Source of the DNA: Thiocapsa rosea
Lineage (GTDB): Bacteria; Pseudomonadota; Gammaproteobacteria; Chromatiales; Chromatiaceae
Length of the DNA stretch: 64,000 nucleotides
Reading direction: 5' to 3'
Assembly: GCF_003634315.1 (NCBI RefSeq)
Contig: NZ_RBXL01000001.1
Coordinates: 2,460,501-2,524,500 of the forward strand
The notes under the pieces: model-generated
Seen by the model: the letters and a program-made list of their open reading frames with translations, nothing else
Databases searched by the model: none
Told to the model about the DNA's origin: nothing
Shown here: positions 1-64,000 of the stretch, piece by piece
How the letters are laid out: each line of letters opens with the position of its first letter
Position numbering within the stretch: the stretch's first letter is position 1
Position numbers and translations under genes: made by a program

Positions 1-22
1 GACTTGAAGGAGTGGATCGGCA

Positions 23-1090
23 TCATACAATCCCGGCGCCGAGTGCTGCACGACGCCCCGCCAGCATGCAGAGCTTGCCTGCGATGAGATCGAGCGGCAG
101 CGTCATCTGCACGCCGCCGGCGAGGATCGCCTCGCGGTTCATTCCGAAGATCACCGAAGTGGCCTCGTCTTGAGCGATGGTCGCCCCGCCTGCCTTTGCG
201 AGCGCGAGCATCCCCTGTGCTCCGTCGCGTCCCATGCCGGTGAGGACGACGCCGATGGCATCGAGGCCGACCTCGGCCGCCACGCTGGTGAGCAACCGAT
301 CGCAGCTCGGGCGATACATGTCCGAATCCAGACGCGCTACCAGTCGGATCCGTCGTCCGGCACCGAGTGTCATGTGGGTCACCGAATCGGCCAGATAGAC
401 GTGGCCGGCCACGATCGGCTCCCCCTCGGAGGGGATGGTCACGGGCAGCGCGCAGAGTCGGCTCAACCAGTCGGCCATCGCCCCGGCGAACCCGTCGGAG
501 ATGTGCTGGGCGATCAGAACCGGGGCCGCAAAATCGGCGGGAAGGTCGGGGAGGATCCGAGCCAGGGCCTGAGGCCCGCCGGTCGAGGAGGCGATGGCGA
601 CGACGGGCGAGCCGGATCGGGGCGGGTCGGTTTGTATCCGCTCTTCACGCCGAGCCGGCGAGGCCGGGTCGGGCTTGAGGGTGAGCGCGCCGTTGCGGCG
701 GATATGGCGGATGACGGGGATGCGCGCCAGGATACGCAGGCGCAACGCCAGTCCGGGTCCCTCGTCGAAGGTCGGCTTGCGCGCGGCCTCGAGCGCACCG
801 CGCGCGACCGCGGCCATGGCGTTGGGTGCGTCGGCCAGGTCGGAGAGAACCAGGATTGGGACGGCGTAGCGGGCCATGATCTCCTCGATCGCCTGCATTC
901 CGTCCATCTCGGGCATCTGAAGATCCATGGTGACGACGTCTGGCTTGAGCGCCAGGGTCCTTTCGACCGCCTCCCGGCCATCCGCGGCCTCGCCGCAGAC
1001 GACCAGACCCGGCGCCGCCTCGATGAGCGCCCGGATCAGGCTTCGCGCCGAGCGGCTGTCGTCGACCACCAAGACCCGTACAGGTTGCAT
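23..1090 (-). CDS. cheB: CheB chemotaxis protein-glutamate methylesterase
   Basis: Removes methyl groups from chemoreceptor glutamates (and deamidates glutamines) in the cytoplasm, giving adaptation in chemotaxis. The 355-aa protein has an N-terminal receiver (about residues 5-120) with phospho-acceptor Asp56 in VTMDLQMP. A linker follows, then the methylesterase domain with the triad Ser169 (ASSTGG), His196 (AQHIS) and Asp289 (TGMGRDGA). The length is normal for CheB. It lies 14 nt downstream of a chemoreceptor gene on the same strand, so the pair is probably co-transcribed. The rest of the chemosensory cluster would lie to the left, outside the window. Confidence 0.96.
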   Translation of the reverse strand: MQPVRVLVVDDSRSARSLIRALIEAAPGLVVCGEAADGREAVERTLALKPDVVTMDLQMPEMDGMQAIEEIMARYAVPILVLSDLADAPNAMAAVARGALEAARKPTFDEGPGLALRLRILARIPVIRHIRRNGALTLKPDPASPARREERIQTDPPRSGSPVVAIASSTGGPQALARILPDLPADFAAPVLIAQHISDGFAGAMADWLSRLCALPVTIPSEGEPIVAGHVYLADSVTHMTLGAGRRIRLVARLDSDMYRPSCDRLLTSVAAEVGLDAIGVVLTGMGRDGAQGMLALAKAGGATIAQDEATSVIFGMNREAILAGGVQMTLPLDLIAGKLCMLAGRRAALGAGIV

Positions 1091-1104
1091 TGATCACTCC
1101 GTCA

Positions 1105-3057
1105 TCAGGACCGGCTCGAGACGCCGGGATCGGCCGACGGCGTGCGTGCTCCGTCGAGTACAAACTGATCCAGGCTGCCCTTCAGGGCACCCGAGAGATC
1201 GTTCATATCCCGCGCGATATCGGCGATCCGGCGCACGGCGCCTGCGGTCTCCGAGCTGGCGGTGACGATCTCGCGCAAGGCGACCACGACCTGACCGCTG
1301 GCAGTGCGCTGTTGTTGCGTGGAGAGACTGATCTGCTGGGCGGAGGTCGAGGTCTCGCTCGCCGCCTCGACGATGGCCTGGAGGATATCCGCCGTGCTGG
1401 CCGAGTCCGCGATCCCCTCATGGATCCCGGTGGAGCCTTTCTCCGAGCTGATCACGAGCCGGTTGATCGATTCCTGGATCTCGGCGACCTTGCCGGTGAT
1501 CTCTCCTGTGGATTCGGTCACCGAATCGGCCAGCCTGCGGATCTCGGCGGCGACGACGCCGAAGCGTTTTCCCGCCTCGCCCGCCGAGGATGCCTCCAAG
1601 GCGGCGTTGAAGGCGATCAGCTTGGTCTGATCCGCCACCGTATCGATGATCTGCATGATCTTGGAGATCTCCTTGGAGCGGGTGCCGAGCGCGAGGATCT
1701 CGTTCAGCGCGCTCTGATTGTCCTCGCCGATCCGTCGCATCTTCTCCACCAGGCTCTGCATGGCATCCGAGCCGCGCAGGCTGTCGTCGTAGGTCCGACC
1801 GGCGATGGTCACGACGGACTCGGAGTATTCCGCGATCTGGGTCGATGAGGCGGAGAGCTCCTCCATCGTCGAGGTGATCTCGGCCACCGAGGCCGACATC
1901 TGACTGGATGTCGCCGCCTGTCCGTCGACCGCCTGCGCGATCTCGCGCGATGCCGCGTGGACCGAGAAGGCGGTCGTCTCCACGCCCGTCACCAACGCGT
2001 TGAGATGCTCGCGCATGCCGTCGAGCGTGCGCGCGAGGTCGGCCAGCTCGTCCTTGCCGTCGATTGCGCCGCCGCCGCTCAGATCGCCGTTGGTCACACG
2101 ATCGATCTCGTCGGCCAGGCTGCGGATCCGTTTGGTGATGGCACGGGCGGTGATCAGCGAGATACCGATACTGAAGAGTGCAACCAATACGCCGATGAGC
2201 ATGGCCTGCATGCGGGTCTTGCCGAGGACCGTGACGTACGGGGTACGATCCATTGCGACCTCGACGACGCCGAGCGGTGTGCCCGAATAATCCGGAATCA
2301 TCTCCGCATAGGCCGCCATGGGAGTCGTGCCGATCTCGATCTCGGCGACCTGGGGCTCGCCTGCAAAGGCGGCTCTCAGTGCATCCGGACCGAGGAAGGG
2401 CTGACCTTCATGGGTGCTTGCAAAGGTCTCCACCTCGCCGTCGCGCAGGATAAAGAGCGCGGCCTCCACACCGTAGCTTGCTTTGAAGTCGTCGAAGAAG
2501 GTCTGACCGAACGACATGCCGAATTCGACCGAGCCGATGTGCCGTCCATCTCGGAGCACCGGTACCACGCCACGGGCACCGAGACCCGCGACGCCGAGCT
2601 CCAACCCGCGGTGCGGCGTGCGATCGCGGTTGGTATCCACCACCGACTGGCGAAAGCTCGACAGATCGTCGCCGAACTTCTCCAGCATGTGCAGACGCAG
2701 AAAGGACATGGCAGGCGCCGTATGGAACTGGAACTGAACCGCGCCGAAGTCGCGCGCGAGGGCCTCGAACGGCGGGTGAAACTGCTCGGCGAGCCAGTCG
2801 CGATCGCCCGCTGCGAAACGCGCCTGCACCTCCGGCATCTCGGCGACCAGGACACCGAGCGCCTCCGCCAAGCGGACCTCGTCGCGGATCTGCGTCTGCA
2901 CCATTGCCGCGAACTGACGCAGCTCGGACTCCTCTGCCGTGCGGCTCACGGTCTTTAGATTGTGCAGGCTCACGAGCGTGAGCGTGGTGATGGCCAGGAC
3001 GATCGCGGCGCCGATCACGAGGAGGATGTTGGCCCACAGACGGATTTGCTTGAACAT
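1105..3057 (-). CDS. Methyl-accepting chemotaxis protein with periplasmic Cache-type sensor
   Basis: Transmembrane chemoreceptor that passes ligand state to CheA/CheW. In its 650 residues I see a first membrane helix (about 8-30), a long periplasmic region of Cache type (about 35-275, with a VGSVEFGMSF-like strand and a second small lobe), a second helix (about 283-305), a HAMP segment, and a long coiled-coil signalling domain. The hairpin-tip consensus is degenerate but recognisable around EAGKRFGVVAAEIRRLA. The ligand cannot be read from sequence. It is followed by cheB, which would adapt it. The ATG at 3057 is the first start and places the first membrane helix correctly. Confidence 0.93.
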   Translation of the reverse strand: MFKQIRLWANILLVIGAAIVLAITTLTLVSLHNLKTVSRTAEESELRQFAAMVQTQIRDEVRLAEALGVLVAEMPEVQARFAAGDRDWLAEQFHPPFEALARDFGAVQFQFHTAPAMSFLRLHMLEKFGDDLSSFRQSVVDTNRDRTPHRGLELGVAGLGARGVVPVLRDGRHIGSVEFGMSFGQTFFDDFKASYGVEAALFILRDGEVETFASTHEGQPFLGPDALRAAFAGEPQVAEIEIGTTPMAAYAEMIPDYSGTPLGVVEVAMDRTPYVTVLGKTRMQAMLIGVLVALFSIGISLITARAITKRIRSLADEIDRVTNGDLSGGGAIDGKDELADLARTLDGMREHLNALVTGVETTAFSVHAASREIAQAVDGQAATSSQMSASVAEITSTMEELSASSTQIAEYSESVVTIAGRTYDDSLRGSDAMQSLVEKMRRIGEDNQSALNEILALGTRSKEISKIMQIIDTVADQTKLIAFNAALEASSAGEAGKRFGVVAAEIRRLADSVTESTGEITGKVAEIQESINRLVISSEKGSTGIHEGIADSASTADILQAIVEAASETSTSAQQISLSTQQQRTASGQVVVALREIVTASSETAGAVRRIADIARDMNDLSGALKGSLDQFVLDGARTPSADPGVSSRS

Positions 3058-3241
3058 CTGGACGCGTCTCTCATGTGGAAGTGGGCGCCCGACGTCGGTC
3101 CGCCGCGGAAAATACGTAGCGAGTTTAGCTGAATTCAGATCGGCGACGGTGAGAACCCGCGAGCAATCCCGCGCGGTTTTTCGGCCGCGCTTTGGGTAGA
3201 CTCGCGGGTTTTATTCCTCGCCCAGACTTTGGAGTCACGGC

Positions 3242-4750
3242 ATGCACCGCACCAGCGGCATTTTGCTTCACCCGACATCGCTGCCCGGCCCCTTCGGGAT
3301 CGGCGATCTCGGGCACTCGGCCCGGCGTTTCGTGGATTTTCTCGCGTCAGCGGGGCAGGGGCTGTGGCAGATGTTGCCGCTGGGGCCGACCGGTTACGGG
3401 GAGTCGCCTTATCAGTGCACCTCCGCCTTTGCGGGTAATCCGTTGTTGATCAGCCCGGAGCTCCTGGTCGACGGGGGGTGGCTCGGGCCGGAGGATCTCG
3501 AGCCCCCGGATTTCCCCCCCGATCAAGTGGATTTCCGTGCCGTCATCCCGTGGAAGCGGGCGCTGATCGCCCGCGCGGTGCATGCGTTTCAGGAGCATGC
3601 AAGCGAGACCGATCGCGAGGACTATCAGGCGTTTCGTCAGGCGCACGCCGACTGGTTGGACGACTTTGCCCTCTATCATGCGCTGAAGGTCCATCACGGT
3701 CATCGTCCCTGGACCGAGTGGCGCGCCGATCTGGCGCGGCGCGAGCCGGATGCCCTGGCGCGCTGGAGCAAGGCGCATGCACGCGAACTCGATGCCCAAC
3801 GCCTGATCCAATACTTCTTCTTCACCCAGTGGTCCGGGCTGCGCGCCTACGCCAACAGCCGCGGTGTGCGCCTCATCGGCGACATGCCGATCTTCGTCGC
3901 CCATGATTCGAGCGAGGTCTGGACGCATCGGGAGTGGTTTCAGCTCGACGAGGCGGGTCACCCGACGGTCATCGCCGGTGTTCCGCCGGATTATTTCAGC
4001 GCGACCGGACAGCGTTGGGGCAATCCGCTCTACGATTGGCAGAAGGTGGCGGCGGACGGCTACAGCTTCTGGGTACAACGCCTGCGGCGGGTTCTGGAGC
4101 TGGTCGACCTGGTGCGGATCGATCACTTCCGGGGATTCGCCGGCTACTGGGAGATCCCGGCGCAGGAGGAGACCGCCGTCAACGGCCGCTGGATGCCGGG
4201 TCCCGGGATGGCGCTCTTCGACGCCTTGCGTGCGGCACTCGGCGAGGGTCTGCCGCTGATCGCCGAGGACCTCGGTGTGATTACCGAGGACGTCGAGGCC
4301 CTGCGCGACGGACTCGATCTGCCCGGAATGGCGATCCTGCAGTTCGGGTTCGAGGACACCGAGGGCGGATTCGGACGCTCATCCTTCCTGCCCCACAATC
4401 ATCGTTCCAGTCTCGCCGTCTACACCGGTACTCACGACAACAACACCCTGCTCGGATGGTGGGCGCTGCGCGACCCGGCAACCCGACACAATGCGCTGCT
4501 CTATCTCAACAGCGACGGCAGCGAGATTCACTGGGATTTCATTCGAAGCGCGCTCGGCTCGGTCGCCGCGCTCGCGCTCTTCCCCATGCAGGATGTCCTG
4601 GGTCTCGGTGCCGAGGCGTGCATGAACCGACCCGGCACCTCCGAAGGCAATTGGCTCTGGCGGTATCGCGAGGAGATGTTGACGGAGCACGCAGCCGAGC
4701 GGCTGCGCGTCCTGAGTCGGATTTACGGTCGGTTGCCCTATTCGACCTGA
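3242..4750 (+). CDS. malQ: 4-alpha-glucanotransferase (amylomaltase)
   Basis: Transfers alpha-1,4-glucan segments between maltooligosaccharides and glucose in the cytoplasm, in glycogen and maltodextrin metabolism. The 502-aa protein begins with the amylomaltase signature HRTSGILLHPTSLPGPFGIGD. It contains GFH77 motifs such as the acid-rich VRIDHFRGF, LIAEDLGVIT and the late THDNNT, which supply the catalytic Asp/Glu residues of the family. The ATG at 3242 has GGAG about 8 nt upstream. No glycogen genes adjoin it, so it stands alone here. A repeat element starts 13 nt after its TGA stop. Confidence 0.97.
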   Translation: MHRTSGILLHPTSLPGPFGIGDLGHSARRFVDFLASAGQGLWQMLPLGPTGYGESPYQCTSAFAGNPLLISPELLVDGGWLGPEDLEPPDFPPDQVDFRAVIPWKRALIARAVHAFQEHASETDREDYQAFRQAHADWLDDFALYHALKVHHGHRPWTEWRADLARREPDALARWSKAHARELDAQRLIQYFFFTQWSGLRAYANSRGVRLIGDMPIFVAHDSSEVWTHREWFQLDEAGHPTVIAGVPPDYFSATGQRWGNPLYDWQKVAADGYSFWVQRLRRVLELVDLVRIDHFRGFAGYWEIPAQEETAVNGRWMPGPGMALFDALRAALGEGLPLIAEDLGVITEDVEALRDGLDLPGMAILQFGFEDTEGGFGRSSFLPHNHRSSLAVYTGTHDNNTLLGWWALRDPATRHNALLYLNSDGSEIHWDFIRSALGSVAALALFPMQDVLGLGAEACMNRPGTSEGNWLWRYREEMLTEHAAERLRVLSRIYGRLPYST

Positions 4751-4763
4751 AGGTGTCTCCCTT

Positions 4764-4956
4764 TAAACCGCGTCCAGAGCGACATGCGTCATGTTCATGT
4801 TGGGTTTGGCTTCGGAGATGTCCTCGACCTCGGCGAGACGCGGTTTAAAATTTAAGCTCTTTTAATGCTCTAAACCGCGCCAGCTCCGACACTCGTTGGA
4901 GCTGGCGCGGCTAAGCCGTTCCAACACATTACGCATGCCGCACCGGGCGCGGTTTA
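4764..4956. repeat. Composite A-B dispersed element 1 (reverse orientation)
   Basis: Module A (subtype A1) occupies 4764-4847 and module B (subtype B1) 4871-4956, with an AT-rich linker between. Each module begins TAAACCGCG and ends CGCGGTTTA. The element lies between the convergent malQ and DsrC-like genes. Its right edge (TTA at 4954-4956) is, on the minus strand, the TAA stop of the DsrC-like gene. The B module contains a GC-rich hairpin (CGCGCCAGCTCC pairing with GGAGCTGGCGCG) that could terminate transcripts from either side. Confidence 0.9.
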
Positions 4957-5295
4957 GCAGGAATGGCAGTAATACCGCGGCAATCCGGCAAGACGACAGG
5001 CCTGCTTGCAGCCCCCGTTCGGAAAGAGCCCTTCCAGGTGCTTACGCGTGCAGGGCGTATGTGGTGAAACATGCGCGCCGATGGTCTTGATGACGACCTT
5101 CGGGGACGGCGGCATCTCGTGGGTTGCGTAATAGTCGCGAAGGAAATTGATCACCGCCCAGTGACATTCGGTCAGGCTCAGACCCTCCTCTTCCGCCAAG
5201 GCCGTCGCGACCGACGGCTCCCAATCGTCGAAATAGGCCAAATGGCCTTGCTTGTTGACCTCGAGCTGCCGTCCGGCGATCTGCATGGCTGACAT
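4954..5295 (-). CDS. DsrC/TusE-family sulfur-relay protein, divergent C-terminus
   Basis: Small cytoplasmic sulfur carrier of the DsrC/TusE family, which handles persulfide or trisulfide sulfur in dissimilatory sulfur metabolism or tRNA thiolation. The 113-aa protein shows the family core (HLAYFDDWEPSVATALAEEEG, CHWAVINFLRDYY, CKQACRLAGLP). The C-terminal arm is atypical. Canonical DsrC has a penultimate Cys eleven residues after the first arm Cys. Here, after Cys100, cysteines fall at positions 110 and 113, in the ending YYCHSC. The start at 5295 is chosen for GGAGGAG 5-6 nt upstream and for homology. The upstream extension of the frame looks non-coding. The TAA stop is supplied by the adjoining repeat. 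No dsr operon is nearby, so this is a stand-alone paralogue. Confidence 0.88.
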   Translation of the reverse strand: MSAMQIAGRQLEVNKQGHLAYFDDWEPSVATALAEEEGLSLTECHWAVINFLRDYYATHEMPPSPKVVIKTIGAHVSPHTPCTRKHLEGLFPNGGCKQACRLAGLPRYYCHSC

Positions 5296-5408
5296 CGCGT
5301 GCTCCTCCACCCTGCGGGTGGTCTGGTACTGCTTTGGTGGTTTTATGCCTGTCCGATGGCTTTCGGTCCGTGTTCGGGGTCGTGTCGGATCTGTACCCTG
5401 TCCGACTA

Positions 5409-5420
5409 GACAATTGTCAA
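5409..5420 (-). promoter_or_regulatory. Palindrome and putative -35 of the DsrC-like gene
   Basis: The perfect 10-bp palindrome GACAATTGTC sits at 5409-5418. On the minus strand it overlaps a TTGACA hexamer (5415-5420) about 115 nt upstream of the DsrC-like start, with a weak TACAGA 19 nt further on. Such an arrangement would suit a repressor covering the -35 region. The regulator is unknown and the promoter call is tentative. Confidence 0.3.
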
Positions 5421-5509
5421 TGCAATTTCGCCTAATCATGGACCGAAATCCGGCAGATGCAACCGGATCCAGATCAACGGGAGGTCGGATTTCGATCCGA
5501 ATCGCTCGG

Positions 5510-6865
5510 TCAACGGCGCGCCAGGACGAGCAGATCATCGCCGCGTTGGATGCGCAGGCTCAGGATGTCTCCGGTTTGGTGCAGCACCTGTGCGACGTCG
5601 CGCAGGCTCGCGACCCGTTGGCCGTTGACCTGGAGCAGGCGATCACCCTCGCGAAGACCGGCGTTCCAAGCAGGGCTGCCGGGCTCGACGGTCCCGACGG
5701 GAAGGGCCGGAACGCCGCTGCGACGATCGAGTTCGCCGATCATGGCACCCGCCAGACCGGGCGCGACGCGACGACCCTCGACGAAGGATTGATAGGGATC
5801 GGCGATGCGTCCTTCGAGCCGCCGCGTCTTGCCTCCGCGCGAGACATCGAGCTCGACGCGTGCGCCGACCGGCAGCAAACCGAATCGGGTGCGCAGATCG
5901 TCGGCCCCTTTCACGGCGGCGCCGTTGATCGCGAGAATCACATCGCCTTCCTGAAGGCCGGCTGCCGCTGCGGCCGAGTCGGGCTCAACCGCGTTGACCA
6001 CGGCCCCGTCGCGCCGCGCGATACCGAGTGCAGCGGCCAGCTCGGGCGTCAGATCCTGGATGGCGACGCCGAAGAGGCCGCGTCGCATGGCTCCGTGCTC
6101 GACGAGCTGCTCCATGACCGTCCGCGCCATATTCGCCGGGATGGCGAAACCGATCCCGATGTTCCCGCCGCCCGGTGCGAGAATCGCCGTATTGACGCCG
6201 ACCAGCTCGCCACGCAGGTTCACCAGCGGACCGCCCGAGTTGCCCGGATTAATGGATGCGTCGGTCTGTATGAAGCTCTCGTAGCCCTCGATCCCGAGTC
6301 CCGAGCGACCCAGCCCGCTGACGATGCCGGAGGTCACGGTCTGGCTCAGGCCGAAGGGGTTGCCGATCGCGACCACGAAGTCGCCGACCTTGAGCGCATC
6401 CGAGTCCACCACCGGCAGGGCGGCTAGGTCTTCGGCGGGGATGCGCAGGACCGCGATGTCGGTCTCGGGGTCTGCCCCGACCAGCTCGGCGACCAGGGTG
6501 CGCCCGTCGTGCAGGGTGACCCGGATCTCGCTTGCCTTGGCGATGACGTGCTGATTGGTCAGGACCAGACCACGCTCGGCATCGACGATGATCCCCGAGC
6601 CCAGGCTGTTGCCCTCGCGCTTTCGATGCTCGGGCGGCATCTCGAAGAAGCGACGAAAGAAGGGGTCGCGCATGAGTGGATGCTCGGCCGCTTCGATGCG
6701 CGTGACGGTGGAGATGTTGACGACGGCCGGCACGGCCTGCTCGAGCATGGGGGCGAGGCTCGGCAAGGGCTGACCCGCGACCTGCAGAGGCAAGGCCGCG
6801 CGGGCACTGCCGCTCGCCAAGGCGAGCAGGATCCAGCACAAGCGGATCGAGGAGGAGATGCGCAT
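5510..6865 (-). CDS. HtrA/DegP-like periplasmic serine protease with two PDZ domains
   Basis: Periplasmic protein-quality-control protease and chaperone of the DegP/DegQ family. The 451-aa protein has a signal peptide ending near SARA-ALP. A trypsin-like domain follows with His in LTNQHVI, Asp in DPETDIAVLRI and Ser in NPGNSGGPLVN. Two PDZ domains come after it: the first around GLFGVAIQDLTPELAAALG, the second about 360-450, ending in SLRIQRGDDLLVLARR. The length matches DegQ. The gene stands alone between the DsrC-like gene and hsp20, all on the minus strand but well separated. A sigma-E-type promoter was not identified. Confidence 0.95.
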   Translation of the reverse strand: MRISSSIRLCWILLALASGSARAALPLQVAGQPLPSLAPMLEQAVPAVVNISTVTRIEAAEHPLMRDPFFRRFFEMPPEHRKREGNSLGSGIIVDAERGLVLTNQHVIAKASEIRVTLHDGRTLVAELVGADPETDIAVLRIPAEDLAALPVVDSDALKVGDFVVAIGNPFGLSQTVTSGIVSGLGRSGLGIEGYESFIQTDASINPGNSGGPLVNLRGELVGVNTAILAPGGGNIGIGFAIPANMARTVMEQLVEHGAMRRGLFGVAIQDLTPELAAALGIARRDGAVVNAVEPDSAAAAAGLQEGDVILAINGAAVKGADDLRTRFGLLPVGARVELDVSRGGKTRRLEGRIADPYQSFVEGRRVAPGLAGAMIGELDRRSGVPALPVGTVEPGSPAWNAGLREGDRLLQVNGQRVASLRDVAQVLHQTGDILSLRIQRGDDLLVLARR

Positions 6866-7030
6866 GGGTGCGAGGGGGTGTCTTTCGGGTGTTGATCGAG
6901 GGGTCTATTTGAACCGCAAAGTCGCGAGAGACGCAAAGCCTTTGAATCGGTTGCGTGATCCCGGCTCGGGCGGGCATCCTGCTCGCGCAGGTGACGCGGA
7001 TCGACTGACCGGCATGAGCCCACACACGAG

Positions 7031-7054
7031 CAAGCCGGGCGATCGCCCGGCTTG
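7031..7054. other. Perfect 24-bp palindrome downstream of hsp20
   Basis: CAAGCCGGGCGA is followed immediately by its exact reverse complement, with no loop. It lies in the spacer between hsp20 and htrA, about 70 nt beyond the hsp20 stop. It could be half of a weak terminator (the plus-strand side is followed by TTTG) or a protein-binding palindrome. Nothing else was seen in this 259-nt spacer except the stem-loop at 7085-7113. Confidence 0.5.
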
Positions 7055-7084
7055 TTTGAAGGTCGACGAGACTCATCGACCCGG

Positions 7085-7113
7085 GGCGTCACGCGTTCGA
7101 GCCGCGTGACGCC
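7085..7113 (-). terminator. Stem-loop just after hsp20
   Basis: An 11-bp perfect stem (GGCGTCACGCG with CGCGTGACGCC) and a 7-nt loop begin 12 nt past the hsp20 stop codon. There is no clear U-run, so it may be a Rho-dependent terminator or an mRNA-stabilising 3' hairpin rather than a classical intrinsic terminator. Confidence 0.4.
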
Positions 7114-7124
7114 TTGCCTGCGCA

Positions 7125-7598
7125 TCAGGCAGCGGCCTGGGTCCTTTGGGTCTCGCCCTCGAGATATCGGCCCGTTTCGCCGCGAATCTCGATCTTGCGG
7201 GGCTTCATCGCCTCCGGGATCTCGCGACGCAGGTCGACATGCAGGAGCCCGTTTTCGAGCCGCGCATCCAGCACCCGGACATAGTCGGCAAGCTGGAATT
7301 TGCGCTCGAAGTTGCGGTTGGCGATCCCGCGATAGAGATATCTGGCCTGACCCTTCTCCTCGTCGTCCGCACGGGATCCCGAGACGGTCAGGATGTTTTC
7401 CTTGACCTCCATGGTGAGATCTTTATCCGTGAAGCCGGCCACCGCCATGGTGATGCGGTAGTCGTTCTCGCCGCTGACCTCGATATTATAAGGAGGGTAG
7501 CCGCCGGGCTCGGAGCGGTAGGCCGTCTCCAATGCGGACGACATCCGATCGAAGCCGATCATGGAGCGGAAGAGTGGCGAAAAGTCGATGTTTGTCAT
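7125..7598 (-). CDS. Small heat-shock protein, Hsp20/IbpA family
   Basis: ATP-independent holdase that binds unfolding proteins in the cytoplasm. The opening MTNIDFSPLFRSMIGFDRM matches the IbpA-type N-terminus. The alpha-crystallin domain runs from about YNIEVSGENDYRITMAVAGF to DARLENGLLHVDLRREIPE, followed by a KPRKIEI strand. I chose the ATG at 7598 (157 aa) over the one at 7604, because GAGG is 8 nt from the former and only 2 nt from the latter. A sigma-70-like promoter lies about 90 nt upstream. No partner gene is adjacent. Confidence 0.93.
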   Translation of the reverse strand: MTNIDFSPLFRSMIGFDRMSSALETAYRSEPGGYPPYNIEVSGENDYRITMAVAGFTDKDLTMEVKENILTVSGSRADDEEKGQARYLYRGIANRNFERKFQLADYVRVLDARLENGLLHVDLRREIPEAMKPRKIEIRGETGRYLEGETQRTQAAA

Positions 7599-7686
7599 TG
7601 ACATATCCTCAGTTGAGCAATATGGAAGTTGCGCGTTCGTGTGAACCGCGGTCTCTGCAGACCTCTTGCGAGCGTCTGCCTTATGT

Positions 7687-7715
7687 AGAGTAGAATCCAG
7701 GGTGACCGATGTCAA
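7687..7715 (-). promoter_or_regulatory. Putative promoter of hsp20
   Basis: On the minus strand TTGACA (7710-7715) and TACTCT (7687-7692) are separated by exactly 17 nt, a good sigma-70 arrangement. It leaves a leader of roughly 80 nt before hsp20. The repeat element beginning at 7745 stops just upstream of this promoter. A sigma-32 consensus was not convincing. Confidence 0.5.
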
Positions 7716-7744
7716 GGGGTGACGAGAAAAATATTATGTCAACT

Positions 7745-7936
7745 TAAACCGCGTCCAGAGCGAGATGCGTCGTTTTCACGTTGCGTTTGACTCTGGAGAT
7801 ATCCTCGCTCTTGGTGAGACGCGGTTTAAAATTTAATTTTTACAATATTCTAACCCGCGCCGGTTCCGACAGCCGTCGAAGCTGTCGCAGCCAAGCCGTT
7901 CCAACAAATGACGCATACCGCGCTGAGCGCGATTTA
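7745..7936. repeat. Composite A-B dispersed element 2 (reverse orientation)
   Basis: Module A1 is at 7745-7828 and module B1 at 7851-7936, the latter with a slightly degenerate outer end (GCGATTTAG). This is the only copy located between divergent genes (hsp20 and the ychJ-like gene) rather than at a gene's 3' end, so here it sits between two promoters and supplies no stop codon. Confidence 0.88.
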
Positions 7937-7979
7937 GATTCCGGACCCGCAGGCCGCGGTCGCCGGATGGAGAGACCCT

Positions 7980-8366
7980 ATGAGCCTTCTGGATCGGTGT
8001 CCGTGCGGCGCCACTGTCGACTATGCGGCCTGTTGCGGTCGCTATCTGGACAGTGGGCTGTTTGCCGACACCGCCGAGGTGCTGATGCGCTCGCGCTATG
8101 TCGCCTATGTCCGGGGGCGGACGGATTATCTGTTGTGCACCTGGCATCCCTCCACGCGGCCTCGGACGCTTGAGCTCGAGGCCGAGCCGGTGCGCTGGAT
8201 CGGTCTGCAGGTGCGTCGGGTCGAGGCGGGCGGCATCGGTGACCGGGACGGGATCGTCGAGTTCGTCGCACGCTACAAGATCGGCGGGCGGGCACATCGG
8301 CTCCATGAAACCAGCCGGTTCGTGCATGAGGACGGTCGGTGGTTCTATGTGAATGCGGAGGCGTGA
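7980..8366 (+). CDS. YchJ/UPF0225-family SEC-C motif protein
   Basis: A 128-aa protein of the YchJ (UPF0225) family. It begins with the metal-binding SEC-C-like motif CPCGATVDYAACCGRYL. An NTF2-like fold follows with the typical segments AEVLMRSRYVAYVRGRTDYLLCTWHPSTRP and ETSRFVHEDGRWFYVNAE. Its biochemical role is not established; zinc binding is expected from the cysteines. The ATG at 7980 has GGAGAG about 7 nt upstream. The gene stands alone, 42 nt from a dispersed repeat and 200 nt before the hydrogenase operon. Confidence 0.9.
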   Translation: MSLLDRCPCGATVDYAACCGRYLDSGLFADTAEVLMRSRYVAYVRGRTDYLLCTWHPSTRPRTLELEAEPVRWIGLQVRRVEAGGIGDRDGIVEFVARYKIGGRAHRLHETSRFVHEDGRWFYVNAEA

Positions 8367-8569
8367 TCTTCGACGGGGGAAAGGGCGCTGCGCAAGATGC
8401 GTTGCGGTTTGGGCCCGCAAGCTCTAGCGGGGCGGGGTGCCTGGCTCCGATCTGCCCGCTACCCGCAGGGCGCTGCCGCGCTGTTTGGCCGAGGCACCTG
8501 CCGCCATGTTCTATACTGCGATGAGGTAACACGATTTCCGGCCCGATGCATGACCTGCGGGAGGTGCCG

Positions 8570-10414
8570 ATGAACGCGTCCACAGCCGTCACGGTCGAGG
8601 GGTTCGTGACGGAGTCGCTTGCAACCCATGGCCGAGATCCGCGGCACCTGCTTCAGCATCTGATCCGCGTCCAGCAGCGTTTCTCCTATGTTCCCGACGC
8701 GGCGGTGGAAGCCTTGTCCGCCGCACTGGATGTCACCCGCACTCAGGTACGCGCAGCCATCGCTTTCTACGCCTTCCTGCATAACCGCCCGCGCGGCGCC
8801 TTCGAGATCCGGTTCAGCGACAACATCACCGACCGAATGCTGGGCAGCCGGCGTCTGATCCGTCTGTTGGTCGAGCGTCTGGGGTTGACGGGGCTACCGG
8901 CGTGGGGTCATGACCTGATCCGAGACGACGGACGCGTGAGCATCGGGCTCGCCTCCTGCACCGGGATGTGCGACCAAGGCCCCGCACTCCTGGTCAACGG
9001 CTATGCCGTGACCCACCTGGATGCGCAACGGGTCGATCGGATCGCCGATCTGGTGCAGGAGGGTATCCTGCTCGAACGGTGGCCCGGCGAGTTCTTCCGG
9101 GTCGGGAACAACATCCGTCGGCGAGGACTTCTCCTCGGCAACCCGGCGACCGACAGCGCTGCACTGCATCGGCTTGTCGACGAGGGAGCGGACGTCGCGC
9201 TTGCTGAGGTCGAGCGTTCGGGACTGCGCGGGCGCGGCGGCGCAGGCTTTACCACTGCACTCAAATGGCGCTTCTGTCGCGAGGCTCCGGGGACCGAGCG
9301 CTATGTCGTCTGCAACGCGGACGAGGGCGAGCCCGGGACCTTCAAGGATCGCGTCCTGCTGACTGACTATGCCGATTTGGTCATCGAGGGCATGACGGTC
9401 TGCGCCGGGGTCATCGGTGCCCGTCGGGGTTTCCTCTATCTGCGCGGCGAGTATCGCTACCTCTTGCCGCATCTCGAGTCGGTGCTGCAGCGCCGCCGTG
9501 CCGAAGGGTTGCTGGGCATGAGCATCCTGGGTGCCGACGGCTTCGACTTCGACATCGAGATCCACCTGGGTGCCGGCGCCTACATCTGTGGGGAGGAGTC
9601 TGCGCTGATCGAGTCACTTGAAGGCAAGCGCGGTGTCACGCGCAAGCGCCCGCCTTTCCCGGTGACCAGCGGCTTCGACGATCAGCCGACGGTGGTCAAC
9701 AATGTCGAGACCTTCCTTGCCGCCGCACGGGTGGTCCGATGGGGCGGCTACTGGTTTCGCGGCGAGGGCACGGATCAGTCCGCCGGCAGCAAGATCCTTT
9801 CGGTCAGCGGAGACTGCGCACGGCCCGGCATCTATGAGTATCCGTTCGGCACGCCGGTCCATCGGGTTCTCTCCGACTGCGGGGCGGAGAATACCCAAGC
9901 GGTCCAGATCTCGGGTGCCGCGGGCGCGACCCTCTCGCCGGCGGACTTCGATCGCATCATCGCCTTCGAGGATCTCCCGACCGCAGGGTCCTTCATGGTC
10001 TTCGACGACAGCCGCGACCTGCTCGACATGGTCCGCAATTTCGCCGCCTTCTTTGCGCACGAGAGCTGCGGCTTCTGCACACCCTGTCGGGTCGGCGGGG
10101 CGCTCCTGCGCAACCTGATCGAGAAGGTCGCCGCCGGTCAGGGCTCGGAATACGACCTGAGCGAGATGCGCCGTATCGGCGCGGTGATGCGACAGGCGAG
10201 CTATTGTGGGTTGGGTCATACGGCACCCAACCATGTGCTCAACACGCTGGATAAATTCCCGCAGATCTATCGTCGGCGCTTGGCGCGCGCGTCTCACACC
10301 CCGTCCTTCGACCTGGACGCGGCCCTTTCGGAAGCACGCGCACTGACGGGGAGAGACGACGTCGGAGCCCATATCCGGGTCCAGATGCCAGATGGATCGG
10401 AGGTGTCGGCATGA
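8570..10414 (+). CDS. hoxF: HoxF, NAD(H)-binding diaphorase subunit of bidirectional hydrogenase
   Basis: Carries FMN, NAD(H) and Fe-S sites of the cytoplasmic NAD-linked [NiFe]-hydrogenase. The 614-aa protein is the long form. Residues 1-150 are a NuoE/HoxE-like thioredoxin domain. The rest is NuoF-like, with RGRGGAGFTTALKW (FMN/NADH), GAGAYICGEESALIESLEGKRG, and the 4Fe-4S ligands SCGFCTPCR plus a later YCGLGH. In the NuoE-like part only CTGMC (Cx3C) remains. The first cysteine pair of the usual Cx4C/Cx3C [2Fe-2S] set is absent (IRFSDNITDRM instead). I chose ATG 8570 because GGGAGG lies just upstream, rather than 8546. A possible -10 (TATACT) is at 8512-8517. It overlaps hoxU by 4 nt. There is no separate hoxE. 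Confidence 0.95.
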   Translation: MNASTAVTVEGFVTESLATHGRDPRHLLQHLIRVQQRFSYVPDAAVEALSAALDVTRTQVRAAIAFYAFLHNRPRGAFEIRFSDNITDRMLGSRRLIRLLVERLGLTGLPAWGHDLIRDDGRVSIGLASCTGMCDQGPALLVNGYAVTHLDAQRVDRIADLVQEGILLERWPGEFFRVGNNIRRRGLLLGNPATDSAALHRLVDEGADVALAEVERSGLRGRGGAGFTTALKWRFCREAPGTERYVVCNADEGEPGTFKDRVLLTDYADLVIEGMTVCAGVIGARRGFLYLRGEYRYLLPHLESVLQRRRAEGLLGMSILGADGFDFDIEIHLGAGAYICGEESALIESLEGKRGVTRKRPPFPVTSGFDDQPTVVNNVETFLAAARVVRWGGYWFRGEGTDQSAGSKILSVSGDCARPGIYEYPFGTPVHRVLSDCGAENTQAVQISGAAGATLSPADFDRIIAFEDLPTAGSFMVFDDSRDLLDMVRNFAAFFAHESCGFCTPCRVGGALLRNLIEKVAAGQGSEYDLSEMRRIGAVMRQASYCGLGHTAPNHVLNTLDKFPQIYRRRLARASHTPSFDLDAALSEARALTGRDDVGAHIRVQMPDGSEVSA

Positions 10415-11130
10415 GCAAGACCTTCACGCTCGACGGTCGCGAGATCCCCTTCGAGACCGGTCAGACCATCATGGATGCGGCACTCGCCGCCGCTGTCTAT
10501 ATCCCGCACCTATGCCACAACCCGGAGTTCGCACCGCACGGCAGTTGCCGTGTCTGCGTGGTCGATATCGGCGGGCGTCAGGTCTCGGCCTGCACCGCCG
10601 CGGCGAGCGAGGGTCTGGTGGTCGACAGCAGCTCGGAGGCCATCCAGGCGACGCGCCGGGCCATCCTGCAGATGCTTTTCGTGGAAGGCAATCACGTCTG
10701 CCCCGCCTGCGAGAAGAGCGGGGCCTGTCAGCTCCAGGCGGTGGCCTACTACACCGGGATGTTGGCACCGCACTTCACCCACTTCTTCCCGCGCCGGCCG
10801 GTCGATGCCTCGCACCCGGATGTCATCATCGACTTCAACCGCTGCATCCTCTGCGAGCTGTGCGTGCGTGCCAGCCGCGACCACGACGGCAAGCGGGTCT
10901 TCGCCATCAGCGGGCGGGGTCTGGAGAGCCATTTGGTGATCGACTCCCCCAGCGGTCTGCTGGGCGATTCCAGCTTTGCCGCGGGCGACAAGGCCGCCCA
11001 TGTGTGTCCGACCGGCGCCATCCTGCCGAAGGGCCGCGGCTACGAGACCCCGATCGGCGAGCGTCTCTACGACCGCGAGCCCATCAGCATCGTCGGCGAC
11101 GTGCGTGCACACGAGGAGGAGGTGGTCTGA
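10411..11130 (+). CDS. hoxU: HoxU, Fe-S diaphorase subunit
   Basis: Electron-transfer subunit linking HoxF to the hydrogenase module; it resembles the N-terminal part of NuoG. In 239 residues I see the plant-type [2Fe-2S] ligands (CHNPEFAPHGSCRVCVVD, then SACTAA), the His/Cys3 4Fe-4S site (GNHVCPACEKSGACQLQ), and a further 4Fe-4S set (CILCELCVRASRDHDGK with VCPTGAI). The start ATG overlaps the hoxF stop (ATGA) and its own TGA overlaps the hoxY start by one base, so translation of hoxFUY is likely coupled. Confidence 0.96.
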   Translation: MSKTFTLDGREIPFETGQTIMDAALAAAVYIPHLCHNPEFAPHGSCRVCVVDIGGRQVSACTAAASEGLVVDSSSEAIQATRRAILQMLFVEGNHVCPACEKSGACQLQAVAYYTGMLAPHFTHFFPRRPVDASHPDVIIDFNRCILCELCVRASRDHDGKRVFAISGRGLESHLVIDSPSGLLGDSSFAAGDKAAHVCPTGAILPKGRGYETPIGERLYDREPISIVGDVRAHEEEVV

Positions 11131-11669
11131 TGGCCGAGAAGCCCCGTGTCGCAACCGCGTCGCTCTGCGGCTGCTTTGGCTGCCATATGTCCCTTTTGGA
11201 CATCGACGAGCGCATCCTGCAGCTGGTCGATCTGGTGACCTTCGATCGCACCCCCTTGACCGACATCAAGACACTCGGCGATTGCGACCTGGGTCTGATC
11301 GAGGGCGGGGTCGCCAATGCGGAGAATGTCGAGGTGCTGCGCGAGTTTCGGCGTCGCTGCAAGACCCTGGTCGCCGTCGGCGCCTGCGCGCTCAACGGCG
11401 GGATTCCGGCGATGCGCAACCAGTTCAGTCTCGCCGAGTGCCTGCACGAGTCCTACTGCGGCGGTATCGGGGTGCACAACCCGGGCATCCCGAACGACCC
11501 CGAGATCCCGTTGCTCCTCAACCAGGTGCATCCGATCCACGAGGTGGTTGCGATCGACTATTTTTTGCCCGGATGTCCGCCCTCGGCCGATGCGATCTGG
11601 ACCTTTTTGACCGCGTTTTTGGAGGGGAGGCCGATCGCGTTTCCCTATACGGAGATTCGTTTTGATTAG
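11130..11669 (+). CDS. hoxY: HoxY, small subunit of bidirectional [NiFe]-hydrogenase
   Basis: Small (electron-transferring) subunit carrying the proximal [4Fe-4S] cluster. The 179-aa protein has all the usual ligand motifs: SLCGCFGCHMSLLD, VGACALNGGIPAMRN and LPGCPPSADAIW. It starts at the TGATG junction with hoxU, with GGAGGAGG upstream. Unlike the tight hoxF-U-Y junctions, a 354-nt structured spacer separates it from hoxH. That spacing is unusual for two subunits needed 1:1. Confidence 0.96.
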   Translation: MAEKPRVATASLCGCFGCHMSLLDIDERILQLVDLVTFDRTPLTDIKTLGDCDLGLIEGGVANAENVEVLREFRRRCKTLVAVGACALNGGIPAMRNQFSLAECLHESYCGGIGVHNPGIPNDPEIPLLLNQVHPIHEVVAIDYFLPGCPPSADAIWTFLTAFLEGRPIAFPYTEIRFD

Positions 11670-11730
11670 AGGGTTCAGGGTGCACGTCATCTCAGCCAAG
11701 TGTCGGAAATAAGTCGAGCATCGAATCCAA

Positions 11731-11931
<201 letters not shown>

Positions 11932-12023
11932 CTGAGGGGCACAGGTGTTCTTTCGTCGAGTTGTTTTGCTTATTTTGAACGGTTCTTCAGCGCCGAACCC
12001 CGAACCCGCCCGAGGTGTCTACC

Positions 12024-13508
12024 ATGACCACGAATCTGGAAACCGCCCGGCACCCCGAGACCCTCAAGCGGGTCTGCATCGAGCCGCTGACCCGCGTCGA
12101 GGGGCACGGAAAGGTGACTCTGTTGCTCGACGAGGACAACCACGTCAAGCAGGCGCGGCTGCATATCGTCGAGTTTCGGGGCTTCGAGAAATTCATCCAG
12201 GGGCGGCCCTATTGGGAGCTGCCGGTGTTGGTCCAGCGTCTCTGCGGGATCTGCCCGGTCAGCCACCATTTGGCCGCGGCCAAGGCGTGCGATCGTCTCA
12301 TCGGTGTGGATCGGCTCACACCGACGGCCGAGAAGGTGCGCCGGTTGATGCATCTGGGGCAGGTGCTCCAGTCGCACGCGCTGCATTTCTTCCATCTCTC
12401 CTCGCCCGATCTGCTGTTCGGCATCGACGACGCCGTGGCCCACCGCAACATCGTCGGCGTCATCCAGGATCATCCCGAGATCGCGATGCAGGGCGTGCTG
12501 CTGCGCAAGTTCGGACAGGAGGTCATTCGCGTGACCTCGGGCAAGCGGGTCCACGGCACGGGCGCGCTGCCTGGCGGGGTCAACAAGAATGTGAGCCTTG
12601 AGGAGCGGGACCTCCTCCTGGCCGACATCGACCGAATCCTCGCCTGGGCCGAGCAAGGGGTCCAGCTCATCAAGCGCATCATCCTGACGCGCCCCGAGTT
12701 TCACTATCGCTTTGCCATCGTCGATGCCAACACACTCAGCCTGGTCGCGCCCGACGGCGGCTTCGAACTTTACGACGGTGGGCTGCGCGCACACGACCCG
12801 CAGGGCGAGACGATCTTCGATCATGCGGACGATCAGGGTTACGCGGAGCTGATCCACGAGGAGATCAAGCCCTGGAGCTACATGAAGTTCCCCTTCATCG
12901 TGGCGCTGGGGCCGGAGCAGGGCTGGTATCGGGTCGGCCCGCTCGCGCGTGTCAACAACTGCGCGCGTTTTCAGACTCCGCTCGCCGAGCAGGAGCGACA
13001 GGACTTCGCCGCCGCCGGGGAGGGCCGTCCGCTGCAGGCTGCACTTGCGACCCATTGGGCGCGGATGATCGAGCTGCTGCACTGCGCCGAGGCGATCCGC
13101 GAGCTGCTCGCCGACCCCGATCTGCAGGGCACCGAGCTGCGTCGCGACGGCACGCTGCACACCACCGGTATCGGCGTGTTGGAGGCCCCGCGCGGGACAC
13201 TCTTCCACCACTACGAGATCGATTCGGACGGACTGGTGACCCGTGCCAACCTCATCGTCTCCACCACGAACAACAACCAGGCGATGAACGAATCCATCCG
13301 CCGCGTTGCCGCCGACGATTTAAAGGGTCACGAGCTTACCGAGCCGTTGCTCAACCGCATCGAGGTGGCGATCCGGGCCTATGACCCCTGTCTGTCTTGC
13401 GCCACCCATGCGCTCGGCAAGATGCCTTTGGCGCTCGAGCTGCTCGACGCCGAAGGGCAGCGTGTTCAACGGCTGGTGCGTTCCGCCGACGGCTCGATCG
13501 CCCGTTGA
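12024..13508 (+). CDS. hoxH: HoxH, large catalytic subunit of bidirectional [NiFe]-hydrogenase
   Basis: Holds the Ni-Fe active site. The 494-aa protein has the L1 motif RLCGICPVSHH (Cys74, Cys77) and the C-terminal L2 motif DPCLSCATH (Cys456, Cys459). About 32 residues follow the final His. In this family such a tail is cleaved by an endopeptidase (HoxW) after metal insertion, so the enzyme must be matured in trans; no hoxW or hyp gene is in the window. I prefer ATG 12024, with CGAGG 8 nt upstream, over the in-frame GTG at 12015. Together with hoxFUY it forms a HoxFUYH enzyme that interconverts H2/H+ and NAD(H). Confidence 0.96.
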   Translation: MTTNLETARHPETLKRVCIEPLTRVEGHGKVTLLLDEDNHVKQARLHIVEFRGFEKFIQGRPYWELPVLVQRLCGICPVSHHLAAAKACDRLIGVDRLTPTAEKVRRLMHLGQVLQSHALHFFHLSSPDLLFGIDDAVAHRNIVGVIQDHPEIAMQGVLLRKFGQEVIRVTSGKRVHGTGALPGGVNKNVSLEERDLLLADIDRILAWAEQGVQLIKRIILTRPEFHYRFAIVDANTLSLVAPDGGFELYDGGLRAHDPQGETIFDHADDQGYAELIHEEIKPWSYMKFPFIVALGPEQGWYRVGPLARVNNCARFQTPLAEQERQDFAAAGEGRPLQAALATHWARMIELLHCAEAIRELLADPDLQGTELRRDGTLHTTGIGVLEAPRGTLFHHYEIDSDGLVTRANLIVSTTNNNQAMNESIRRVAADDLKGHELTEPLLNRIEVAIRAYDPCLSCATHALGKMPLALELLDAEGQRVQRLVRSADGSIAR

Positions 13509-13661
13509 CGATACCTCGGTTTTCTCGTTGCAGAGCCGCGACGAGATGCCCCGGCGTTGCGTTGCGCCTTGCCGCGCAGCTCGGCGTCTGGTTGGCCTTC
13601 GCCGCAACCATCGGCGGGTTCGCCGCTGCGACTAAACCGCGCCCGCCGCCGCTTCCGGGGA

Positions 13662-14252
13662 TCAACCACCCGTCCGCTCCCAGCGGAACACCCGCATCGG
13701 CGGGAAATTCAGCAGCTCGGTGTCGACCCGGGGGGGGCCGAGGTGGGGACGGCACAACTCGGCCACCCGGGCGCTGGCCTGGTAGGCGACGAAGCGGCCG
13801 TCGGCGGCCAGGCACTCGGCGATGGCGGCTGCGGTGCGTGCGCCCACGGCCCGCGGCATGGTGGAGAAGGGAATGCCGGAGACAACGGCGTCCGCGGCGG
13901 CGAACCCGTGGGCCGCGAGTACGGCCGGGAGTTCGCAGGCGCTGCCGCGGTGGGCGATGAGGCGTCGATCCGGGATGGCTTCCACCAAGCGGTGCAAGTG
14001 GGAATTCAGCTCGATGGAGAGCAGCCGCCCGTCCGGCGGCAGTGCATCCAGGATGGCCCGGGTGGTGCCGCCGGTGCCGGGGCCGAGCTCCACCACCAGG
14101 CCCCCCCGATCCACCGCCGCAGCGGCCAGAACCCGGCGCATCAGGAAACGGGAGCTGGGCACCAAGGATGCGACCTGCATCGGGTGCCGGAGGAACTGAC
14201 GGACGAACAGAAGGCGGTCGACGACGCCGATGTGGGATCTGCGGTTGTTCAC
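13662..14252 (-). CDS. Class I SAM-dependent methyltransferase (phospholipid N-methyltransferase-like)
   Basis: A 196-aa soluble methyltransferase with motif I VVELGPGTGGTTRAIL, an acidic SAM-ribose strand (LLSIELN) and SGIPFSTMP in the place of the catalytic NPPF-type loop. The opening (LLFVRQFLRHPMQVASLVPSSRFLMRRVL) resembles bacterial phosphatidylethanolamine N-methyltransferase-like and rRNA-adenine-methyltransferase-like proteins. The lipid substrate is an inference. The frame starts with GTG at 14252 without a clear ribosome-binding site; a later ATG would cut into conserved sequence. It faces hoxH tail to tail and is divergent from the ParA-like gene. Confidence 0.75.
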   Translation of the reverse strand: MNNRRSHIGVVDRLLFVRQFLRHPMQVASLVPSSRFLMRRVLAAAAVDRGGLVVELGPGTGGTTRAILDALPPDGRLLSIELNSHLHRLVEAIPDRRLIAHRGSACELPAVLAAHGFAAADAVVSGIPFSTMPRAVGARTAAAIAECLAADGRFVAYQASARVAELCRPHLGPPRVDTELLNFPPMRVFRWERTGG

Positions 14253-14273
14253 GGTGCGTGTGGTCTCGGTTCT

Positions 14274-14331
14274 CGATGGTAGTTGACGATCTCACCTTCG
14301 TAGTACCACCTCTCGTCAACCCCGACCATCG
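14274..14331. promoter_or_regulatory. Two-part inverted repeat in the divergent methyltransferase/ParA-like spacer
   Basis: Outer arms CGATGGT (14274-14280) and ACCATCG (14325-14331) enclose inner arms GTTGACGA (14282-14289) and TCGTCAAC (14313-14320), which surround a 23-nt loop. It lies 22 nt upstream of the methyltransferase start in the 303-nt divergent spacer. It may be an operator or a 5'-leader hairpin. The rest of the spacer is GC-rich with no gene seen. Confidence 0.4.
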
Positions 14332-14555
14332 CAAAAACGGGGAAAACGGTCGGCTTTTGGCCCGGGGTTGCTTCCGATCCCGCGGCGCGGCGCGCGCGCC
14401 CAGGCTCCTCCGACCTGCGCGGCGAACCCGAATCGTATTCGCGGCGCGGCATCGCATCCAGGGGGCAGCCTTCGGCGCTCGGCCGGCCCTTGCGAGAGCA
14501 TCGCCCACGGTGCATGCTCCCGGCCCATCAAAGCACACACCCGGAGCAACCACGC

Positions 14556-15314
14556 ATGAGCAAGATCCATTTCATCGGCGGCGAGAAGGGGGGCGTCGGC
14601 AAGTCGGTGCTGGCCCGCCTGCTCGCGCAGCATCATATCGACAACAACCGACCCTTTACGGTCTTCGACACCGACCAATCCCATGGGGCCATGCTCCGCT
14701 TCTACGGCGACTACTCCAGATCCGTCTTGCTCGACGCCTTCGAGGATGCCGATCAATTGATGGAGGCCGCGCTCGCAGCGCCGCAGAATGTGCTGGTGGA
14801 CCTGGCCGCCCAGACCTCGGCACCCTTGTTTCGCTGGATCGATCAAAACGACTTCCTGACGCTTGCCGCCGACGAAGGGGTCGGGGTGGTCTTCTGGCAT
14901 GTCATGGACGACGGCGCCGACGGCATCGGTCTGCTCCAGCGACTTATCGACCGCTACGGTGAGGCGGCCTCCTATGTCGTGGTGCAGAACTACGGTCGCG
15001 GAAAGGATTTTTCCGCGTTCCGGAACTCTCCGGCCCGTGTCGCCGCCGAGGCCGTCGGCGCCCGCTTCATCGAGCTGCCCGAGCTGCACGCGGCCACGAT
15101 GCGCAAGGTCGACCACCTGGCTGCGAGCTTCTGGGCCGCCGGCCAGAGTCGACCGGGTGGGCTGGGTCTGATGGATCGTCAGCGTCTCAAGGTCTGGATG
15201 CGCAAGGCCAACGAGCAGATCGCCTCCTTGGGGCCGGTCCTCGCCGCGCAGCCGCCGGCCGATTCCGTTCAGGAGTGGTTGGCGGGCGCATTGGACGAGA
15301 CATCGCCCGGCTGA
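14556..15314 (+). CDS. ParA/MinD-superfamily P-loop ATPase (orphan)
   Basis: A 252-aa protein of the SIMIBI (ParA/MinD/Mrp) class. The deviant Walker A GGEKGGVGKSVLARLL is at residues 7-22, a switch-like FDTDQSHGAM follows, and VLVDLAAQTSA fills the Walker B position. Members partition cargo, plasmids or membrane complexes or act as mobilization accessory proteins. The partner gene normally found beside parA (parB, minE or cargo) is missing, so the function is unknown. ATG 14556 has GGAG about 10 nt upstream. The frame extends in front of it, but without family similarity. It is followed by ftsK after 121 nt. Confidence 0.75.
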   Translation: MSKIHFIGGEKGGVGKSVLARLLAQHHIDNNRPFTVFDTDQSHGAMLRFYGDYSRSVLLDAFEDADQLMEAALAAPQNVLVDLAAQTSAPLFRWIDQNDFLTLAADEGVGVVFWHVMDDGADGIGLLQRLIDRYGEAASYVVVQNYGRGKDFSAFRNSPARVAAEAVGARFIELPELHAATMRKVDHLAASFWAAGQSRPGGLGLMDRQRLKVWMRKANEQIASLGPVLAAQPPADSVQEWLAGALDETSPG

Positions 15315-15435
15315 GCGCATCACCGGTGCGCCTATCGCTCTGATTCAGGCGGGATTCAGGCGAATTCAGCCATCGAAACTACCCTAAGAAGCGCCGGCAA
15401 CGGTATCATGGGGAGCCAAAATTTCGGAGAGAGTC

Positions 15436-17979
15436 ATGGCGCAGGCGACACGATACGGGCAGTTGACGTTCAGCGACTACGTGGAGCGCGCGCTCCGCGA
15501 GGGCGCCATGTGGACCCTCATGGTCGTGGCGCTCTATCTGGTGCTCGCCTTGGCCAGCTACTCTCCGGATGACCCGGGTTGGTCCTACGTCGGCGACGTC
15601 TCGCAGGTCAGCAACTCGGCCGGACGGGCCGGCGCCTGGTTTGCCGATGTCACGCTCTTTCTGTTCGGGTTCTTCGCCTATCTGCTCCCCGTGATGGTCG
15701 GCTGGAGCGCCTGGCTGGTGTTCCGCGGTCGCGGCGAGGAGCCGGCGCCGCGGACCTGGATCCTGGCGCTGCGCTGGATCGGGTTCTTCATCACCATCGT
15801 TGCCGGCTGTGGATATGCCGCGATTCATCTCGCCGAGCTCGGCGCCCATCTACCGAACGGGGCAGGCGGCGGTCTGGGCATGCTCGTCAGCGACAACATG
15901 CGCGCCGCCTTCAATACCAGGGGGACCGATCTGCTGCTCGGGGGTGCCCTTTTGGTCGGGTTCACGCTCTTCTCCGGGATCTCCTGGCTGAAGGTGGTCG
16001 ACAATACGGGCGCTGCCGTTCTGCAGGCCGCAGGCTGGGTCGCGAATGTCGTGCAGGGTGCGGCGACGGCCTTGGTGATGCGTCGGCAGGCTGCCGCAGC
16101 GGGGGAGTCGACCGGGCTTCCCGAGGCGTTGAACCTCATCGACGATCCGACGCAATCCGACGGACCATCGATGCGTTCGCGCTTGCGTGAAGCGGTCGGT
16201 TCGGACGCAACAGGCTCCGAAGCGTCGGGGCACGAGCCGGGGGAGCGGCTCGGGCGTCGTTTCGAGGGGCTTCCGCGGCGTGTGCGGGAGGCCATGGCCG
16301 AGCCAGAGACCCTGTCGCTCGATGATCTCAAGCGCGGTCAGAAGCCCGTGCCGGCGGCGGCACCGCGGATCAAGACGCCGCCGCGTCCGGTGACCCGGCC
16401 CGAGCCGCCGCTCCCGGCTACACAGGCTCCGTCGGTACAGGCTGCTTCTGCCGCCCATAGCGCAACCGCTTTGACCGACGAGGTCAGTCTCCCGCCGCTC
16501 GACCTACTGGATCAGCCGCGTCCGAGCGGCCGAGCCTACTCGGACGAGCAGATCGAGGATCTGTCGCGACAGGTCGAACTCAAGCTTGCCGACTTCGGCG
16601 TCCAGGTCCAGGTCGTCGCTGTCTACCCCGGCCCAGTCGTCACGCTCTTCGAGCTGGAGCTCGCACCCGGCATCAAGGTCAGCAAGATCACCGGACTGGC
16701 GAAGGATCTGGCCCGCGCGCTCTCGACCATCAGCGTGCGTGTGGTGGAGGTGATCCCGGGCAAGTCGGTGATCGGCATCGAGATCCCCAATCAGCAGCGC
16801 GAGACGGTCTTTCTGCGCCAAACCTTCGGCTCGGCGACCTATCAGGACGCTAAGTCGCCGCTGACCTTGGGCCTGGGCAGCGACATCTCCGGTCTGCCGG
16901 TGGTCGTGGATCTAGCCAAGATGCCGCATGTGCTGATCGCCGGCACCACCGGCTCGGGTAAATCGGTCGCCATCAACGCCATGATCCTGAGCCTGCTCTA
17001 CAAGGCAGGGCCGCAGGACGTGCGCCTCATCATGGTCGATCCGAAGATGCTCGAGCTCTCGGTCTACGAGGGCATCCCGCATCTACTCACCCCCGTGGTG
17101 ACCGACATGAAGGAGGCGGCCAACGCGCTGCGCTGGTGCGTCGGGGAGATGGAACGTCGCTATCGCCTGATGGCGAAGCTCGGGGTGCGCAATATCGGCG
17201 GCTACAACCGTCAGATCGCCGACGCTGCTGCACAGGGCCGCACCATCCCGGATCCCACCATCGCCGCGGATTTCGCCGCCGAGCAGGGTATCGAGGTGCC
17301 GGCCCTGGAGCACCTGCCCTACATCGTCGTGGTGATCGACGAGCTGGCGGACATGATGATGGTGGTCGGAAAGAAGGTCGAAGAGCTGATCGCGCGGCTG
17401 GCGCAGAAGGCGCGGGCCTCCGGCATCCATCTCCTGCTCGCCACCCAACGCCCCTCGGTCGATGTCCTGACCGGGCTCATCAAGGCCAATATCCCGACCC
17501 GGATCGCCTTCCAAGTGTCTTCGCGGATCGACTCACGCACCGTTCTGGACCAGATGGGCGCCGAGCAATTGTTGGGCAACGGCGACATGCTTTATCTGCC
17601 GCCGGGCGGCAACATCCCGCAGCGTGTGCACGGCGCCTTCGTCGACGATCACGAGGTGCATCGGATCGTCGAGCACCTCAAGCAGTTCGGCGAGCCTCGG
17701 TATCTGCAAGACGTGCTGCGCGAGCCGACCGAAGTGCTCCCGGGCATCGATCCCGAGCCGCGCGGCGACACCGAGGACACGGATCCGCTGTTCGACGAGG
17801 CCGTGCAGATCGTTGTTGAAAGCCGGCGTGCCTCCATCTCCGGGGTACAACGGCGTCTGAAGATCGGCTACAACCGCGCCGCACGCATGATCGAAGAGAT
17901 GGAGCGCATCGGGATCGTAGGTCCGGCGGAGACCAACGGAAACCGCGAGGTCTTGGCGCCGCCGCCGATCGAGGATTAA
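15436..17979 (+). CDS. ftsK: FtsK/SpoIIIE DNA translocase
   Basis: Septal DNA pump that clears and resolves chromosome termini. The 847-aa protein has four membrane helices in its first ~200 residues, a short low-complexity Pro/Ala linker (about 230-350) and a motor domain with Walker [10 protein letters not shown] and Walker [12 protein letters not shown]. It ends with a gamma winged-helix domain ([38 protein letters not shown]) for KOPS recognition. The start has GGAGAGAG close upstream. The C-terminus [14 protein letters not shown] ends where FtsK proteins normally end, and the TAA stop is the first three bases of the adjoining dispersed element. lolA and rarA follow, a common gammaproteobacterial order. 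Confidence 0.97.
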
Positions 17980-18168
17980 ACCGCGCCCGGTGCAGTATGC
18001 GTCATTTGGTGGAATGGACTGGCCGCGCTGGCTCTGACGACTGTCGGATCCGGCGCGGTTTAAAGTAATAGAAAGATTAAATTTTAAACCGCGTCTCGCC
18101 AAGATCGAGTAAGCCCCCGACGCTGAACTCAGCGTGAAAAGGATGCATGTCGCTCTGGACGCGGTTTA
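17977..18168. repeat. Composite B-A dispersed element 3 (forward)
   Basis: Module B1 is at 17977-18062 and module A1 at 18085-18168. The left edge TAA is the ftsK stop codon. The element fills most of the spacer before lolA. The hairpin of this B copy has partly decayed (CCGCGCTGGCTC against GGATCCGGCGCGG), unlike most B1 copies. Confidence 0.9.
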
Positions 18169-18231
18169 ATCTGAATCTTTGGCGTTTTTTCGTGTCTCTC
18201 GTGATTACAGTCGCCGTATACAGGATTTCAT

Positions 18232-18939
18232 ATGACAGATTTCGTACCCTCAGTTGATTCGTTCGGGCAGCGCCCGGAGCGCCTTGACGAACGCGTTCAA
18301 TCATCGCGCTTGCGCGTTGTCGTGCTCGCGATGCTCTTGCCGCTGATCCTTCTGTCAGGGATTGCGACCGCAAACGCAGCCGAGGGCGCAAAGCGGGTCA
18401 ACGACTATCTGGCCGGACTCAGCAGCCTGCGCGCCGATTTCGAGCAGTTCACCTTCAATGCCGAGCGCACCCGGATGATGGAGTCCCGCGGGACCCTCTA
18501 TCTGCAGCGCCCGGGCCGTTTTCGTTGGGAGTACAGCACGCCGAACCGCCAGGTCATCATCGCCGACGGCAGCCGGGTCTATCTCCATGATCTGGAGCTC
18601 AAGCAAGTCTCGCATCAGAGCCAGAACCGGGCGCTGAGCGGAACGCCTGCCCTGCTTTTGGCCGATGGCGGGCCGATCGAAACGCACTTCGAGGCGTCGC
18701 CGATCGACAGCACGGACGGACGGACCTGGGTGGAGCTGATCCCCAAGGCGCAAGACACCGACGTCCTTCGGATCGAGCTCGGATTCGGCAAAGACAATCT
18801 GGAGAGCCTCATCATGGAGGACACCTTCGGACAGACGACCCGGCTGAACTTCACGGGGGCGGAGCGCAACGCCAAGCTGAGTCCGAATCTATTCAAGATG
18901 GACCAGGGGGCGATGGACGACTTTCTCTCCTTCGACTGA
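18232..18939 (+). CDS. lolA: LolA outer-membrane lipoprotein chaperone
   Basis: Periplasmic carrier that ferries lipoproteins from the LolCDE transporter to LolB. The 235-aa product has a hydrophobic signal segment (about residues 31-49, ending ATANA) preceded by a long N-region. Mature LolA features follow: LRADFEQFTFNAERTRMMESRGTLYLQRPGRFRWEY and the ADGSRVYLHDLELKQV strand. The ATG at 18232 has AGGA nearby, but a start a little further in would give a more usual signal peptide, so the first ~25 residues are uncertain. It lies between ftsK and rarA, with a repeat on each side. Confidence 0.92.
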   Translation: MTDFVPSVDSFGQRPERLDERVQSSRLRVVVLAMLLPLILLSGIATANAAEGAKRVNDYLAGLSSLRADFEQFTFNAERTRMMESRGTLYLQRPGRFRWEYSTPNRQVIIADGSRVYLHDLELKQVSHQSQNRALSGTPALLLADGGPIETHFEASPIDSTDGRTWVELIPKAQDTDVLRIELGFGKDNLESLIMEDTFGQTTRLNFTGAERNAKLSPNLFKMDQGAMDDFLSFD

Positions 18940-19036
18940 AGCGCGCCTCTGTTCGACATGTGCCGTTTGCTGTCTACGTCGCCCTTGCGGTTCTCAACGG
19001 TTGTCGGCGCAGGCGCGCTTCAGGAGATTATTTTTT

Positions 19037-19130
19037 GATTCTGAACCGCGTCGGCCGCGAATGTCTTGAGTACTGCCGGGGATCGGGTTTCGGCAAACCG
19101 GTCGTGACCGCTTCGGGCGCGGTTCAGAAT
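19037..19130. repeat. Variant inverted-repeat element 4, abutting the rarA start
   Basis: A 94-bp unit with a perfect 13-bp terminal inverted repeat (ATTCTGAACCGCG and its complement). The interior (ACTGCCGGGG, then CTTCGGGCGCGG) recalls module B2, but the ends read TGAACC instead of TAAACC. Its last two bases are the A and T of the rarA ATG. It is therefore a diverged or third module type inserted exactly at a start codon. No Shine-Dalgarno is visible across the junction. Confidence 0.75.
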
Positions 19131-20421
19131 GACTGATGCGCCGCTCGCCGAGCGGATGCGCCCGACGACGTTGGATGGATTCTTCGGGCAGCAGCACCTG
19201 CTTGCGCCGGGCAAGCCGTTGCGTGGGGCGATCGAGTCGGGACAACTCCATTCGATGATCTTCTGGGGGCCGCCCGGCTCCGGCAAGACCACGCTCGCGC
19301 GCCTCATCTCGCGGGTCTCGGGTGCTCGCTTCCTGAGCCTGTCCGCCGTCCTCGCGGGTGTGAAGGACATCCGCGATGCGGTTTCCACGGCGCGGACGGT
19401 GCGTGATCTGGAGCAGCGACCCACATTGCTCTTCATCGACGAGGTGCACCGTTTCAACAAGGCCCAGCAGGATGCTTTTTTGCCGCATGTCGAAGATGGC
19501 ACCCTGACCTTTATCGGGGCCACGACCGAGAATCCGTCCTTCGCGTTGAACAACGCACTGCTCTCGCGTGCGCGCGTCTATCTCCTTCAAGCCTTGGAGG
19601 CCGACGATATCGAGCGCGTCCTGGGTCGTGCCCTTGCCGATCCGGTTCAGGGGCTCGGCGAGCGTGGATTGCGTCTGTCCGACGAGGCCGCGACCCTGCT
19701 TGCACGCAGCGCCGACGGCGATGCCCGCCGCGCGCTGAATCTGCTTGAATTGGCGGTCCGGATGACAGCGGGCGAGGAGATCACGTCGGCGACCGTCGCG
19801 GAGGTGATCGCCGGCAGCGTGCGACGCTTCGATAAGGGCGGGGACATCTTCTACGATCAGATCTCGGCGTTGCATAAGTCGGTACGTGGATCTGACCCGG
19901 ACGCCGCGCTGTATTGGCTGGCGCGGATGATCGACGGCGGCTGTGATCCGCTCTATGTGGCACGGCGCATCGTGCGGATGGCCAGCGAGGACATCGGCAA
20001 CGCCGATCCGCGTGCACTTGATCTGGCGCTCAGTGCCTGGGAGGCGCAAGAGCGGCTCGGCTCCCCGGAAGGCGAGCTGGCACTTGCCCAGGCGGTCGTC
20101 TATCTCTCCTGTGCCGCCAAGAGCAATGCGGTCTATCTGGCCTGGAACGGGGCACTCGCGGACGCACGCGCGTCGGGCTCCCTGGACGTGCCCGTCCATC
20201 TGCGCAATGCCCCGACCAAGCTCCTCAAAGAGCTGGGACACGGCCGTGCCTATCGCTACGCCCACGACGAGCCCGAGGGATATGCGGCCGGGGAGACCTA
20301 TCTCCCGGATGCCTTGTCGGGGCGACGCTATTACAAGCCCGTCGAGCGTGGTCTGGAGATCCGCATCCGCGAGAAGCTGGATCGTCTAAATGCGCTGGAC
20401 GAGGCAGCGGGACGAGACTGA
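19129..20421 (+). CDS. rarA: RarA/MgsA recombination and replication-associated AAA+ ATPase
   Basis: AAA+ clamp-loader-like ATPase acting at stalled replication forks. The 430-aa protein has [21 protein letters not shown] at the start, Walker [10 protein letters not shown], Walker [11 protein letters not shown], sensor 1 [10 protein letters not shown] and the C-terminal RarA domain ([24 protein letters not shown]). The initiating ATG lies on the edge of repeat element 4, with no Shine-Dalgarno. The N-terminus nevertheless aligns with the family here, so the start is probably right and translation may depend on the upstream hairpin or on coupling. Confidence 0.95.
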
Positions 20422-20430
20422 GCGTGGCGC

Positions 20431-20543
20431 TGTCATCTGGACGCTGTTTAGCATCTTAAACCGCGTCGACTCCAGCGGTCGTCAAAACTGCCGGGGCCGA
20501 TCCCATCCAAAAACACCGCATACCGCGCACCGGGCGCGGTTTA
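20431..20543. repeat. Dispersed element 5: decayed A end plus B2 module
   Basis: Positions 20431-20450 (TGTCATCTGGACGCTGTTTA) are a degenerate copy of the outer end of module A, only 9 nt after the rarA stop. A full B2 module in reverse orientation follows at 20457-20543. Its right edge TTA (20541-20543) is the TAA stop of the minus-strand host-attachment-type gene. The locus lies between convergent genes. Confidence 0.85.
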
Positions 20544-20972
20544 GAGAAAATCCGGCAGGCTCTTGCGGATCGCCTCGGGGCTCTGGGTCGTCAGGTTTTT
20601 GTCGATCTCACCGGCGATCAGCTGTTTGAGCGACGGGGACTGATGTTTGCGCAGCATCCCCAGGAAAGCCGGGGCCGCGATGACGTAAAGCTTTTGAAGC
20701 TCCCCTTTGTTGCGCGCGCTCTCCAGCGTCTCGCAGACCAGGCCGGCGAAGCGTTCGGCATTCTCCTGCTTGTGCGCCTCCTCGCCGTTGATGCCGTGCG
20801 CACCCGACATGGGGTCGTGACCGCGACCGCCCTTGTCGGTTGTCAGATCGCCCTCGTGGAGCCGTCCTTCCGGGAAGGCCAGCGTGTGGATCTCGCGCAG
20901 CGCGCCTGCCGATTTGTCGGTGGTGAAGATGCGTGCGCGGCTGTTGTCGGCGGCTAGTATCCAAGTCAACAT
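20541..20972 (-). CDS. Host-attachment protein family (baeRF-like fold)
   Basis: A 143-aa protein resembling those annotated as 'protein required for attachment to host cells', which belong to the bacterial/archaeal eRF1-like (baeRF) superfamily. Recognisable parts are the opening TWILAADNSRARIFTTDKSAG, the HEGDLTTDKGGRGHDPMSG linker, FAGLVCETLESARNKGELQKLYVIAAPAFLGMLR and the C-terminal EIDKNLTTQSPEAIRKSLP. The molecular role is unproven despite the name. ATG 20972 has GGGAGG about 12 nt upstream. The TAA stop belongs to the neighbouring repeat. Confidence 0.8.
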   Translation of the reverse strand: MLTWILAADNSRARIFTTDKSAGALREIHTLAFPEGRLHEGDLTTDKGGRGHDPMSGAHGINGEEAHKQENAERFAGLVCETLESARNKGELQKLYVIAAPAFLGMLRKHQSPSLKQLIAGEIDKNLTTQSPEAIRKSLPDFL

Positions 20973-21131
20973 GGTGTCACTTTCCTCCCGTACTGAGCCC
21001 GGCCGCGATGCGGTCGGGGCTTTGGCTGAGACGGGACGATCGCCCTTGCGATGTAGGGTCATGCGTCGCTGCGCCCCGATCCGTGTCGGTCGGTTCCCGT
21101 CCCTTTCAGTGTAACAGGCCCGTCACGGAAT

Positions 21132-21578
21132 TCAGTGGCCCGGTCGACGCACGCCGGCAGCGCGTTCGATGCACGCGAGGTAGCCCGCGGCGTCGAAGGG
21201 CGCTTGGTTGCGTTGCAGCGTCCAAAGCGCCTCGGCGAGGCATTCCATGATGCGGTGGTCGGTCTCGTGCGGATCGCCGGTGATCTGCAGGATGCGGCCG
21301 TAGAGCCGACGGATGCCAGCGGGCTGATCGGTGTTCAGCTGATCGAGGATGGCGATGTGCAGCCCCATGTGCAGGAAAGGGTTGGACTCACCCTGCTCCG
21401 GGAGATAGTCGCGCTCCAGGGTGGTTTCGATCTCGGTCATGAGACGATGATATTCGGGATGCTGGCGCAGGATCTGGACAATCTGTGCCTCGACGGGCTC
21501 CAAGGGTTGTCCGGTTTGAGCCTTCTCCCAGGCGGTGATGAAGGTGCGACGATGGCTTTCACGGTCTTTTGCGAACAT
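21132..21578 (-). CDS. DUF1841 family protein
   Basis: A 148-aa all-helical cytoplasmic protein of the DUF1841 family, with typical segments HPEYHRLMTEIETTLERDYLPEQGESNPFLHMGLHIAILDQLNTDQPAGIRRLYGRI and ECLAEALWTLQRNQAPFD. The function is unknown. It is downstream of nth on the same strand, separated by one solo repeat module. Confidence 0.85.
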   Translation of the reverse strand: MFAKDRESHRRTFITAWEKAQTGQPLEPVEAQIVQILRQHPEYHRLMTEIETTLERDYLPEQGESNPFLHMGLHIAILDQLNTDQPAGIRRLYGRILQITGDPHETDHRIMECLAEALWTLQRNQAPFDAAGYLACIERAAGVRRPGH

Positions 21579-21601
21579 GGAGTCGAGGCTCTTGAAGGGG
21601 T

Positions 21602-21687
21602 TAAACCGCGCCCGGTGCGGTATGCGTCATGTGTTGGAACGGCTTGGCCGCGCCAGCTCCGGCGACTGTCGGCGCTGGCGCGGTTTA
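21602..21687. repeat. Solo B1 module, element 6 (forward)
   Basis: A single 86-bp B1 module between nth and the DUF1841 gene, both leftward. It has perfect TAAACCGCGCC/GGCGCGGTTTA ends and a strong internal stem (CCGCGCCAGC with GCTGGCGCGG, one mismatch further in). No stop codon is shared. Confidence 0.9.
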
Positions 21688-21726
21688 GAGGATTCGGGCT
21701 CGGTGCTGCTTGCGTTCGATCTTGCG

Positions 21727-22365
21727 TCACGGCGGCGGCGTCTTGTCGCGATAGTCGCAGAGATCGGCGATCGGACATTCGGGGCAGCGCGGCTTACGTG
21801 CGACGCAGACATAGCGTCCGTGCAGGATCAGCCAGTGATGGGCGTCTTTCAGAAAGACCTTGGGGACATGGCGCAGCAATGCCTGCTCGACCGCGAGCGG
21901 GGTCTTTCCGGGCGCCAGCCCGGTGCGGTTGGCCACACGGAAGATATGGGTGTCGACGGCCATCGTCGGCTCGCCGAAGGCGGTATTGAGAACCACGTTG
22001 GCCGTCTTGCGTCCGACGCCGGGGAGTGCCTCCAGGGCCTTGCGCGCGCGCGGGACCTGACCCCCGTGCTCCGCGACCAGGATCGCGCAGGTCTTGATGA
22101 TATTGGCGGCCTTGCTGTTGAAGAGTCCGATGGTCCGGATATGCGCTTTAAGGCCTTCTTCGCCGAGCGCGAGCATCTTCTCGGGCGTATCGGCAACCGC
22201 GAACAGACGCGCCGTGGCTTTATTGACCCCTTTGTCGGTCGCCTGTGCCGACAAGATCACCGCCACCAGAAGCTCGAAGGACGTGCGATACACCAGCTCC
22301 GTCGTCGGCGCCGGATTGGCGGTGCGAAGACGCTCGAAGATTCGATTGCGCTTTTCCTTGTTCAT
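21727..22365 (-). CDS. nth: Endonuclease III
   Basis: DNA glycosylase/AP lyase that removes oxidised pyrimidines. The 212-aa protein has the helix-hairpin-helix [14 protein letters not shown] with its catalytic Lys, the catalytic Asp in VDTHIFRV, and the C-terminal [4Fe-4S] ligands [17 protein letters not shown]. Start ATG 22365 opens the family-typical [13 protein letters not shown]. It is divergent from lexA, and the SOS box in the 62-nt spacer could affect both genes. Confidence 0.97.
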
Positions 22366-22385
22366 CGATGGATAATCCCTCAGGA

Positions 22386-22401
22386 CTGTCTAAAATGACA
22401 G
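22386..22401. promoter_or_regulatory. SOS (LexA) box
   Basis: CTGT-N8-ACAG with an AT-rich core (CTGTCTAAAATGACAG) is an exact match to the gammaproteobacterial LexA operator. It lies 26 nt upstream of the chosen lexA start and 20 nt upstream of divergent nth. It implies lexA autorepression and possible SOS control of nth. Confidence 0.85.
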
Positions 22402-22427
22402 CCCACTTCGTTGAGCGATTCTCCGAC

Positions 22428-23090
22428 ATGAGCGATGGCCTGACCCCTCGGCAGCGGCAGATCCTGGAGCTGATCAGGTCGCATATCCGCGAAACCGGGG
22501 TGCCGCCGACACGCGCGGAGATCGCCCGGACCTTTGGTTTTCGTTCCGCCAACGCGGCCGAGGATCATCTGCGCGCCTTGGCCCGGCACGGTGCGATCGA
22601 GCTGACGCGGGGTCGTTCGCGCGGCATCCGGCTCATCGATCACGCCGCCGCCGGTGAGGTCGAGCTGCCGATCATCGGGCGTGTCGCCGCCGGCAGTCCC
22701 ATCCTTGCGGCCGCGCATATCGAGGACTCCTGTCCGGTTAATCCGGACCTCTTTTACCCCCGCGCGGACTATCTGTTGCGGGTTCTCGGCAGCAGCATGT
22801 GCGATGCCGGCATCCTCGACGGCGATCTTCTGGCGGTTCATACCACCTCCGAGGTTTTCGACGGCCAGATCGTAGTGGCACGGTTGGGCGACGAGGTGAC
22901 GGTCAAACGCCTGCATCGGCACGGGACCGGCCGGGCCTACCTGTTGCCGGAGAATCCAAGCTTCGATCCGATCCTGGTCGATCTGCGCACGCAAGAACTC
23001 GTCATCGAAGGATTGGGTGTCGGTGTGATTCGGCGTTTCGCAAGCGGCGGGAGTCAAGGGATGACCAAGGTGACCCCGGGCATCAGTTGA
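22428..23090 (+). CDS. lexA: LexA SOS repressor
   Basis: Represses SOS genes and cleaves itself when stimulated by RecA filaments. From ATG 22428 it is 220 aa. It has an N-terminal winged helix ([12 protein letters not shown]...[11 protein letters not shown]), the cleavage site Ala88-Gly89 in RVAAGSP, catalytic Ser123 in [15 protein letters not shown] and Lys160 in VTVKRL. The frame also has an ATG at 22395, but that ATG lies inside the LexA operator, so the later start is preferred. Its last 37 bp overlap the 3' end of the convergent LysM gene. Confidence 0.95.
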
Positions 23091-23827
23091 TTGGGGTCTT
23101 CGAGGACATGGCGATTGGCCTCGAACAGCGCACGCCATTGACTGCTGTCGCCGTAGCAACGGCTGCTGATCAGGGCCAAAGAGTCGCTGGGACGAATCCG
23201 ATAGGCGCCTTGTGCGTCCAACACGCGAGCCAGGGTGAGTTGACGCTGGTGCAGAACCTTCTCGGCGGCAGTCACAGCAGGCTCCGCGCTTGCTTCCCGC
23301 TTCACATTCGGATCCAGGAGTGTCCTGCGCAGTTCCGTGTAGGCATCGCGGGAGGCCTGTCGCGCCTGCTCCACATCGAGAGTGCCGCCGTCCTGCGGCG
23401 GGACCCGTGCCCGGAGTGCCTCGAACCGGCGCTCGAGTGCCTCGTGGGCCGTCGTGAGCGAAAGCCTGCTGGCATCGAGCTCGGAGAGTCGCCGGTCGCG
23501 CTCGCTGAGGGTTCGCTCCAGGTCGAGCAGCGCCTCCTTCAGGCGCTGTATCTCGCCGTTCAGGCGCTCGATCTCCTGGCTTCCCTCCGCAAGCCGGCGC
23601 TCCGCCTCCATGCGGGCTTGGTCGGCGCTCTTGCGCGCATGCGCGGATTCCTTGAGCTTTCCCTCCATCCCGAGTAGACGCAGGGTCAGCTCTTCCAGCT
23701 TCACCTCCGGCGCGACCGCCGGTTCCTGAACTCCCGCCGGATCGTCGGCACCGCAGGCTATAGCCGAGACGAAGAGCATCAAGAGCGCCAACGGGCCTGC
23801 TCGCCGAGAACGATCCGGGGTCATCAT
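23054..23827 (-). CDS. LysM-domain coiled-coil envelope protein, probable lipoprotein
   Basis: A 257-aa exported protein. A signal segment ([18 protein letters not shown]) ends at a Cys that may be lipidated, although the lipobox is weak. A heptad-rich coiled coil follows from about residue 45 to 145 ([46 protein letters not shown]). A C-terminal LysM-like module ([49 protein letters not shown]) should bind peptidoglycan. ATG 23827 or 23824 follows AGGAGAATC. It probably links envelope layers or acts in cell-wall turnover; the exact function is unknown. Its 3' end overlaps lexA by 37 bp. Confidence 0.8.
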
Positions 23828-23872
23828 GATTCTCCTGGCGTCGCCTCGGCTCGGGGTGTGTTGCCTGGGATC

Positions 23873-24066
23873 TAAACCGCGTCCAGAGCGAGATGCGAAA
23901 TTCTCGAGTGAGCTCGACGTTCGGTGCATCCACAGTCTTTAGCGGGGGCGCGGTTTAAAATAATATATTTTTTAATATCTTAAACCGCGCCGACTCCAGC
24001 GGTCGTCACGTCTGCCGGGGCCGATCCCATCCAAAAAACATCGCATACCGCGCCGGGCGCGGTTTA
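23873..24066. repeat. Composite A-B dispersed element 7 (reverse; A2/B2 subtypes)
   Basis: Module A2 is at 23873-23957 and module B2 at 23981-24066. The internal sequences differ from A1/B1 (A2 contains AGCTCGACGTTCGGTGCATCCAC, B2 GGCCGATCCCATCC) while the ends are the same. The right edge TTA (24064-24066) is the TAA stop of trpB2. Confidence 0.9.
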
Positions 24067-25425
24067 AGCAACGCTCGGAAGCCCCGAGAGGGCCATGGCG
24101 ACCTCGTCCTCGGCATAGGTTAGATCCTTCAGCTTGCCGGCCAGGTAATCGGTGTAGGCCTGCATGTCGAAGTTGCCGTGTCCGCAGAGATTGAAGAGGA
24201 TGGTCTTGGCCTCGCCGGACTCGCGGCACTTCTCGGCCTCGACGATCGCGGCCTTCACGGCGTGGTTGGCCTCGGGCGCGGGCACGATGCCCTCGGCCTT
24301 GGCAAACTGGATGCCGGCGGCGAAGCAGTCCAGCTGGTTGTATGAGGTCGGCTTGATGTAGCCGAGCTTGGTCAGATGGCTGATCTGAGGCGCCATGCCG
24401 TGATAACGCAGCCCCCCGGCGTGGAAGCCCGGCGGCACGAAGCTGGAACCGAGCGTATACATCTTCACCAGCGGGGTCAGCTTGGCGGTATCGCCGTAGT
24501 CGTACGCGAAGAGACCCTTCGTCAGCGTCGGGCAGGCCGAGGGCTCGACGGCGATCAGTTCGATGTCGCGACCCCCGCGCAGCTTCTCGCCCAGGAAGGG
24601 GAAGGCGATGCCGGCGAAATTGCTGCCGCCGCCGGTGCAACCGATGATCATGTCCGGGTAGTCGCCGGCCATCTCCAGCTGCTTTTGCGCCTCCAGACCG
24701 GTGACCGTCTGGTGCAGCAGGACATGGTTCAGCACGCTGCCGAGCGCGTATTTGGTGTCGTCGCGCTGGGCGGCCAACTCGACGGCCTCGCTGATGGCGA
24801 TGCCGAGACTGCCGGTGCTGTCGGGATGCTCCGCGAGGATGGCACGCCCGGACGCGGTCGTGTCGCTCGGGCTGGCGATGCACTGGGCCCCGAAGGTCTC
24901 CATGAAGGCACGTCGATACGGTTTGTGGTGGAAGCTCACCTTGACCATGTAGACGACGATCTCGAGGCCGAACATGGACCCTGCCAAGGCGAGCGAGGAG
25001 CCCCATTGGCCGGCGCCGGTCTCGGTGGTGATTCGCTTCACGCCTTCCTGTTTGTTGTAGAAGGCCTGCGGGATGGCGGTATTGGGCTTGTGACTGCCGG
25101 CCGGGCTCACGCCCTCGTACTTGTAGTAGATCTTCGCCGGCGTCTTGAGCGCCTTCTCCAGTCGACGGGCTCGGTAGAGTGGCGCCGGGCGCCACTGCCG
25201 ATAGACCTCGCGTACGGGCTCGGGGATCTCGATCTCGCGCTCGGTGCTCATTTCCTGCTCGATCACGGCACGGGGGAAGATCACCGCCAGATCGTCCGCC
25301 GTAATCGGCTGTTGGGTGCCCGGATGCAGGACCGGGTCGAGCGGGGTGGGGAGATCGGCGTTGATGTTGTACCAAGTGCGCGGGAGATGCTGCTCGTCGA
25401 GCAGATACTTGACTGAGTCGCTCAT
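24064..25425 (-). CDS. TrpB2-type tryptophan synthase beta subunit
   Basis: PLP enzyme condensing indole with serine. The 453-aa length, the N-terminal extension ([26 protein letters not shown]) and the lack of an adjacent trpA identify the TrpB2 branch rather than canonical TrpB. The PLP lysine is Lys113 in GSHKPNTA; the phosphate-binding loop is CTGGGSNF. TrpB2 enzymes often work without TrpA, for example salvaging free indole; the exact role here is inferred. The C-terminus GLPSVA is followed at once by a TAA belonging to the repeat. Confidence 0.92.
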
Positions 25426-25558
25426 GCTGTGGTCGAACCTCGGTAGTGGGTATGGCGACCGGCCATCTTCGCTGCCGGTCTTTGTCGTCCGTCGGCAAGT
25501 GTGCCAGCTTTGGGACCGATCTTGAATCCCAACCCGGCACAGGCCGTCGAACTCACTC

Positions 25559-25590
25559 GAAAATCAGTATCTCGCTCTGGACGCGGTTTA
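25559..25590. repeat. Partial A-module end, element 8
   Basis: Only the outer ~32 bp of module A remains (ATCTCGCTCTGGACGCGGTTTA, closest to subtype A2). Even this fragment ends exactly at the TAA stop (25588-25590) of the SRPBCC gene. It is either a truncated insertion or a decayed remnant in the trpB2-SRPBCC spacer. Confidence 0.75.
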
Positions 25591-26595
25591 GGTTGCATGA
25601 ATGGGTATGAAGATCTGCGTCAGGATCTCGTTCTCGTGCCCGACCGAGCGCGGATCTTCCGCATAGACCTCGAGCGACGGCCGTGAGGGATCCTGCTTGA
25701 TCCGGCACATCCGTAGGTGCGCCATCAGGCTGTGCCAGGTGGATTCCAGGAAATCGTAACTGCCCCGCAGCTCGGTCAGAAAGTAGCGCCCGCCGGGGAA
25801 TTCCTTGACGACGAGTTCGCCCGGGGCGGCTCCGTCCGGGATCGGCATTGCGAGATCGCAGACGAAGAGGCCCGCCTTGGCATCGACCTTGTGATACACG
25901 GTGAAGGGCGCCCCTGCGGGCGTAATCCCGAGATCCTCGAGCTGTGCCGCCAAACTCGGGAAACCCTCCTCCATGGCCGCGACCATGGCCTCCATGCTGC
26001 CGCTGAAGGGGATGGTGACGGCCTTTCGAGGCGCACGCTCGCAGGGGCCGACGAACCGAATCTCGGGATGCGATGCGCTCGGGTCCAAATAACCGTTCAG
26101 CAGCGCGAGACCCAGCTCGTAATCCTTGGCGATGGCATGGGACATTGTCGGCACCATGAATCGCAGCCCGAAGGGCATCCGCCCCTGCATGCCCCAGGTG
26201 ACCAGGGTGCAGCCATCCTGTTCCTTGAACTCCCACCAGACATCACACCGGGCCTTGAAGGGGCGCCTGAAGACGAGGCGTTGATCGATTCGATCCGGCG
26301 CTTGGAAGCGCATCTGCGTGAGGGAGCCGGCGCCGATGTGCTTGCCGTCCCAGCGAGAAGACCCGCCCTCATGGTCTGGCGCGTCGCTGAAGGTCAGCTC
26401 GGCTTCGGGCTCATGCAGGAGCCAAGGACTCCAAGCCTTCCAGCTGCCGAGATCACGGACCGCGTCGAACAGCCTCTGCCGGTCGACCATCATCAACCGG
26501 GAGCGTTCTACAGCAAAGGTCGCGGGCAGTGTTGCGAGATGGACGATCACCGCCGCGATGATGATCAGCGGCGGCAAGAGAAGCAGGTAGAGCAT
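25588..26595 (-). CDS. Membrane-anchored SRPBCC plus GyrI-like (effector-binding) domain protein
   Basis: The 335-aa protein starts with one membrane helix (MLYLLLLPPLIIIAAVIVHL). A START-like SRPBCC domain follows (about 30-175, with DRQRLFDAVRDLGSWKAWSPWL and CDVWWEFKEQDGCTLVTWGMQG). A GyrI/AraC-effector-binding-like domain forms the rest (FVGPCERAPRKAVTIPFSGSMEAMVAAME to VYAEDPRSVGHENEILTQIFIPI). Such fusions may bind hydrophobic small molecules; no substrate can be named. ATG 26595 has GGAGG 7 nt upstream. The TAA stop coincides with a partial repeat. Confidence 0.75.
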   Translation of the reverse strand: MLYLLLLPPLIIIAAVIVHLATLPATFAVERSRLMMVDRQRLFDAVRDLGSWKAWSPWLLHEPEAELTFSDAPDHEGGSSRWDGKHIGAGSLTQMRFQAPDRIDQRLVFRRPFKARCDVWWEFKEQDGCTLVTWGMQGRMPFGLRFMVPTMSHAIAKDYELGLALLNGYLDPSASHPEIRFVGPCERAPRKAVTIPFSGSMEAMVAAMEEGFPSLAAQLEDLGITPAGAPFTVYHKVDAKAGLFVCDLAMPIPDGAAPGELVVKEFPGGRYFLTELRGSYDFLESTWHSLMAHLRMCRIKQDPSRPSLEVYAEDPRSVGHENEILTQIFIPIHAT

Positions 26596-26637
26596 GATGG
26601 TCCTCCGGCTGAGGCATGTGAGTCCCCGATGGGCGCC

Positions 26638-27075
26638 CTATCGACGCAGGAACCGCAACCCGGCGGTGGCGAGCAAAACCTCGCGCAGGAAAAAGACCAG
26701 TGCGGCGATGAACGCGAGCATCGCGGCAATGAAGACGAGTGCCACCAAGACGGCCGCGTCGAAGGTCAGAAAGGCGCCGAGGAAGAGGATCGCAATCACT
26801 GCCGAGACCAGCAAGGCGGTGATGGTGCACAGTCCGATCGAGAGTCCGATCAGCTTGGCGCGACGCGACAAGAGTTTTAGCTCGGGTTCCGGATCCGTGG
26901 CATCGTCGAGATGTGCCGTGGCCTCTGCTTCAACCCGCCGAGCTCGATCTACGATGCGCGAAAGACGATTCGTCATCACCGCGAGCATGGCGCCGATGCC
27001 CGAAAGCAGAAATACAGGCGCAACCGCGAGTTGGATGATCTGCGCGATGTCGGTGATGGGGGATTCCTGAATCAC
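26638..27075 (-). CDS. DUF2721 family membrane protein
   Basis: A 145-aa protein with three hydrophobic helices (about 8-34, 78-100 and 104-130). A conserved cytoplasmic segment RLSRIVDRARRVE after the first helix is typical of DUF2721. The function is unknown. GTG start at 27075 with GAGGATCGAC upstream. It lies upstream of the SRPBCC gene with a 42-nt gap, so they may be co-transcribed. Confidence 0.85.
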   Translation of the reverse strand: MIQESPITDIAQIIQLAVAPVFLLSGIGAMLAVMTNRLSRIVDRARRVEAEATAHLDDATDPEPELKLLSRRAKLIGLSIGLCTITALLVSAVIAILFLGAFLTFDAAVLVALVFIAAMLAFIAALVFFLREVLLATAGLRFLRR

Positions 27076-27095
27076 GTCGATCCTCGGTCGAGCGT

Positions 27096-27287
27096 TAAAC
27101 CGCGCCCGGTGCGGTATGCAACATGTGTCGAGTGGCTTGGCTGCGCCAGCTCCGATGGCTGTCGGAGCTGGCGCGGTTTAGGGTGTTAATAAAAATGACG
27201 TTTCAAATCGCGTCTCACCGAGAGCGAGGACACCCCCAAAGCCAAACGTGAAATGTAAATGACGCATGTTGCTCTGGACGTGATTTA
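27096..27287. repeat. Composite B-A dispersed element 9 (forward)
   Basis: Module B1 is at 27096-27180, with a 13-bp stem (GCGCCAGCTCCGA with TCGGAGCTGGCGC). A decayed A1 is at 27203-27287, with outer ends TCAAATCGCG and TGATTTA. It lies between the start of the DUF2721 gene and the end of der. No stop codon is shared. Confidence 0.88.
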
Positions 27288-27343
27288 GGTGGTCGACAGC
27301 GGGGTCGAATCGGCGCCTACCAGCAGGGCTGGGGAGCAGTGCC

Positions 27344-28744
27344 TTATCGCTTGCGATTCACGAACGTCTTCAGCCGCTGGCGATGCTTGATCTGGCTTGG
27401 CGTGAGCGTGTTGCGACGACCCGCGAAGGGGTTGGTGCCGCTTTTGAACTCGATCCGCAAGGGGGTGCCGAGGAGCTTGAGCTCGCGCCTGAAGCGATTG
27501 ATCAGATAGCGCCGGTAGGTGTCCGGGACCGACTCGGTCTGGTTGCCGTGGATGATGATGATAGGCGGGTTGCGTCCGCCCTGGTGGGCATAGCGCAGCT
27601 TGATGCGTCGTCCATGCACCAAGGGCGGTTGATGCTCCTGAACGGCGTCCTCGAGCAGTCGCGTCAGCTCGGGTGTCGAGAGGTTGCGTGTGGCGTTGGC
27701 GTAGGCCTTCTCGACCTCGTCGAGCAGCAGGCCGACACCGCTGCCATGCAGGGCGGAGACCAGGTGCATCTTGGCGAAGTCCAGGAAGGCGAGCTTGCGC
27801 GCGAATTGGGTTTTGATCTGCTCGCGTTGGTCGGGAGCCAGCCCGTCCCATTTGTTGATCGCGACCACGAGTGCCCGTCCGCGCTCGATGATGTGACCCG
27901 CGAGCGTGGCGTCCTGCTCGCCCACACCCTCGTGGGCATCGAGCACCAGGATGACGACATTGGCCGCATCGATCGCCTGGAGTGTCTTGATGACACTGAA
28001 CTTCTCGATCACGTCGTCGATCCGGGCGCGTCGGCGCATGCCCGCGGTGTCGATCAGGGTGTAATGGCGACCCTGTTGCTCGAAGGGGACGAAGATGCTG
28101 TCGCGGGTGGTGCCCGGGCTGTCGAAGGTGACCAGCCGGTCGTCGCCGAGGATGCGGTTGATGAGTGTCGATTTGCCCGCGTTCGGGCGCCCGACGATCG
28201 CGACTCGGATACCTTCCTCGGTCGGCGCGGCGCCGAGGCCCTCCTCGTCGGTCGCCGGGAAGCCGGCGAAGACCGCGTCGATGAGGTCCTGCACGCCGCG
28301 GCCATGGGTGGCCGAGACCGCCATCGGCTCGCCGAGACCGAGTCGGTGGAAGTCCGCGGTGGCCAACACCGGGTCCATGGTGTCGCTCTTGTTGACCACC
28401 AGGCTCACCGGCTTGCCCATGCGGCGAAGCCGTGCGGCGATCTCGATGTCGCCCGGGGTGCAGCCGTCGCGCGCGTCGACAAGGAAGAGCAGATGATCGG
28501 CCTCGTCGATCGCGAGCTGGACCTGGCGCTCCATCAGGGCCTCGACCCCGTCGACGGCCTGGCTGATGCCGCCGGTGTCGACGATGACGTAGCGGCTCGG
28601 CCCCACGACGCCGATCCCGTACTGGCGATCGCGGGTCAGGCCGGGAAAGTCCGCAACCAGCGCATCCCGCGTGTGCGTCAGGCGATTAAAGAGCGTCGAC
28701 TTGCCCACGTTGGGCCGGCCGAGCAGGGTAATGACGGGCAGCAT
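27344..28744 (-). CDS. der: Der (EngA) ribosome-assembly GTPase
   Basis: Essential GTPase in 50S maturation with two tandem G domains and a KH-like C-terminus (466 aa). G domain 1 starts at [13 protein letters not shown] with DTGG and NKSD. G domain 2 has [19 protein letters not shown] and NKWD. The KH-like tail includes [15 protein letters not shown] and a basic end. ATG 28744 is chosen by homology and lies 5 nt after the bamB stop; the open frame continues far upstream without meaning. Last gene of the ndk-der block. Its TAA stop is one of the few not provided by a repeat. Confidence 0.96.
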
Positions 28745-28749
28745 GCCGT

Positions 28750-30051
28750 TCAGGGGCTGGACTCCGGTGGTGCGGATCCCGGCGAATCGGCCGGTGCGGT
28801 GTCGACGTCGCGCGAGGCGGCGCCTGCGTCGGCGGGCGCGCTGCCGCGCAGGCCCAACGTGGCTGCGGGCGCACCGCCGATACTCAATGCAGCCAGGGTG
28901 CCGTCGTCGGCGTAGACATAGAGACGGTTGCCGACGACCAAGGGCCGTGCCGTAATTGCGCCTTTCCCCGTGATGCGGGTGCGCCCGACCAGACGGCCGT
29001 CGGTGCGTGTGAGCAGATGGACATAGCCGTCCAGGTCGCCGACCGCGATCAGATTGCCCACCAACGCGGGAGCGGTCACCTGACGGTAGCGCAGACCTTC
29101 TTGGCGCCAGCGTCCGGCGCCGTCGCTCGGGTCCGCGCCCCAGATCTGATCGCTCGAGTCGGTGACGAAGAGGTCGGACGCATCGGCGGCCAGCCCGGCA
29201 TGTGCAGAGAGTTCGCGTCGCCAGATGACGGTGCCGGTCGTAATGTCGACGGCGGCCAGATCGCCGTTGTAGGAGCCCACGAAGGCAATGGTCCCGATCA
29301 CGACCGGATCGGCATCGATGTCGGCGATGCGCGAAAGCTCGGAGCGCCCGCTCGGGCGGGTGATGGCGACCTCCCAGAGCGGGGTGCCGTCGGCCGGGTC
29401 GAGGTTCACGAGCTTGCCGCCCGAGAGTCCGACAAGGATCCCGGCGGATGTGATGACCGGACTGCTGCTGCCGCGCAAGGTGAGCACGGGGGCCGGATAG
29501 TTGACACGCCATTGCTGGGCGCCGGTGTTGGCGTCGATCCCGTAGACGCTGTCGTCCAGGGTGTGGACGATCACTTGGGCCGTGTCGGTCAGGCGCGGGA
29601 CAGAGAGGACCTCGCTTCCGAGCTGCGTGCGCCAGAGTTCCTTACCGTCGCTGCTCGAGAACGCGAGGAGCTCGCCTCGGCTGGTGCCGATGACCAAACG
29701 GTCGCCCTTCACGTCGGGTCCGCCGCTGAACTGCAGGTCCGTGTCACGCTCCCAGAGGACGCGTCCGCTGTCCGCGGCAACGGCGACCAACCGACCGCGT
29801 GAATCGGCGACATAGAGTCGGTCTGCAGCGACCATCGGAACCAAGTAGAGCCGACGTCCGGCCGTGCCGCGCGTCACCCGCGCCGACCAGAGGGTCGTCA
29901 ATCCGGCCGTCTGCACGATCTCGGTGAGCTTGGTCGGAGGCGTGGGGTCCTTGTCCGCGCCGAGCCAGGGGAACATCCCGCAACCGCTCAGCAGGCCGGC
30001 GAGCAGCATTACCCCGAGTCGGGCGGCGCCCGCTTTCGATTGCGTGACCAT
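28750..30051 (-). CDS. bamB: BamB outer-membrane assembly lipoprotein
   Basis: Eight-bladed beta-propeller lipoprotein of the BAM complex that inserts outer-membrane proteins. The 433-aa precursor has a lipobox LLSGC (Cys24). PQQ-like blades recur with motifs such as [30 protein letters not shown] and [19 protein letters not shown] low-complexity Ala/Pro tail follows the last blade and is longer than usual. ATG 30051 has GGAGAGCC upstream. It is 17 nt after yfgM and directly before der, the conserved order. Confidence 0.95.
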
Positions 30052-30068
30052 AGACGGCTCTCCGACCA

Positions 30069-30695
30069 CTATCCGGCGGCGGGAAGGTTGTCGAGCTTGA
30101 GACGGATCAACTGCGAGAACCCGGTCCCTTCGGCGATCGCCTGCTCGTAGGCCGCGCGTGCCGCGACCGTATCCCCGCGTGCCGCTGCGATGTCGCCCCG
30201 CACTGCAGCGAAGTCGCCGGCGAATTCGGGACTGCTGTCGTGATCCGCAACGGTCTTGGCCGCCTCGTCCAAGCGGCCTTCCGCAACCTGGATCCGCGCC
30301 AGGCGAAGCGCCGCGATGCGGGCCAACGCCGGATCCGGAGCAGCGGCGATCACGCCCGTCAAGGCGGTCATGGCGGCCTCGGCTTGGCCGGACTCGTAAA
30401 GCGCCTTCGCCTCGGCCAGCGAGCCGAGTGCCGCGTAGGGCGTCGAGGCAAACTCGTCGTTGAGCATGCGCACCTGGGTCACGACCGCCTCGGTTTGACC
30501 GGTCGCGGCGTTTGCGAGCACCTGATCGAAGACCGCAGAACCCTGACCGGCGACGCTGTCGCGATAATCGCCCCAGTAGCGCCAGCCGACGATGGCGCCC
30601 AGTCCGATGGCGATGCCCATGATGATCGCCACGCCGTTCTCTTTCCACCAGGTCTTGATGGCTTCGACTTTTTCGTCGTCGGTCTCGTAACTCAC
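30069..30695 (-). CDS. yfgM: YfgM-like inner-membrane TPR protein (ancillary SecYEG translocon subunit)
   Basis: A 208-aa single-span membrane protein with a periplasmic tetratricopeptide-like domain, which in relatives associates with SecYEG and the chaperone PpiD. It begins SYETDDEKVEAIKTWWKENG, then the membrane helix VAIIMGIAIGLGAIVGW, then helical repeats (FASTPYAALGSLAEAKALYESGQAEAA). A GTG start at 30695 with GGAGAGCGAA just upstream fits best. The frame is open far upstream, but only this start matches the family. Confidence 0.9.
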   Translation of the reverse strand: MSYETDDEKVEAIKTWWKENGVAIIMGIAIGLGAIVGWRYWGDYRDSVAGQGSAVFDQVLANAATGQTEAVVTQVRMLNDEFASTPYAALGSLAEAKALYESGQAEAAMTALTGVIAAAPDPALARIAALRLARIQVAEGRLDEAAKTVADHDSSPEFAGDFAAVRGDIAAARGDTVAARAAYEQAIAEGTGFSQLIRLKLDNLPAAG

Positions 30696-30756
30696 TTCGC
30701 TCTCCGTGGTGACATGGATTCCCGTGCGGCTTGGCCGGCGTCTTCGCCCGCCGCCG

Positions 30757-32031
30757 TCAACCCGGGGTCTCGATCTCTCGGGCCAGGACATCGACCAAAT
30801 CGTCGAACCCCAGCTCTTGCTGGCCGCTTTGGTCCCGCAAGGGTTTGACGCCGACGATGCCCTGCGCCAGCTCCGACTCGCCGAGGATAAGCGCGAAGGC
30901 TGCACCGCTCTTGTCGGCCTTCTTGAACTGGCTCTTGAAGCTGCCGCCGCCGCAGTGGGCCATGAGTCGCAGACGGGGCAGGGCATCGCGCAGACGCTCG
31001 GCCATGATCGGGGCCTCGAGCTGGGCCTGATCGCCGACCGCGACCAGGTAGGCATGCACCGCAGGCTCGCCCGCGTGCCCCGCAAGCGCGAGCAGCTCGA
31101 CCAAGCGCTCGAGGCCCAAGGCGAACCCGACAGCCGGCGTTGGGCGGCCACCGAGCTGCTCGACCAATCCGTCGTAGCGGCCGCCCGCGCAGACGGTGCC
31201 TTGGGCACCCAGATCCTCGGTGATCCACTCGAAGACGGTCCGGTTGTAATAGTCCAGACCCCGCACCAACCGTGGATTGATGCGATAGGGGATGCCCGCC
31301 TGGTCGAGACCGTGGCGGATGCTGTGTAGATGCGCCAGGCTCTCCTCGCCGAGGTGGTCCATCAGGGTCGGCGCATCGGCGACGACCTTCTGTGTCTCCG
31401 GGTGTTTGGAGTCCAGGACCCGCAGGGGGTTGGTGTGCAGGCGCCGCAGACTCTCGGCATCCAGATGCGCGTGACGCGCCTCGAGATAGGTCACCAACTG
31501 CTCGCGATACAGCCGACGCTCTTCGGGGTCGCCGAGACTGTTGATCTCCAAGCGCAAGCCCTTCAGCCCGAGCGCGCGCCACAGACGCGCGGTGAGCAGG
31601 ATCAGCTCGAGATCGATATCCGGACCCGCAAGGCCGAAGACCTCTGCGCCGATCTGATTGAACTGTCGATAGCGCCCGCGCTGCGGCCGCTCGTGGCGAA
31701 ACATCGGGCCACGATACCAAAGCCGCTGGGGCACGACGAGCAGCCCGTGCTCGATCGCAGCGCGCACGCAGCTCGCGGTTCCCTCCGGGCGCAGACTCAG
31801 GCTGTCGCCGTTGCGATCCTCGAAGCTGTACATCTCCTTCTCGACGATGTCGGTGACCTCGCCGATGGAGCGTTTGAACAGATCCGTGACCTCGAGGATC
31901 GGCGTGCGGATCTCGGCATAGCCGTAGCTCGCAAGGATGCTGCGAGCGGTGTCCTCGATGCGATGCCAGGTGGCGACGGCCTCGGGCAGGATGTCGTGCA
32001 TCCCGCGGATGGCCTGGATGTATTTACTCAT
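30757..32031 (-). CDS. hisS: Histidyl-tRNA synthetase
   Basis: Class II aminoacyl-tRNA synthetase, 424 aa. Seen are the motif 1 area after IRGMHDILP, motif 2 ([29 protein letters not shown]), the HisA loop ([15 protein letters not shown]), [13 protein letters not shown] and motif 3 ([10 protein letters not shown]). The C-terminal anticodon-binding domain has the expected length. It lies between rodZ and yfgM in the conserved block, but ispG, usually just upstream, is not there. Confidence 0.97.
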
Positions 32032-32088
32032 GTTCGACGGCTCGATGTCTGCTGACGACGCTCGGATGGGTTCGGCCTGAGCGCACCG

Positions 32089-33093
32089 TCACTCCGGCGA
32101 TGCGGGGTCGAACGAGAAGCGCGCCACGTTGCCGCGCGAACGACCTTCCAGATCGAAGGGCTTGCCGTCGACCGTCATGCTGCTGTTGTTGACCCGCCCG
32201 ACGGTGAACCGGAAAGGCGCTTGCCCCGTGACTTCGCGTCGATCCCCGGCCTTCATCTCGCCGACGATGAGTCGTTGTCCGGAGGCATCGCGGACCTCGA
32301 GCCAGGAGGGGCCGGTAAACTCGAGGACGATGCCCTTCGACGCCGTTGCCGCGGGCTCGGAGGCGGGTGTCGGGGTGTCGACATCGGGCGTTGCGACCGT
32401 TTGGATCGGCGCGCTCGTGCCCTCGGTGACCGGGTCGGCTGTCGGCTCGGGTATGGAGGCGGGGTCGGCCTCGGAACGCTCGGCGACCGACGGCGCGGGT
32501 GGCTCGGGCGTCTGCGGTGTTGCGAAGCCATCCGTTGGGGTCGATTCTATCGTCTCTCCGGGTGTCTGCTCGGCGATCTCCGGGACCACCGTATCGACGC
32601 CCTCGGCCTCGATCGCCAGCGGATCCGGGTCTGACGTGTCGAGGCCGAGTTCCGGGGAGAACTCGGGGCGATCGTGCCACCATAGAGCAATCATCGCGAC
32701 GACCGCCGCGGCCAAGGCGAGGCTGACGAGGCGCACCAGGATGCGGGTGCCGCCCGAATCGCGGTCCGATCCGGGGATCGGGCGGGTCGGCTCGATGTTC
32801 TTCGGTGTCCCGGGGTGGGCCTGATAGGCGGCAACCAGCGGCATCGGGTCAAGACCGAGCGCGCGCGCATAGTTGCGCAGATAGCCGGTGATGAAGACCG
32901 GATCGGGCAAGAGGTCGAAGCGGTCCTGCTCGAGCGCCTCGATGATCTCGGGCTTGAGGTGCAGTTGCGAGGCGATCCGCTCGATCGCCAGGCCACGCGA
33001 TTGGCGTTGCACCCGCAGGCGTCGCCCCGGGCTATCGCCGAACTCGACCACGTTCTGGTCGTTCGGGTCGGTCGATTGTGTCAGGTTTGTCAC
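32089..33093 (-). CDS. rodZ: RodZ-like cytoskeletal/cell-shape protein
   Basis: Bitopic membrane protein linking MreB to the cell wall. The 334-aa protein has an N-terminal helix-turn-helix (GRRLRVQRQSRGLAIERIASQLHLKPEIIEALEQDRFDLLPDPVFITGYLRNYARALG) and a membrane helix (about 117-137). A long acidic Pro/Thr/Glu-rich linker follows. The periplasmic C-terminal domain (GIVLEFTGPSWLEVRDASGQRLIVGEMKAGDRREV) is DUF4115-like. It sits between pilW and hisS, 11 nt from pilW. Confidence 0.93.
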   Translation of the reverse strand: MTNLTQSTDPNDQNVVEFGDSPGRRLRVQRQSRGLAIERIASQLHLKPEIIEALEQDRFDLLPDPVFITGYLRNYARALGLDPMPLVAAYQAHPGTPKNIEPTRPIPGSDRDSGGTRILVRLVSLALAAAVVAMIALWWHDRPEFSPELGLDTSDPDPLAIEAEGVDTVVPEIAEQTPGETIESTPTDGFATPQTPEPPAPSVAERSEADPASIPEPTADPVTEGTSAPIQTVATPDVDTPTPASEPAATASKGIVLEFTGPSWLEVRDASGQRLIVGEMKAGDRREVTGQAPFRFTVGRVNNSSMTVDGKPFDLEGRSRGNVARFSFDPASPE

Positions 33094-33104
33094 TCTTGAG
33101 GTCC

Positions 33105-33896
33105 CTACAGATCACGGGTCGCGGGTACATGCGGGAAGTTCGCCCGCAATGCATTCTCGTACTCGGCTGCGCGGGCTCGGTTGCCGAGCGCACGTTCGGT
33201 TGTCACCCCCGCGACGAGTGCGGCGTGGGCGGTCGCCGGGGTTCGCAAGGTCGTCGGCTCGAAATAGCGATCCAGATAGGTCTTTGCGCCTTGGGCGTTG
33301 CCGCGCTTGAGCTCGCTCTCCGCGAGCTTGACCAAGGCCGGGCCGAAGCCGGGGTTGGCTGCCACGGCAGCGCGATAGTAGCTCTCCGCCTTGACCGCAT
33401 CACCGGCGCTGCCCGCACAGGTGCCCGCGTTGGTCATCGCGACCCAGGGCGTTGCATAGAGCGGATTGTCCAACGCCTTCTTGAAGTAGACGTCCGCCTC
33501 GGTATAGCGCTTTTGTCGACACTGATAGGCACCGAACGCATAGAGAACATCGGAGTTGTTGGGCGCGAGCTTCAGGGCGCGCTCGTAATGCGTGGCTGCG
33601 AGGTCGGGCTTGCCCATCTCTTCGTACATGAAGGCGAGCCACACGTGGGCTTTGGGATAATTCCTGTCGGCCTCGATCGCCTGTTGGGCGCGACGGAAGG
33701 CGACCTCGGTCTGGCCGCGGGTGTAGTACTCCTCGGCCATCTCCACGTAGAGCGACGCCGGGCTGTCCTGCGGATCGAGCCCGAGCGGATCGTTCCCCTG
33801 TGTTGTCTTGCTCGCGCAGCCGACCAAGCCGAGACAGAGTGCGGTCGGCACCAGAACCCCGGGGCTCAGGAGTCGGCCGGCGAGATGACCCCTCAT
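33105..33896 (-). CDS. pilW: PilW/PilF type IV pilus biogenesis TPR lipoprotein
   Basis: Outer-membrane lipoprotein pilotin for the secretin PilQ. The 263-aa precursor has the lipobox GLVGC (Cys27) and about six tetratricopeptide repeats (SLYVEMAEEYYTRGQTEVAFRRAQQAIEADRNYPKAHVWLAFMYEEMGK onward). Its ATG overlaps the rlmN stop by 4 nt, so translation is probably coupled. Confidence 0.93.
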   Translation of the reverse strand: MRGHLAGRLLSPGVLVPTALCLGLVGCASKTTQGNDPLGLDPQDSPASLYVEMAEEYYTRGQTEVAFRRAQQAIEADRNYPKAHVWLAFMYEEMGKPDLAATHYERALKLAPNNSDVLYAFGAYQCRQKRYTEADVYFKKALDNPLYATPWVAMTNAGTCAGSAGDAVKAESYYRAAVAANPGFGPALVKLAESELKRGNAQGAKTYLDRYFEPTTLRTPATAHAALVAGVTTERALGNRARAAEYENALRANFPHVPATRDL

Positions 33897-35023
33897 GGTG
33901 TCGCCGCCCTCCCGGTCCGGATCCTGCCGTCAGGCGCCATCTCCGCCGGAATCGCGACCGCGACGCGCCCGAGCCGGCGGGTGCGATCCTCGACCCGACC
34001 GACGAGCTGTCCGCACGCGGCGGCGATCTCGTCGCCGCGCGTCTTGCGGGTCATGGTGAAGATGCCGGCGCCGGCGAGGCGCGCGCGAAACGCCTCGATG
34101 CGCTCGGGCGGCGAGGTGCCGTACTGGTTGCCGGGGAAGGGGTTGAAGGGGATCAGGTTAACCTTCGACGGGATCCCCTCGAGCAGGCGGATCATCTGCT
34201 TGGCATGCGCGAGGCTGTCGTTGATGCCGTCGAGCATCACGTATTCCCAGGTGATGCGGCGGCGCTTGTCGGTGCCCACGTACGCCTTGCAGGCCGGCAG
34301 CAGCTCGGCGAGCGGGTACTTGCGGTTGATCGGCACGAGTTGGTCGCGCAGGGCATCGTTGGGCGCATGCAGCGAGACGGCCAGCGAGACGTCGCTCACC
34401 TCGCGCAGCCGGTAGATGTTCGGGACGATACCCGAGGTGCTGAGTGTGAGGCGCGTTTTGGCGATCATGTAGGCGAAATCGTCCTGCATGATGTCCATCG
34501 CCTTGACCACCGCGTCGAAGTTGGCGAGTGGCTCGCCCATGCCCATCATGACCACGTTGGACGGTGCCGACCCCATCTGCCGGGTGGCATGCCAGATCTG
34601 CCCGGCGATCTCTCCGACCGTCAGGTTGCGGTTGAACCCCTGGGTGGCGGTCGCGCAAAAGGAGCAGTTGAGCGCGCAACCCACCTGCGAGGAGACGCAG
34701 ATGGTCGTGCGGCGCCCCTCCGGGATGAAGACGGTCTCGATGCGCTGGCCGTCTTCGAGCTCCATGATCCACTTGATGGTTCCGTCCGCCGAGGGCTGAT
34801 CGTGGATGATGCGCGGCAGGCGGATCTCGACGGTCTCGCGCAGCGCGTCGCGCAACCCCCTGGACAGATCCGTCATGGCGTCGTAATCGACAACGCCGTG
34901 CTTGTGGATCCATTTGAAGAGGCTGCGTCCATGAAACGCCTTGAAGCCGAGCCCGAGCACCAGTCTCTCGCAGTCGGCAAGATTCAGGTCGAGGAGGTTG
35001 GGCTTGAGCTCGGTGTTGGTCAC
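33893..35023 (-). CDS. rlmN: RlmN 23S rRNA/tRNA adenine-C2 methyltransferase
   Basis: Radical-SAM enzyme that methylates A2503 of 23S rRNA and A37 of some tRNAs. From GTG 35023 it is 376 aa and starts TNTELKPNLLDLNLADCERLVLGLGFKAFHGRSLFKWIH, as expected. The CxxxCxxC cluster site is CALNCSFC. SNVVMMGMGEPLANFD and the C-terminal region with TRGDEIAAACGQL (resolving Cys) are present. The frame runs further upstream into the ndk region without similarity. It overlaps pilW by 4 nt and lies 7 nt from ndk. Confidence 0.95.
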   Translation of the reverse strand: MTNTELKPNLLDLNLADCERLVLGLGFKAFHGRSLFKWIHKHGVVDYDAMTDLSRGLRDALRETVEIRLPRIIHDQPSADGTIKWIMELEDGQRIETVFIPEGRRTTICVSSQVGCALNCSFCATATQGFNRNLTVGEIAGQIWHATRQMGSAPSNVVMMGMGEPLANFDAVVKAMDIMQDDFAYMIAKTRLTLSTSGIVPNIYRLREVSDVSLAVSLHAPNDALRDQLVPINRKYPLAELLPACKAYVGTDKRRRITWEYVMLDGINDSLAHAKQMIRLLEGIPSKVNLIPFNPFPGNQYGTSPPERIEAFRARLAGAGIFTMTRKTRGDEIAAACGQLVGRVEDRTRRLGRVAVAIPAEMAPDGRIRTGRAATP

Positions 35024-35030
35024 GGGATTC

Positions 35031-35459
35031 TCAGCGGGTGCGCGGGCAGACGCCTTCCGGGAAAAAGAAGGCGATCTCCACGGCCGCGGTATCCGCAGCA
35101 TCCGAGCCGTGCGCCGCGTTTTCGGTGAAGGAATCGGCAAAGTCCGCGCGGATGGTGCCCGGCGCGGCATTGGCCGGATTGGTGGCGCCCATGATGTCGC
35201 GGTTCTTCGCCACGGCGTCTTCGCCTTCGAGCACCTGGACCATCACCGGACCGGAGGTCATGAACGCGACCAGCTCATCGAAGAAGGGCTTGCCCTGGTG
35301 GATCCCGTAGAAGGCCGATGCCTGCTCCTTGCTCATATGGAGCATCCGCGCAGCGACGATGCGCAACCCGGCGGCTTCGAAACGGCCCAGGATGGCGCCG
35401 ATGGCGTTCTTCGCCACCGCGTTGGGCTTGATGATGGATAGCGTCTGCTCAATGGCCAT
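35031..35459 (-). CDS. ndk: Nucleoside diphosphate kinase
   Basis: Transfers the gamma phosphate among NTPs through a phospho-histidine. The 142-aa protein has [13 protein letters not shown] at the start, the [11 protein letters not shown] strand, and active-site His117 in ENAAHGSDA. First gene of the leftward ndk-rlmN-pilW-rodZ-hisS-yfgM-bamB-der series, so its promoter should lie in the 290-nt divergent spacer (35460-35749), where no clear promoter or other feature was recognised. Confidence 0.97.
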
Positions 35460-35749
35460 GATGGTTCCAAATAGAGGATGCGGAAAGAGGTTGGGTCGGA
35501 TCGCCGGAATCGCGAGTTGGGGTTCTCCGGGCTATGTGCCCGTCGGCTCGTCGCGCGGCCCGTCCCCGTCGGAGACTTGAGTGGATTGCAAAGTCTACCG
35601 ATCGCGAACGCCGCGAGCAACGCCGGCTAAGCCGTGTCCGGCGTGAACGGCGCCGTCGCGCATCGACGAGAGCGGATGCGGACTTGGACCGGCCGGGCGG
35701 TTGGGCGGATAATCGGCCGACATCCATCTGCCCGCAAACGGTTTTCCAG

Positions 35750-36706
35750 ATGAGTCATTACGATGTCTTCAACGGCGACGCCGACGGTCTCTGTGCCCTG
35801 CAGCAACTGCGCTTGGCCGAGCCGATCGAGAGCATCCTGGTCACCGGTGTGAAACGCGACATCGCCCTGCTCGAGCGGGTCGATGCGGTCGATGGCGATC
35901 AGGTCACCGCGCTGGATATCTCGTTCGACAAGAATCGCGGCGCGGTCGAGCGTTTGCTGGAGCAGGGTGCGCGCATCCGCTATTTCGATCACCACTTCGC
36001 CGGCGAGATCCCGGCCCACCCGGCGCTCGATGTCCACATCGAGACGCTGCCCGACAAGGGGACCAGTCTTCTTGTCGATGACTATCTTCGGGGCTCGCAA
36101 CGCGCATGGGCCGTGGTGGGGACCTTCGGGGACAACTTCGATGCGTCCGCCCGTCGGGCCGCCGAGCCTCTGGATCTGACCGAAGGGGAGCTCGACCTGC
36201 TGCACGATCTCGGTATCTATCTCAATTACAACGGTTATGGCGAGACCGTCGACGACCTCTTGTTTGCCCCGGATGCGCTTTTCCGCAGCTTGCAGCCCTA
36301 TGCCGATCCCTTGGCCTTTATCGTCGAGGATCCGGCGTTCGCCGCCCTGCGCGACGGTTATGCCGACGACATGGCCCGTGCGCGCGCCGTCGCACCCGCG
36401 TACGAGAGCGAGGGGCACCGTCTCTTCATCTTGCCGGCCGAGCCCTGGGCGCGCCGTGCCAGCGGCGTTTTCGCCAACGAGCTGGCCCAACTGGCACCCG
36501 AGCAAGCGCACGCCATGTTGACTCGGCTGCCCGCGGGAGGGTTTCTCGTCAGTGTCCGTGCGCCGCTGGCGCGTCCCGACGGGGCGGATGTGCTGTGTCG
36601 AGGGTTTCCGAGCGGTGGAGGGCGCAAGGCGGCGGCCGGGATCAACCTGCTGCCCGAGGCCGAGTACGACACCTTCCTGGAGCGGTTCCGCGCCGCGTTC
36701 GGATAG
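35750..36706 (+). CDS. DHH-family phosphoesterase
   Basis: A 318-aa soluble metal-dependent phosphoesterase. The DHH motif is IRYFDHHFAG; it is preceded by the metal-binding DVFNGDADGLCALQQ and ALDISFDKN. A C-terminal DHHA1-like part has GFPSGGGRKAAAGINLLP. Relatives include RecJ-like nucleases, oligoribonucleases and cyclic-dinucleotide phosphodiesterases; the substrate cannot be decided. ATG 35750 lacks a strong ribosome-binding site but matches the family's usual beginning; the upstream extension is unlikely to be coding. Confidence 0.85.
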   Translation: MSHYDVFNGDADGLCALQQLRLAEPIESILVTGVKRDIALLERVDAVDGDQVTALDISFDKNRGAVERLLEQGARIRYFDHHFAGEIPAHPALDVHIETLPDKGTSLLVDDYLRGSQRAWAVVGTFGDNFDASARRAAEPLDLTEGELDLLHDLGIYLNYNGYGETVDDLLFAPDALFRSLQPYADPLAFIVEDPAFAALRDGYADDMARARAVAPAYESEGHRLFILPAEPWARRASGVFANELAQLAPEQAHAMLTRLPAGGFLVSVRAPLARPDGADVLCRGFPSGGGRKAAAGINLLPEAEYDTFLERFRAAFG

Positions 36707-36708
36707 CG

Positions 36709-36907
36709 AAAACCGCGCCCGGTGCGGTATGCGTAATTTGCTGGAATGGCTTGGCCGCGCCGGCTCCGACGACTGCCGGAGCTGGCGCGGTTTAAAGTTT
36801 AAAGTTTTGAAAAAACTAAATTCTAAACCGCGTCGCACCGAGATTGAGGATATCTCCAAAGCCAAACGCAACGTGAAAACGACGCATATCGCTCTGGACG
36901 CGGTTTA
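36709..36907. repeat. Composite B-A dispersed element 10 (forward)
   Basis: Module B1 is at 36709-36794 and module A1 at 36824-36907, with a longer, duplicated AT-rich linker (TTTAAAGTTTAAAGTTTTG). It lies between convergent genes. It begins 2 nt after the DHH stop and ends 3 nt before the TAG stop of the modular secreted protein, so it abuts both genes without supplying either stop. Confidence 0.9.
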
Positions 36908-36910
36908 GTC

Positions 36911-38767
36911 CTATTCGACGTCGGCGATGAAGTACCCGACATCCTCGAGCAGGTGCGTCATCTCCCGATCACGCGACTGCTCTTCCTGCACCCGCAGGTC
37001 CACCGACTCGACGTTGAGATTCTGCCACCGCAGTGCTGCCGTGTCGTCGCCATGGGTCGTCTGCATGTCGGCGACGAGCACCGGGGGCCGCACGAAGGCC
37101 GTTTGGTAGACGAGGTTGTGCGCCTCGTGGTTGACCATGCGTCCGGTACGCCCGACCTCGTATCGCATCCCGTCGACGACACCCGAGGATGCCTCCCAGG
37201 CGATAAAGTCGATGCGTTCGGGCAGATGCTGTTGCGCGTTGGCCTCTTGCTCGCGCAGCCCGACGTCGAAGCCGTCGGTCTCGATGGCGTGCAGCCGCGC
37301 CGTGACCGCGTCGCTCTCGTTGAAGCTGGCGACGGTCGCGAAGACGACCGGAGCGTCCTCGAAGGGGGCACTGAAGAGATGGCGTTGGAATGCCTGCGTC
37401 GTGCCCGTGACCAGCGAATCGGCCTCGACCCACACCCCGTCGGGGAGCTGATGGCGTCCGCGCTCCATCACGAGATAGGAAACGGTCTCCAAGTCATGCG
37501 CGCCGTCGAGATAGTCCCACTCCTGCACGCGAATCGAGAAACCCGCGGGGTCGATCGCATCGACCCGGATGATCGCCGGCTCGGGGTCGTAGCTGCTCAA
37601 CGCCTTGACCACGACGACCGGGTCCTTGAACGCGCGCTGCAGCTCGACACGCTGCCATTCCTGATTGATCTCCACCTCGCCGATCTCGATGGCCGGGCCG
37701 GTTGCCGCGACCGCGTCGGCAGACGTGGTCGGGGGGGATTGGGTGCCGGTGTTTGCGGTTGAGGTGGTCTGCGCCTCGGCCATGGCCTTGATCGAAGATG
37801 TTGCTGTTGTTGCACTGTTCCGCAGGGTTGCTGCCTGGATGGAGACGTTGCCGCCGCTGATGGCCTGGGTGTAGCGCACGATCAAGGTCTGGGCTGCACT
37901 GGCGGCTCGATAGTTCAGAACGAGGCGCCGATCGAACGTAGCTTTGAGATTCTCGACCGTCGCCGCGTACACCGGTGCGCTGTTGTCGCTGAGGCGTACC
38001 TCGATCCGCCCGCGCGTCTTGAAGCCGCCGAGGTAGAGGGTCAGGGTCCGTGCGTTCGTATCCGCCGGAACACGCAGCTCGTATCCCTTGTTTAGGCCGC
38101 TGATATAGAGACCCGCTCGCGTTGTTGCACTGGTTTTGGGCGTTCCGTTGGTCCAGCTGTACGCCAACCGGGATGTCGTGGTGAAGCGCAGCGGGCTCCC
38201 GCCGATCGCGGTTAAGGTGCCGATCCGGGTGGCTGCACTGGCCTTGCGGCTGACGCTGGTGGGCCTGTCGATGCCCCAATGGATCCAGTCGATCGCACCC
38301 TCTGCCGTGAGGTTTGCCGTGCCGCTCGGGGTGGTCAGTGTCGGCGTCAACTGCGCTGCCGTCGGAATGCTGACGTTCACCTCGTTGGAGAAGGCGCTGC
38401 AGAGCTTGCCGTCGCTCGTGCATGCACGCGTCGCGAAGAAATATTTCGAGCCGCCCGCCAAACCGGAGACGGTGGCCGACGCCGTTGTAACCTGGACCTT
38501 CGATTGATAGGTCTTGCTGGCAGTCCCGTAGTGCACCTCGTAGCGTGCTGCTCGGGTGTCGTTCACCGCATTCCACGCCAGTCGGACCTCGCCCGCGGCA
38601 GCCTGGGACAAACCGCTTGCCGATAACAACATGAGCAGCAGGAACATCTGCACGAACAGAATGAAACCGAGGTGGATGTCGGTCCGGGGGTGATCTTGAA
38701 GCGTCCGAGTGCGTAGCATGGCGTTCACCATTTCGGTACGAGTGACGGAACCTGTCCTCGGAATCAC
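36911..38767 (-). CDS. Large secreted modular protein: fibronectin-III-like domain plus three repeated beta modules
   Basis: An exported protein of up to 618 aa. A hydrophobic signal segment (about 33-57) is followed by a fibronectin type III domain (GEVRLAWNAVNDTRAARYEVHYGTASKTYQ, then FFATRACTSDGKLCSAFSNEVNV). A Ser/Thr-rich middle section comes next, then three related modules starting near residues 370, 455 and 545. Each pairs a FxxPPVVVA-like strand with a later S-x-D/E-x-RVQE motif (SIRVQEWDYLDGAHD in the first, VDLRVQEEQSRD in the last). These resemble modules of large exported proteins in marine bacteria, possibly carbohydrate- or surface-binding. A start at 38719 is equally possible. 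Function unknown. Confidence 0.65.
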   Translation of the reverse strand: MIPRTGSVTRTEMVNAMLRTRTLQDHPRTDIHLGFILFVQMFLLLMLLSASGLSQAAAGEVRLAWNAVNDTRAARYEVHYGTASKTYQSKVQVTTASATVSGLAGGSKYFFATRACTSDGKLCSAFSNEVNVSIPTAAQLTPTLTTPSGTANLTAEGAIDWIHWGIDRPTSVSRKASAATRIGTLTAIGGSPLRFTTTSRLAYSWTNGTPKTSATTRAGLYISGLNKGYELRVPADTNARTLTLYLGGFKTRGRIEVRLSDNSAPVYAATVENLKATFDRRLVLNYRAASAAQTLIVRYTQAISGGNVSIQAATLRNSATTATSSIKAMAEAQTTSTANTGTQSPPTTSADAVAATGPAIEIGEVEINQEWQRVELQRAFKDPVVVVKALSSYDPEPAIIRVDAIDPAGFSIRVQEWDYLDGAHDLETVSYLVMERGRHQLPDGVWVEADSLVTGTTQAFQRHLFSAPFEDAPVVFATVASFNESDAVTARLHAIETDGFDVGLREQEANAQQHLPERIDFIAWEASSGVVDGMRYEVGRTGRMVNHEAHNLVYQTAFVRPPVLVADMQTTHGDDTAALRWQNLNVESVDLRVQEEQSRDREMTHLLEDVGYFIADVE

Positions 38768-39210
38768 TCTGTCTCAGCATTGCCTGGGTGGGCTTTGAGG
38801 GCTCGGGCGCCGCATCGGATGGCGTGTTCCCGATCGAGTACATCGGCGGCGCCGGATCCCTTGTGCCGAGTTAACCCGTTGCGGCGAGACGGATCTGCGA
38901 TGCAGTCAGCAGAACGCGTTTGGCGGGCGTGCCGTGGTCAGCGAAATGTGCGCTCGTTCACATGAGCGGCAGATGAACGCCTGCGCGCGACACCCGGGGT
39001 CTTGGAAAGCAGCGAGGGGCGTGCTCCAGGGGTCGTAGCGGCCATCATCCGGCGGGTGAGTTCTCGGACGACCGCAATCTTCAAGGCCGTCAAAGCCTTG
39101 CGTGAAACACGAAGCGGTCAACTGCCGGATCTAGGTTGAATGGTGCAGGATGGGGTTTGCGGGGTCGGATGAGAAAGGTTGGGGAGCAGCGCTGTGCGGT
39201 CGGTCGAGCG
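38768..39210. other. Intergenic region without recognised genes
   Basis: This 443-nt stretch lies between the 5'-nucleotidase gene (3' end) and the start of the secreted modular protein. Short open frames on both strands show no family features or ribosome-binding sites. No repeat element, convincing promoter or terminator was seen. Confidence 0.6.
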
Positions 39211-40800
39211 TCAGCGTCGCATGATCCGCCTGTCGATCGCGGCGCTCACCGGGCTTTCGGTGCGAAAGCCCTCGATGACCATGTCAGAGATCAGGCGACC
39301 GGTCATGACGGGCTTGGTCATCGCCTTGAGCATGTCGTAGCCGTCTCCGCCGGCCGCCAGAAAGTCGGAGGTCACCACCCGATAACGGCGGGTCGGATCG
39401 ATGGGGATGTCGCCGATGGTGGCGCCTGCAAGCTGACCGTCTTCGATGATGTAGCGCAGCCCGGAGACCTGAAGAAAGCCACCGGGGTTGTCCAACGGGT
39501 TCAGTGCCGCACTGCGCTCCAGCGCGGCGAGCAGTCGGGCGCCGGTCAACTCGCCCAGGACCAGCTCGTTGCGGAAGGGGAAGGCTTGATAGATCGACTT
39601 AAGGGTGACGGCTCCGGCGGGGATGCTGGCGCGAAAGCCGCCGCCGTTGAACAGGGCGACATCCGCCAGGGTGATCTCGCGCGCCAAATCGGCCACGAAG
39701 TTGCCGAACGGGGCCTCCTCGCGGCGAATCAGCTCGCGCAAGGCGCTAAGCTCCCGGGTGTTGAACCCCACCTCCCTCCCCAGCTCCCGCTCGGCGTCCA
39801 GCGTGATCCGCCGGACCTCCTCCGCGATCTCCGGATCTTCCGGACTCGCGGTGTCGATGGGGATCAGTGCGTAGTCGGTCTGCGCCAAATATCCGTCGCG
39901 GCACTGGAAATCCATGCGTCCCAGCCAGCCGCCGCGCTCGCCGGCTTGGACGATGGGCACGTTTTCCACGAGCACCGGCTGTGCGTAGAGGTCGTGGTTG
40001 TGACCGCCTATGATCAGGTCGATCCCGGGCACGGATGCGGCCAACCGGCGGTCGTCGGCGATCCCCATGTGCGAGAGCACGACCACCAGGTCGGTTTTGT
40101 CGCGCAGCGCCGGCAGCAGGCGTCGGGCGACGGCGACCGGCTCCTCCACGCTGATGCCCTCGATGTTGCGCGGATGGGTCGCGGTGGTCAGCTCCGGTGT
40201 TGTGAGTCCCAGGACCGCGACCTTCGGTGCCCCCGGTCGTTCGATCACGACCGAAGCCAGCACCGGCAGGGGTTCCGGGTCGGACGCTACATTGGCGCTC
40301 AGGAAAGGGAATGCGGCTTCTTCGCTCAATCGGCGAAAGACCTCTTGCCCGTAATCCAGCTCGTGATTCCCCATGACGGCGGCGTCGACACCCATGCGCC
40401 CGAGCAGCATCACGTCGGGCACGCCCAGGAAGAGGCTCGAGGTCAGGGTTCCCTGAAGGAGATCGCCCGCGAATAGGAGAACGACCGGGCGGCTCGGGTC
40501 CTGCGCCCGAACCTCGGCGACGGTTGCGGCAAGGCGGGCGATGCCGCCGCGCTCGACTGCGTCGCGCGGGTCTTCGTAGGGCTCGAGCTGGCCGTGGAAG
40601 TCGTTGAAATGCAGCAGTGTCAGAGCGTCTCCCGCCTCACAAGCGGCCCGCCCAAAAGCCGCTGCCGGAAGAGCGACGAACACGAGACAAATCCAAAGGA
40701 AAACGGGCCATCCAGACTGCGACGGGCGATTCGCCGTGCCATCGGCGACGGGAAGGTACGGGGTCATCGCGTCGGCTAAGGAGACAGGGTGCGGGCTCAT
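39211..40800 (-). CDS. Exported bifunctional metallophosphatase/5'-nucleotidase
   Basis: Periplasmic nucleotidase of the UshA type. The 529-aa precursor has a hydrophobic signal segment (about 29-48). The metallophosphatase motifs are LLHFNDFHGQLEP, LLFAGDLLQGT, AVMGNHELDYG and GGHNHDLYAQPV. A C-terminal 5'-nucleotidase domain carries substrate-site motifs (FNGGGFRASIPAG and FPFRNELV). It hydrolyses nucleotides or nucleotide sugars to supply phosphate and nucleosides. It stands alone, leftward, downstream of tonB after 258 nt. Confidence 0.93.
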   Translation of the reverse strand: MSPHPVSLADAMTPYLPVADGTANRPSQSGWPVFLWICLVFVALPAAAFGRAACEAGDALTLLHFNDFHGQLEPYEDPRDAVERGGIARLAATVAEVRAQDPSRPVVLLFAGDLLQGTLTSSLFLGVPDVMLLGRMGVDAAVMGNHELDYGQEVFRRLSEEAAFPFLSANVASDPEPLPVLASVVIERPGAPKVAVLGLTTPELTTATHPRNIEGISVEEPVAVARRLLPALRDKTDLVVVLSHMGIADDRRLAASVPGIDLIIGGHNHDLYAQPVLVENVPIVQAGERGGWLGRMDFQCRDGYLAQTDYALIPIDTASPEDPEIAEEVRRITLDAERELGREVGFNTRELSALRELIRREEAPFGNFVADLAREITLADVALFNGGGFRASIPAGAVTLKSIYQAFPFRNELVLGELTGARLLAALERSAALNPLDNPGGFLQVSGLRYIIEDGQLAGATIGDIPIDPTRRYRVVTSDFLAAGGDGYDMLKAMTKPVMTGRLISDMVIEGFRTESPVSAAIDRRIMRR

Positions 40801-40937
40801 GGTGGTTAATCGGCATGCGGTGGGCTCGGAGCGGATCGCTTTGAATCAGCTGCTGATGCGACAGCTCTGAGCGGACCTTCGCCAGGATTTGTCTCGCGCG
40901 GACCGAAGATCGTCTCCATGGATCGATCCTGTCTTTA

Positions 40938-40980
40938 TCGGCTCCGACAACGCGTCCAGACCGGTCGATGCCGGAGCCGA
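40938..40980 (-). terminator. Possible hairpin downstream of tonB
   Basis: A 9-bp perfect stem (TCGGCTCCG with CGGAGCCGA) encloses a 25-nt loop, about 80 nt beyond the tonB stop. There is no U-run, so it is only a candidate for a Rho-dependent or stabilising 3' structure. Confidence 0.3.
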
Positions 40981-41058
40981 GAGATTATGTCGAAAGCGCG
41001 CGAGAGGTCCAACGGGATTGTCTGAGCGGCGCTTGAGTCGTGACCGTGCCGAGCCTCG

Positions 41059-41940
41059 TCAACGCAAGCGGTACGCGATCGGGACCACGATCTCCAGCCT
41101 GGACTGGCCCATGCTTGCCGGGATCGCGGGCATCGGGGACGCGCGCCTGAGCAGCTCCGAGGCGGCATGATCGAGCGCGGTATGGCCCGAGCTCGTCTCG
41201 ATGCGATGCGAGATGACCCTTCCGTTGCGGTCGATGACGAAGCGGACCCTGACGATGCCTTCCTGGCGCATCTTCCGGGCTTGGGGAGGGTAGCGTTTGT
41301 GTCGCTCCAGCCAGGCTGCGAGCTCTGCGTAGTAACGGTCTTTGGACTTGCCCCCGTCCGCCTTTCCGGACGTCCCGCCGCCGCCCGCTCCGGCCGCCGA
41401 GGGGGAACCTGCGCCGCCAGCGCTCTGTCTGCCGATCGCTGTGCCGGCGGTGTCGCCCGATGCCGCCTTGGCTGCATTTGGTCGGGGCTTCGTGGGTTGC
41501 GGCTCCGTTTCGGCTGGCTGCTTGGGCTTGGGCGTGTCTCGAGCGGTCCGTGGCGGCGGTGTCTCGCGGCTTTTGACCGTCTCGGTCTTCGGCTTCGGAG
41601 TCACGGGTTCCGCGGCAGCGATCGGCCGAGGCGGTGCGGGCTCGGTGGCCCGGATGGTCTCGGTGGCCGTTGCCGACACGGCGGCGAGGGCGGCGCTGCT
41701 GACGGCCTGGAGCGCCGTCGGCTCCAAGGTCGCGGACGGCAGGGTGTCCGCCGCGATGGATTCGACCGCGCCGTCAGCGCCGTCGCCGCCGGCAGGCCCG
41801 GCCCCTCCGAGTGCGATGCGGATGCCGGGCGCGTCCAATTCGATCGGTGCAGGCGGCTCGAGCAGCTTCGCGAGTGCGAGATGGGCGGCGAGGGCGAAGA
41901 GGAGCGCGAGTACCCACTGATGGCGTCGAGGCTCGATCAT
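41059..41940 (-). CDS. tonB: TonB energy transducer
   Basis: Couples the ExbBD proton motor to the outer-membrane receptor. The 293-aa protein has an N-terminal membrane anchor (about 9-27), a long Pro/Lys/Glu-rich periplasmic stretch (TPKPKTETVKSRETPPPRT) with a Gly/Ala-rich section, and the C-terminal TonB domain (AAWLERHKRYPPQARKMRQEGIVRVRFVIDRNGRVISHRIETSSGHTALDHAA). The order receptor-secreted protein-exbB-exbD-exbD-tonB with 6-70 nt spacings indicates one operon. Confidence 0.92.
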   Translation of the reverse strand: MIEPRRHQWVLALLFALAAHLALAKLLEPPAPIELDAPGIRIALGGAGPAGGDGADGAVESIAADTLPSATLEPTALQAVSSAALAAVSATATETIRATEPAPPRPIAAAEPVTPKPKTETVKSRETPPPRTARDTPKPKQPAETEPQPTKPRPNAAKAASGDTAGTAIGRQSAGGAGSPSAAGAGGGGTSGKADGGKSKDRYYAELAAWLERHKRYPPQARKMRQEGIVRVRFVIDRNGRVISHRIETSSGHTALDHAASELLRRASPMPAIPASMGQSRLEIVVPIAYRLR

Positions 41941-41947
41941 TCCGGGG

Positions 41948-42352
41948 TCATTCCTCTCGCGCCAAGGTCAGGAGGTCGATGTCTTCGGCCCCGGCGGCGC
42001 GCAACCGCTCGAGCAGATCGACCAGGCGAAGCGCTTCGAGGGTCGCGTCCGCCTTGATCTGCAGGTGCGAAGTGCCGTCCGCGAGCCTTTCGGCGAGCTG
42101 CTCGACGAGGGTCGTCTCGTCGAGCAGCTCGCCGTCGAGGCTGATCTGTCCCGTTCGGTCGATCAGCAGGACCAACGGCGCTGCTCGTGCGCTCTGCAGG
42201 CTGTCCGAGCGAGGGGGATCCAGGGCGAGCGATTCGGTCGGGGCGAGTCGACCCGCCAACATGAAAAAGATCAACAGCAGAAAGACGACATTGATCAGCG
42301 GAATCAGATTGGCCTCGCTGTCGGCTGTCGGTTTGGAGCGTTTCAATCGCAT
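41948..42352 (-). CDS. ExbD/TolR-family biopolymer transport protein (second copy)
   Basis: Small stator protein with one N-terminal membrane helix bearing the proton-carrying region (NLIPLINVVFLLLIFFMLAG) and a periplasmic domain (134 aa). The helix has Asn (LINVVF) where ExbD and TolR carry the conserved, protonatable Asp (LIDVVF, as in its neighbour). Loss of that Asp suggests that this copy does not carry protons itself. It lies 6 nt after the other exbD and 7 nt before tonB. Confidence 0.88.
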   Translation of the reverse strand: MRLKRSKPTADSEANLIPLINVVFLLLIFFMLAGRLAPTESLALDPPRSDSLQSARAAPLVLLIDRTGQISLDGELLDETTLVEQLAERLADGTSHLQIKADATLEALRLVDLLERLRAAGAEDIDLLTLAREE

Positions 42353-42358
42353 GGGGGT

Positions 42359-42748
42359 TCAAAGGCGCAAGAGGGTCAGGTGTGTTGCCCCGGCGTCGCG
42401 CAGGAGGTCCAGCACGTCGACCAGACGTTGGAGGCTGACGCCGGGCGCGGGCTGGATCAGGATGCGCTGAGCCGGGTCTTCGCCGATCCGTGCGGCGACC
42501 CGTCCGGCGAGCTCGGCTGCGGCGATCGTCTCGGCATTGAGGTCCAGGCTCTCGGGCTGCACGCGCACCAGCCAAGAGCCGACCACCGGGGTTCCGGCGC
42601 TCGCCGAGGCCGGCGCGCCCATCTCGATCGCCTGCCAGTTGATCAGGCTGGAGGCCAGCATGAAAAAGACGAGCAGGATGAAGACTACGTCGATCAACGG
42701 GGTCAGGCCGATCAGCCGGCGACGCGGTGCGGGTACCTCAAACCGCAT
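42359..42748 (-). CDS. exbD: ExbD/TolR-family biopolymer transport protein (first copy)
   Basis: A 129-aa stator protein with the canonical helix LTPLIDVVFILLVFFMLASS, including the functional Asp, and a periplasmic domain ending LVDVLDLLRDAGATHLTLLRL. I chose ATG 42748, which overlaps the end of exbB by 11 nt, because MRFEVPAPRRRLIGLTPLIDV is the expected N-terminus. The frame continues upstream without similarity. Together with ExbB it should form the proton-driven motor for TonB. Confidence 0.92.
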   Translation of the reverse strand: MRFEVPAPRRRLIGLTPLIDVVFILLVFFMLASSLINWQAIEMGAPASASAGTPVVGSWLVRVQPESLDLNAETIAAAELAGRVAARIGEDPAQRILIQPAPGVSLQRLVDVLDLLRDAGATHLTLLRL

Positions 42749-43547
42749 GCGGGATCCGAGGCGCGATAACCGGCTGATGCGTCGAAACGACCGGCTCGTC
42801 GAGCCGCAGTCCTCCGGTGAAGACACGGGTCACCTGATCCTCCAAGCGACGCGTCACGCCTTCGAGAAGACGCTCCAGCCAATTCAGCGCCACGACGGTC
42901 GGGATGGCGACCGACAGCCCCGCGGCCGTGGTCAGCAGGGCGACCCAGATCCCGCCGGAGAGCACCGATGGATCGACCTGATTGCCGGCCGCCTCGAGGG
43001 CGCGGAAGGCATCGATCATCCCGATCACGGTTCCCAGCAGACCCAGGAGCGGACTCAAGCTCGCGATCACCTCGAGCCCGCGCAGATAACTCCGCAAAGC
43101 CGTCAGCAGCCCCTGGGCACGTCGCTCGACCTCTTCGCGCAGCGCCGCCGGATCATTCGTGTGGAGGCTCCCGAGCATGGCGGTCCGAACCACTCCGGCG
43201 AGCGGGCTGCGTGCCTGCGCGAGCCGCTCCACGGCCTCGCCACATCGACCGGCCTGCCAGTCGTTCAGCGCGCTCTCGATGCGCTCGGAGCCGCCGTTTC
43301 TCAACCGGGCGAACTGCCAGAGCTTCATCAGGACGATGGTCAAGGCGAGGACCGACATCCCCGCCAGGATCAGCATCACCGGACCTCCGGCGTCGAGCAG
43401 GGCACGCAGCGGCTCGGGGATCGTGATCGCCATCGGCGACGGGACGATGATGCCGAACCAGGACTCCGCTGCCGTCGTCGGATCCGGCATGTCGGAAGCC
43501 GCGACGTTCAGCGAAGCGAGTGCGGCGGCAGTCTCGTTTTCAGGCAT
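42738..43547 (-). CDS. exbB: ExbB/TolQ-family proton-channel protein
   Basis: Three-helix inner-membrane protein of the MotA/TolQ/ExbB family, 269 aa. After a long N-terminal stretch the first helix is at about 53-73. The conserved pair of helices contains LEVIASLSPLLGLLGTVIGMIDAFRAL and ISGGIWVALLTTAAGLSVAIPTVVALNWL-like sequence (GGIWVALLTTAAGL). It partners ExbD to energise TonB. Its end overlaps exbD. Confidence 0.93.
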   Translation of the reverse strand: MPENETAAALASLNVAASDMPDPTTAAESWFGIIVPSPMAITIPEPLRALLDAGGPVMLILAGMSVLALTIVLMKLWQFARLRNGGSERIESALNDWQAGRCGEAVERLAQARSPLAGVVRTAMLGSLHTNDPAALREEVERRAQGLLTALRSYLRGLEVIASLSPLLGLLGTVIGMIDAFRALEAAGNQVDPSVLSGGIWVALLTTAAGLSVAIPTVVALNWLERLLEGVTRRLEDQVTRVFTGGLRLDEPVVSTHQPVIAPRIPHAV

Positions 43548-43605
43548 TTGGTTTCTCCACGGGGCTGGCCTCGGGGCAGGGCTCGGCGCAGTGCGGCGTC
43601 ATCGG

Positions 43606-44031
43606 TTATTTCACCAGCGGCGTTTCGGCGCGCGTCGAGAGTGTCAGGCGCTCGATGCAATCGGTGTGTGGACCCTCGGCGTCGCGACATTCGAGCACCT
43701 CGTTGATCAGGATCCGGCGGATGTCGGTGCAGGCGAGATCCGGGATATCGAACAGCTTCACGGTCGTTTTCGCCGCCCGCAAGGGTGCCGTGTCGACCGC
43801 GAGCCGTCGGGCGATCACGCCCTCTTGATCGAACAGGATCAGGTCCAACTGCAGCGCCTCGATCGCCGGTCCGGCGCTGTTGTCGAAGACCAAATACGCG
43901 CGACAGGCATTCGACTCGGGCTGCGGCTCAAGCTTGTTGAGCTCGAGCTTGATCTCTTGCGCGCCTGTCGCTCCGGCGAGCGTCAAGAAGGTTAGGAACA
44001 GCAGTACCTGGATCGGGTTGCGGTGATTCAT
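43606..44031 (-). CDS. Secreted protein of unknown function in TonB operon
   Basis: A 141-aa product with a clear signal peptide (MNHRNPIQVLLFLTFLTLAGATGAQ). The mature domain has an immunoglobulin-like beta pattern (CRAYLVFDNSAGPAIEALQLDLILFDQEGVIARRLAVDTAPLRAAKTTVKLFDIPDL) and four cysteines that could form disulfides. I cannot name the family. Its place between the receptor and exbB suggests a periplasmic accessory to uptake. The start at 44031 is chosen for the signal peptide. The stop is TAA and is not repeat-derived. Confidence 0.8.
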   Translation of the reverse strand: MNHRNPIQVLLFLTFLTLAGATGAQEIKLELNKLEPQPESNACRAYLVFDNSAGPAIEALQLDLILFDQEGVIARRLAVDTAPLRAAKTTVKLFDIPDLACTDIRRILINEVLECRDAEGPHTDCIERLTLSTRAETPLVK

Positions 44032-44101
44032 CCATAGCGTCCTCGAGATGTCGAATCCGGCATCTTCGCTGGACGCGCGGGCACCGGTCAATCGGCGCCG
44101 A

Positions 44102-46267
44102 TCAGAAATCGACATTCAGCGAGACCCAGAGCTGACGAGGCTCGTAGATGTTGTTGTAGACGTTGCTGTAGGCGATGACATCCGGGTTGTTGCGCAGTGG
44201 ATAGGGCCTGTAGTCGTTGAAATTGCGGTTCTCCAGGTTGTAGACGACGGCGTTGATGCTGATCTTGTCGGTGAAGTTATAGGAGCCGCCGAGATTGAAG
44301 ACGTTGTAGCCTTTGAATGATCCGAGGGCTTCGCTTGCGCCCTGGGCGTTGCCGCCGAGGTGCGGCTCATGGAAGCTATCGGGTCGATAGCGACTGCTGC
44401 GGTATTCGTTGGCGAGATAGGTGCTCAATTTCGGTGTTGCCTGCCAGGTCAGGCGGGCATTCAGGGCGTGCTCCGGAACGCCGAAGAGCGGGTCGCCGCG
44501 ATTGATTCCGGCCACGTCGGATGTCGTTACTTCGCTGTCGGTATAGGTGTAGTTTCCACCGATGACCCAATCCGGCGCGATTTGGTAGCTGGCGACGAAT
44601 TCGAGACCCTGGACCCGCGCTTCGCCGATGTTCGCAAACTCGTCGGTCACGCCGGATGCGGCCGTCGGACGCTCGATCTTGTCGCTGATCTCGGTATAGA
44701 AGAACGTCAGTTGTGCGAAGAGTCCTGCGGTGCTGTTGAAGATTCCGGAGATCTCGTAATTGGTGCTGGTTTCCGGTTCGAGGTCTGGATTGCCGTAGAG
44801 TGGATCCTGCCCTTGGTTGCCGAAGCCGACGACGCCGTCGTAAAGCTGTTCGAGAAAGGGCGCCTTGTAACCCTGTCCGACACCGCCCTTCAGCGTGAAT
44901 TCGCTCGTGGGATTCCAAACCGCATAGGCACGGGGTGTCACTCGCCCGCCGAAGGCATCATGGTCGTCATAGCGTAATCCGCCGGTCAAGGCGACCGTAT
45001 CGGTGATGGTCCATTCATCCTCGATGTAGATGCCCCATTGGCTGTTGCGGAAGGTGGTATCGGGGATGCCGTCGGTGAGGTCGGCCTCCCAATATTGAGC
45101 GCCCAGAGTGAGCATGTGATCGCCGATCGGGCTGAGGAACTTCGAATCCAATACGGTGTTTTCCGATTCGAGCGTGCGGTCGGTGCCGCGTCGTCCCGAT
45201 GCGGCTGTCGCTGCGGCATTGGGGATGGTGCGCCCGGTGGTGCGGGTGATGTTGTGCGTCAGCGTGGTCTCCCAGAGACCGAGATCGAATCGCCCGGTGT
45301 AGCCAAGATAGTACTGCTCGCGCTCGAAACCGAGCTCCGGGCTGTACCCGTCTCCCGGCCGAATGCTGCCCATCTGACCGCGATCGTTGTTGTAGGTCTG
45401 ATCGGTGTAGTCCGCGCCGAGATAGATCTCGTTGCGGGCATCGGGTGTGAAGAGCAGCTTGCCGCCGGCGGTCTGGATGTCGGCAGCAACCGGGCTTTGG
45501 CCCATGGTGCGGCGCCGATCGAGACTGGTGTCCTGGCCGGGGAAGGTGATGCGCGATTCCGCGCGATCCATCAGACGGCCGTAGAGCTGCGCCGAGAGGG
45601 TCTCGCTCACGATCGGACCGGCGCCGTAGAGCTCGAAACCCGTCGTCGAGCCGAAAGCGGAGTCGGACGGGAAGGTACTGTCCAGGATCGCGCTCCCGAC
45701 CCATTCGTCGCCGGGCTTGCGGGTGATGATATTGACCACGCCGCCGAGTGCGTCCGCGCCGTAGAGGGTCGACATCGGGCCGCGGATGACCTCGATGCGG
45801 TCGATGGCCGCGACGGGCGGCAGGAACACCGAGGCCGCATCGCCGAAGGCGTTCGGTGCGACGGTGCCGGCGACATTCTGGCGACGGCCGTCGATGAGCA
45901 CGAGGGTGTATTCGCTCGGAAGACCGCGCAGACTGATGCTGCGGTTGCCGGTCTTGTTGCTCCGGGCGTCCAGGCCGTCGACATCGACACCTTCGAGGTT
46001 TCGTAAGGCATCGGCAAGGTTGCGGACGCGTTGCCGCTCGAGTTCCTCTCGCGTCACCACCGTAATACTTGCCGGGGCGTTGACGATCTCCTGCTCGAAA
46101 CCACCGGCCGTGACCACAAGCGTGCGAAGCTCGTCTGATTCCGCCCCGAGACCTGCCAGTGGCGCGAACGCGACGGCCCCGACGGCGACGCGAATGGCCC
46201 CGGCGGTTGGACGAAGAAGAGTCGCGAAACGATTGGGCGGGCGTTCGTTCTTGTGGGTCGCAGGCAC
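44102..46267 (-). CDS. TonB-dependent outer-membrane receptor, FepA/CirA-like
   Basis: A 721-aa ligand-gated outer-membrane porin. After a signal region, the plug begins with a TonB-box-like ELRTLVVTAGG, then APASITVVTREELERQRVRNLADALRNLEGV and IRGPMSTLYGADALGGVVNIITR. A 22-strand barrel follows, ending in YEPRQLWVSLNVDF with a C-terminal Phe for BAM recognition. The plug sequence is closest to catecholate-siderophore/colicin receptors, so ferric-siderophore uptake is the best inference; a cobalamin or other ligand is not excluded. First gene of the exbB-exbD-tonB operon. Confidence 0.9.
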   Translation of the reverse strand: MPATHKNERPPNRFATLLRPTAGAIRVAVGAVAFAPLAGLGAESDELRTLVVTAGGFEQEIVNAPASITVVTREELERQRVRNLADALRNLEGVDVDGLDARSNKTGNRSISLRGLPSEYTLVLIDGRRQNVAGTVAPNAFGDAASVFLPPVAAIDRIEVIRGPMSTLYGADALGGVVNIITRKPGDEWVGSAILDSTFPSDSAFGSTTGFELYGAGPIVSETLSAQLYGRLMDRAESRITFPGQDTSLDRRRTMGQSPVAADIQTAGGKLLFTPDARNEIYLGADYTDQTYNNDRGQMGSIRPGDGYSPELGFEREQYYLGYTGRFDLGLWETTLTHNITRTTGRTIPNAAATAASGRRGTDRTLESENTVLDSKFLSPIGDHMLTLGAQYWEADLTDGIPDTTFRNSQWGIYIEDEWTITDTVALTGGLRYDDHDAFGGRVTPRAYAVWNPTSEFTLKGGVGQGYKAPFLEQLYDGVVGFGNQGQDPLYGNPDLEPETSTNYEISGIFNSTAGLFAQLTFFYTEISDKIERPTAASGVTDEFANIGEARVQGLEFVASYQIAPDWVIGGNYTYTDSEVTTSDVAGINRGDPLFGVPEHALNARLTWQATPKLSTYLANEYRSSRYRPDSFHEPHLGGNAQGASEALGSFKGYNVFNLGGSYNFTDKISINAVVYNLENRNFNDYRPYPLRNNPDVIAYSNVYNNIYEPRQLWVSLNVDF

Positions 46268-46320
46268 AGCTCAGTCTCCAGAGGTCTGGTTCATTGGACT
46301 GGCTGGCTGGAGGCCCGAAC

Positions 46321-46441
46321 GGACGATCTAGCTGGCTCGTGGATTAGCGAGCCGATGCGTCCCTACCCGGCAGGCAGTGCTCCGAAACCCATGCTTCAGG
46401 GCTTCTTCGCGAATGTTGTATGAATGATATCGACTCTTATT
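46321..46441 (-). promoter_or_regulatory. Leader hairpin and Fur-like site upstream of the TonB receptor
   Basis: A nested hairpin (GGACG...CGTCC around GGCTCG...CGAGCC with loop TGGATTAG) spans 46321-46362. At 46421-46441 TGAATGATATCGACTCTTATT partly resembles a Fur box and is the most AT-rich stretch of the leader. Iron control is therefore plausible but unproven. I looked for cobalamin-riboswitch motifs here and did not find them. Confidence 0.3.
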
Positions 46442-46493
46442 TGCGAGGGCAACCTCGGCATGGCGGCCCCGCGTCTCGGGGTGTCGGTGCGCT

Positions 46494-46688
46494 TAAACCA
46501 TGCCTGGTGCGGTATGCGATGTTTTTTTGGATGGGATCGACCCCGGCAGACTTGACAGTCGCTGGAGCAGGCGCGGTTTAAGGTATTAAAAAATATATCA
46601 TTTTAAACCGCGTGCCCGCTAAGAGCCGTGGATGCACCAAACGTCGAGCTTACTGGGAAATTTAGCATCTCGCTCTGGACGCGGTTTA
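46494..46688. repeat. Composite B-A dispersed element 11 (forward; B2/A2)
   Basis: Module B2 is at 46494-46580 and module A2 at 46604-46688, the same subtype pairing as element 7 but in the opposite direction. The right edge TTA (46686-46688) is the TAA stop of the L,D-transpeptidase. The element lies upstream of the TonB receptor leader. Confidence 0.9.
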
Positions 46689-47264
46689 ATCGACGACGCT
46701 GACGAGATCGCCGATCTTCATGCGCTCGAACAAGAACCGGGCATCCTTCTCGCCGACGCGCACGCAGCCGGCTGAATCCGGATAACCCGGGAGCCAGCCC
46801 TCGTGCAGAAAATAGTGGCCGTAGAATTGGATGGCGTAGGGCATCCAGGCCTGCCAGCCGAGCTGGTTGGTGTAGCGCGAGGAGACCTTGTCCTTCTGTT
46901 TGCTGAGCACCGAGAAGGTGCCGCGCGGCGTGCGGTGTCCCTCGCGTCCGGAGGAGATGGGGCCGGTGCGGACGACCTGATCGCCCTCCGCGTAGACGAA
47001 CGACTGGCTGCCGATCTGGATCGTCAAGGCGCGCTTCGCCTGTTCGGCGGTCGGCTCGGAGACGGTATCCCCGGCCGTCTCATCCGCTCCAAGGTCCGTT
47101 TCCGGGTCCGTTTCCGTTTCCGGGTCCAATGTGCGCGTGCTGTCGGCGCTCTCGGATGCCGCGACCGCCTGGCGCTCGGGCGCGGGCCTGGTCGGGGATT
47201 GAGCGCAGCCGACAATCAAGGCGGTCGCGATGAGCAAGGGTAAGATCCGGAGCAAGAAAACCAT
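46686..47264 (-). CDS. L,D-transpeptidase (YkuD domain) lipoprotein
   Basis: Cross-links peptidoglycan or attaches proteins to it. The 192-aa precursor has the lipobox LIVGC (Cys20) and an acidic linker with the micro-repeat DPETETDPETD, encoded by repeated GTCCGTTTCCGG-type units. The catalytic domain shows the YkuD signature HEGWLPGYPDSAGCVRV (H...S.GC.R). The C-terminus ends at a repeat-encoded TAA. Its neighbour ampG also concerns wall recycling. Confidence 0.9.
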   Translation of the reverse strand: MVFLLRILPLLIATALIVGCAQSPTRPAPERQAVAASESADSTRTLDPETETDPETDLGADETAGDTVSEPTAEQAKRALTIQIGSQSFVYAEGDQVVRTGPISSGREGHRTPRGTFSVLSKQKDKVSSRYTNQLGWQAWMPYAIQFYGHYFLHEGWLPGYPDSAGCVRVGEKDARFLFERMKIGDLVSVVD

Positions 47265-47457
47265 GAGTTGCGCGGGCTCCCGTTGACGGACACCTGTCCC
47301 GTAAGTGCCCTATATGAGGCTGGGATCGTCTCGACACCACCATTTCGGGGTCACTCCACCCGCGGATACCGGAATCTGCGGGCATTCACCGACATGCAGC
47401 CGGATCGCAGGACCCTGTGGTCCGAGCCGCTCCGGTCGTGCACGGTGCCTCTCGGTC

Positions 47458-49041
47458 TCACGCGACCGCCGCTGCGGCGGCGGCCTCTCGTGCACGATCG
47501 TCGATCGCGAGGCTACGTCCGGCCAGCCAGACCAGAAGGACCACCGGGACGCCGATCAAGGTCGTGAAGACGAAGAAGCCGGGATAGCCGATCGCGTCGA
47601 CGATCGAGCCGGAATAACCGCCCAAGACCTTGGGCACCAACGTCATGAGCGAGCTGAAGATGGCGTACTGCACGGCGGTGAAGGAGACGCTGGTCAGGCT
47701 CGATAGAAAGGCGACGAAGGCCGCGCTCGCGAGTCCGGCCGCCAGGTTGTCCGCTGCGACCGCAACGTAGAGCCAGGTCAGGTCAGGCCCGGCCAGCGCC
47801 AAGACGACGAAGATGAGGTTGGTGGCCGCGGACAGGATAGCGCCGAGCATCAGGATCCGCATGACCCCGTAACGGGTCGCCATCAGTCCGCCGAGGAGTC
47901 CGCCGAGGATGCTCACGATGACCCCGAAGGTCTTCACGGCGGTCGCGATCTGCGGCTTGGAGAAACCGATGTCTTGATAGAAGACATTGGAGATGACGCC
48001 GAGCACGATGTCCGAGATCCGATAGAGCCCGATCAAGGCCAACAAGAGCAGGGCGGTCTTCAGCCCGTAGCGGCGAAAGAAATCCAATGCCGGCTCGATC
48101 CAGGTCTCGCGCGCCATCACGGCGTTCACGGCCCCGGCGGCGACCAACAGCCATCCGACAGCGACCGCCGCGGACACGGCAACGGCAAAATGCAGGGTCT
48201 CCAAGAGAAAGCCGGTGATCGGCCCGCCCCCCGCCCACGCCTTGAGCCCGGAGAAGGCCCCGCCCGAGATGAAGAACCCGCCGGCAAAGGCTGCCGCGGC
48301 CACCAGGAAGACGCCGACCAATCGCAGATAGTCCGATGCGCCGTAGACATGGGCGTCGGGACGCCGCGTCTCGGGCTCGGAGATCAGCAGCGTTGTCGCC
48401 ACCCCGATCAGCATGGTCGATGCCATGACCAGATAGGTCAGCTGCCAGGCGCGGAAGCTGTAGTCGCCGGCCTCGGATCCGAACAGCGCGGCCAAGTAGA
48501 GCGCACCTGCACCGGCGACCACCATCCCGATCCGATAACCCGCGATATAGGTCGAGGACATGAGCCCCTGCAGGCGCGGCGCGGCGGATTCGATCCGGTA
48601 GGCGTCGATCACGATGTCTTGGGTCGCCGCCGAGAAGCCGAGCAGCACGGCCGCGATCGCCATGCGCGTGACATGTCCGGTGCCGGTCGCGGGATCCACC
48701 AGCGCCATCCCGACGATGGCGGCGATGATGGCGAGCTGCGAGACGAGGAGCCAGGCGCGTCGCCGACCGAATCGACGCGTCAGGTACGGCAAGGGCAGCT
48801 TGTCGATCAGAGGCGCCCAGACAAACTTGAACGAATAGCCCAGTGCCGCCCAACTGAAAAAGGTGACCGCCTGACGCTCGACACCGGCCTCGCGCAGCCA
48901 CAGCGACAGCGAGGAGAAGATCAGCAGGAGCGGGATCCCGGCGGAGAAGCCGAGAAAGAGCATCGAAAGCACTCTCGGATTGGAGAGTTCGCGCGCCGTC
49001 GACTTCCATCCCCCGTTGGTGTTTGTATCGACTGGCGTCAT
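47458..49041 (-). CDS. ampG: AmpG-type muropeptide permease (MFS)
   Basis: Imports GlcNAc-anhydroMurNAc peptides for cell-wall recycling. The 527-aa protein has 12-14 hydrophobic helices and AmpG landmarks: SNPRVLSMLFLGFSAGIPLLLIFSSLSLWLREAGV at the start, FSWAALGYSFKFVWAPLIDKLPLPYLTRRFGRRRAWL, and ATQDIVIDAYRIE. ATG 49041 with GAGAGG is preferred over the longer frame. A role in beta-lactamase induction cannot be judged from the window. Confidence 0.93.
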   Translation of the reverse strand: MTPVDTNTNGGWKSTARELSNPRVLSMLFLGFSAGIPLLLIFSSLSLWLREAGVERQAVTFFSWAALGYSFKFVWAPLIDKLPLPYLTRRFGRRRAWLLVSQLAIIAAIVGMALVDPATGTGHVTRMAIAAVLLGFSAATQDIVIDAYRIESAAPRLQGLMSSTYIAGYRIGMVVAGAGALYLAALFGSEAGDYSFRAWQLTYLVMASTMLIGVATTLLISEPETRRPDAHVYGASDYLRLVGVFLVAAAAFAGGFFISGGAFSGLKAWAGGGPITGFLLETLHFAVAVSAAVAVGWLLVAAGAVNAVMARETWIEPALDFFRRYGLKTALLLLALIGLYRISDIVLGVISNVFYQDIGFSKPQIATAVKTFGVIVSILGGLLGGLMATRYGVMRILMLGAILSAATNLIFVVLALAGPDLTWLYVAVAADNLAAGLASAAFVAFLSSLTSVSFTAVQYAIFSSLMTLVPKVLGGYSGSIVDAIGYPGFFVFTTLIGVPVVLLVWLAGRSLAIDDRAREAAAAAAVA

Positions 49042-49302
49042 GGACCTCTCGATGTCGCTACACCGGCCGGAGCCGGAGAAGCGGCGACTGCAAATGGACA
49101 AAAACAAGGGGGAGGATACCGTTCGGCGAGTCCTTCGCTCAAGGCCGAACGAACAGACTTCGCCTGACGCCGAGCCGCGGACGTACTACCATGGCTCCCG
49201 TACGGGAACCGACGGCCCGGGCGTGGTGAGCCGGCCGGTGGGTTGTGCTCGTACAATGCAAACCGCGACTCGAGTGACGGACAACCAATAGGAGACTCAA
49301 AC

Positions 49303-49866
49303 GTGTCGAACGCAAACCAACCCAGCCTGACCCAACCCGATGCCGGCCAGCGCAGCGGCTTCGCTCGTCTCATGCTGGAGCAATGGCCCTATGTTCTACT
49401 CTTCGTCGCCGTCATTGCGGGCGTCGCCTTCACCGACATGCGGTTGGAGTTCGCGCTGCTTTACTGGCAGATCTTGATCCCGGTCTTCGGCCTCGTTGCC
49501 TTGGCGATCGGCTGGAACTCCGCGGGCGAAGACGCCAAGGCGCGGACCGCGTTTGCGCTCAAGACGATCATGCACTGGGGGGCCCTGTTTGTCTTGGTTT
49601 GGATCCTCTATCTGCCGCAGCTCAAGGATGTTCTCAACGCCGAGCTCACAGGACTGCAGATCATCTTCCTGCTCGGCCTGACGGCGTTCCTGTCGGGGGT
49701 TCACGGCAATCCGCGGATGTCGGTTATCGGTGTCTTTCTGATCGTCAGCGGAATCGTCGTCGCTTTTCTCGACGATGCGGCGCTCATGATGTCCGTGCTT
49801 GCCGTCGCGGTGATGGTGGGATTGATCCTGTGGCAGAAATTTGCGGGCGGAAAATCGGCCGACTGA
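49303..49866 (+). CDS. Integral membrane protein of unknown function
   Basis: A 187-aa protein with five or six membrane helices (LEQWPYVLLFVAVIAGVAFTD, YWQILIPVFGLVALAIGW, TIMHWGALFVLVWILYLPQL, GLQIIFLLGLTAFLSGV, SVIGVFLIVSGIVVAFL, SVLAVAVMVGLILW) and a hydrophilic N-terminus. I do not recognise a family with confidence. GTG 49303 has GGAG 8 nt upstream, better than the ATG at 49243. It is divergent from ampG and stands alone. Confidence 0.8.
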   Translation: MSNANQPSLTQPDAGQRSGFARLMLEQWPYVLLFVAVIAGVAFTDMRLEFALLYWQILIPVFGLVALAIGWNSAGEDAKARTAFALKTIMHWGALFVLVWILYLPQLKDVLNAELTGLQIIFLLGLTAFLSGVHGNPRMSVIGVFLIVSGIVVAFLDDAALMMSVLAVAVMVGLILWQKFAGGKSAD

Positions 49867-50737
49867 GGGAGGCCGAGCGCACGCGGGTTTCTGGGATAGC
49901 AGACTGCGTCCCGCGCGCGTCGGGGCAAGGCGCGCGGGACGAGGCGTTGCGGTCGACAAGGCGAGCGCCTAGGGCACTCCTAGGGTGACCCCTTAGTATA
50001 AGAGGAGGCGAAACGCCGGCTCGGTGCGCGTGGGGCGTGCAATGCGGCGAAACATCCACGTGTGCTCGGTATCTGCCCGCCGCCACATGTGCATGGTCGG
50101 GTAAGAGGCGGCCACTGCAACCGACGGCTGCAGTGGCCTACGCCGGACCCGTGCGCGTGGAGCTGTGCGTCCTCGGCAGAACCGCCTTGGGTCTCCCCGC
50201 TCACGAGCCCGAACGTTGAAGGGGCAGATACATCTCCTCTAGGGTGCCCACATTTCGTGAATATCAGTTTTCGTGCCAGGCGGTGATCCGCAGCTTTGTA
50301 GGGTTCCGGCGGCGACTCGTATGACCAACTCTGACCCAGCCTGTCATCAGGTGACGGTTTCCGGCGCAGCTCCGAGGTTGCGTCCGTTTGTCGTCGGTCA
50401 TTTTTCTAATGCAATGATCGGAAAATAAAAAGGCCATCGCGCTCGCCTTGGCGAATCACGATGGCCTAAGTTCGGAGTCGGGCGGAGGAGGGGACCCGAC
50501 CCCGAGGGCTTGCTTGGCATGGCTGAATATCGCTGTTCGGCGTGGATTCGGACCACATCTCCGATCGATCACGATTTGTGATGTTCTCGACTCGTCGTTT
50601 CTGCTTTCGCCGTTATCTACGCAGAGGGCGTGCCAAAGTACGAATGGGCGCAGGGAGAGGTCGGACCCGAGGACCATTCGGAACCGCAGATCGCTTGCTG
50701 AACAGCGCTTCGGGAATATAAAAATTTGAAATCTAAA
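49867..50737. other. Large gene-poor region with several hairpins
   Basis: No convincing protein gene was seen in this 871-nt stretch. It holds an 11-bp stem GTCCCGCGCGC/GCGCGCGGGAC (49908-49940) just after the membrane-protein gene, a perfect 10-bp stem GGCCACTGCA/TGCAGTGGCC with 9-nt loop (50110-50138), and a classical intrinsic terminator on the minus strand (next entry). A 73-codon minus-strand frame at 50456-50677 has no family signature. Between the two minus-strand terminators a small RNA could be encoded. I did not find RNase P, 4.5S or tmRNA signatures. Confidence 0.5.
50422..50466 (-). terminator. Intrinsic terminator (minus strand)
   Basis: Read leftward: GGCCATCG, then TGATTCGCCAAGGCGAGCG (which contains its own hairpin), then CGATGGCC followed by TTTTTATTTT. 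This is an 8-bp GC-rich stem with a strong U-run. No protein gene ends here, so it may terminate an unannotated minus-strand transcript. Confidence 0.75.
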
Positions 50738-50765
50738 ACAATAAAACCGCCCGTTGGCGGGCGGT
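50738..50765 (-). terminator. Intrinsic terminator of the malic enzyme gene
   Basis: Read leftward: ACCGCCCGCCAACGGGCGGT followed by TTTATTGTTTT, a stem with small loop and U-rich tail, about 110 nt past the malic-enzyme stop. Confidence 0.8.
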
Positions 50766-50877
50766 CTTACGTTTGGCAGCCATCGGAGTCGCCGGGGAAG
50801 GGGGCTGCGCGTTCCGAGGCATGACCCCGGAGCCCCGCCGACGATGACCTAGGCCGTCATCTGCTGACGCGTTTGGG

Positions 50878-53139
50878 TCACTCGGCCTGCACCGCGGCCA
50901 AAGCGGTCATATTGAGCAGTCCCCGCACGGAGGTGCTCGGCGTCACGATGTGGGCCGCGCGGTCCGCCCCGAGCAGCATCGGGCCGAAGGCGCCGCCCTC
51001 GTTGATGGTCCGCAGCAGGTTGAAGGCGATGTTGGCCGCGTCCTGGTTGGGCATGATCAGAAGATTCGCGCGACCGCTCAGCTTCGAGTCGGGGAAACGC
51101 GCCTCGCGCACGGCGGCGTCCAGGGCCAGGTTGGCGTGCATCTCGCCTTCGACCTCGAGGTTCGGGGCGCGGGTGCGCAGCAGTCGCATCGTTTCCTGCA
51201 TCTTGCGCGCGGCCGGGGACTCGTGACTGCCGAAGTTGGAGTGCGAGAGCAGCGCGATCTTGGGCCTCAACCCGAAGCGCTGGACCTGCGCCGCGCACAG
51301 GAAGGTGATCTCGGCGAGATCCTCCGCGCTCGGGTCCGCCTGCACGTAGGTGTCGGCGATGAAGAGCGGCCCTGCCGGGAGGACGATGGCGTTCATAGCG
51401 GTGAGGTGACGCACGCCAGGCGCAGTGCCGATCACCTCCTCGACATGCTTCAGGTGTCGTGCATAACGTCCGACCACGCCGCAGATCATGGCATCGGCAT
51501 CCCCGCATCGGACCATGGTCGCGGCCAGTACGGTGGGGTCGTTGCGGATGTACTCCTGCGCCTCGTCCGGCGCGTAGCCTCGTCGCTGGACGCGCTCGTA
51601 GAAGGTCCGCCAGTGTGTGTCGAAATTGGTGTTCTCGCAGGGCACGATCAGATCGAAATCGCGACCCGGACGCATGGTCAGGCTCAGCTCTTTCAGGCGG
51701 TTTCCGATGACCTCCGGGCGGCCGATCAACATCGGGCGGGCGATCCCCTCGAGGATGGCCTGCTGAGCCACCTGGAGAACCCGCTCGTTTTCGCCTTCGG
51801 CGTAGATCACCCGTTTCGGCGCGGCTCGCGCCTGATCGAACACCGGCTTCATGGTCATCCCGGTGCGATAGGCCCGCAGATGCATGGCGGTTCGATAGGC
51901 GTCCAGGTCGGCGATGGGTCGGGTGGCGACACCGCTCTCCATCGCGGCACGCGCCACCGCCGGGGCCAGATTCTCCATGAGACGCCGGTCGAAGGGTTTG
52001 GGGATCAGGTACTCTGGCCCGAAGGTCAACTCGCCCCCGCCATAAGCGGCGCGTACGATATCCGACGGCTCGGCCATGGCGAGATCGGCGATCGCCTTGA
52101 CGCAGGCGATCTTCATCGCTTCGTTGATCTCGGTGGCACCGCAATCGAGCGCGCCGCGGAAGATGAAGGGGAAGCAGAGAACGTTGTTGACCTGATTCGG
52201 AAAATCCGACCGTCCGGTGGCGATGATGGCGTCCGGTCTGGCGGCGCGGGCCAGCTCCGGCATGATCTCGGGGACCGGGTTGGCCAGCGCCATGATGATG
52301 GGCGCGTCCGCCATCTTGGCCAGCCACTCGGGCTTGAGAATGCCGGCGGCTGAAAGACCCAGGAAGATGTCGGCGCCCTCGATGGCCTCCTGAAGGGTAC
52401 GCTGCTCGGTCTCGATCGCGTAGCGGCCTTTGTAGGGGTCCATCTCCTCGGTGCGGCCGCTGTAGACCACGCCGGCGATGTCGGTGAGGGTGACGTTCTC
52501 CTTCGGCAGACCCATGCTCACCAGCAGGTCGACACAGGCCAGCGCGGCAGCGCCCGCGCCGGCCGTGACCAATCGGGCCTTGCCGATGTCCTTGCCCACC
52601 ACGCGCAAGCCGTTGAAGATGGCCGCGGAGACGACGATTGCGGTCCCGTGCTGGTCGTCGTGGAAGACCGGGATGCCCATCCGCTCTTTGAGGGCGCGCT
52701 CGATGATGAAGCACTCCGGCGCCTTGATGTCCTCGAGGTTGATGCCGCCGAAGCTGGGCTCCATGCGCGCGACCGTCTCGATGAACTTCTCCGGGTCGCG
52801 CTCCTCGATCTCGATGTCGAACACATCGATGTCCGCGAACTGCTTGAACAGAACAGCTTTTCCTTCCATCACCGGCTTGGAGGCGAGGGCGCCGATGGCG
52901 CCGAGACCCAGCACCGCCGTGCCGTTGGTGATGACCGCGACCAGGTTGCTGCGCGCGGTGTAGAGCGACGCGTTCATCGAGTCCTTCTCGATCTCGCGGC
53001 AGGCCGCCGCGACCCCCGGCGAATAGGCCAGCGCCAGATCGCGCTGGTTGCCCATGGGCTTGGTCGGTTTGATCTCCAGCTTGCCGGGCTTGGGATAGCG
53101 GTGATAGTCGAGCGCGTTCTGGTCGAATGAGTCCGGCAT
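50878..53139 (-). CDS. maeB: NADP-dependent malic enzyme, MaeB type with phosphotransacetylase-like domain
   Basis: Decarboxylates malate to pyruvate with NADP. The 753-aa protein combines a malic enzyme half with a phosphotransacetylase-like half. The first half has YPKPGKLEIKPTKPMGNQRDLALAYSPGVA, VFHDDQHGTAIVVSAAIFNGL for metal and substrate, and TAGAGAAALACVDLL for NADP. The second half (from about residue 430, RVIYAEGENERVLQVAQQA) is thought to be regulatory, responding to acetyl-CoA. ATG 53139 with GGAGA upstream gives the usual MPDSFDQNALDYHRYPKPGK start; the longer frame is not homologous. Strong terminator downstream. Confidence 0.95.
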   Translation of the reverse strand: MPDSFDQNALDYHRYPKPGKLEIKPTKPMGNQRDLALAYSPGVAAACREIEKDSMNASLYTARSNLVAVITNGTAVLGLGAIGALASKPVMEGKAVLFKQFADIDVFDIEIEERDPEKFIETVARMEPSFGGINLEDIKAPECFIIERALKERMGIPVFHDDQHGTAIVVSAAIFNGLRVVGKDIGKARLVTAGAGAAALACVDLLVSMGLPKENVTLTDIAGVVYSGRTEEMDPYKGRYAIETEQRTLQEAIEGADIFLGLSAAGILKPEWLAKMADAPIIMALANPVPEIMPELARAARPDAIIATGRSDFPNQVNNVLCFPFIFRGALDCGATEINEAMKIACVKAIADLAMAEPSDIVRAAYGGGELTFGPEYLIPKPFDRRLMENLAPAVARAAMESGVATRPIADLDAYRTAMHLRAYRTGMTMKPVFDQARAAPKRVIYAEGENERVLQVAQQAILEGIARPMLIGRPEVIGNRLKELSLTMRPGRDFDLIVPCENTNFDTHWRTFYERVQRRGYAPDEAQEYIRNDPTVLAATMVRCGDADAMICGVVGRYARHLKHVEEVIGTAPGVRHLTAMNAIVLPAGPLFIADTYVQADPSAEDLAEITFLCAAQVQRFGLRPKIALLSHSNFGSHESPAARKMQETMRLLRTRAPNLEVEGEMHANLALDAAVREARFPDSKLSGRANLLIMPNQDAANIAFNLLRTINEGGAFGPMLLGADRAAHIVTPSTSVRGLLNMTALAAVQAE

Positions 53140-53258
53140 CTGGGTCTCCGTTGGGTGGTGTGCGGCGTGCTTGACCGACTCGGTCGGTCCGGCCGTTATG
53201 TCCCGGTTATTATGCTGCGGCGCAGCAGATTGCTGCAAAGATTTCAACCGATTCGTCT

Positions 53259-53344
53259 TAAACCGCGCCCGGTGCGGTATGCGTCGTTTTTTGGATTGGC
53301 TTGGCCGCGCCTGCTCCGACGACCGCCGGAGCGGGCGCGGTTTA
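53259..53344. repeat. Solo B module, element 12 (forward)
   Basis: A single B module close to subtype B1 but with a B2-like left half (GTCGTTTTTTGGATTGGCTTGG), suggesting exchange between subtypes. It contains the stem CCGCGCCTGCTCC...GGAGCGGGCGCGG with one mismatch. It lies between the 5' end of maeB and the 3' end of the Crp/Fnr gene, and shares no stop codon. Confidence 0.88.
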
Positions 53345-53397
53345 TGCGGCGCACGGCGTGAAGGCGTCTTCTCGAATGTTCCTTGATCAGCCGTGAA

Positions 53398-54108
53398 TCA
53401 CAGCCCCGGCGGCCCGCTGCTCGGCGGACCCAGCTCGATATTGTCCTGTAGCTCCGCAACCTCGCCGAGTGCGGGACGGTCGAGGATGGTGACCTGGGCT
53501 CCGTGGACCTCGATGGTGCCCCGCCCGGCAAGCTCTTTCATCACGCGCGAGAAGGTCTCCGGCTGGATCGACAGACGCGAGGCCAGCACGCCCTTGCGCA
53601 CGTCCAGCTTGACCGAACGACTCTCGGGCGAGACCTTCGTGAGCAGATAGCGCGCGACTCGGCTGCTTGCCGTGTGCATGGTCAGGTTGTCGATCTCGCC
53701 GATCAGACCGCGCAGGCGCTGACTGAGCGAGCCGAGCATCAGAAAGCAGGTGTCGACCGACTCGCGCAGCATCAGTGCGAAGTCCCGCGCGTCCAAGCTC
53801 AGCAGCTCGGACGGCGCCAATGCGCCTGCGCAGACCGGATAGCGCGGGGCGTTGAGAAACATCAGCGCCTCGGCGAAGGTTTGGCCGGGAGAAACCAGCT
53901 CGATGACCTTCTCCGCCCCGCCCGGCGAGAGCCGAAAGAGCTGGATCCGGCCCTTGAGAACGAGGTAGAAGCGCTCCGCGGGATCCCCCTGACTGAACAG
54001 AAGCTGCTCGGCGCCGAGGGTGACACGCGTCGCGTGCTGGCTCACGCGCTCGAGTTGGTCGTGGCTGAGTCCGGCGAGCAGGGGTGCGGTCTTCAACTCG
54101 TCGATCAT
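53398..54108 (-). CDS. Crp/Fnr-family regulator, probable DNR/NNR-type NO sensor
   Basis: A 236-aa transcription factor with an N-terminal cyclic-nucleotide-binding-like barrel (LLAGLSHDQLERVSQHATRVTLGAEQLLFSQGDPAERFYLVLKGRIQLFR) and a C-terminal HTH (RKGVLASRLSIQPETFSRVMKELAGRGTIEVHG). The N-terminal cysteine cluster of FNR is missing. The recognition helix (IQPETFSRVMKEL) has the E-x-x-S-R pattern of FNR/DNR proteins that bind TTGAT-N4-ATCAA. Divergent from norCB, with exactly such a site between them, it is most simply the nor regulator. Confidence 0.85.
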   Translation of the reverse strand: MIDELKTAPLLAGLSHDQLERVSQHATRVTLGAEQLLFSQGDPAERFYLVLKGRIQLFRLSPGGAEKVIELVSPGQTFAEALMFLNAPRYPVCAGALAPSELLSLDARDFALMLRESVDTCFLMLGSLSQRLRGLIGEIDNLTMHTASSRVARYLLTKVSPESRSVKLDVRKGVLASRLSIQPETFSRVMKELAGRGTIEVHGAQVTILDRPALGEVAELQDNIELGPPSSGPPGL

Positions 54109-54213
54109 CGGATGCCTTGTAGCGGGGTCGCCGGTGGTTGAGATCTCGCGTCGATCTACGGGAGCGTGACGGCTGTGTCAAGCCGGAGAGCCACGATCGG
54201 CGACCGGATCGGC

Positions 54214-54227
54214 TTGATTTGCATCAA
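54214..54227. promoter_or_regulatory. FNR/DNR box upstream of norC
   Basis: A perfect dyad TTGAT-TTGC-ATCAA centred at 54220.5, about 72 nt upstream of the norC start and 113 nt from the divergent Crp/Fnr start. For a class II activator, transcription would begin near 54262. Confidence 0.85.
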
Positions 54228-54292
54228 GGCAGATCATGCCTCGGGAACGTGCAATGCGGCCAGGGTTCGATCCATCACCGAGGGCCTTATCC

Positions 54293-56192
<1,900 letters not shown>

Positions 56193-56474
56193 GGAGCGAG
56201 ATCCGAGCCCGGCCCGGTCGCGGCTATCCTGTCGCGGCCGCGCCCGACAATGGCGCTAAACCGGGTGTGATACGGCCTGTCGATCGTGCGCGTGGGGTGC
56301 GACGATGTCGACCTTTCATCGTCCTGCACCTTTTCGGGGCGCATCCCCTCGGGTTACGCTGCGTGGACCCGGTCGCCGTTGCAGGAGGGTGTCCGGGGCT
56401 TTTGCCGATAGGACGATCGTGTTGATCGCGACCACCCCAATAAACCCAATCACCATAATGTCGAGGACACCGCT

Positions 56475-56894
56475 ATGCGTTTCCTATCCACTTTTCTCGT
56501 GGCCTTTGTCTTGATTGCCGGCGGCCTCGTGGCGCCCGTCCTGGCGAGCGACGACGACCCGCTCTTCATCAACTTGACAACGGATGACCCGCACCGCGCG
56601 AACATGGGCATCACGTTCGGAAAGAATCAACTCGAGCGCGGCCACCCCTTGACCATCTTCCTCAACGACAAGGGCGTCTTCATCGGGGCCAAGGCGAATG
56701 CCGCGACCTTCGGCGAGCACCAGGAGAAACTGGCCGCGATGATCGACAAGGGCGCCCTGGTCCTGGTGTGTCCCATGTGCATGAAGCACTACGGTGTCGC
56801 CGAGGCGGATCTGATCCCCGGTGCTCAGGTCGGCAACCCCGAGCTGACCGGCGGCGCACTGTTCAAAGACGACACTCAAACCTTGACCTGGTAA
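56475..56894 (+). CDS. Exported DsrE/DsrF-like protein
   Basis: A 139-aa protein with a signal peptide (MRFLSTFLVAFVLIAGGLVAPVLAS) and a DsrE/DsrF-like sulfur-relay fold (LFINLTTDDPHRANMGITFGKNQLERGHPLTIFLNDKGVFIG, LVLVCPMCMKHYGV). CPMC carries the two cysteines; DsrE proteins hold persulfide on such a Cys. A periplasmic location is unusual for the cytoplasmic DsrEFH class. It follows norB after 282 nt in which I recognise no further gene or promoter. GAGG precedes the ATG. The TAA stop belongs to the repeat. Confidence 0.85.
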   Translation: MRFLSTFLVAFVLIAGGLVAPVLASDDDPLFINLTTDDPHRANMGITFGKNQLERGHPLTIFLNDKGVFIGAKANAATFGEHQEKLAAMIDKGALVLVCPMCMKHYGVAEADLIPGAQVGNPELTGGALFKDDTQTLTW

Positions 56895-57084
56895 ACCGCG
56901 CCCGGTGCGGTATGCGTCATGTGCTGGGATGACTTGACCGCGCCAGCTCCCACGACCGTCGGAGCTGGCGCGGTTTAAAGTATTGAAAAAGATTAAATTA
57001 TTAACCGCGCATCACCGAGATCGAGGGCGTCTCCGAAGCCCAACGCAACATGAAAATGACGCATGTCGCTCTGGACGCGGTTTA
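56892..57084. repeat. Composite B-A dispersed element 13 (forward)
   Basis: Module B1 is at 56892-56977, with a perfect 13-bp stem CCGCGCCAGCTCC/GGAGCTGGCGCGG. Module A1 is at 57001-57084. The left-edge TAA is the stop of the DsrE-like gene; the right edge lies 8 nt before the chrA stop. The genes are convergent. Confidence 0.92.
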
Positions 57085-57092
57085 GAGTGGAG

Positions 57093-58481
57093 TCAGGTGC
57101 GAATAGCCCAGCCCAGCCCGGCCAGTGCGCACGCCGCGATCACCGGGATGATGCCGACCTTGAATCGCCACAGCGCCACGAAGGCCGAGACGGCGAGCAA
57201 CAGCGAGAACCACTCGAAAGGCCCGGCGAACGGTGCCGCCTCGCTCCCCTCGGGCCAGAGCACATGCCAGGCAAAGAACACCGCCAGGTTGACGATGACA
57301 CCGACCACGGCCGCGGTGATGCCGGTCAGGGGCGCGGTGAACTTCAGATCATGCCGCGTCGCCTCGATCGCCGGTGCACCGATCAGGATGAAGAGAAACG
57401 ACGGCAGAAAGGTGAAGAAGGTGGCTACGCTTGCCCCTGCGATCCCGGCGAGCAGCAGTGCATCGGGGCCGAAGATCTCCTTGGTCCAGGCACCTACGAA
57501 GCCGACGAATGCGACCACCATGATGAGCGGCCCGGGCGTGGTCTCGCCGAGCGCCAGCCCGTCGATCATCTGGGTCCCGGTCAGCCAGCCGTGGGTCTCG
57601 ACCCCGCCTTGGTAGACGTAGGGCAGCACCGCGTAGGCACCGCCGAAGGTGACGAACGCCGCCTTGGTGAAGAACCAGCCCATCTGGGTCAACGGCCCCT
57701 GCCAGCCGTAGACGAGCCAGAGTAGACCTTCGACCAAACCCCAGAGCGAGAGTCCGACCAGGGCGTAGCCCAAGGTATGCCGCCAAGAGAAGCGAGCGCG
57801 CGCCGGCAGCGGCGTGTCGTCGTCGATGATCGCAGTGCCATAGTCGCCGCCGCCGGACCCATGCCCGCCGCCCGTCTTGAATCGATCCGGCGCGATCCGC
57901 CCGCCCAGATAGCCGATCAGGCCTGCGCCGAGCACGATCGCCGGAAACGGCACCTTCAGCGCGAAAATAGCGACGAAGGCCGCTACGGCGATCGCCCAGA
58001 GTGCCCCGTTGCGCAGCGCTCGGGAGCCGATGCGCCAGGCCGCGAACACCACGATCGCCGTCACCGCCGGCTTGATCCCGTAGAGGATGCCGGCGACGAT
58101 CGGCAGGTCACCATAGGCCAGATAGACGAAGGTCAGCGCGATCAGGATCCCGAGCGACGGCAGGACAAAGAGGACACCTGCCACGATGCCGCCGAGCGTC
58201 CCGTGCATCAGCCAGCCGATATAGGTCGCGAGTTGCTGCGCCTCCGGTCCGGGCAGAACCATGGTGTAGTTCAGCGCATGCAGGAATCGATGCTCGCTGA
58301 TCCAGCGCCGCCGCTCCACCAGCTCCGTATGCATCATCGAGATCTGCCCGGCCGGCCCGCCGAAGCTGACGAAGCCGAGTTTGAGCCAATAACGAAACGC
58401 CTCCGGCAGCGATACCTGCTCGGGTGGGGCGTCGCCGACGGGGGCTGCGGCCTCGCGCGCAGTGGACGTGGACATGGACAT
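57093..58481 (-). CDS. chrA: ChrA chromate transporter (two CHR domains)
   Basis: Membrane exporter of the CHR superfamily, associated with chromate resistance. The 462-aa protein carries two homologous CHR domains. The first has FRYWLKLGFVSFGGPAGQISMMHTELV and LPGPEAQQLATYIGWLMHG. The second has GWFFTKAAFVTFGGAYAVLPYVYQGGV and ALGETTPGPLIMVVAFVGFVGAW. About 10-12 hydrophobic helices are present, with a Gly/Asp-rich cytoplasmic linker between the halves. It is inserted between the two parts of the nor region on the opposite strand, and no nor-related role is implied. Confidence 0.94.
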   Translation of the reverse strand: MSMSTSTAREAAAPVGDAPPEQVSLPEAFRYWLKLGFVSFGGPAGQISMMHTELVERRRWISEHRFLHALNYTMVLPGPEAQQLATYIGWLMHGTLGGIVAGVLFVLPSLGILIALTFVYLAYGDLPIVAGILYGIKPAVTAIVVFAAWRIGSRALRNGALWAIAVAAFVAIFALKVPFPAIVLGAGLIGYLGGRIAPDRFKTGGGHGSGGGDYGTAIIDDDTPLPARARFSWRHTLGYALVGLSLWGLVEGLLWLVYGWQGPLTQMGWFFTKAAFVTFGGAYAVLPYVYQGGVETHGWLTGTQMIDGLALGETTPGPLIMVVAFVGFVGAWTKEIFGPDALLLAGIAGASVATFFTFLPSFLFILIGAPAIEATRHDLKFTAPLTGITAAVVGVIVNLAVFFAWHVLWPEGSEAAPFAGPFEWFSLLLAVSAFVALWRFKVGIIPVIAACALAGLGWAIRT

Positions 58482-58623
58482 GGCTCACCTGGATGGGTGC
58501 AAGTTTGACCGGGCCGTTCTATGCGGCGGTTGGCGTCGGTCACGGTGGCGTCCCGCCAACGTTTCCGCAATCCCGACGATCATCCGGATGATATCCGCAG
58601 CGCTCAGATCGCGACGACGCGAA

Positions 58624-58637
58624 TTGATGTCGATCAA
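58624..58637. promoter_or_regulatory. FNR/DNR box upstream of the norE-like/norQ operon
   Basis: A second perfect dyad, TTGAT-GTCG-ATCAA, centred at 58630.5. A class II start site would fall near 58672, 42 nt before the norE-like frame. With the norC box it defines a two-operon regulon for the divergent Crp/Fnr protein. Confidence 0.82.
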
Positions 58638-58713
58638 AGTCGATACCCGAGCGCACCGCTAGGATGCAGGTCAATCAGGGGCCGCCGATGCCCGACCCGA
58701 CCTGGAGTCCTCG

Positions 58714-58827
58714 ATGTCCGCCACGCTCACCGCAGTGCTGCCCGTGCGTTACCCGCCGGGTGATTCGGCGATCTGGATCTTCATCCCCGGAACCCCGATC
58801 ACCATCGCCTTCACATTTGCCGACTGA
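58714..58827 (+). pseudogene. Short norE-like remnant (cytochrome oxidase subunit III-like N-terminus)
   Basis: A 37-codon frame with a good ribosome-binding site (GGAG 7 nt upstream), 6 nt before norQ. Its middle, YPPGDSAIWIFI, matches the conserved N-terminal segment (PGDxAIWxFI) of NorE-type subunit III-like membrane proteins encoded in nor operons. After IFI the frame diverges (PGTPITIAFTFAD) and stops, whereas an intact NorE continues through five helices. I read it as a truncated norE, possibly kept as a leader peptide. It could also be a small protein in its own right. Confidence 0.4.
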
Positions 58828-58833
58828 GCACAG

Positions 58834-59700
58834 ATGACATCCAGACACGCCGTCCGTCCGATCTCGATTCCGATCTCCGGCGCGATGACCGGCCACGCGG
58901 CTCAGGTCTCCGCCGAGCCGGAGCGCCCGTCCATCTTTTACAAGCCGCAAGGCCGCGAGGTCGCGCTCTTCGAATACGCCTTCCACAACCGCCTGCCGGT
59001 GATGATTAAGGGGCCGACGGGGTGCGGTAAGACCCGCTTCGTGCGCTATATGGCCGAGCGCCTGGAGCGCGCGCTCTACACCGTCGCCTGTCATGACGAC
59101 CTCACCGCGGCTGACCTGGTGGGTCGTCATCTGATCGGCACTGAAGGGACCTTCTGGAGCGATGGTCCGCTTACGCGTGCGGTGCGCGAGGGCGCCGTCT
59201 GCTATCTCGACGAGGTGGTGGAGGCGCGCAAGGACACCACGGTGGTGCTGCATCCGCTGACCGACGATCGACGCATCCTGCCCTTGGAGCGCACCGGCGA
59301 GACGTTGCAGGCGCCGCCGGGATTCATGCTGGTCGTTTCTTACAATCCCGGCTATCAGACTCTGCTCAAGGGAATGAAGCCGAGCACGCGCCAGCGCTTC
59401 GTCGCCGTCACACTCGGCTTTCCCGCGCCACGCCTGGAGGCCGCGATCCTCATCGGCGAGACCGGGATCGACAGCGCATGGGCCGAGGTGCTGGTGCGGA
59501 TCGCCGGCGCGTTGCGGGCGCTCAAGGACCACGACCTCGAGGAAGGCGTCTCGACCCGCCTGCTCGTCTACGCGGCGACCCTGATCCAGGCCGGTATGGA
59601 CCCACGCGATGCCTGTCTCGCCGCGCTGGTCGAGCCCTTGACCGACGATGCCGAGACCATCGCGGCACTTGCGGAGGTGATCGATGCAACACGCGTTTAA
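58834..59700 (+). CDS. norQ: NorQ/CbbQ-type AAA+ activation ATPase
   Basis: MoxR-class ATPase that works with NorD to activate NO reductase, probably in metal insertion. The 288-aa protein has YKPQGREVALFEYAFHNRLPVMIKGPTGCGKT (Walker A at 60-67), AVCYLDEVVEARKDTT (Walker B) and ERTGETLQAPPGFMLVVSYNPGYQ. The C-terminal domain ends STRLLVYAATLIQAGMDPRDACLAALVEPLTDDAE, as in NirQ/NorQ. The TAA stop is shared with the repeat that separates it from the next gene. Confidence 0.93.
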   Translation: MTSRHAVRPISIPISGAMTGHAAQVSAEPERPSIFYKPQGREVALFEYAFHNRLPVMIKGPTGCGKTRFVRYMAERLERALYTVACHDDLTAADLVGRHLIGTEGTFWSDGPLTRAVREGAVCYLDEVVEARKDTTVVLHPLTDDRRILPLERTGETLQAPPGFMLVVSYNPGYQTLLKGMKPSTRQRFVAVTLGFPAPRLEAAILIGETGIDSAWAEVLVRIAGALRALKDHDLEEGVSTRLLVYAATLIQAGMDPRDACLAALVEPLTDDAETIAALAEVIDATRV

Positions 59701-59886
59701 ACCGCGCCCGGCGCGGTATGCGATGTTTTTGGATGGGATCGGCCCCGGTAGACGTGACGACCGTTGGAGTCGGCGCGGTTTAAAGTATAAGAATTTTACG
59801 TTAAAGCCGCGTCTCGCCAAGATCAAGGAAGTCTCCGATGCTGAACATAAAACAAGAATGACGCATGTCGCTCTGGACGCGGTTTA
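59698..59886. repeat. Composite B-A dispersed element 14 (forward; hybrid B2/A1)
   Basis: Module B2 is at 59698-59782 and module A1 at 59802-59886. This is the only composite in the window pairing a B2 with an A1. Its left-edge TAA is the norQ stop. It sits inside an apparent operon (norQ to norD), so if it terminates transcription it would lower expression of the downstream genes. Confidence 0.9.
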
Positions 59887-59911
59887 GCCCATCAAACGCG
59901 GTTGAATCCTC

Positions 59912-60325
59912 ATGAAGAGTACCCGGCCTGAAGGTCAGCGGATCGCCATTGCCGCCGAGTCGCTGTATCTCGCCAACCTGCTCATCCTGCCCGGTATCGG
60001 CTTCCTGCTCCTGCTGGCGCTCGCGTTTTGGGGCCGGGAGGGTCGCGCACCGCTGGCGGCTGCGCATCTGGATCAAACGGTCCGGGCGAGTCTCTGGGCA
60101 GGGTTGCTCCTGATCATCGTGATCTCCGCAGTGATGGCGCTTGCCGGTGCAGGGGCCATGTATGTCTGGACGCTGGTGATCCTCTATTTCATCGTCTGCC
60201 ACACCACGCTGGTCCTGCTCGGCGTCTTCGGCTTAGCCAAGGCGTTGGCGGGCCACTGCTGGCGTTACCCCTTCCTCGGGCCGCCGCTGCCGGCCGGGTG
60301 CCCTCGGGCAAAACGCCATGTCTAG
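59912..60325 (+). CDS. Small integral membrane protein in nor cluster
   Basis: A 137-aa protein with about three helices (LYLANLLILPGIGFLLLLALAFW, SLWAGLLLIIVISAVMALAGAGAMYVWTLVILYFIV, TTLVLLGVFGLAKALAG) and a short basic tail. I do not recognise a named family. It overlaps the polyferredoxin gene by 8 nt, implying coupled expression and a possible role as its membrane partner. Its start has no strong Shine-Dalgarno, consistent with read-through from norQ across the repeat. Confidence 0.75.
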   Translation: MKSTRPEGQRIAIAAESLYLANLLILPGIGFLLLLALAFWGREGRAPLAAAHLDQTVRASLWAGLLLIIVISAVMALAGAGAMYVWTLVILYFIVCHTTLVLLGVFGLAKALAGHCWRYPFLGPPLPAGCPRAKRHV

Positions 60326-61286
60326 AACCCGGCTGCAACAACGGCGTGCCTGGTTTCAGGTCGGCTTCTTTTCGCTCTTCCTGCTGGCGCCTCCGCTCGA
60401 TCTCTTTCGGATCGATCTCACGCTCGGACACGCGATCCTGTTCGGGCAGCACTGGACGCTCGGGATCGAGGACTTTCTCGCCGGCCGCACCGGCATCGGC
60501 GATGCGACGCTCAACCTCTTCGTACGCGGCTTTTTGCCCATCTTCGGCGGGGCTGGGCTCTTCTTGATCATTGCTTGGCGATACGGGCGTCTCTACTGCG
60601 GTTGGCTGTGCCCGCATTTCTCCGTCGTCGAGACGATCAATGCACTGATGCGCCGCGCATCCGGGAAACCCAACCTCTGGGAGCGCCGCACCCTGCCGCC
60701 GCCGCTGCGCGGTCCCATTCCGCAAGGCGCTCGTGACACCGCTCTTGCGGTACCGCGCATCTCCCGACGCTCCGCGCCGAGTGACGCATCGTCTGGAGGC
60801 TCGGCGAGTGCGTGCGTGACCGGCGACAGGACCGACGCGTGGGATCCGAGCCCAAAGCCCACGGCATCGGCCCCGTATTGGAAACGCCGGTACTGGATCC
60901 CGACCCTGCTTGCGGTGGTCGGCTTCGACACCCGCCGCGCCGCCGCCTGCGCCGATTGCGACAACGCCTGCGACCATGCCTGTCCGATGCGTCTGAAGCC
61001 GCGCACGCTCAAGCGCAAGATGTTCACCTGTACCGAGTGCGCCGAGTGCATCGCGGCCTGCACACAGGTCCAGCACGGCGACCCGCGGCAGAGCCTGCTG
61101 CGCTGGGTGGAGGGTGCGGAGGCGTTCCCGGTCGTGACCGGTCGCCCGGCCACGACGTCCACCGCGCGAAGCGAGAATCCTTCAACGCAACGGTTGTCCG
61201 CAAATCGATGGAAGAACAGGTCGGAGCACTCTGGCATCGCGCCATCACCCGTCTCTCGGAACGGCGGCACCCCTTTGCTGCGGTGA
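60318..61286 (+). CDS. Membrane 4Fe-4S protein of the NapH/NosR/CcoG type
   Basis: Polyferredoxin with membrane helices, likely an electron donor or cofactor-assembly redox protein. In 322 aa I see helices at about 12-35 and 70-90, the motif YCGWLCPH typical of the NapH/NosR/CcoG family, another helix near 195-205, then two cluster motifs, CADCDNACDHACPM and CTECAECIAACTQV. Residues about 125-190 form a low-complexity Ser/Pro/Ala insertion with no similarity. The last ~55 residues lie out of frame over the start of norD and look unconserved, so the true end may be shorter or altered by a frameshift. Position suggests service to NOR. Confidence 0.75.
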   Translation: MSRTRLQQRRAWFQVGFFSLFLLAPPLDLFRIDLTLGHAILFGQHWTLGIEDFLAGRTGIGDATLNLFVRGFLPIFGGAGLFLIIAWRYGRLYCGWLCPHFSVVETINALMRRASGKPNLWERRTLPPPLRGPIPQGARDTALAVPRISRRSAPSDASSGGSASACVTGDRTDAWDPSPKPTASAPYWKRRYWIPTLLAVVGFDTRRAAACADCDNACDHACPMRLKPRTLKRKMFTCTECAECIAACTQVQHGDPRQSLLRWVEGAEAFPVVTGRPATTSTARSENPSTQRLSANRWKNRSEHSGIAPSPVSRNGGTPLLR

Positions 61287-63061
61287 CGCTGGACGAGGTC
61301 GCCGGTCCCATCGGGATCTTCTTCCGTGCGCTCGGCGGCGACGGCGGACTCCAGGTCGAAGCGGCGGAGGCGAGCGCACACGGTGCGCGTCGCGGGTTCC
61401 TGCAACGACTCGCCGGTCTCGAGGACAAGGTCGAGCTGGCCTGGCGCGACGAGCGTTCGTTGCGTCTGCCCGCCCGGATCGACCTCTTCGCGGAGCGTGC
61501 GCTGAATCGCGATCTCTACATCTGGCTCGCCGCGCTCGCGGCCCAACAGACAGGCCCAACCCGAGATTGGCTCGTCGAGAGCCAGGACCAAGCCCGCCGG
61601 ACGCTCACGCGTTTTCCGGGCCTGCGTCCGCGCTACCGACGTCTGCTCGACGCCCATCTCGACCTGCGCCCGGATCCGCGCGCGCTGCCGGCACAGGAGC
61701 GTGCGCGCGAGGAGGCCATCCGTCTTGCGCTCGAAGACCCCGGCAGCGTCGAGCGACTCCCGGCGGGGCGTCGTCCGCCCTATCCGGTCGTCCTCTGGCT
61801 CCATCCCGATCCCGAACTCCCGCCAGGCGCCTGGTCAGACATTGCGGGGTCCGATCTCTCCTGCGGCGAGTCGCAGGACATCGATCGCGATGCCGCCGTC
61901 GAGTCGCTCGGCGAGCGCCGTCGGCGACGTGCCGAGCGGGTCGCCATGCCGGAGAAGGACCAGGGTCTGATCACGATTCGCATGGAGAACATCCTCACCT
62001 GGGACGAGCATGTCCAGGTCGACCGCGGGACCGACGAGGAGGACGACCTGGAGCGCGCCCGCACCGCCGCCGCCGATCTGGACCGCATCTCGGTCGCACG
62101 CGACCGTAAGGCACACGGTGCACGCCTGAAATTCGACCTGGACCTCCCGGCCGAGTCCGAGGACGACCTCGTCCTCTCGGAAGGGATCCTCTTGCCCGAG
62201 TGGGACTGGCGACAGGGTGCACTTCGCCCGAATCAGTGTCGCGTGGTCCCGCTGGTCGCCGCGCACGCCACACCCTGCGGGCTGCCCGAGCACTTGCGCC
62301 GCACGGCCCATCGTTTGCGCCACCAGTTCCAGGCCCTTGCCCCGGCGCGCGTCTGGCAGCGCGGCCAGTCCGACGGACAGGAGATCGACCTGGACGCCTA
62401 TCTGCGTTTCGCCACGGATCGCCGTGCCGGGGCTGCCGCACCCGGGGACGGACTCTATCGCGACATGCGCAAAGGGGCGCGTGATCTGGTGTGTCTGCTG
62501 CTCTCGGATCTCTCGCTCTCGACCGATACCTGGGTGGACGACCGCGCACGGGTCATCGATGTCATCCGAGACAGTCTCTTCCTCTTCGCCGAGAGCTTGG
62601 CCGCGACCGGCGACCCCTTCGGCATGCTCGGCTTCTCCTCGCGTCGCCGCGACCCCGTGCGGATCCATAACCTTAAGGATTTCGACGAGCCTCACGGCGC
62701 CGCCGTGCGCGGGCGCATCGCCGCCATCAAGCCCGGCTATTACACCCGCATGGGCGCCGCGATCCGCTACGCGACCCGTGTGCTCGCCGCGCAACCGGGC
62801 GGACGCCGTCTCCTGCTGATCCTCTCCGACGGCAAGCCCAACGATCTCGACCGCTACGACGGTCGCTACGGGATCGAAGACACCCGCCGCGCCGTCCGGG
62901 AGGCCCGCGACCTCGGCCTGACCTGCTTCTGCGTCACCATCGACGAGCGCGGCAACGACTATCTTCCCCACCTCTTCGGCACCGGCGGCTATGTCGTCAT
63001 CCGCCGGCCTGCCGAGCTCCCTGAGCAGCTCCCCGTGCTCTATGCGCGGCTGACCGCTTAA
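61208..63061 (+). CDS. norD: NorD activation protein with von Willebrand factor A domain
   Basis: Cytoplasmic partner of NorQ needed for active NO reductase. From ATG 61208 it is 617 aa. A helical N-terminal region (EEQVGALWHRAITRLSERRHPFAAVTLDEVAG) is followed by a charged middle. The C-terminal VWA domain has MIDAS DLSLSTDT (VCLLLSDLSLSTDTW), with LLLILSDGKPNDLDRYDGRYGIEDTRRAVREARDLGL and GYVVIRRPAELPEQLPVLYARL at the end. The start overlaps the polyferredoxin frame by 79 nt and has no good ribosome-binding site. The TAA stop is repeat-supplied. Confidence 0.92.
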   Translation: MEEQVGALWHRAITRLSERRHPFAAVTLDEVAGPIGIFFRALGGDGGLQVEAAEASAHGARRGFLQRLAGLEDKVELAWRDERSLRLPARIDLFAERALNRDLYIWLAALAAQQTGPTRDWLVESQDQARRTLTRFPGLRPRYRRLLDAHLDLRPDPRALPAQERAREEAIRLALEDPGSVERLPAGRRPPYPVVLWLHPDPELPPGAWSDIAGSDLSCGESQDIDRDAAVESLGERRRRRAERVAMPEKDQGLITIRMENILTWDEHVQVDRGTDEEDDLERARTAAADLDRISVARDRKAHGARLKFDLDLPAESEDDLVLSEGILLPEWDWRQGALRPNQCRVVPLVAAHATPCGLPEHLRRTAHRLRHQFQALAPARVWQRGQSDGQEIDLDAYLRFATDRRAGAAAPGDGLYRDMRKGARDLVCLLLSDLSLSTDTWVDDRARVIDVIRDSLFLFAESLAATGDPFGMLGFSSRRRDPVRIHNLKDFDEPHGAAVRGRIAAIKPGYYTRMGAAIRYATRVLAAQPGGRRLLLILSDGKPNDLDRYDGRYGIEDTRRAVREARDLGLTCFCVTIDERGNDYLPHLFGTGGYVVIRRPAELPEQLPVLYARLTA

Positions 63062-63249
63062 ACCGCGTCCAGAGCGAAATGCGTCATTTTCCTTTTGTGT
63101 TTAGCGTCGGAGACTTCCTTGATCTTGGTGAGACGCGGTTTAAATTTAATCTTTTTAATACCTTAAGCCGCGCCGGCTCCGACAGTCGTCGGAGCGGGCG
63201 CGGCCAAGCCATTCCAACACATGACGCATACCGCACCGGGCGCGGTTTA
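63059..63249. repeat. Composite A-B dispersed element 15 (reverse)
   Basis: Module A1 is at 63059-63142 and module B1 at 63164-63249. The left-edge TAA is the norD stop, here supplied by the outer end of A. It lies between convergent norD and the SCO1-like gene. Confidence 0.9.
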
Positions 63250-63284
63250 AGCATGCCGACTGTGCGTCTCCGGAAGACCTGAAG

Positions 63285-63318
63285 GCGTGTGCGTGCGAAT
63301 AAATTCGCACGCACACGC
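63285..63318. terminator. Strong hairpin between norD and the SCO1-like gene
   Basis: A perfect 15-bp stem (GCGTGTGCGTGCGAA with TTCGCACGCACACGC) with the tetraloop TAAA. It is symmetrical between convergent genes, 55 nt beyond the SCO1-like stop. No U-run follows on either strand. It is probably a bidirectional transcription barrier or an mRNA 3'-end protector. Confidence 0.5.
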
Positions 63319-63373
63319 TGGTCGTTCCTGTCCCGAAAATCCTGATATCCCGCACGCTGGCCCCGCATGCTCG

Positions 63374-63985
63374 TCAGGGCAGGAGCGCTGTCGGGGTCTC
63401 GTCCAGGAGCATCTCGATCCGCTCGGCAATCGCTGCGGCCGATGTCGAGTAACCGAACTTTCGGATATAGCTCCCGTCGGGGCCAAGCAGATACATCCCG
63501 GCGCTGTGATCGACGTGGTATCGATCGGCCGGTGCGCCCGGCTCGGTGACCTTCTCGAAGCGGACGTTGAAGTTTCGGGCGGCGCGTTCGACGAGTGCGG
63601 GCGAGCCGGTGAGACCGATGATGCGCGGGTGGAAGTAGGCGGTATAGGTCGTCAGCACCTCCGGAGTATCGCGCTGCGGATCGACCGTGATGAAGATCGG
63701 CTGGACGCGCTCGGCGCGCTCGCCCAACTGCTTCAGGATCGCCGCGGTCTCGACCAGCGTGGTCGGGCAGATGTCGGGGCAGTAGGTGTAGCCGAAAGCA
63801 ACGAGCTGGAATTGGCCCGGAAAGTCGGCGTCGGTGACGGCGCGTCCGTTGGCGTCCATCAGGAGATAACGTCCGCTCGGCGGACGCGCATCGTCGACTG
63901 GCGCATCGGAGGCGAGGACCGATCCCGACACCGAGCCGGCAGCCAAAAACAGTGCGGCAACGACGGCGACGGCCGGGACCGTCAT
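63374..63985 (-). CDS. SCO1/SenC/PrrC-family copper-binding thioredoxin-like protein
   Basis: Periplasmic, membrane-anchored or exported protein for copper delivery to cytochrome oxidase or for redox signalling. The 203-aa protein has an N-terminal hydrophobic segment (about 3-24), the CPDICP motif (Cys69, Cys73) and His160 in DRYHVDHSAGMYLLGPDG, the three copper ligands of the family. VDPQRDTPEVL is also typical. The start is 16 nt from the window edge; a partner gene may lie beyond it. Confidence 0.93.
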   Translation of the reverse strand: MTVPAVAVVAALFLAAGSVSGSVLASDAPVDDARPPSGRYLLMDANGRAVTDADFPGQFQLVAFGYTYCPDICPTTLVETAAILKQLGERAERVQPIFITVDPQRDTPEVLTTYTAYFHPRIIGLTGSPALVERAARNFNVRFEKVTEPGAPADRYHVDHSAGMYLLGPDGSYIRKFGYSTSAAAIAERIEMLLDETPTALLP

Positions 63986-64000
63986 GATCCGTTCTCGTCG

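Follow-up and report, generated by a model that had tools for sequence, protein, structure and literature searches.

The window analysed in this study, a 64-kb stretch of the Thiocapsa rosea genome, contains about 14 copies of a repeat (Table 1), and the outer TAA of a repeat is the stop codon of nine different genes, all of them where the first-pass annotation had placed them. The gene set of the window came from a home-made gene caller (genes of at least 150 nt), and the 54 called genes end in TGA (36), TAG (7) or TAA (11). Repeat edges make up 9 of the 11 TAA stops, in agreement with the earlier count of about two TAA stops outside the repeats. No Rfam family matched the window at gathering scores.

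Table 1. Copies of the repeat in the window, with the genes that end at their edges
Copy	Position	Strand	Edges and remarks
Full element	4764–4956	−	Module A end at 4956; edge TAA is stop of DsrC-like gene (4954–4956)
Full element	7745–7936	−	Edges without stop
Full element	17977–18168	+	Edge TAA is ftsK stop
Module A half element	20457–20543	−	Edge TAA is stop of host-attachment protein gene
Solo module A	21602–21687	+	Without stop
Full element	23873–24066	−	Edge TAA is trpB2 stop
Truncated copy, B end only	25535–25590	−	Edge TAA is SRPBCC stop; inner boundary estimated
Module A + degenerate module B	27096–27287	+	Without stop; scored as half element
Full element, outer T replaced	36709–36907	+	
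Full element, degenerate A end	46494–46688	+	Edge TAA (46686–46688) is L,D-transpeptidase stop; entered as half element in counts
Solo module A	53259–53344	+	Without stop
Full element	56892–57084	+	Edge TAA is DsrE-like stop
Full element	59698–59886	+	Edge TAA is norQ stop
Full element	63059–63249	−	Edge TAA is norD stop

The same gene ends in relatives are partly filled and partly empty. At the end of the DsrC-like gene, the element is also found in T. roseopersicina and T. marina, with an apparent remnant in KS1. A longer two-module element lies at the end of the host-attachment protein gene in KS1; the T. rosea half element may be what is left of a copy that once extended further to the left. 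In relatives, the corresponding ftsK codon is TGA and such an element is missing, and trpB2 ends with TAG in its element-free orthologues. One-sided alignments gave TAG for the DsrE-like gene in two relatives and TAA, with no element at that edge, for the L,D-transpeptidase gene in three. In T. marina, the same TA at norQ is also filled, by an element in the opposite orientation, and the same TA at norD bears an element end of the other type.

Element structure and target site

The full element is about 192 bp long and consists of two modules, A and B, separated by an AT-rich linker; it resembles a doublet of palindromes, and the two modules carry four TAAACCGCG-type termini. Inverted ends AACCGCG...CGCGGTT were present in 37 aligned full copies, some of which had single changes. 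A genome sample, composed of the window and 60 stretches of 20 kb at even spacing (1.264 of 6.11 Mb), contained 239 ends scoring at least 20 of 25. No coding capacity was found: open reading frames of at least 20 aa were short (23 aa inside) or entered from outside, as seen in copy 17977–18168.

In T. rosea the base before TA is a pyrimidine (C or T) in 150/157 cases at A ends and 124/131 at B ends. The figures were 69/71 and 52/53 in the sample of a second Thiocapsa genome (G016), and 33/35 and 19/19 in a Thiobaca sample. Because the pyrimidine is found at both ends, the target is YTAR; exact YTA and TAR flanks surround 101 of the 124 intact copies. For the junction test, the flanks of each copy were joined with one TA and aligned to an element-free relative, and the alignment had to be gapless from 6 nt before to 8 nt after the T, which held for 55 of 71 alignments and 31 of 40 filled sites. 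TA is present once at empty sites and twice at filled sites. A point against this picture is that TA is still present in only 31 of the 55 gapless empty-site alignments, the others having TG (12), CA (5), GA (4), CG (2) or TT (1); some empty-site alignments pair with other repeats instead of orthologues. A 4-nt duplication of YTAR, as in MITEPsy1, was ruled out by the constant base after the left TA, which is A in 37 of 37 aligned copies; the right TA is followed by A or G. With its terminal inverted repeats, the TA duplication seen from empty sites and its lack of coding capacity, the repeat has the features of a MITE, and it behaves as a non-autonomous, TA-duplicating, MITE-like element of purple sulfur bacteria.

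Stop codons at insertion sites

In the genome sample, 67 of 162 repeats and 70 of 288 edges end a called gene, and repeat edges make up 67 of 208 TAA stops. When edge TAAs serving as stops were counted against empty sites in this 1.264-Mb sample, the habit proved to be above chance. Of the 124 intact repeats, 54 coincide with a stop, 69 are in other intergenic positions and one is in a gene; the corresponding numbers for 2020 empty YTAR sites are 137, 1368 and 515 (odds ratio of 7.8 for stop over intergenic sites, Fisher p 2e-21). This control is lenient, because some genes escape the caller (74% coding) and some of the "intergenic" sites lie in uncalled genes. The same habit was observed for 32 of 68 elements in G016 and 12 of 29 in the Thiobaca sample.

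Element-free relatives were then aligned at the stop-associated copies. A gapless alignment was available for 15 of 21 filled copies, which were grouped by hand into 11 distinct insertion sites (L024 and L035:6781 count as the same copy, the sets L147/L081 and L148/L160/L170 are each orthologous, and L205 is nested at another copy's edge). At all 11 testable sites the same codon is also a stop in the relatives (TAA at six, TAG at three, TGA at two), which excludes gene truncation by insertion there and bears out the initial view that genes are not being truncated. The six remaining copies, whose alignments have gaps at the junction, were left out of this count; at one of them, L048:14630, the gapped alignment shows G016 without a stop at that codon. 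At the two sites with TGA in relatives, a TAR target must be assumed. Of the earlier proposal of insertion at TAA stops, the pre-existing stop holds, and TAA as the specific target does not: the target is YTAR, so TAG serves equally, as at trpB2 and the DsrE-like gene. Selection for TAA stops, which had also been suggested, is unneeded, for the TAA consists of the duplicated TA and the first base of the element.

These observations favor a simple mechanism, in which a MITE-like element inserts at YTAR with duplication of TA, the stop codon is kept, and gene ends act as a safe harbour where copies accumulate; we consider this reading probable, at roughly 0.8. The element enters the palindromic Y-TA-R and duplicates the TA, as the comparison of filled and empty sites shows, and a filled site reads YTA-AACCGCG...CGCGGTT-TAR. 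Since the element begins with A and both TAA and TAG are TAR, insertion at a TAR stop leaves TAA. A TAA or TAG preceded by a pyrimidine thus becomes TA plus the A of the element, in frame and with the protein unchanged, in agreement with the orthologues. Insertions within genes would presumably be purged by selection; called genes are overlapped by only 1 of 124 intact copies versus 515 of 2020 empty YTAR sites. The preserved stop and the near absence of genic insertions together make TAR stops and the next few bases the safe harbour. The mover may be a TA-duplicating cut-and-paste transposase that has been lost or was unsampled.

Selection, targeting and the mover

The excess is not restricted to the stop codon itself: the preference for stops noted at first stands, and it spans the first 10 nt after the stop. 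YTAR sites within 10 nt of a stop are filled 3–5 times as often as those deeper in the same gaps, a difference that excludes target choice alone as the cause. In T. rosea, sites 1–10 nt after the stop are filled in 7 of 14 cases in convergent gaps and 8 of 20 in tandem gaps; in convergent gaps, 28 of 65 sites at 0–10 nt are filled, compared with 5 of 52 further in. Within single gaps where sites of both classes occur, 25 of 34 elements are found at 0–10 nt versus 15.7 expected (P 0.0007; T. rosea 16/18 versus 8.0, G016 4/8 versus 3.7, Thiobaca 5/8 versus 3.9). We prefer purifying selection as the cause of the excess. However, occupancy drops steeply beyond 10 nt even in convergent gaps, which have no downstream promoter, so plain safe-harbour selection may be only part of the explanation.

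This steep drop would also be expected if, beyond its YTAR preference, the insertion machinery were attracted by gene ends, for instance by the point at which translation or transcription terminates. Three distinct shared sites and norD, at which two species carry elements in opposite orientation at the same TA, point in the same direction, as do the norQ and L063 copies, which at 0.80 are no more similar than random copies (mean 0.79, sd 0.05), suggesting that one TA was hit repeatedly. Some 16 further shared pairs, however, have the same orientation and mostly 0.84–0.97 identity, as inheritance predicts. Filled and empty sites differ little in flank composition, divergent promoter gaps also hold copies (YTAR filled in 10/65, 2/42 and 3/29 in the three genomes), and selection could yield the same picture; we therefore regard such targeting as quite unlikely. 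The occupancy near stops and within gaps is likewise in line with a mobile 3'-end module, whose hairpins would end or protect transcripts and whose post-stop copies would be positively selected. In its favor, the copy at 36709 occupies the place of a GC-rich hairpin found at that site in three relatives, and ten module strands of the window fold with z-scores of −0.7 to −4.8. Yet no intrinsic terminator (hairpin plus U tract) was predicted inside the repeats in the 17–28 kb part of the window, where the two terminator-like sites predicted both lie outside repeats. No clear orientation was seen, the stop-abutting ends of full copies being 20 A and 11 B versus 69 A and 60 B edges overall (raw counts). 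Native terminator-like signals downstream are no rarer with an element than without (T. rosea 10/38 versus 30/291, G016 1/17 versus 21/172, Thiobaca 1/7 versus 9/96), in a control that mixes in operon-internal gaps. Structure z-scores of convergent ends are alike (26 versus 79 gaps, p 0.26), and covariation in the 37-copy alignment is weak, both sides changing in 5 of 28 pairs, which by our reading follow a subfamily split. The termination or RNA-processing module proposed in the first-pass annotation thus gains no support from terminator prediction (17–28 kb), end orientation or downstream structure, and a selected 3'-end function appears unlikely. A broader idea is doubtful: that the YTAR target and the first base jointly render the element stop-preserving and specific for gene ends, where it may be steered or retained in the role of a mobile 3'-end module, so that about a third of the genome's TAA stops come from this one repeat.

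The search for the mover covered 7 IS630-type genes in T. rosea, 23 in seven relatives and 20 in four genomes, with overlaps; the parent transposase was not found among them, and none was bounded by repeat ends on both sides. One repeat end lies beside locus L268 and one repeat copy beside L285, each on one side only. At 9 of 21 DDE_Tnp_1 places examined, none was bounded by ends, and L064 adjoins a half element. A scan of open reading frames lying between distant ends, which covered 10 of the 53 end pairs, yielded one IS66 transposase (L056), which was rejected as the parent: it is a separate IS inserted in a copy, bounded by GTAACTGTTCAGGT ends of its own and by a 9-nt flanking repeat within the copy, and it has relatives without repeat ends. 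A REPIN-like origin, in which a Y1 (HuH) transposase moves the element, the left TA is the target, the right TTA belongs to the element and there is no true duplication, would account for the two modules and AT-rich linker that look like a palindrome doublet. The genome has nine Y1_Tnp matches, one of which (L219) has a TG-ended module nearby on one side; the other eight loci show only two single AACCGCG ends (L223, L224). REPIN/RAYT systems are not known to make a symmetrical target duplication, and a one-sided Y1 target would not give an equal two-ended requirement. The symmetrical YTAR and the about equally strong pyrimidine requirement at both ends make this origin very improbable.

Related elements and significance

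Elements similar in kind are found in other bacteria. RUP of Streptococcus pneumoniae (107 bp, 108 copies), as described in excerpts of PMC2229807, is like the Thiocapsa repeat in lying between genes, in having TA at its targets and in lacking its own transposase. Its proposed mover is an IS630 element with like ends (IS630-Spn1), whereas none was found for the Thiocapsa repeat, and the available excerpts of PMC2229807 do not mention the stop-codon habit that distinguishes the latter. Of the features of an IS630/Tc1-derived MITE, the Thiocapsa repeat shows the TA duplication, and at the loci examined its ends were not shared with IS630. The Correia/NEMIS elements of Neisseria, which measure 100–155 bp and occupy about 2% of the genome, also combine 26 bp inverted ends and TA duplication with the lack of a transposase, according to extracts of PMC3898611, and form hairpin transcripts according to those of PMC2229807. 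The Thiocapsa repeat is set apart from them, by description, by its two modules, four TAAACCGCG-type termini and heavy stop use. Enterobacterial RU/ERIC-type repeats share the terminal TA, its duplication on insertion and the stem-loops, in the sections of PMC2759123 at hand; there, RU-1 fused to ECA3499 is said to remove the normal stop and lengthen the protein, whereas the Thiocapsa repeat keeps the stop. MITEPsy1 of Pseudomonas syringae, possibly of IS5 type, has a target (CTAG or YTAA) close to YTAR but is reported to duplicate 4 nt, in the portion of PMC3189936 consulted, whereas the Thiocapsa repeat duplicates TA only.

The combination of a YTAR target and an initial A offers a simple route by which a mobile element can spread through a compact bacterial genome and leave its proteins intact. 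With 67 of the 208 sampled TAA stops being repeat edges, it is this element, and not codon selection alone, that has remodelled stop-codon usage and the 3' untranslated sequence. The copies also represent a natural test set for whether a hairpin directly after the stop affects transcript ends.

Structure of the repeat and its target

The repeat is about 192 bp long; in it, an AT-rich linker joins module A (about 86 nt, starting TAAACCGCGCCCGG...) to module B (about 84 nt, ending ...CTCTGGACGCGGTTTA). Termini of the TAAACCGCG type are present on both modules, and solo modules are frequent. By our own thresholds, 66 copies in a 1.264-Mb sample of the 6.11-Mb T. rosea genome were full, 60 were half elements and 36 were truncated. 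Subfamilies of A and B combine in mixed pairs, for example in the genomic stretches L038:18761-18952 and L034:2291-2480 (A1 alignment), which suggests recombination among copies or the joining of half elements. From L036:13785 onward, hairpin units of GGTACGCCGACTTCAGTCGGC recur after a repeat end and represent a different short repeat.

A pyrimidine precedes the TA at 93-100% of A ends and B ends alike in three genomes, namely T. rosea, a second Thiocapsa (G016) and Thiobaca (G117). At 31 of 40 filled sites (55 of 71 alignments), the flanks joined with one TA could be aligned without gaps to a relative that lacks the element; the relative's dinucleotide in these 55 alignments was TA in 31, TG in 12, CA in 5, GA in 4, CG in 2 and TT in 1. 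Clear empty-site pairs are L148 and L100, L163 and L173, and L081 of T. rosea and its counterpart in G016. Together with the pyrimidine rule, these alignments indicate that Y-TA-R turns into Y-TA-[AACCGCG...CGCGGTT]-TA-R.

About 16 pairs of copies occupy orthologous sites in the same orientation, mostly with 0.84-0.97 identity; three such pairs among G016 L292, L155 and L124 have identities of 0.74-0.84. At three distinct shared sites, the copies of two species lie at the same TA in opposite orientation, which would be explained by independent hits on one TA or by inversion in place. Two of these pairs show no greater similarity than randomly chosen copies do, whereas the third does.

Copies found in opposite orientation in two species
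Site	Coordinates	Identity or observation	Random copies
norQ	window 59698-59886	0.80	0.79
	L063:12284-12475	0.80	0.79
	L031:7751-7943	0.87	lower
norD	window 63059-63249	relative's element at same TA	

The search for a parent transposase covered most of the genome by transposase family only, rather than by repeat ends. None of the IS630-type, DDE_Tnp_1 and Y1 genes at the loci examined was bounded by repeat ends, repeat copies were found on one side only of a few transposase loci (L268, L285, L064, L219), and DDE_Tnp_1_2 had no match in T. rosea or G016. IS630 prefers CTAG. An insertion sequence of the IS66 type, whose ends read GTAACTGTTCAGGT (L056:12793-14317), lies inside a repeat copy and is flanked by a 9-nt direct repeat; IS66 duplicates 8 bp on insertion. 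Its gene was rejected as the parent, being part of a separate insertion sequence that entered a copy.

Stop codons at the repeat edge

The first-pass annotation had claimed that the outermost TAA of the repeat is the stop codon of nine genes in the window, and all nine stops are indeed repeat edges, supplying 9 of its 11 TAA stops. The habit extends beyond the window: in the 1.264-Mb sample, an edge coincides with a stop in 67 of 162 repeats; repeat edges make up 67 of 208 TAA stops, and 3 further edges are TGA stops. Stop edges were found in 32 of 68 elements of G016 (40 stretches, 0.8 Mb; 28 of 118 TAA stops), where only 30 are distinct and some copies thus have an edge in common, and in 12 of 29 elements of Thiobaca (20 stretches, 0.4 Mb; 13 of 65 TAA stops). 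These counts hinge on gene calls from a codon log-odds script (74% coding).

Because TAA and TAG are both TAR, the element can target any TAR stop whose preceding codon ends in C or T. On insertion there, the element's A follows TA, and the stop becomes TAA. A relative could be aligned at 21 stop-associated copies, of which 6 were left aside for gaps; the 15 gapless copies represent 11 distinct sites, and at each of the 11 the corresponding codon of the relative is a stop (6 TAA, 3 TAG, 2 TGA). One of the gapped copies (L048:14630, compared with G016) has no stop at that codon in the relative. For trpB2, five alignments from four genomes show a TAG stop, with two of the alignments covering one region of Thiocapsa sp. 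KS1; in one-sided alignments, the L,D-transpeptidase gene has TAA in three relatives and the DsrE-like gene TAG in two. Since relatives carry TGA at the end of ftsK (three alignments, two genomes; also T. marina and Thiobaca by separate comparison), this stop presumably switched to TAA in the T. rosea lineage prior to insertion.

Excess near gene ends

Occupancy of YTAR sites was compared between those lying 0-10 nt from a stop and those farther away, in gaps of up to 400 nt with figures summed. Between convergent genes, the filled fraction was 28/65 near the stop versus 5/52 beyond in T. rosea, 12/37 versus 3/34 in G016, and 6/23 versus 0/19 in Thiobaca; the tandem gaps gave 40/114 versus 17/225, 12/62 versus 7/118, and 7/31 versus 7/112, respectively. 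Where one gap offered sites of either kind, the element was on the stop in 23 of 34 cases (13.8 expected, P 0.0009, three genomes pooled). This excess was driven by T. rosea (16/22, expected 9.5); G016 alone showed little effect (4/8, expected 3.1), and Thiobaca gave 3/4 (expected 1.2). Between the stop codon itself and the 10 nt after it, no preference for the stop was seen.

Most simply, insertion is barred from gene bodies, promoters and terminators and allowed in the first bases past a stop. Occupancy nevertheless falls steeply between convergent genes, so that insertion targeted to gene ends, or use of the repeat as a 3'-end element, may also play a part.

At window 36699-36915, an element without the outer T occupies the place of a GC-rich hairpin that follows the stop in three relatives, as if one 3' structure had been swapped for another.

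Distribution and novelty

Of the 11 genomes of the genus, 9 carry exact outer ends (range 0 to 204 in a genome; T. rosea has 176). Sampling across the order revealed them in 13 of 119 genomes, and these 13 represent 6 of 42 genera. Carriers among the matches listed (at least 80) include Thiocapsa, Thiobaca, Thiocystis, a Chromatiaceae MAG and a Thiosymbion MAG; because the occurrence is patchy, spread within Chromatiaceae is suggested. An exact end is also present on a Candidatus Nanopelagicales MAG contig (JAGYOB010000111.1, L156), which is perhaps mis-binned. The KS1 record (G001/G012) lists 10.4 million bases, with a 5.07-Mb chromosome as its first contig, and may contain more than one genome.

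The literature searched, to which subscription papers mostly did not belong, gave no account of the repeat (including, in the parts consulted, PMC2229807, PMC2759123, PMC3189936, PMC3898611 and PMC5896051) or of a stop-codon habit of such strength. The nearest remark in those parts concerns single repeats at gene ends, where they extend a reading frame or adjoin it (PMC2759123, PMC5896051).

In sum, the excess at gene ends is accounted for in part only, and the preservation of stops is explained. The repeat is a new family of miniature elements that duplicate TA and whose target, YTAR, turns stop codons into a safe harbour.
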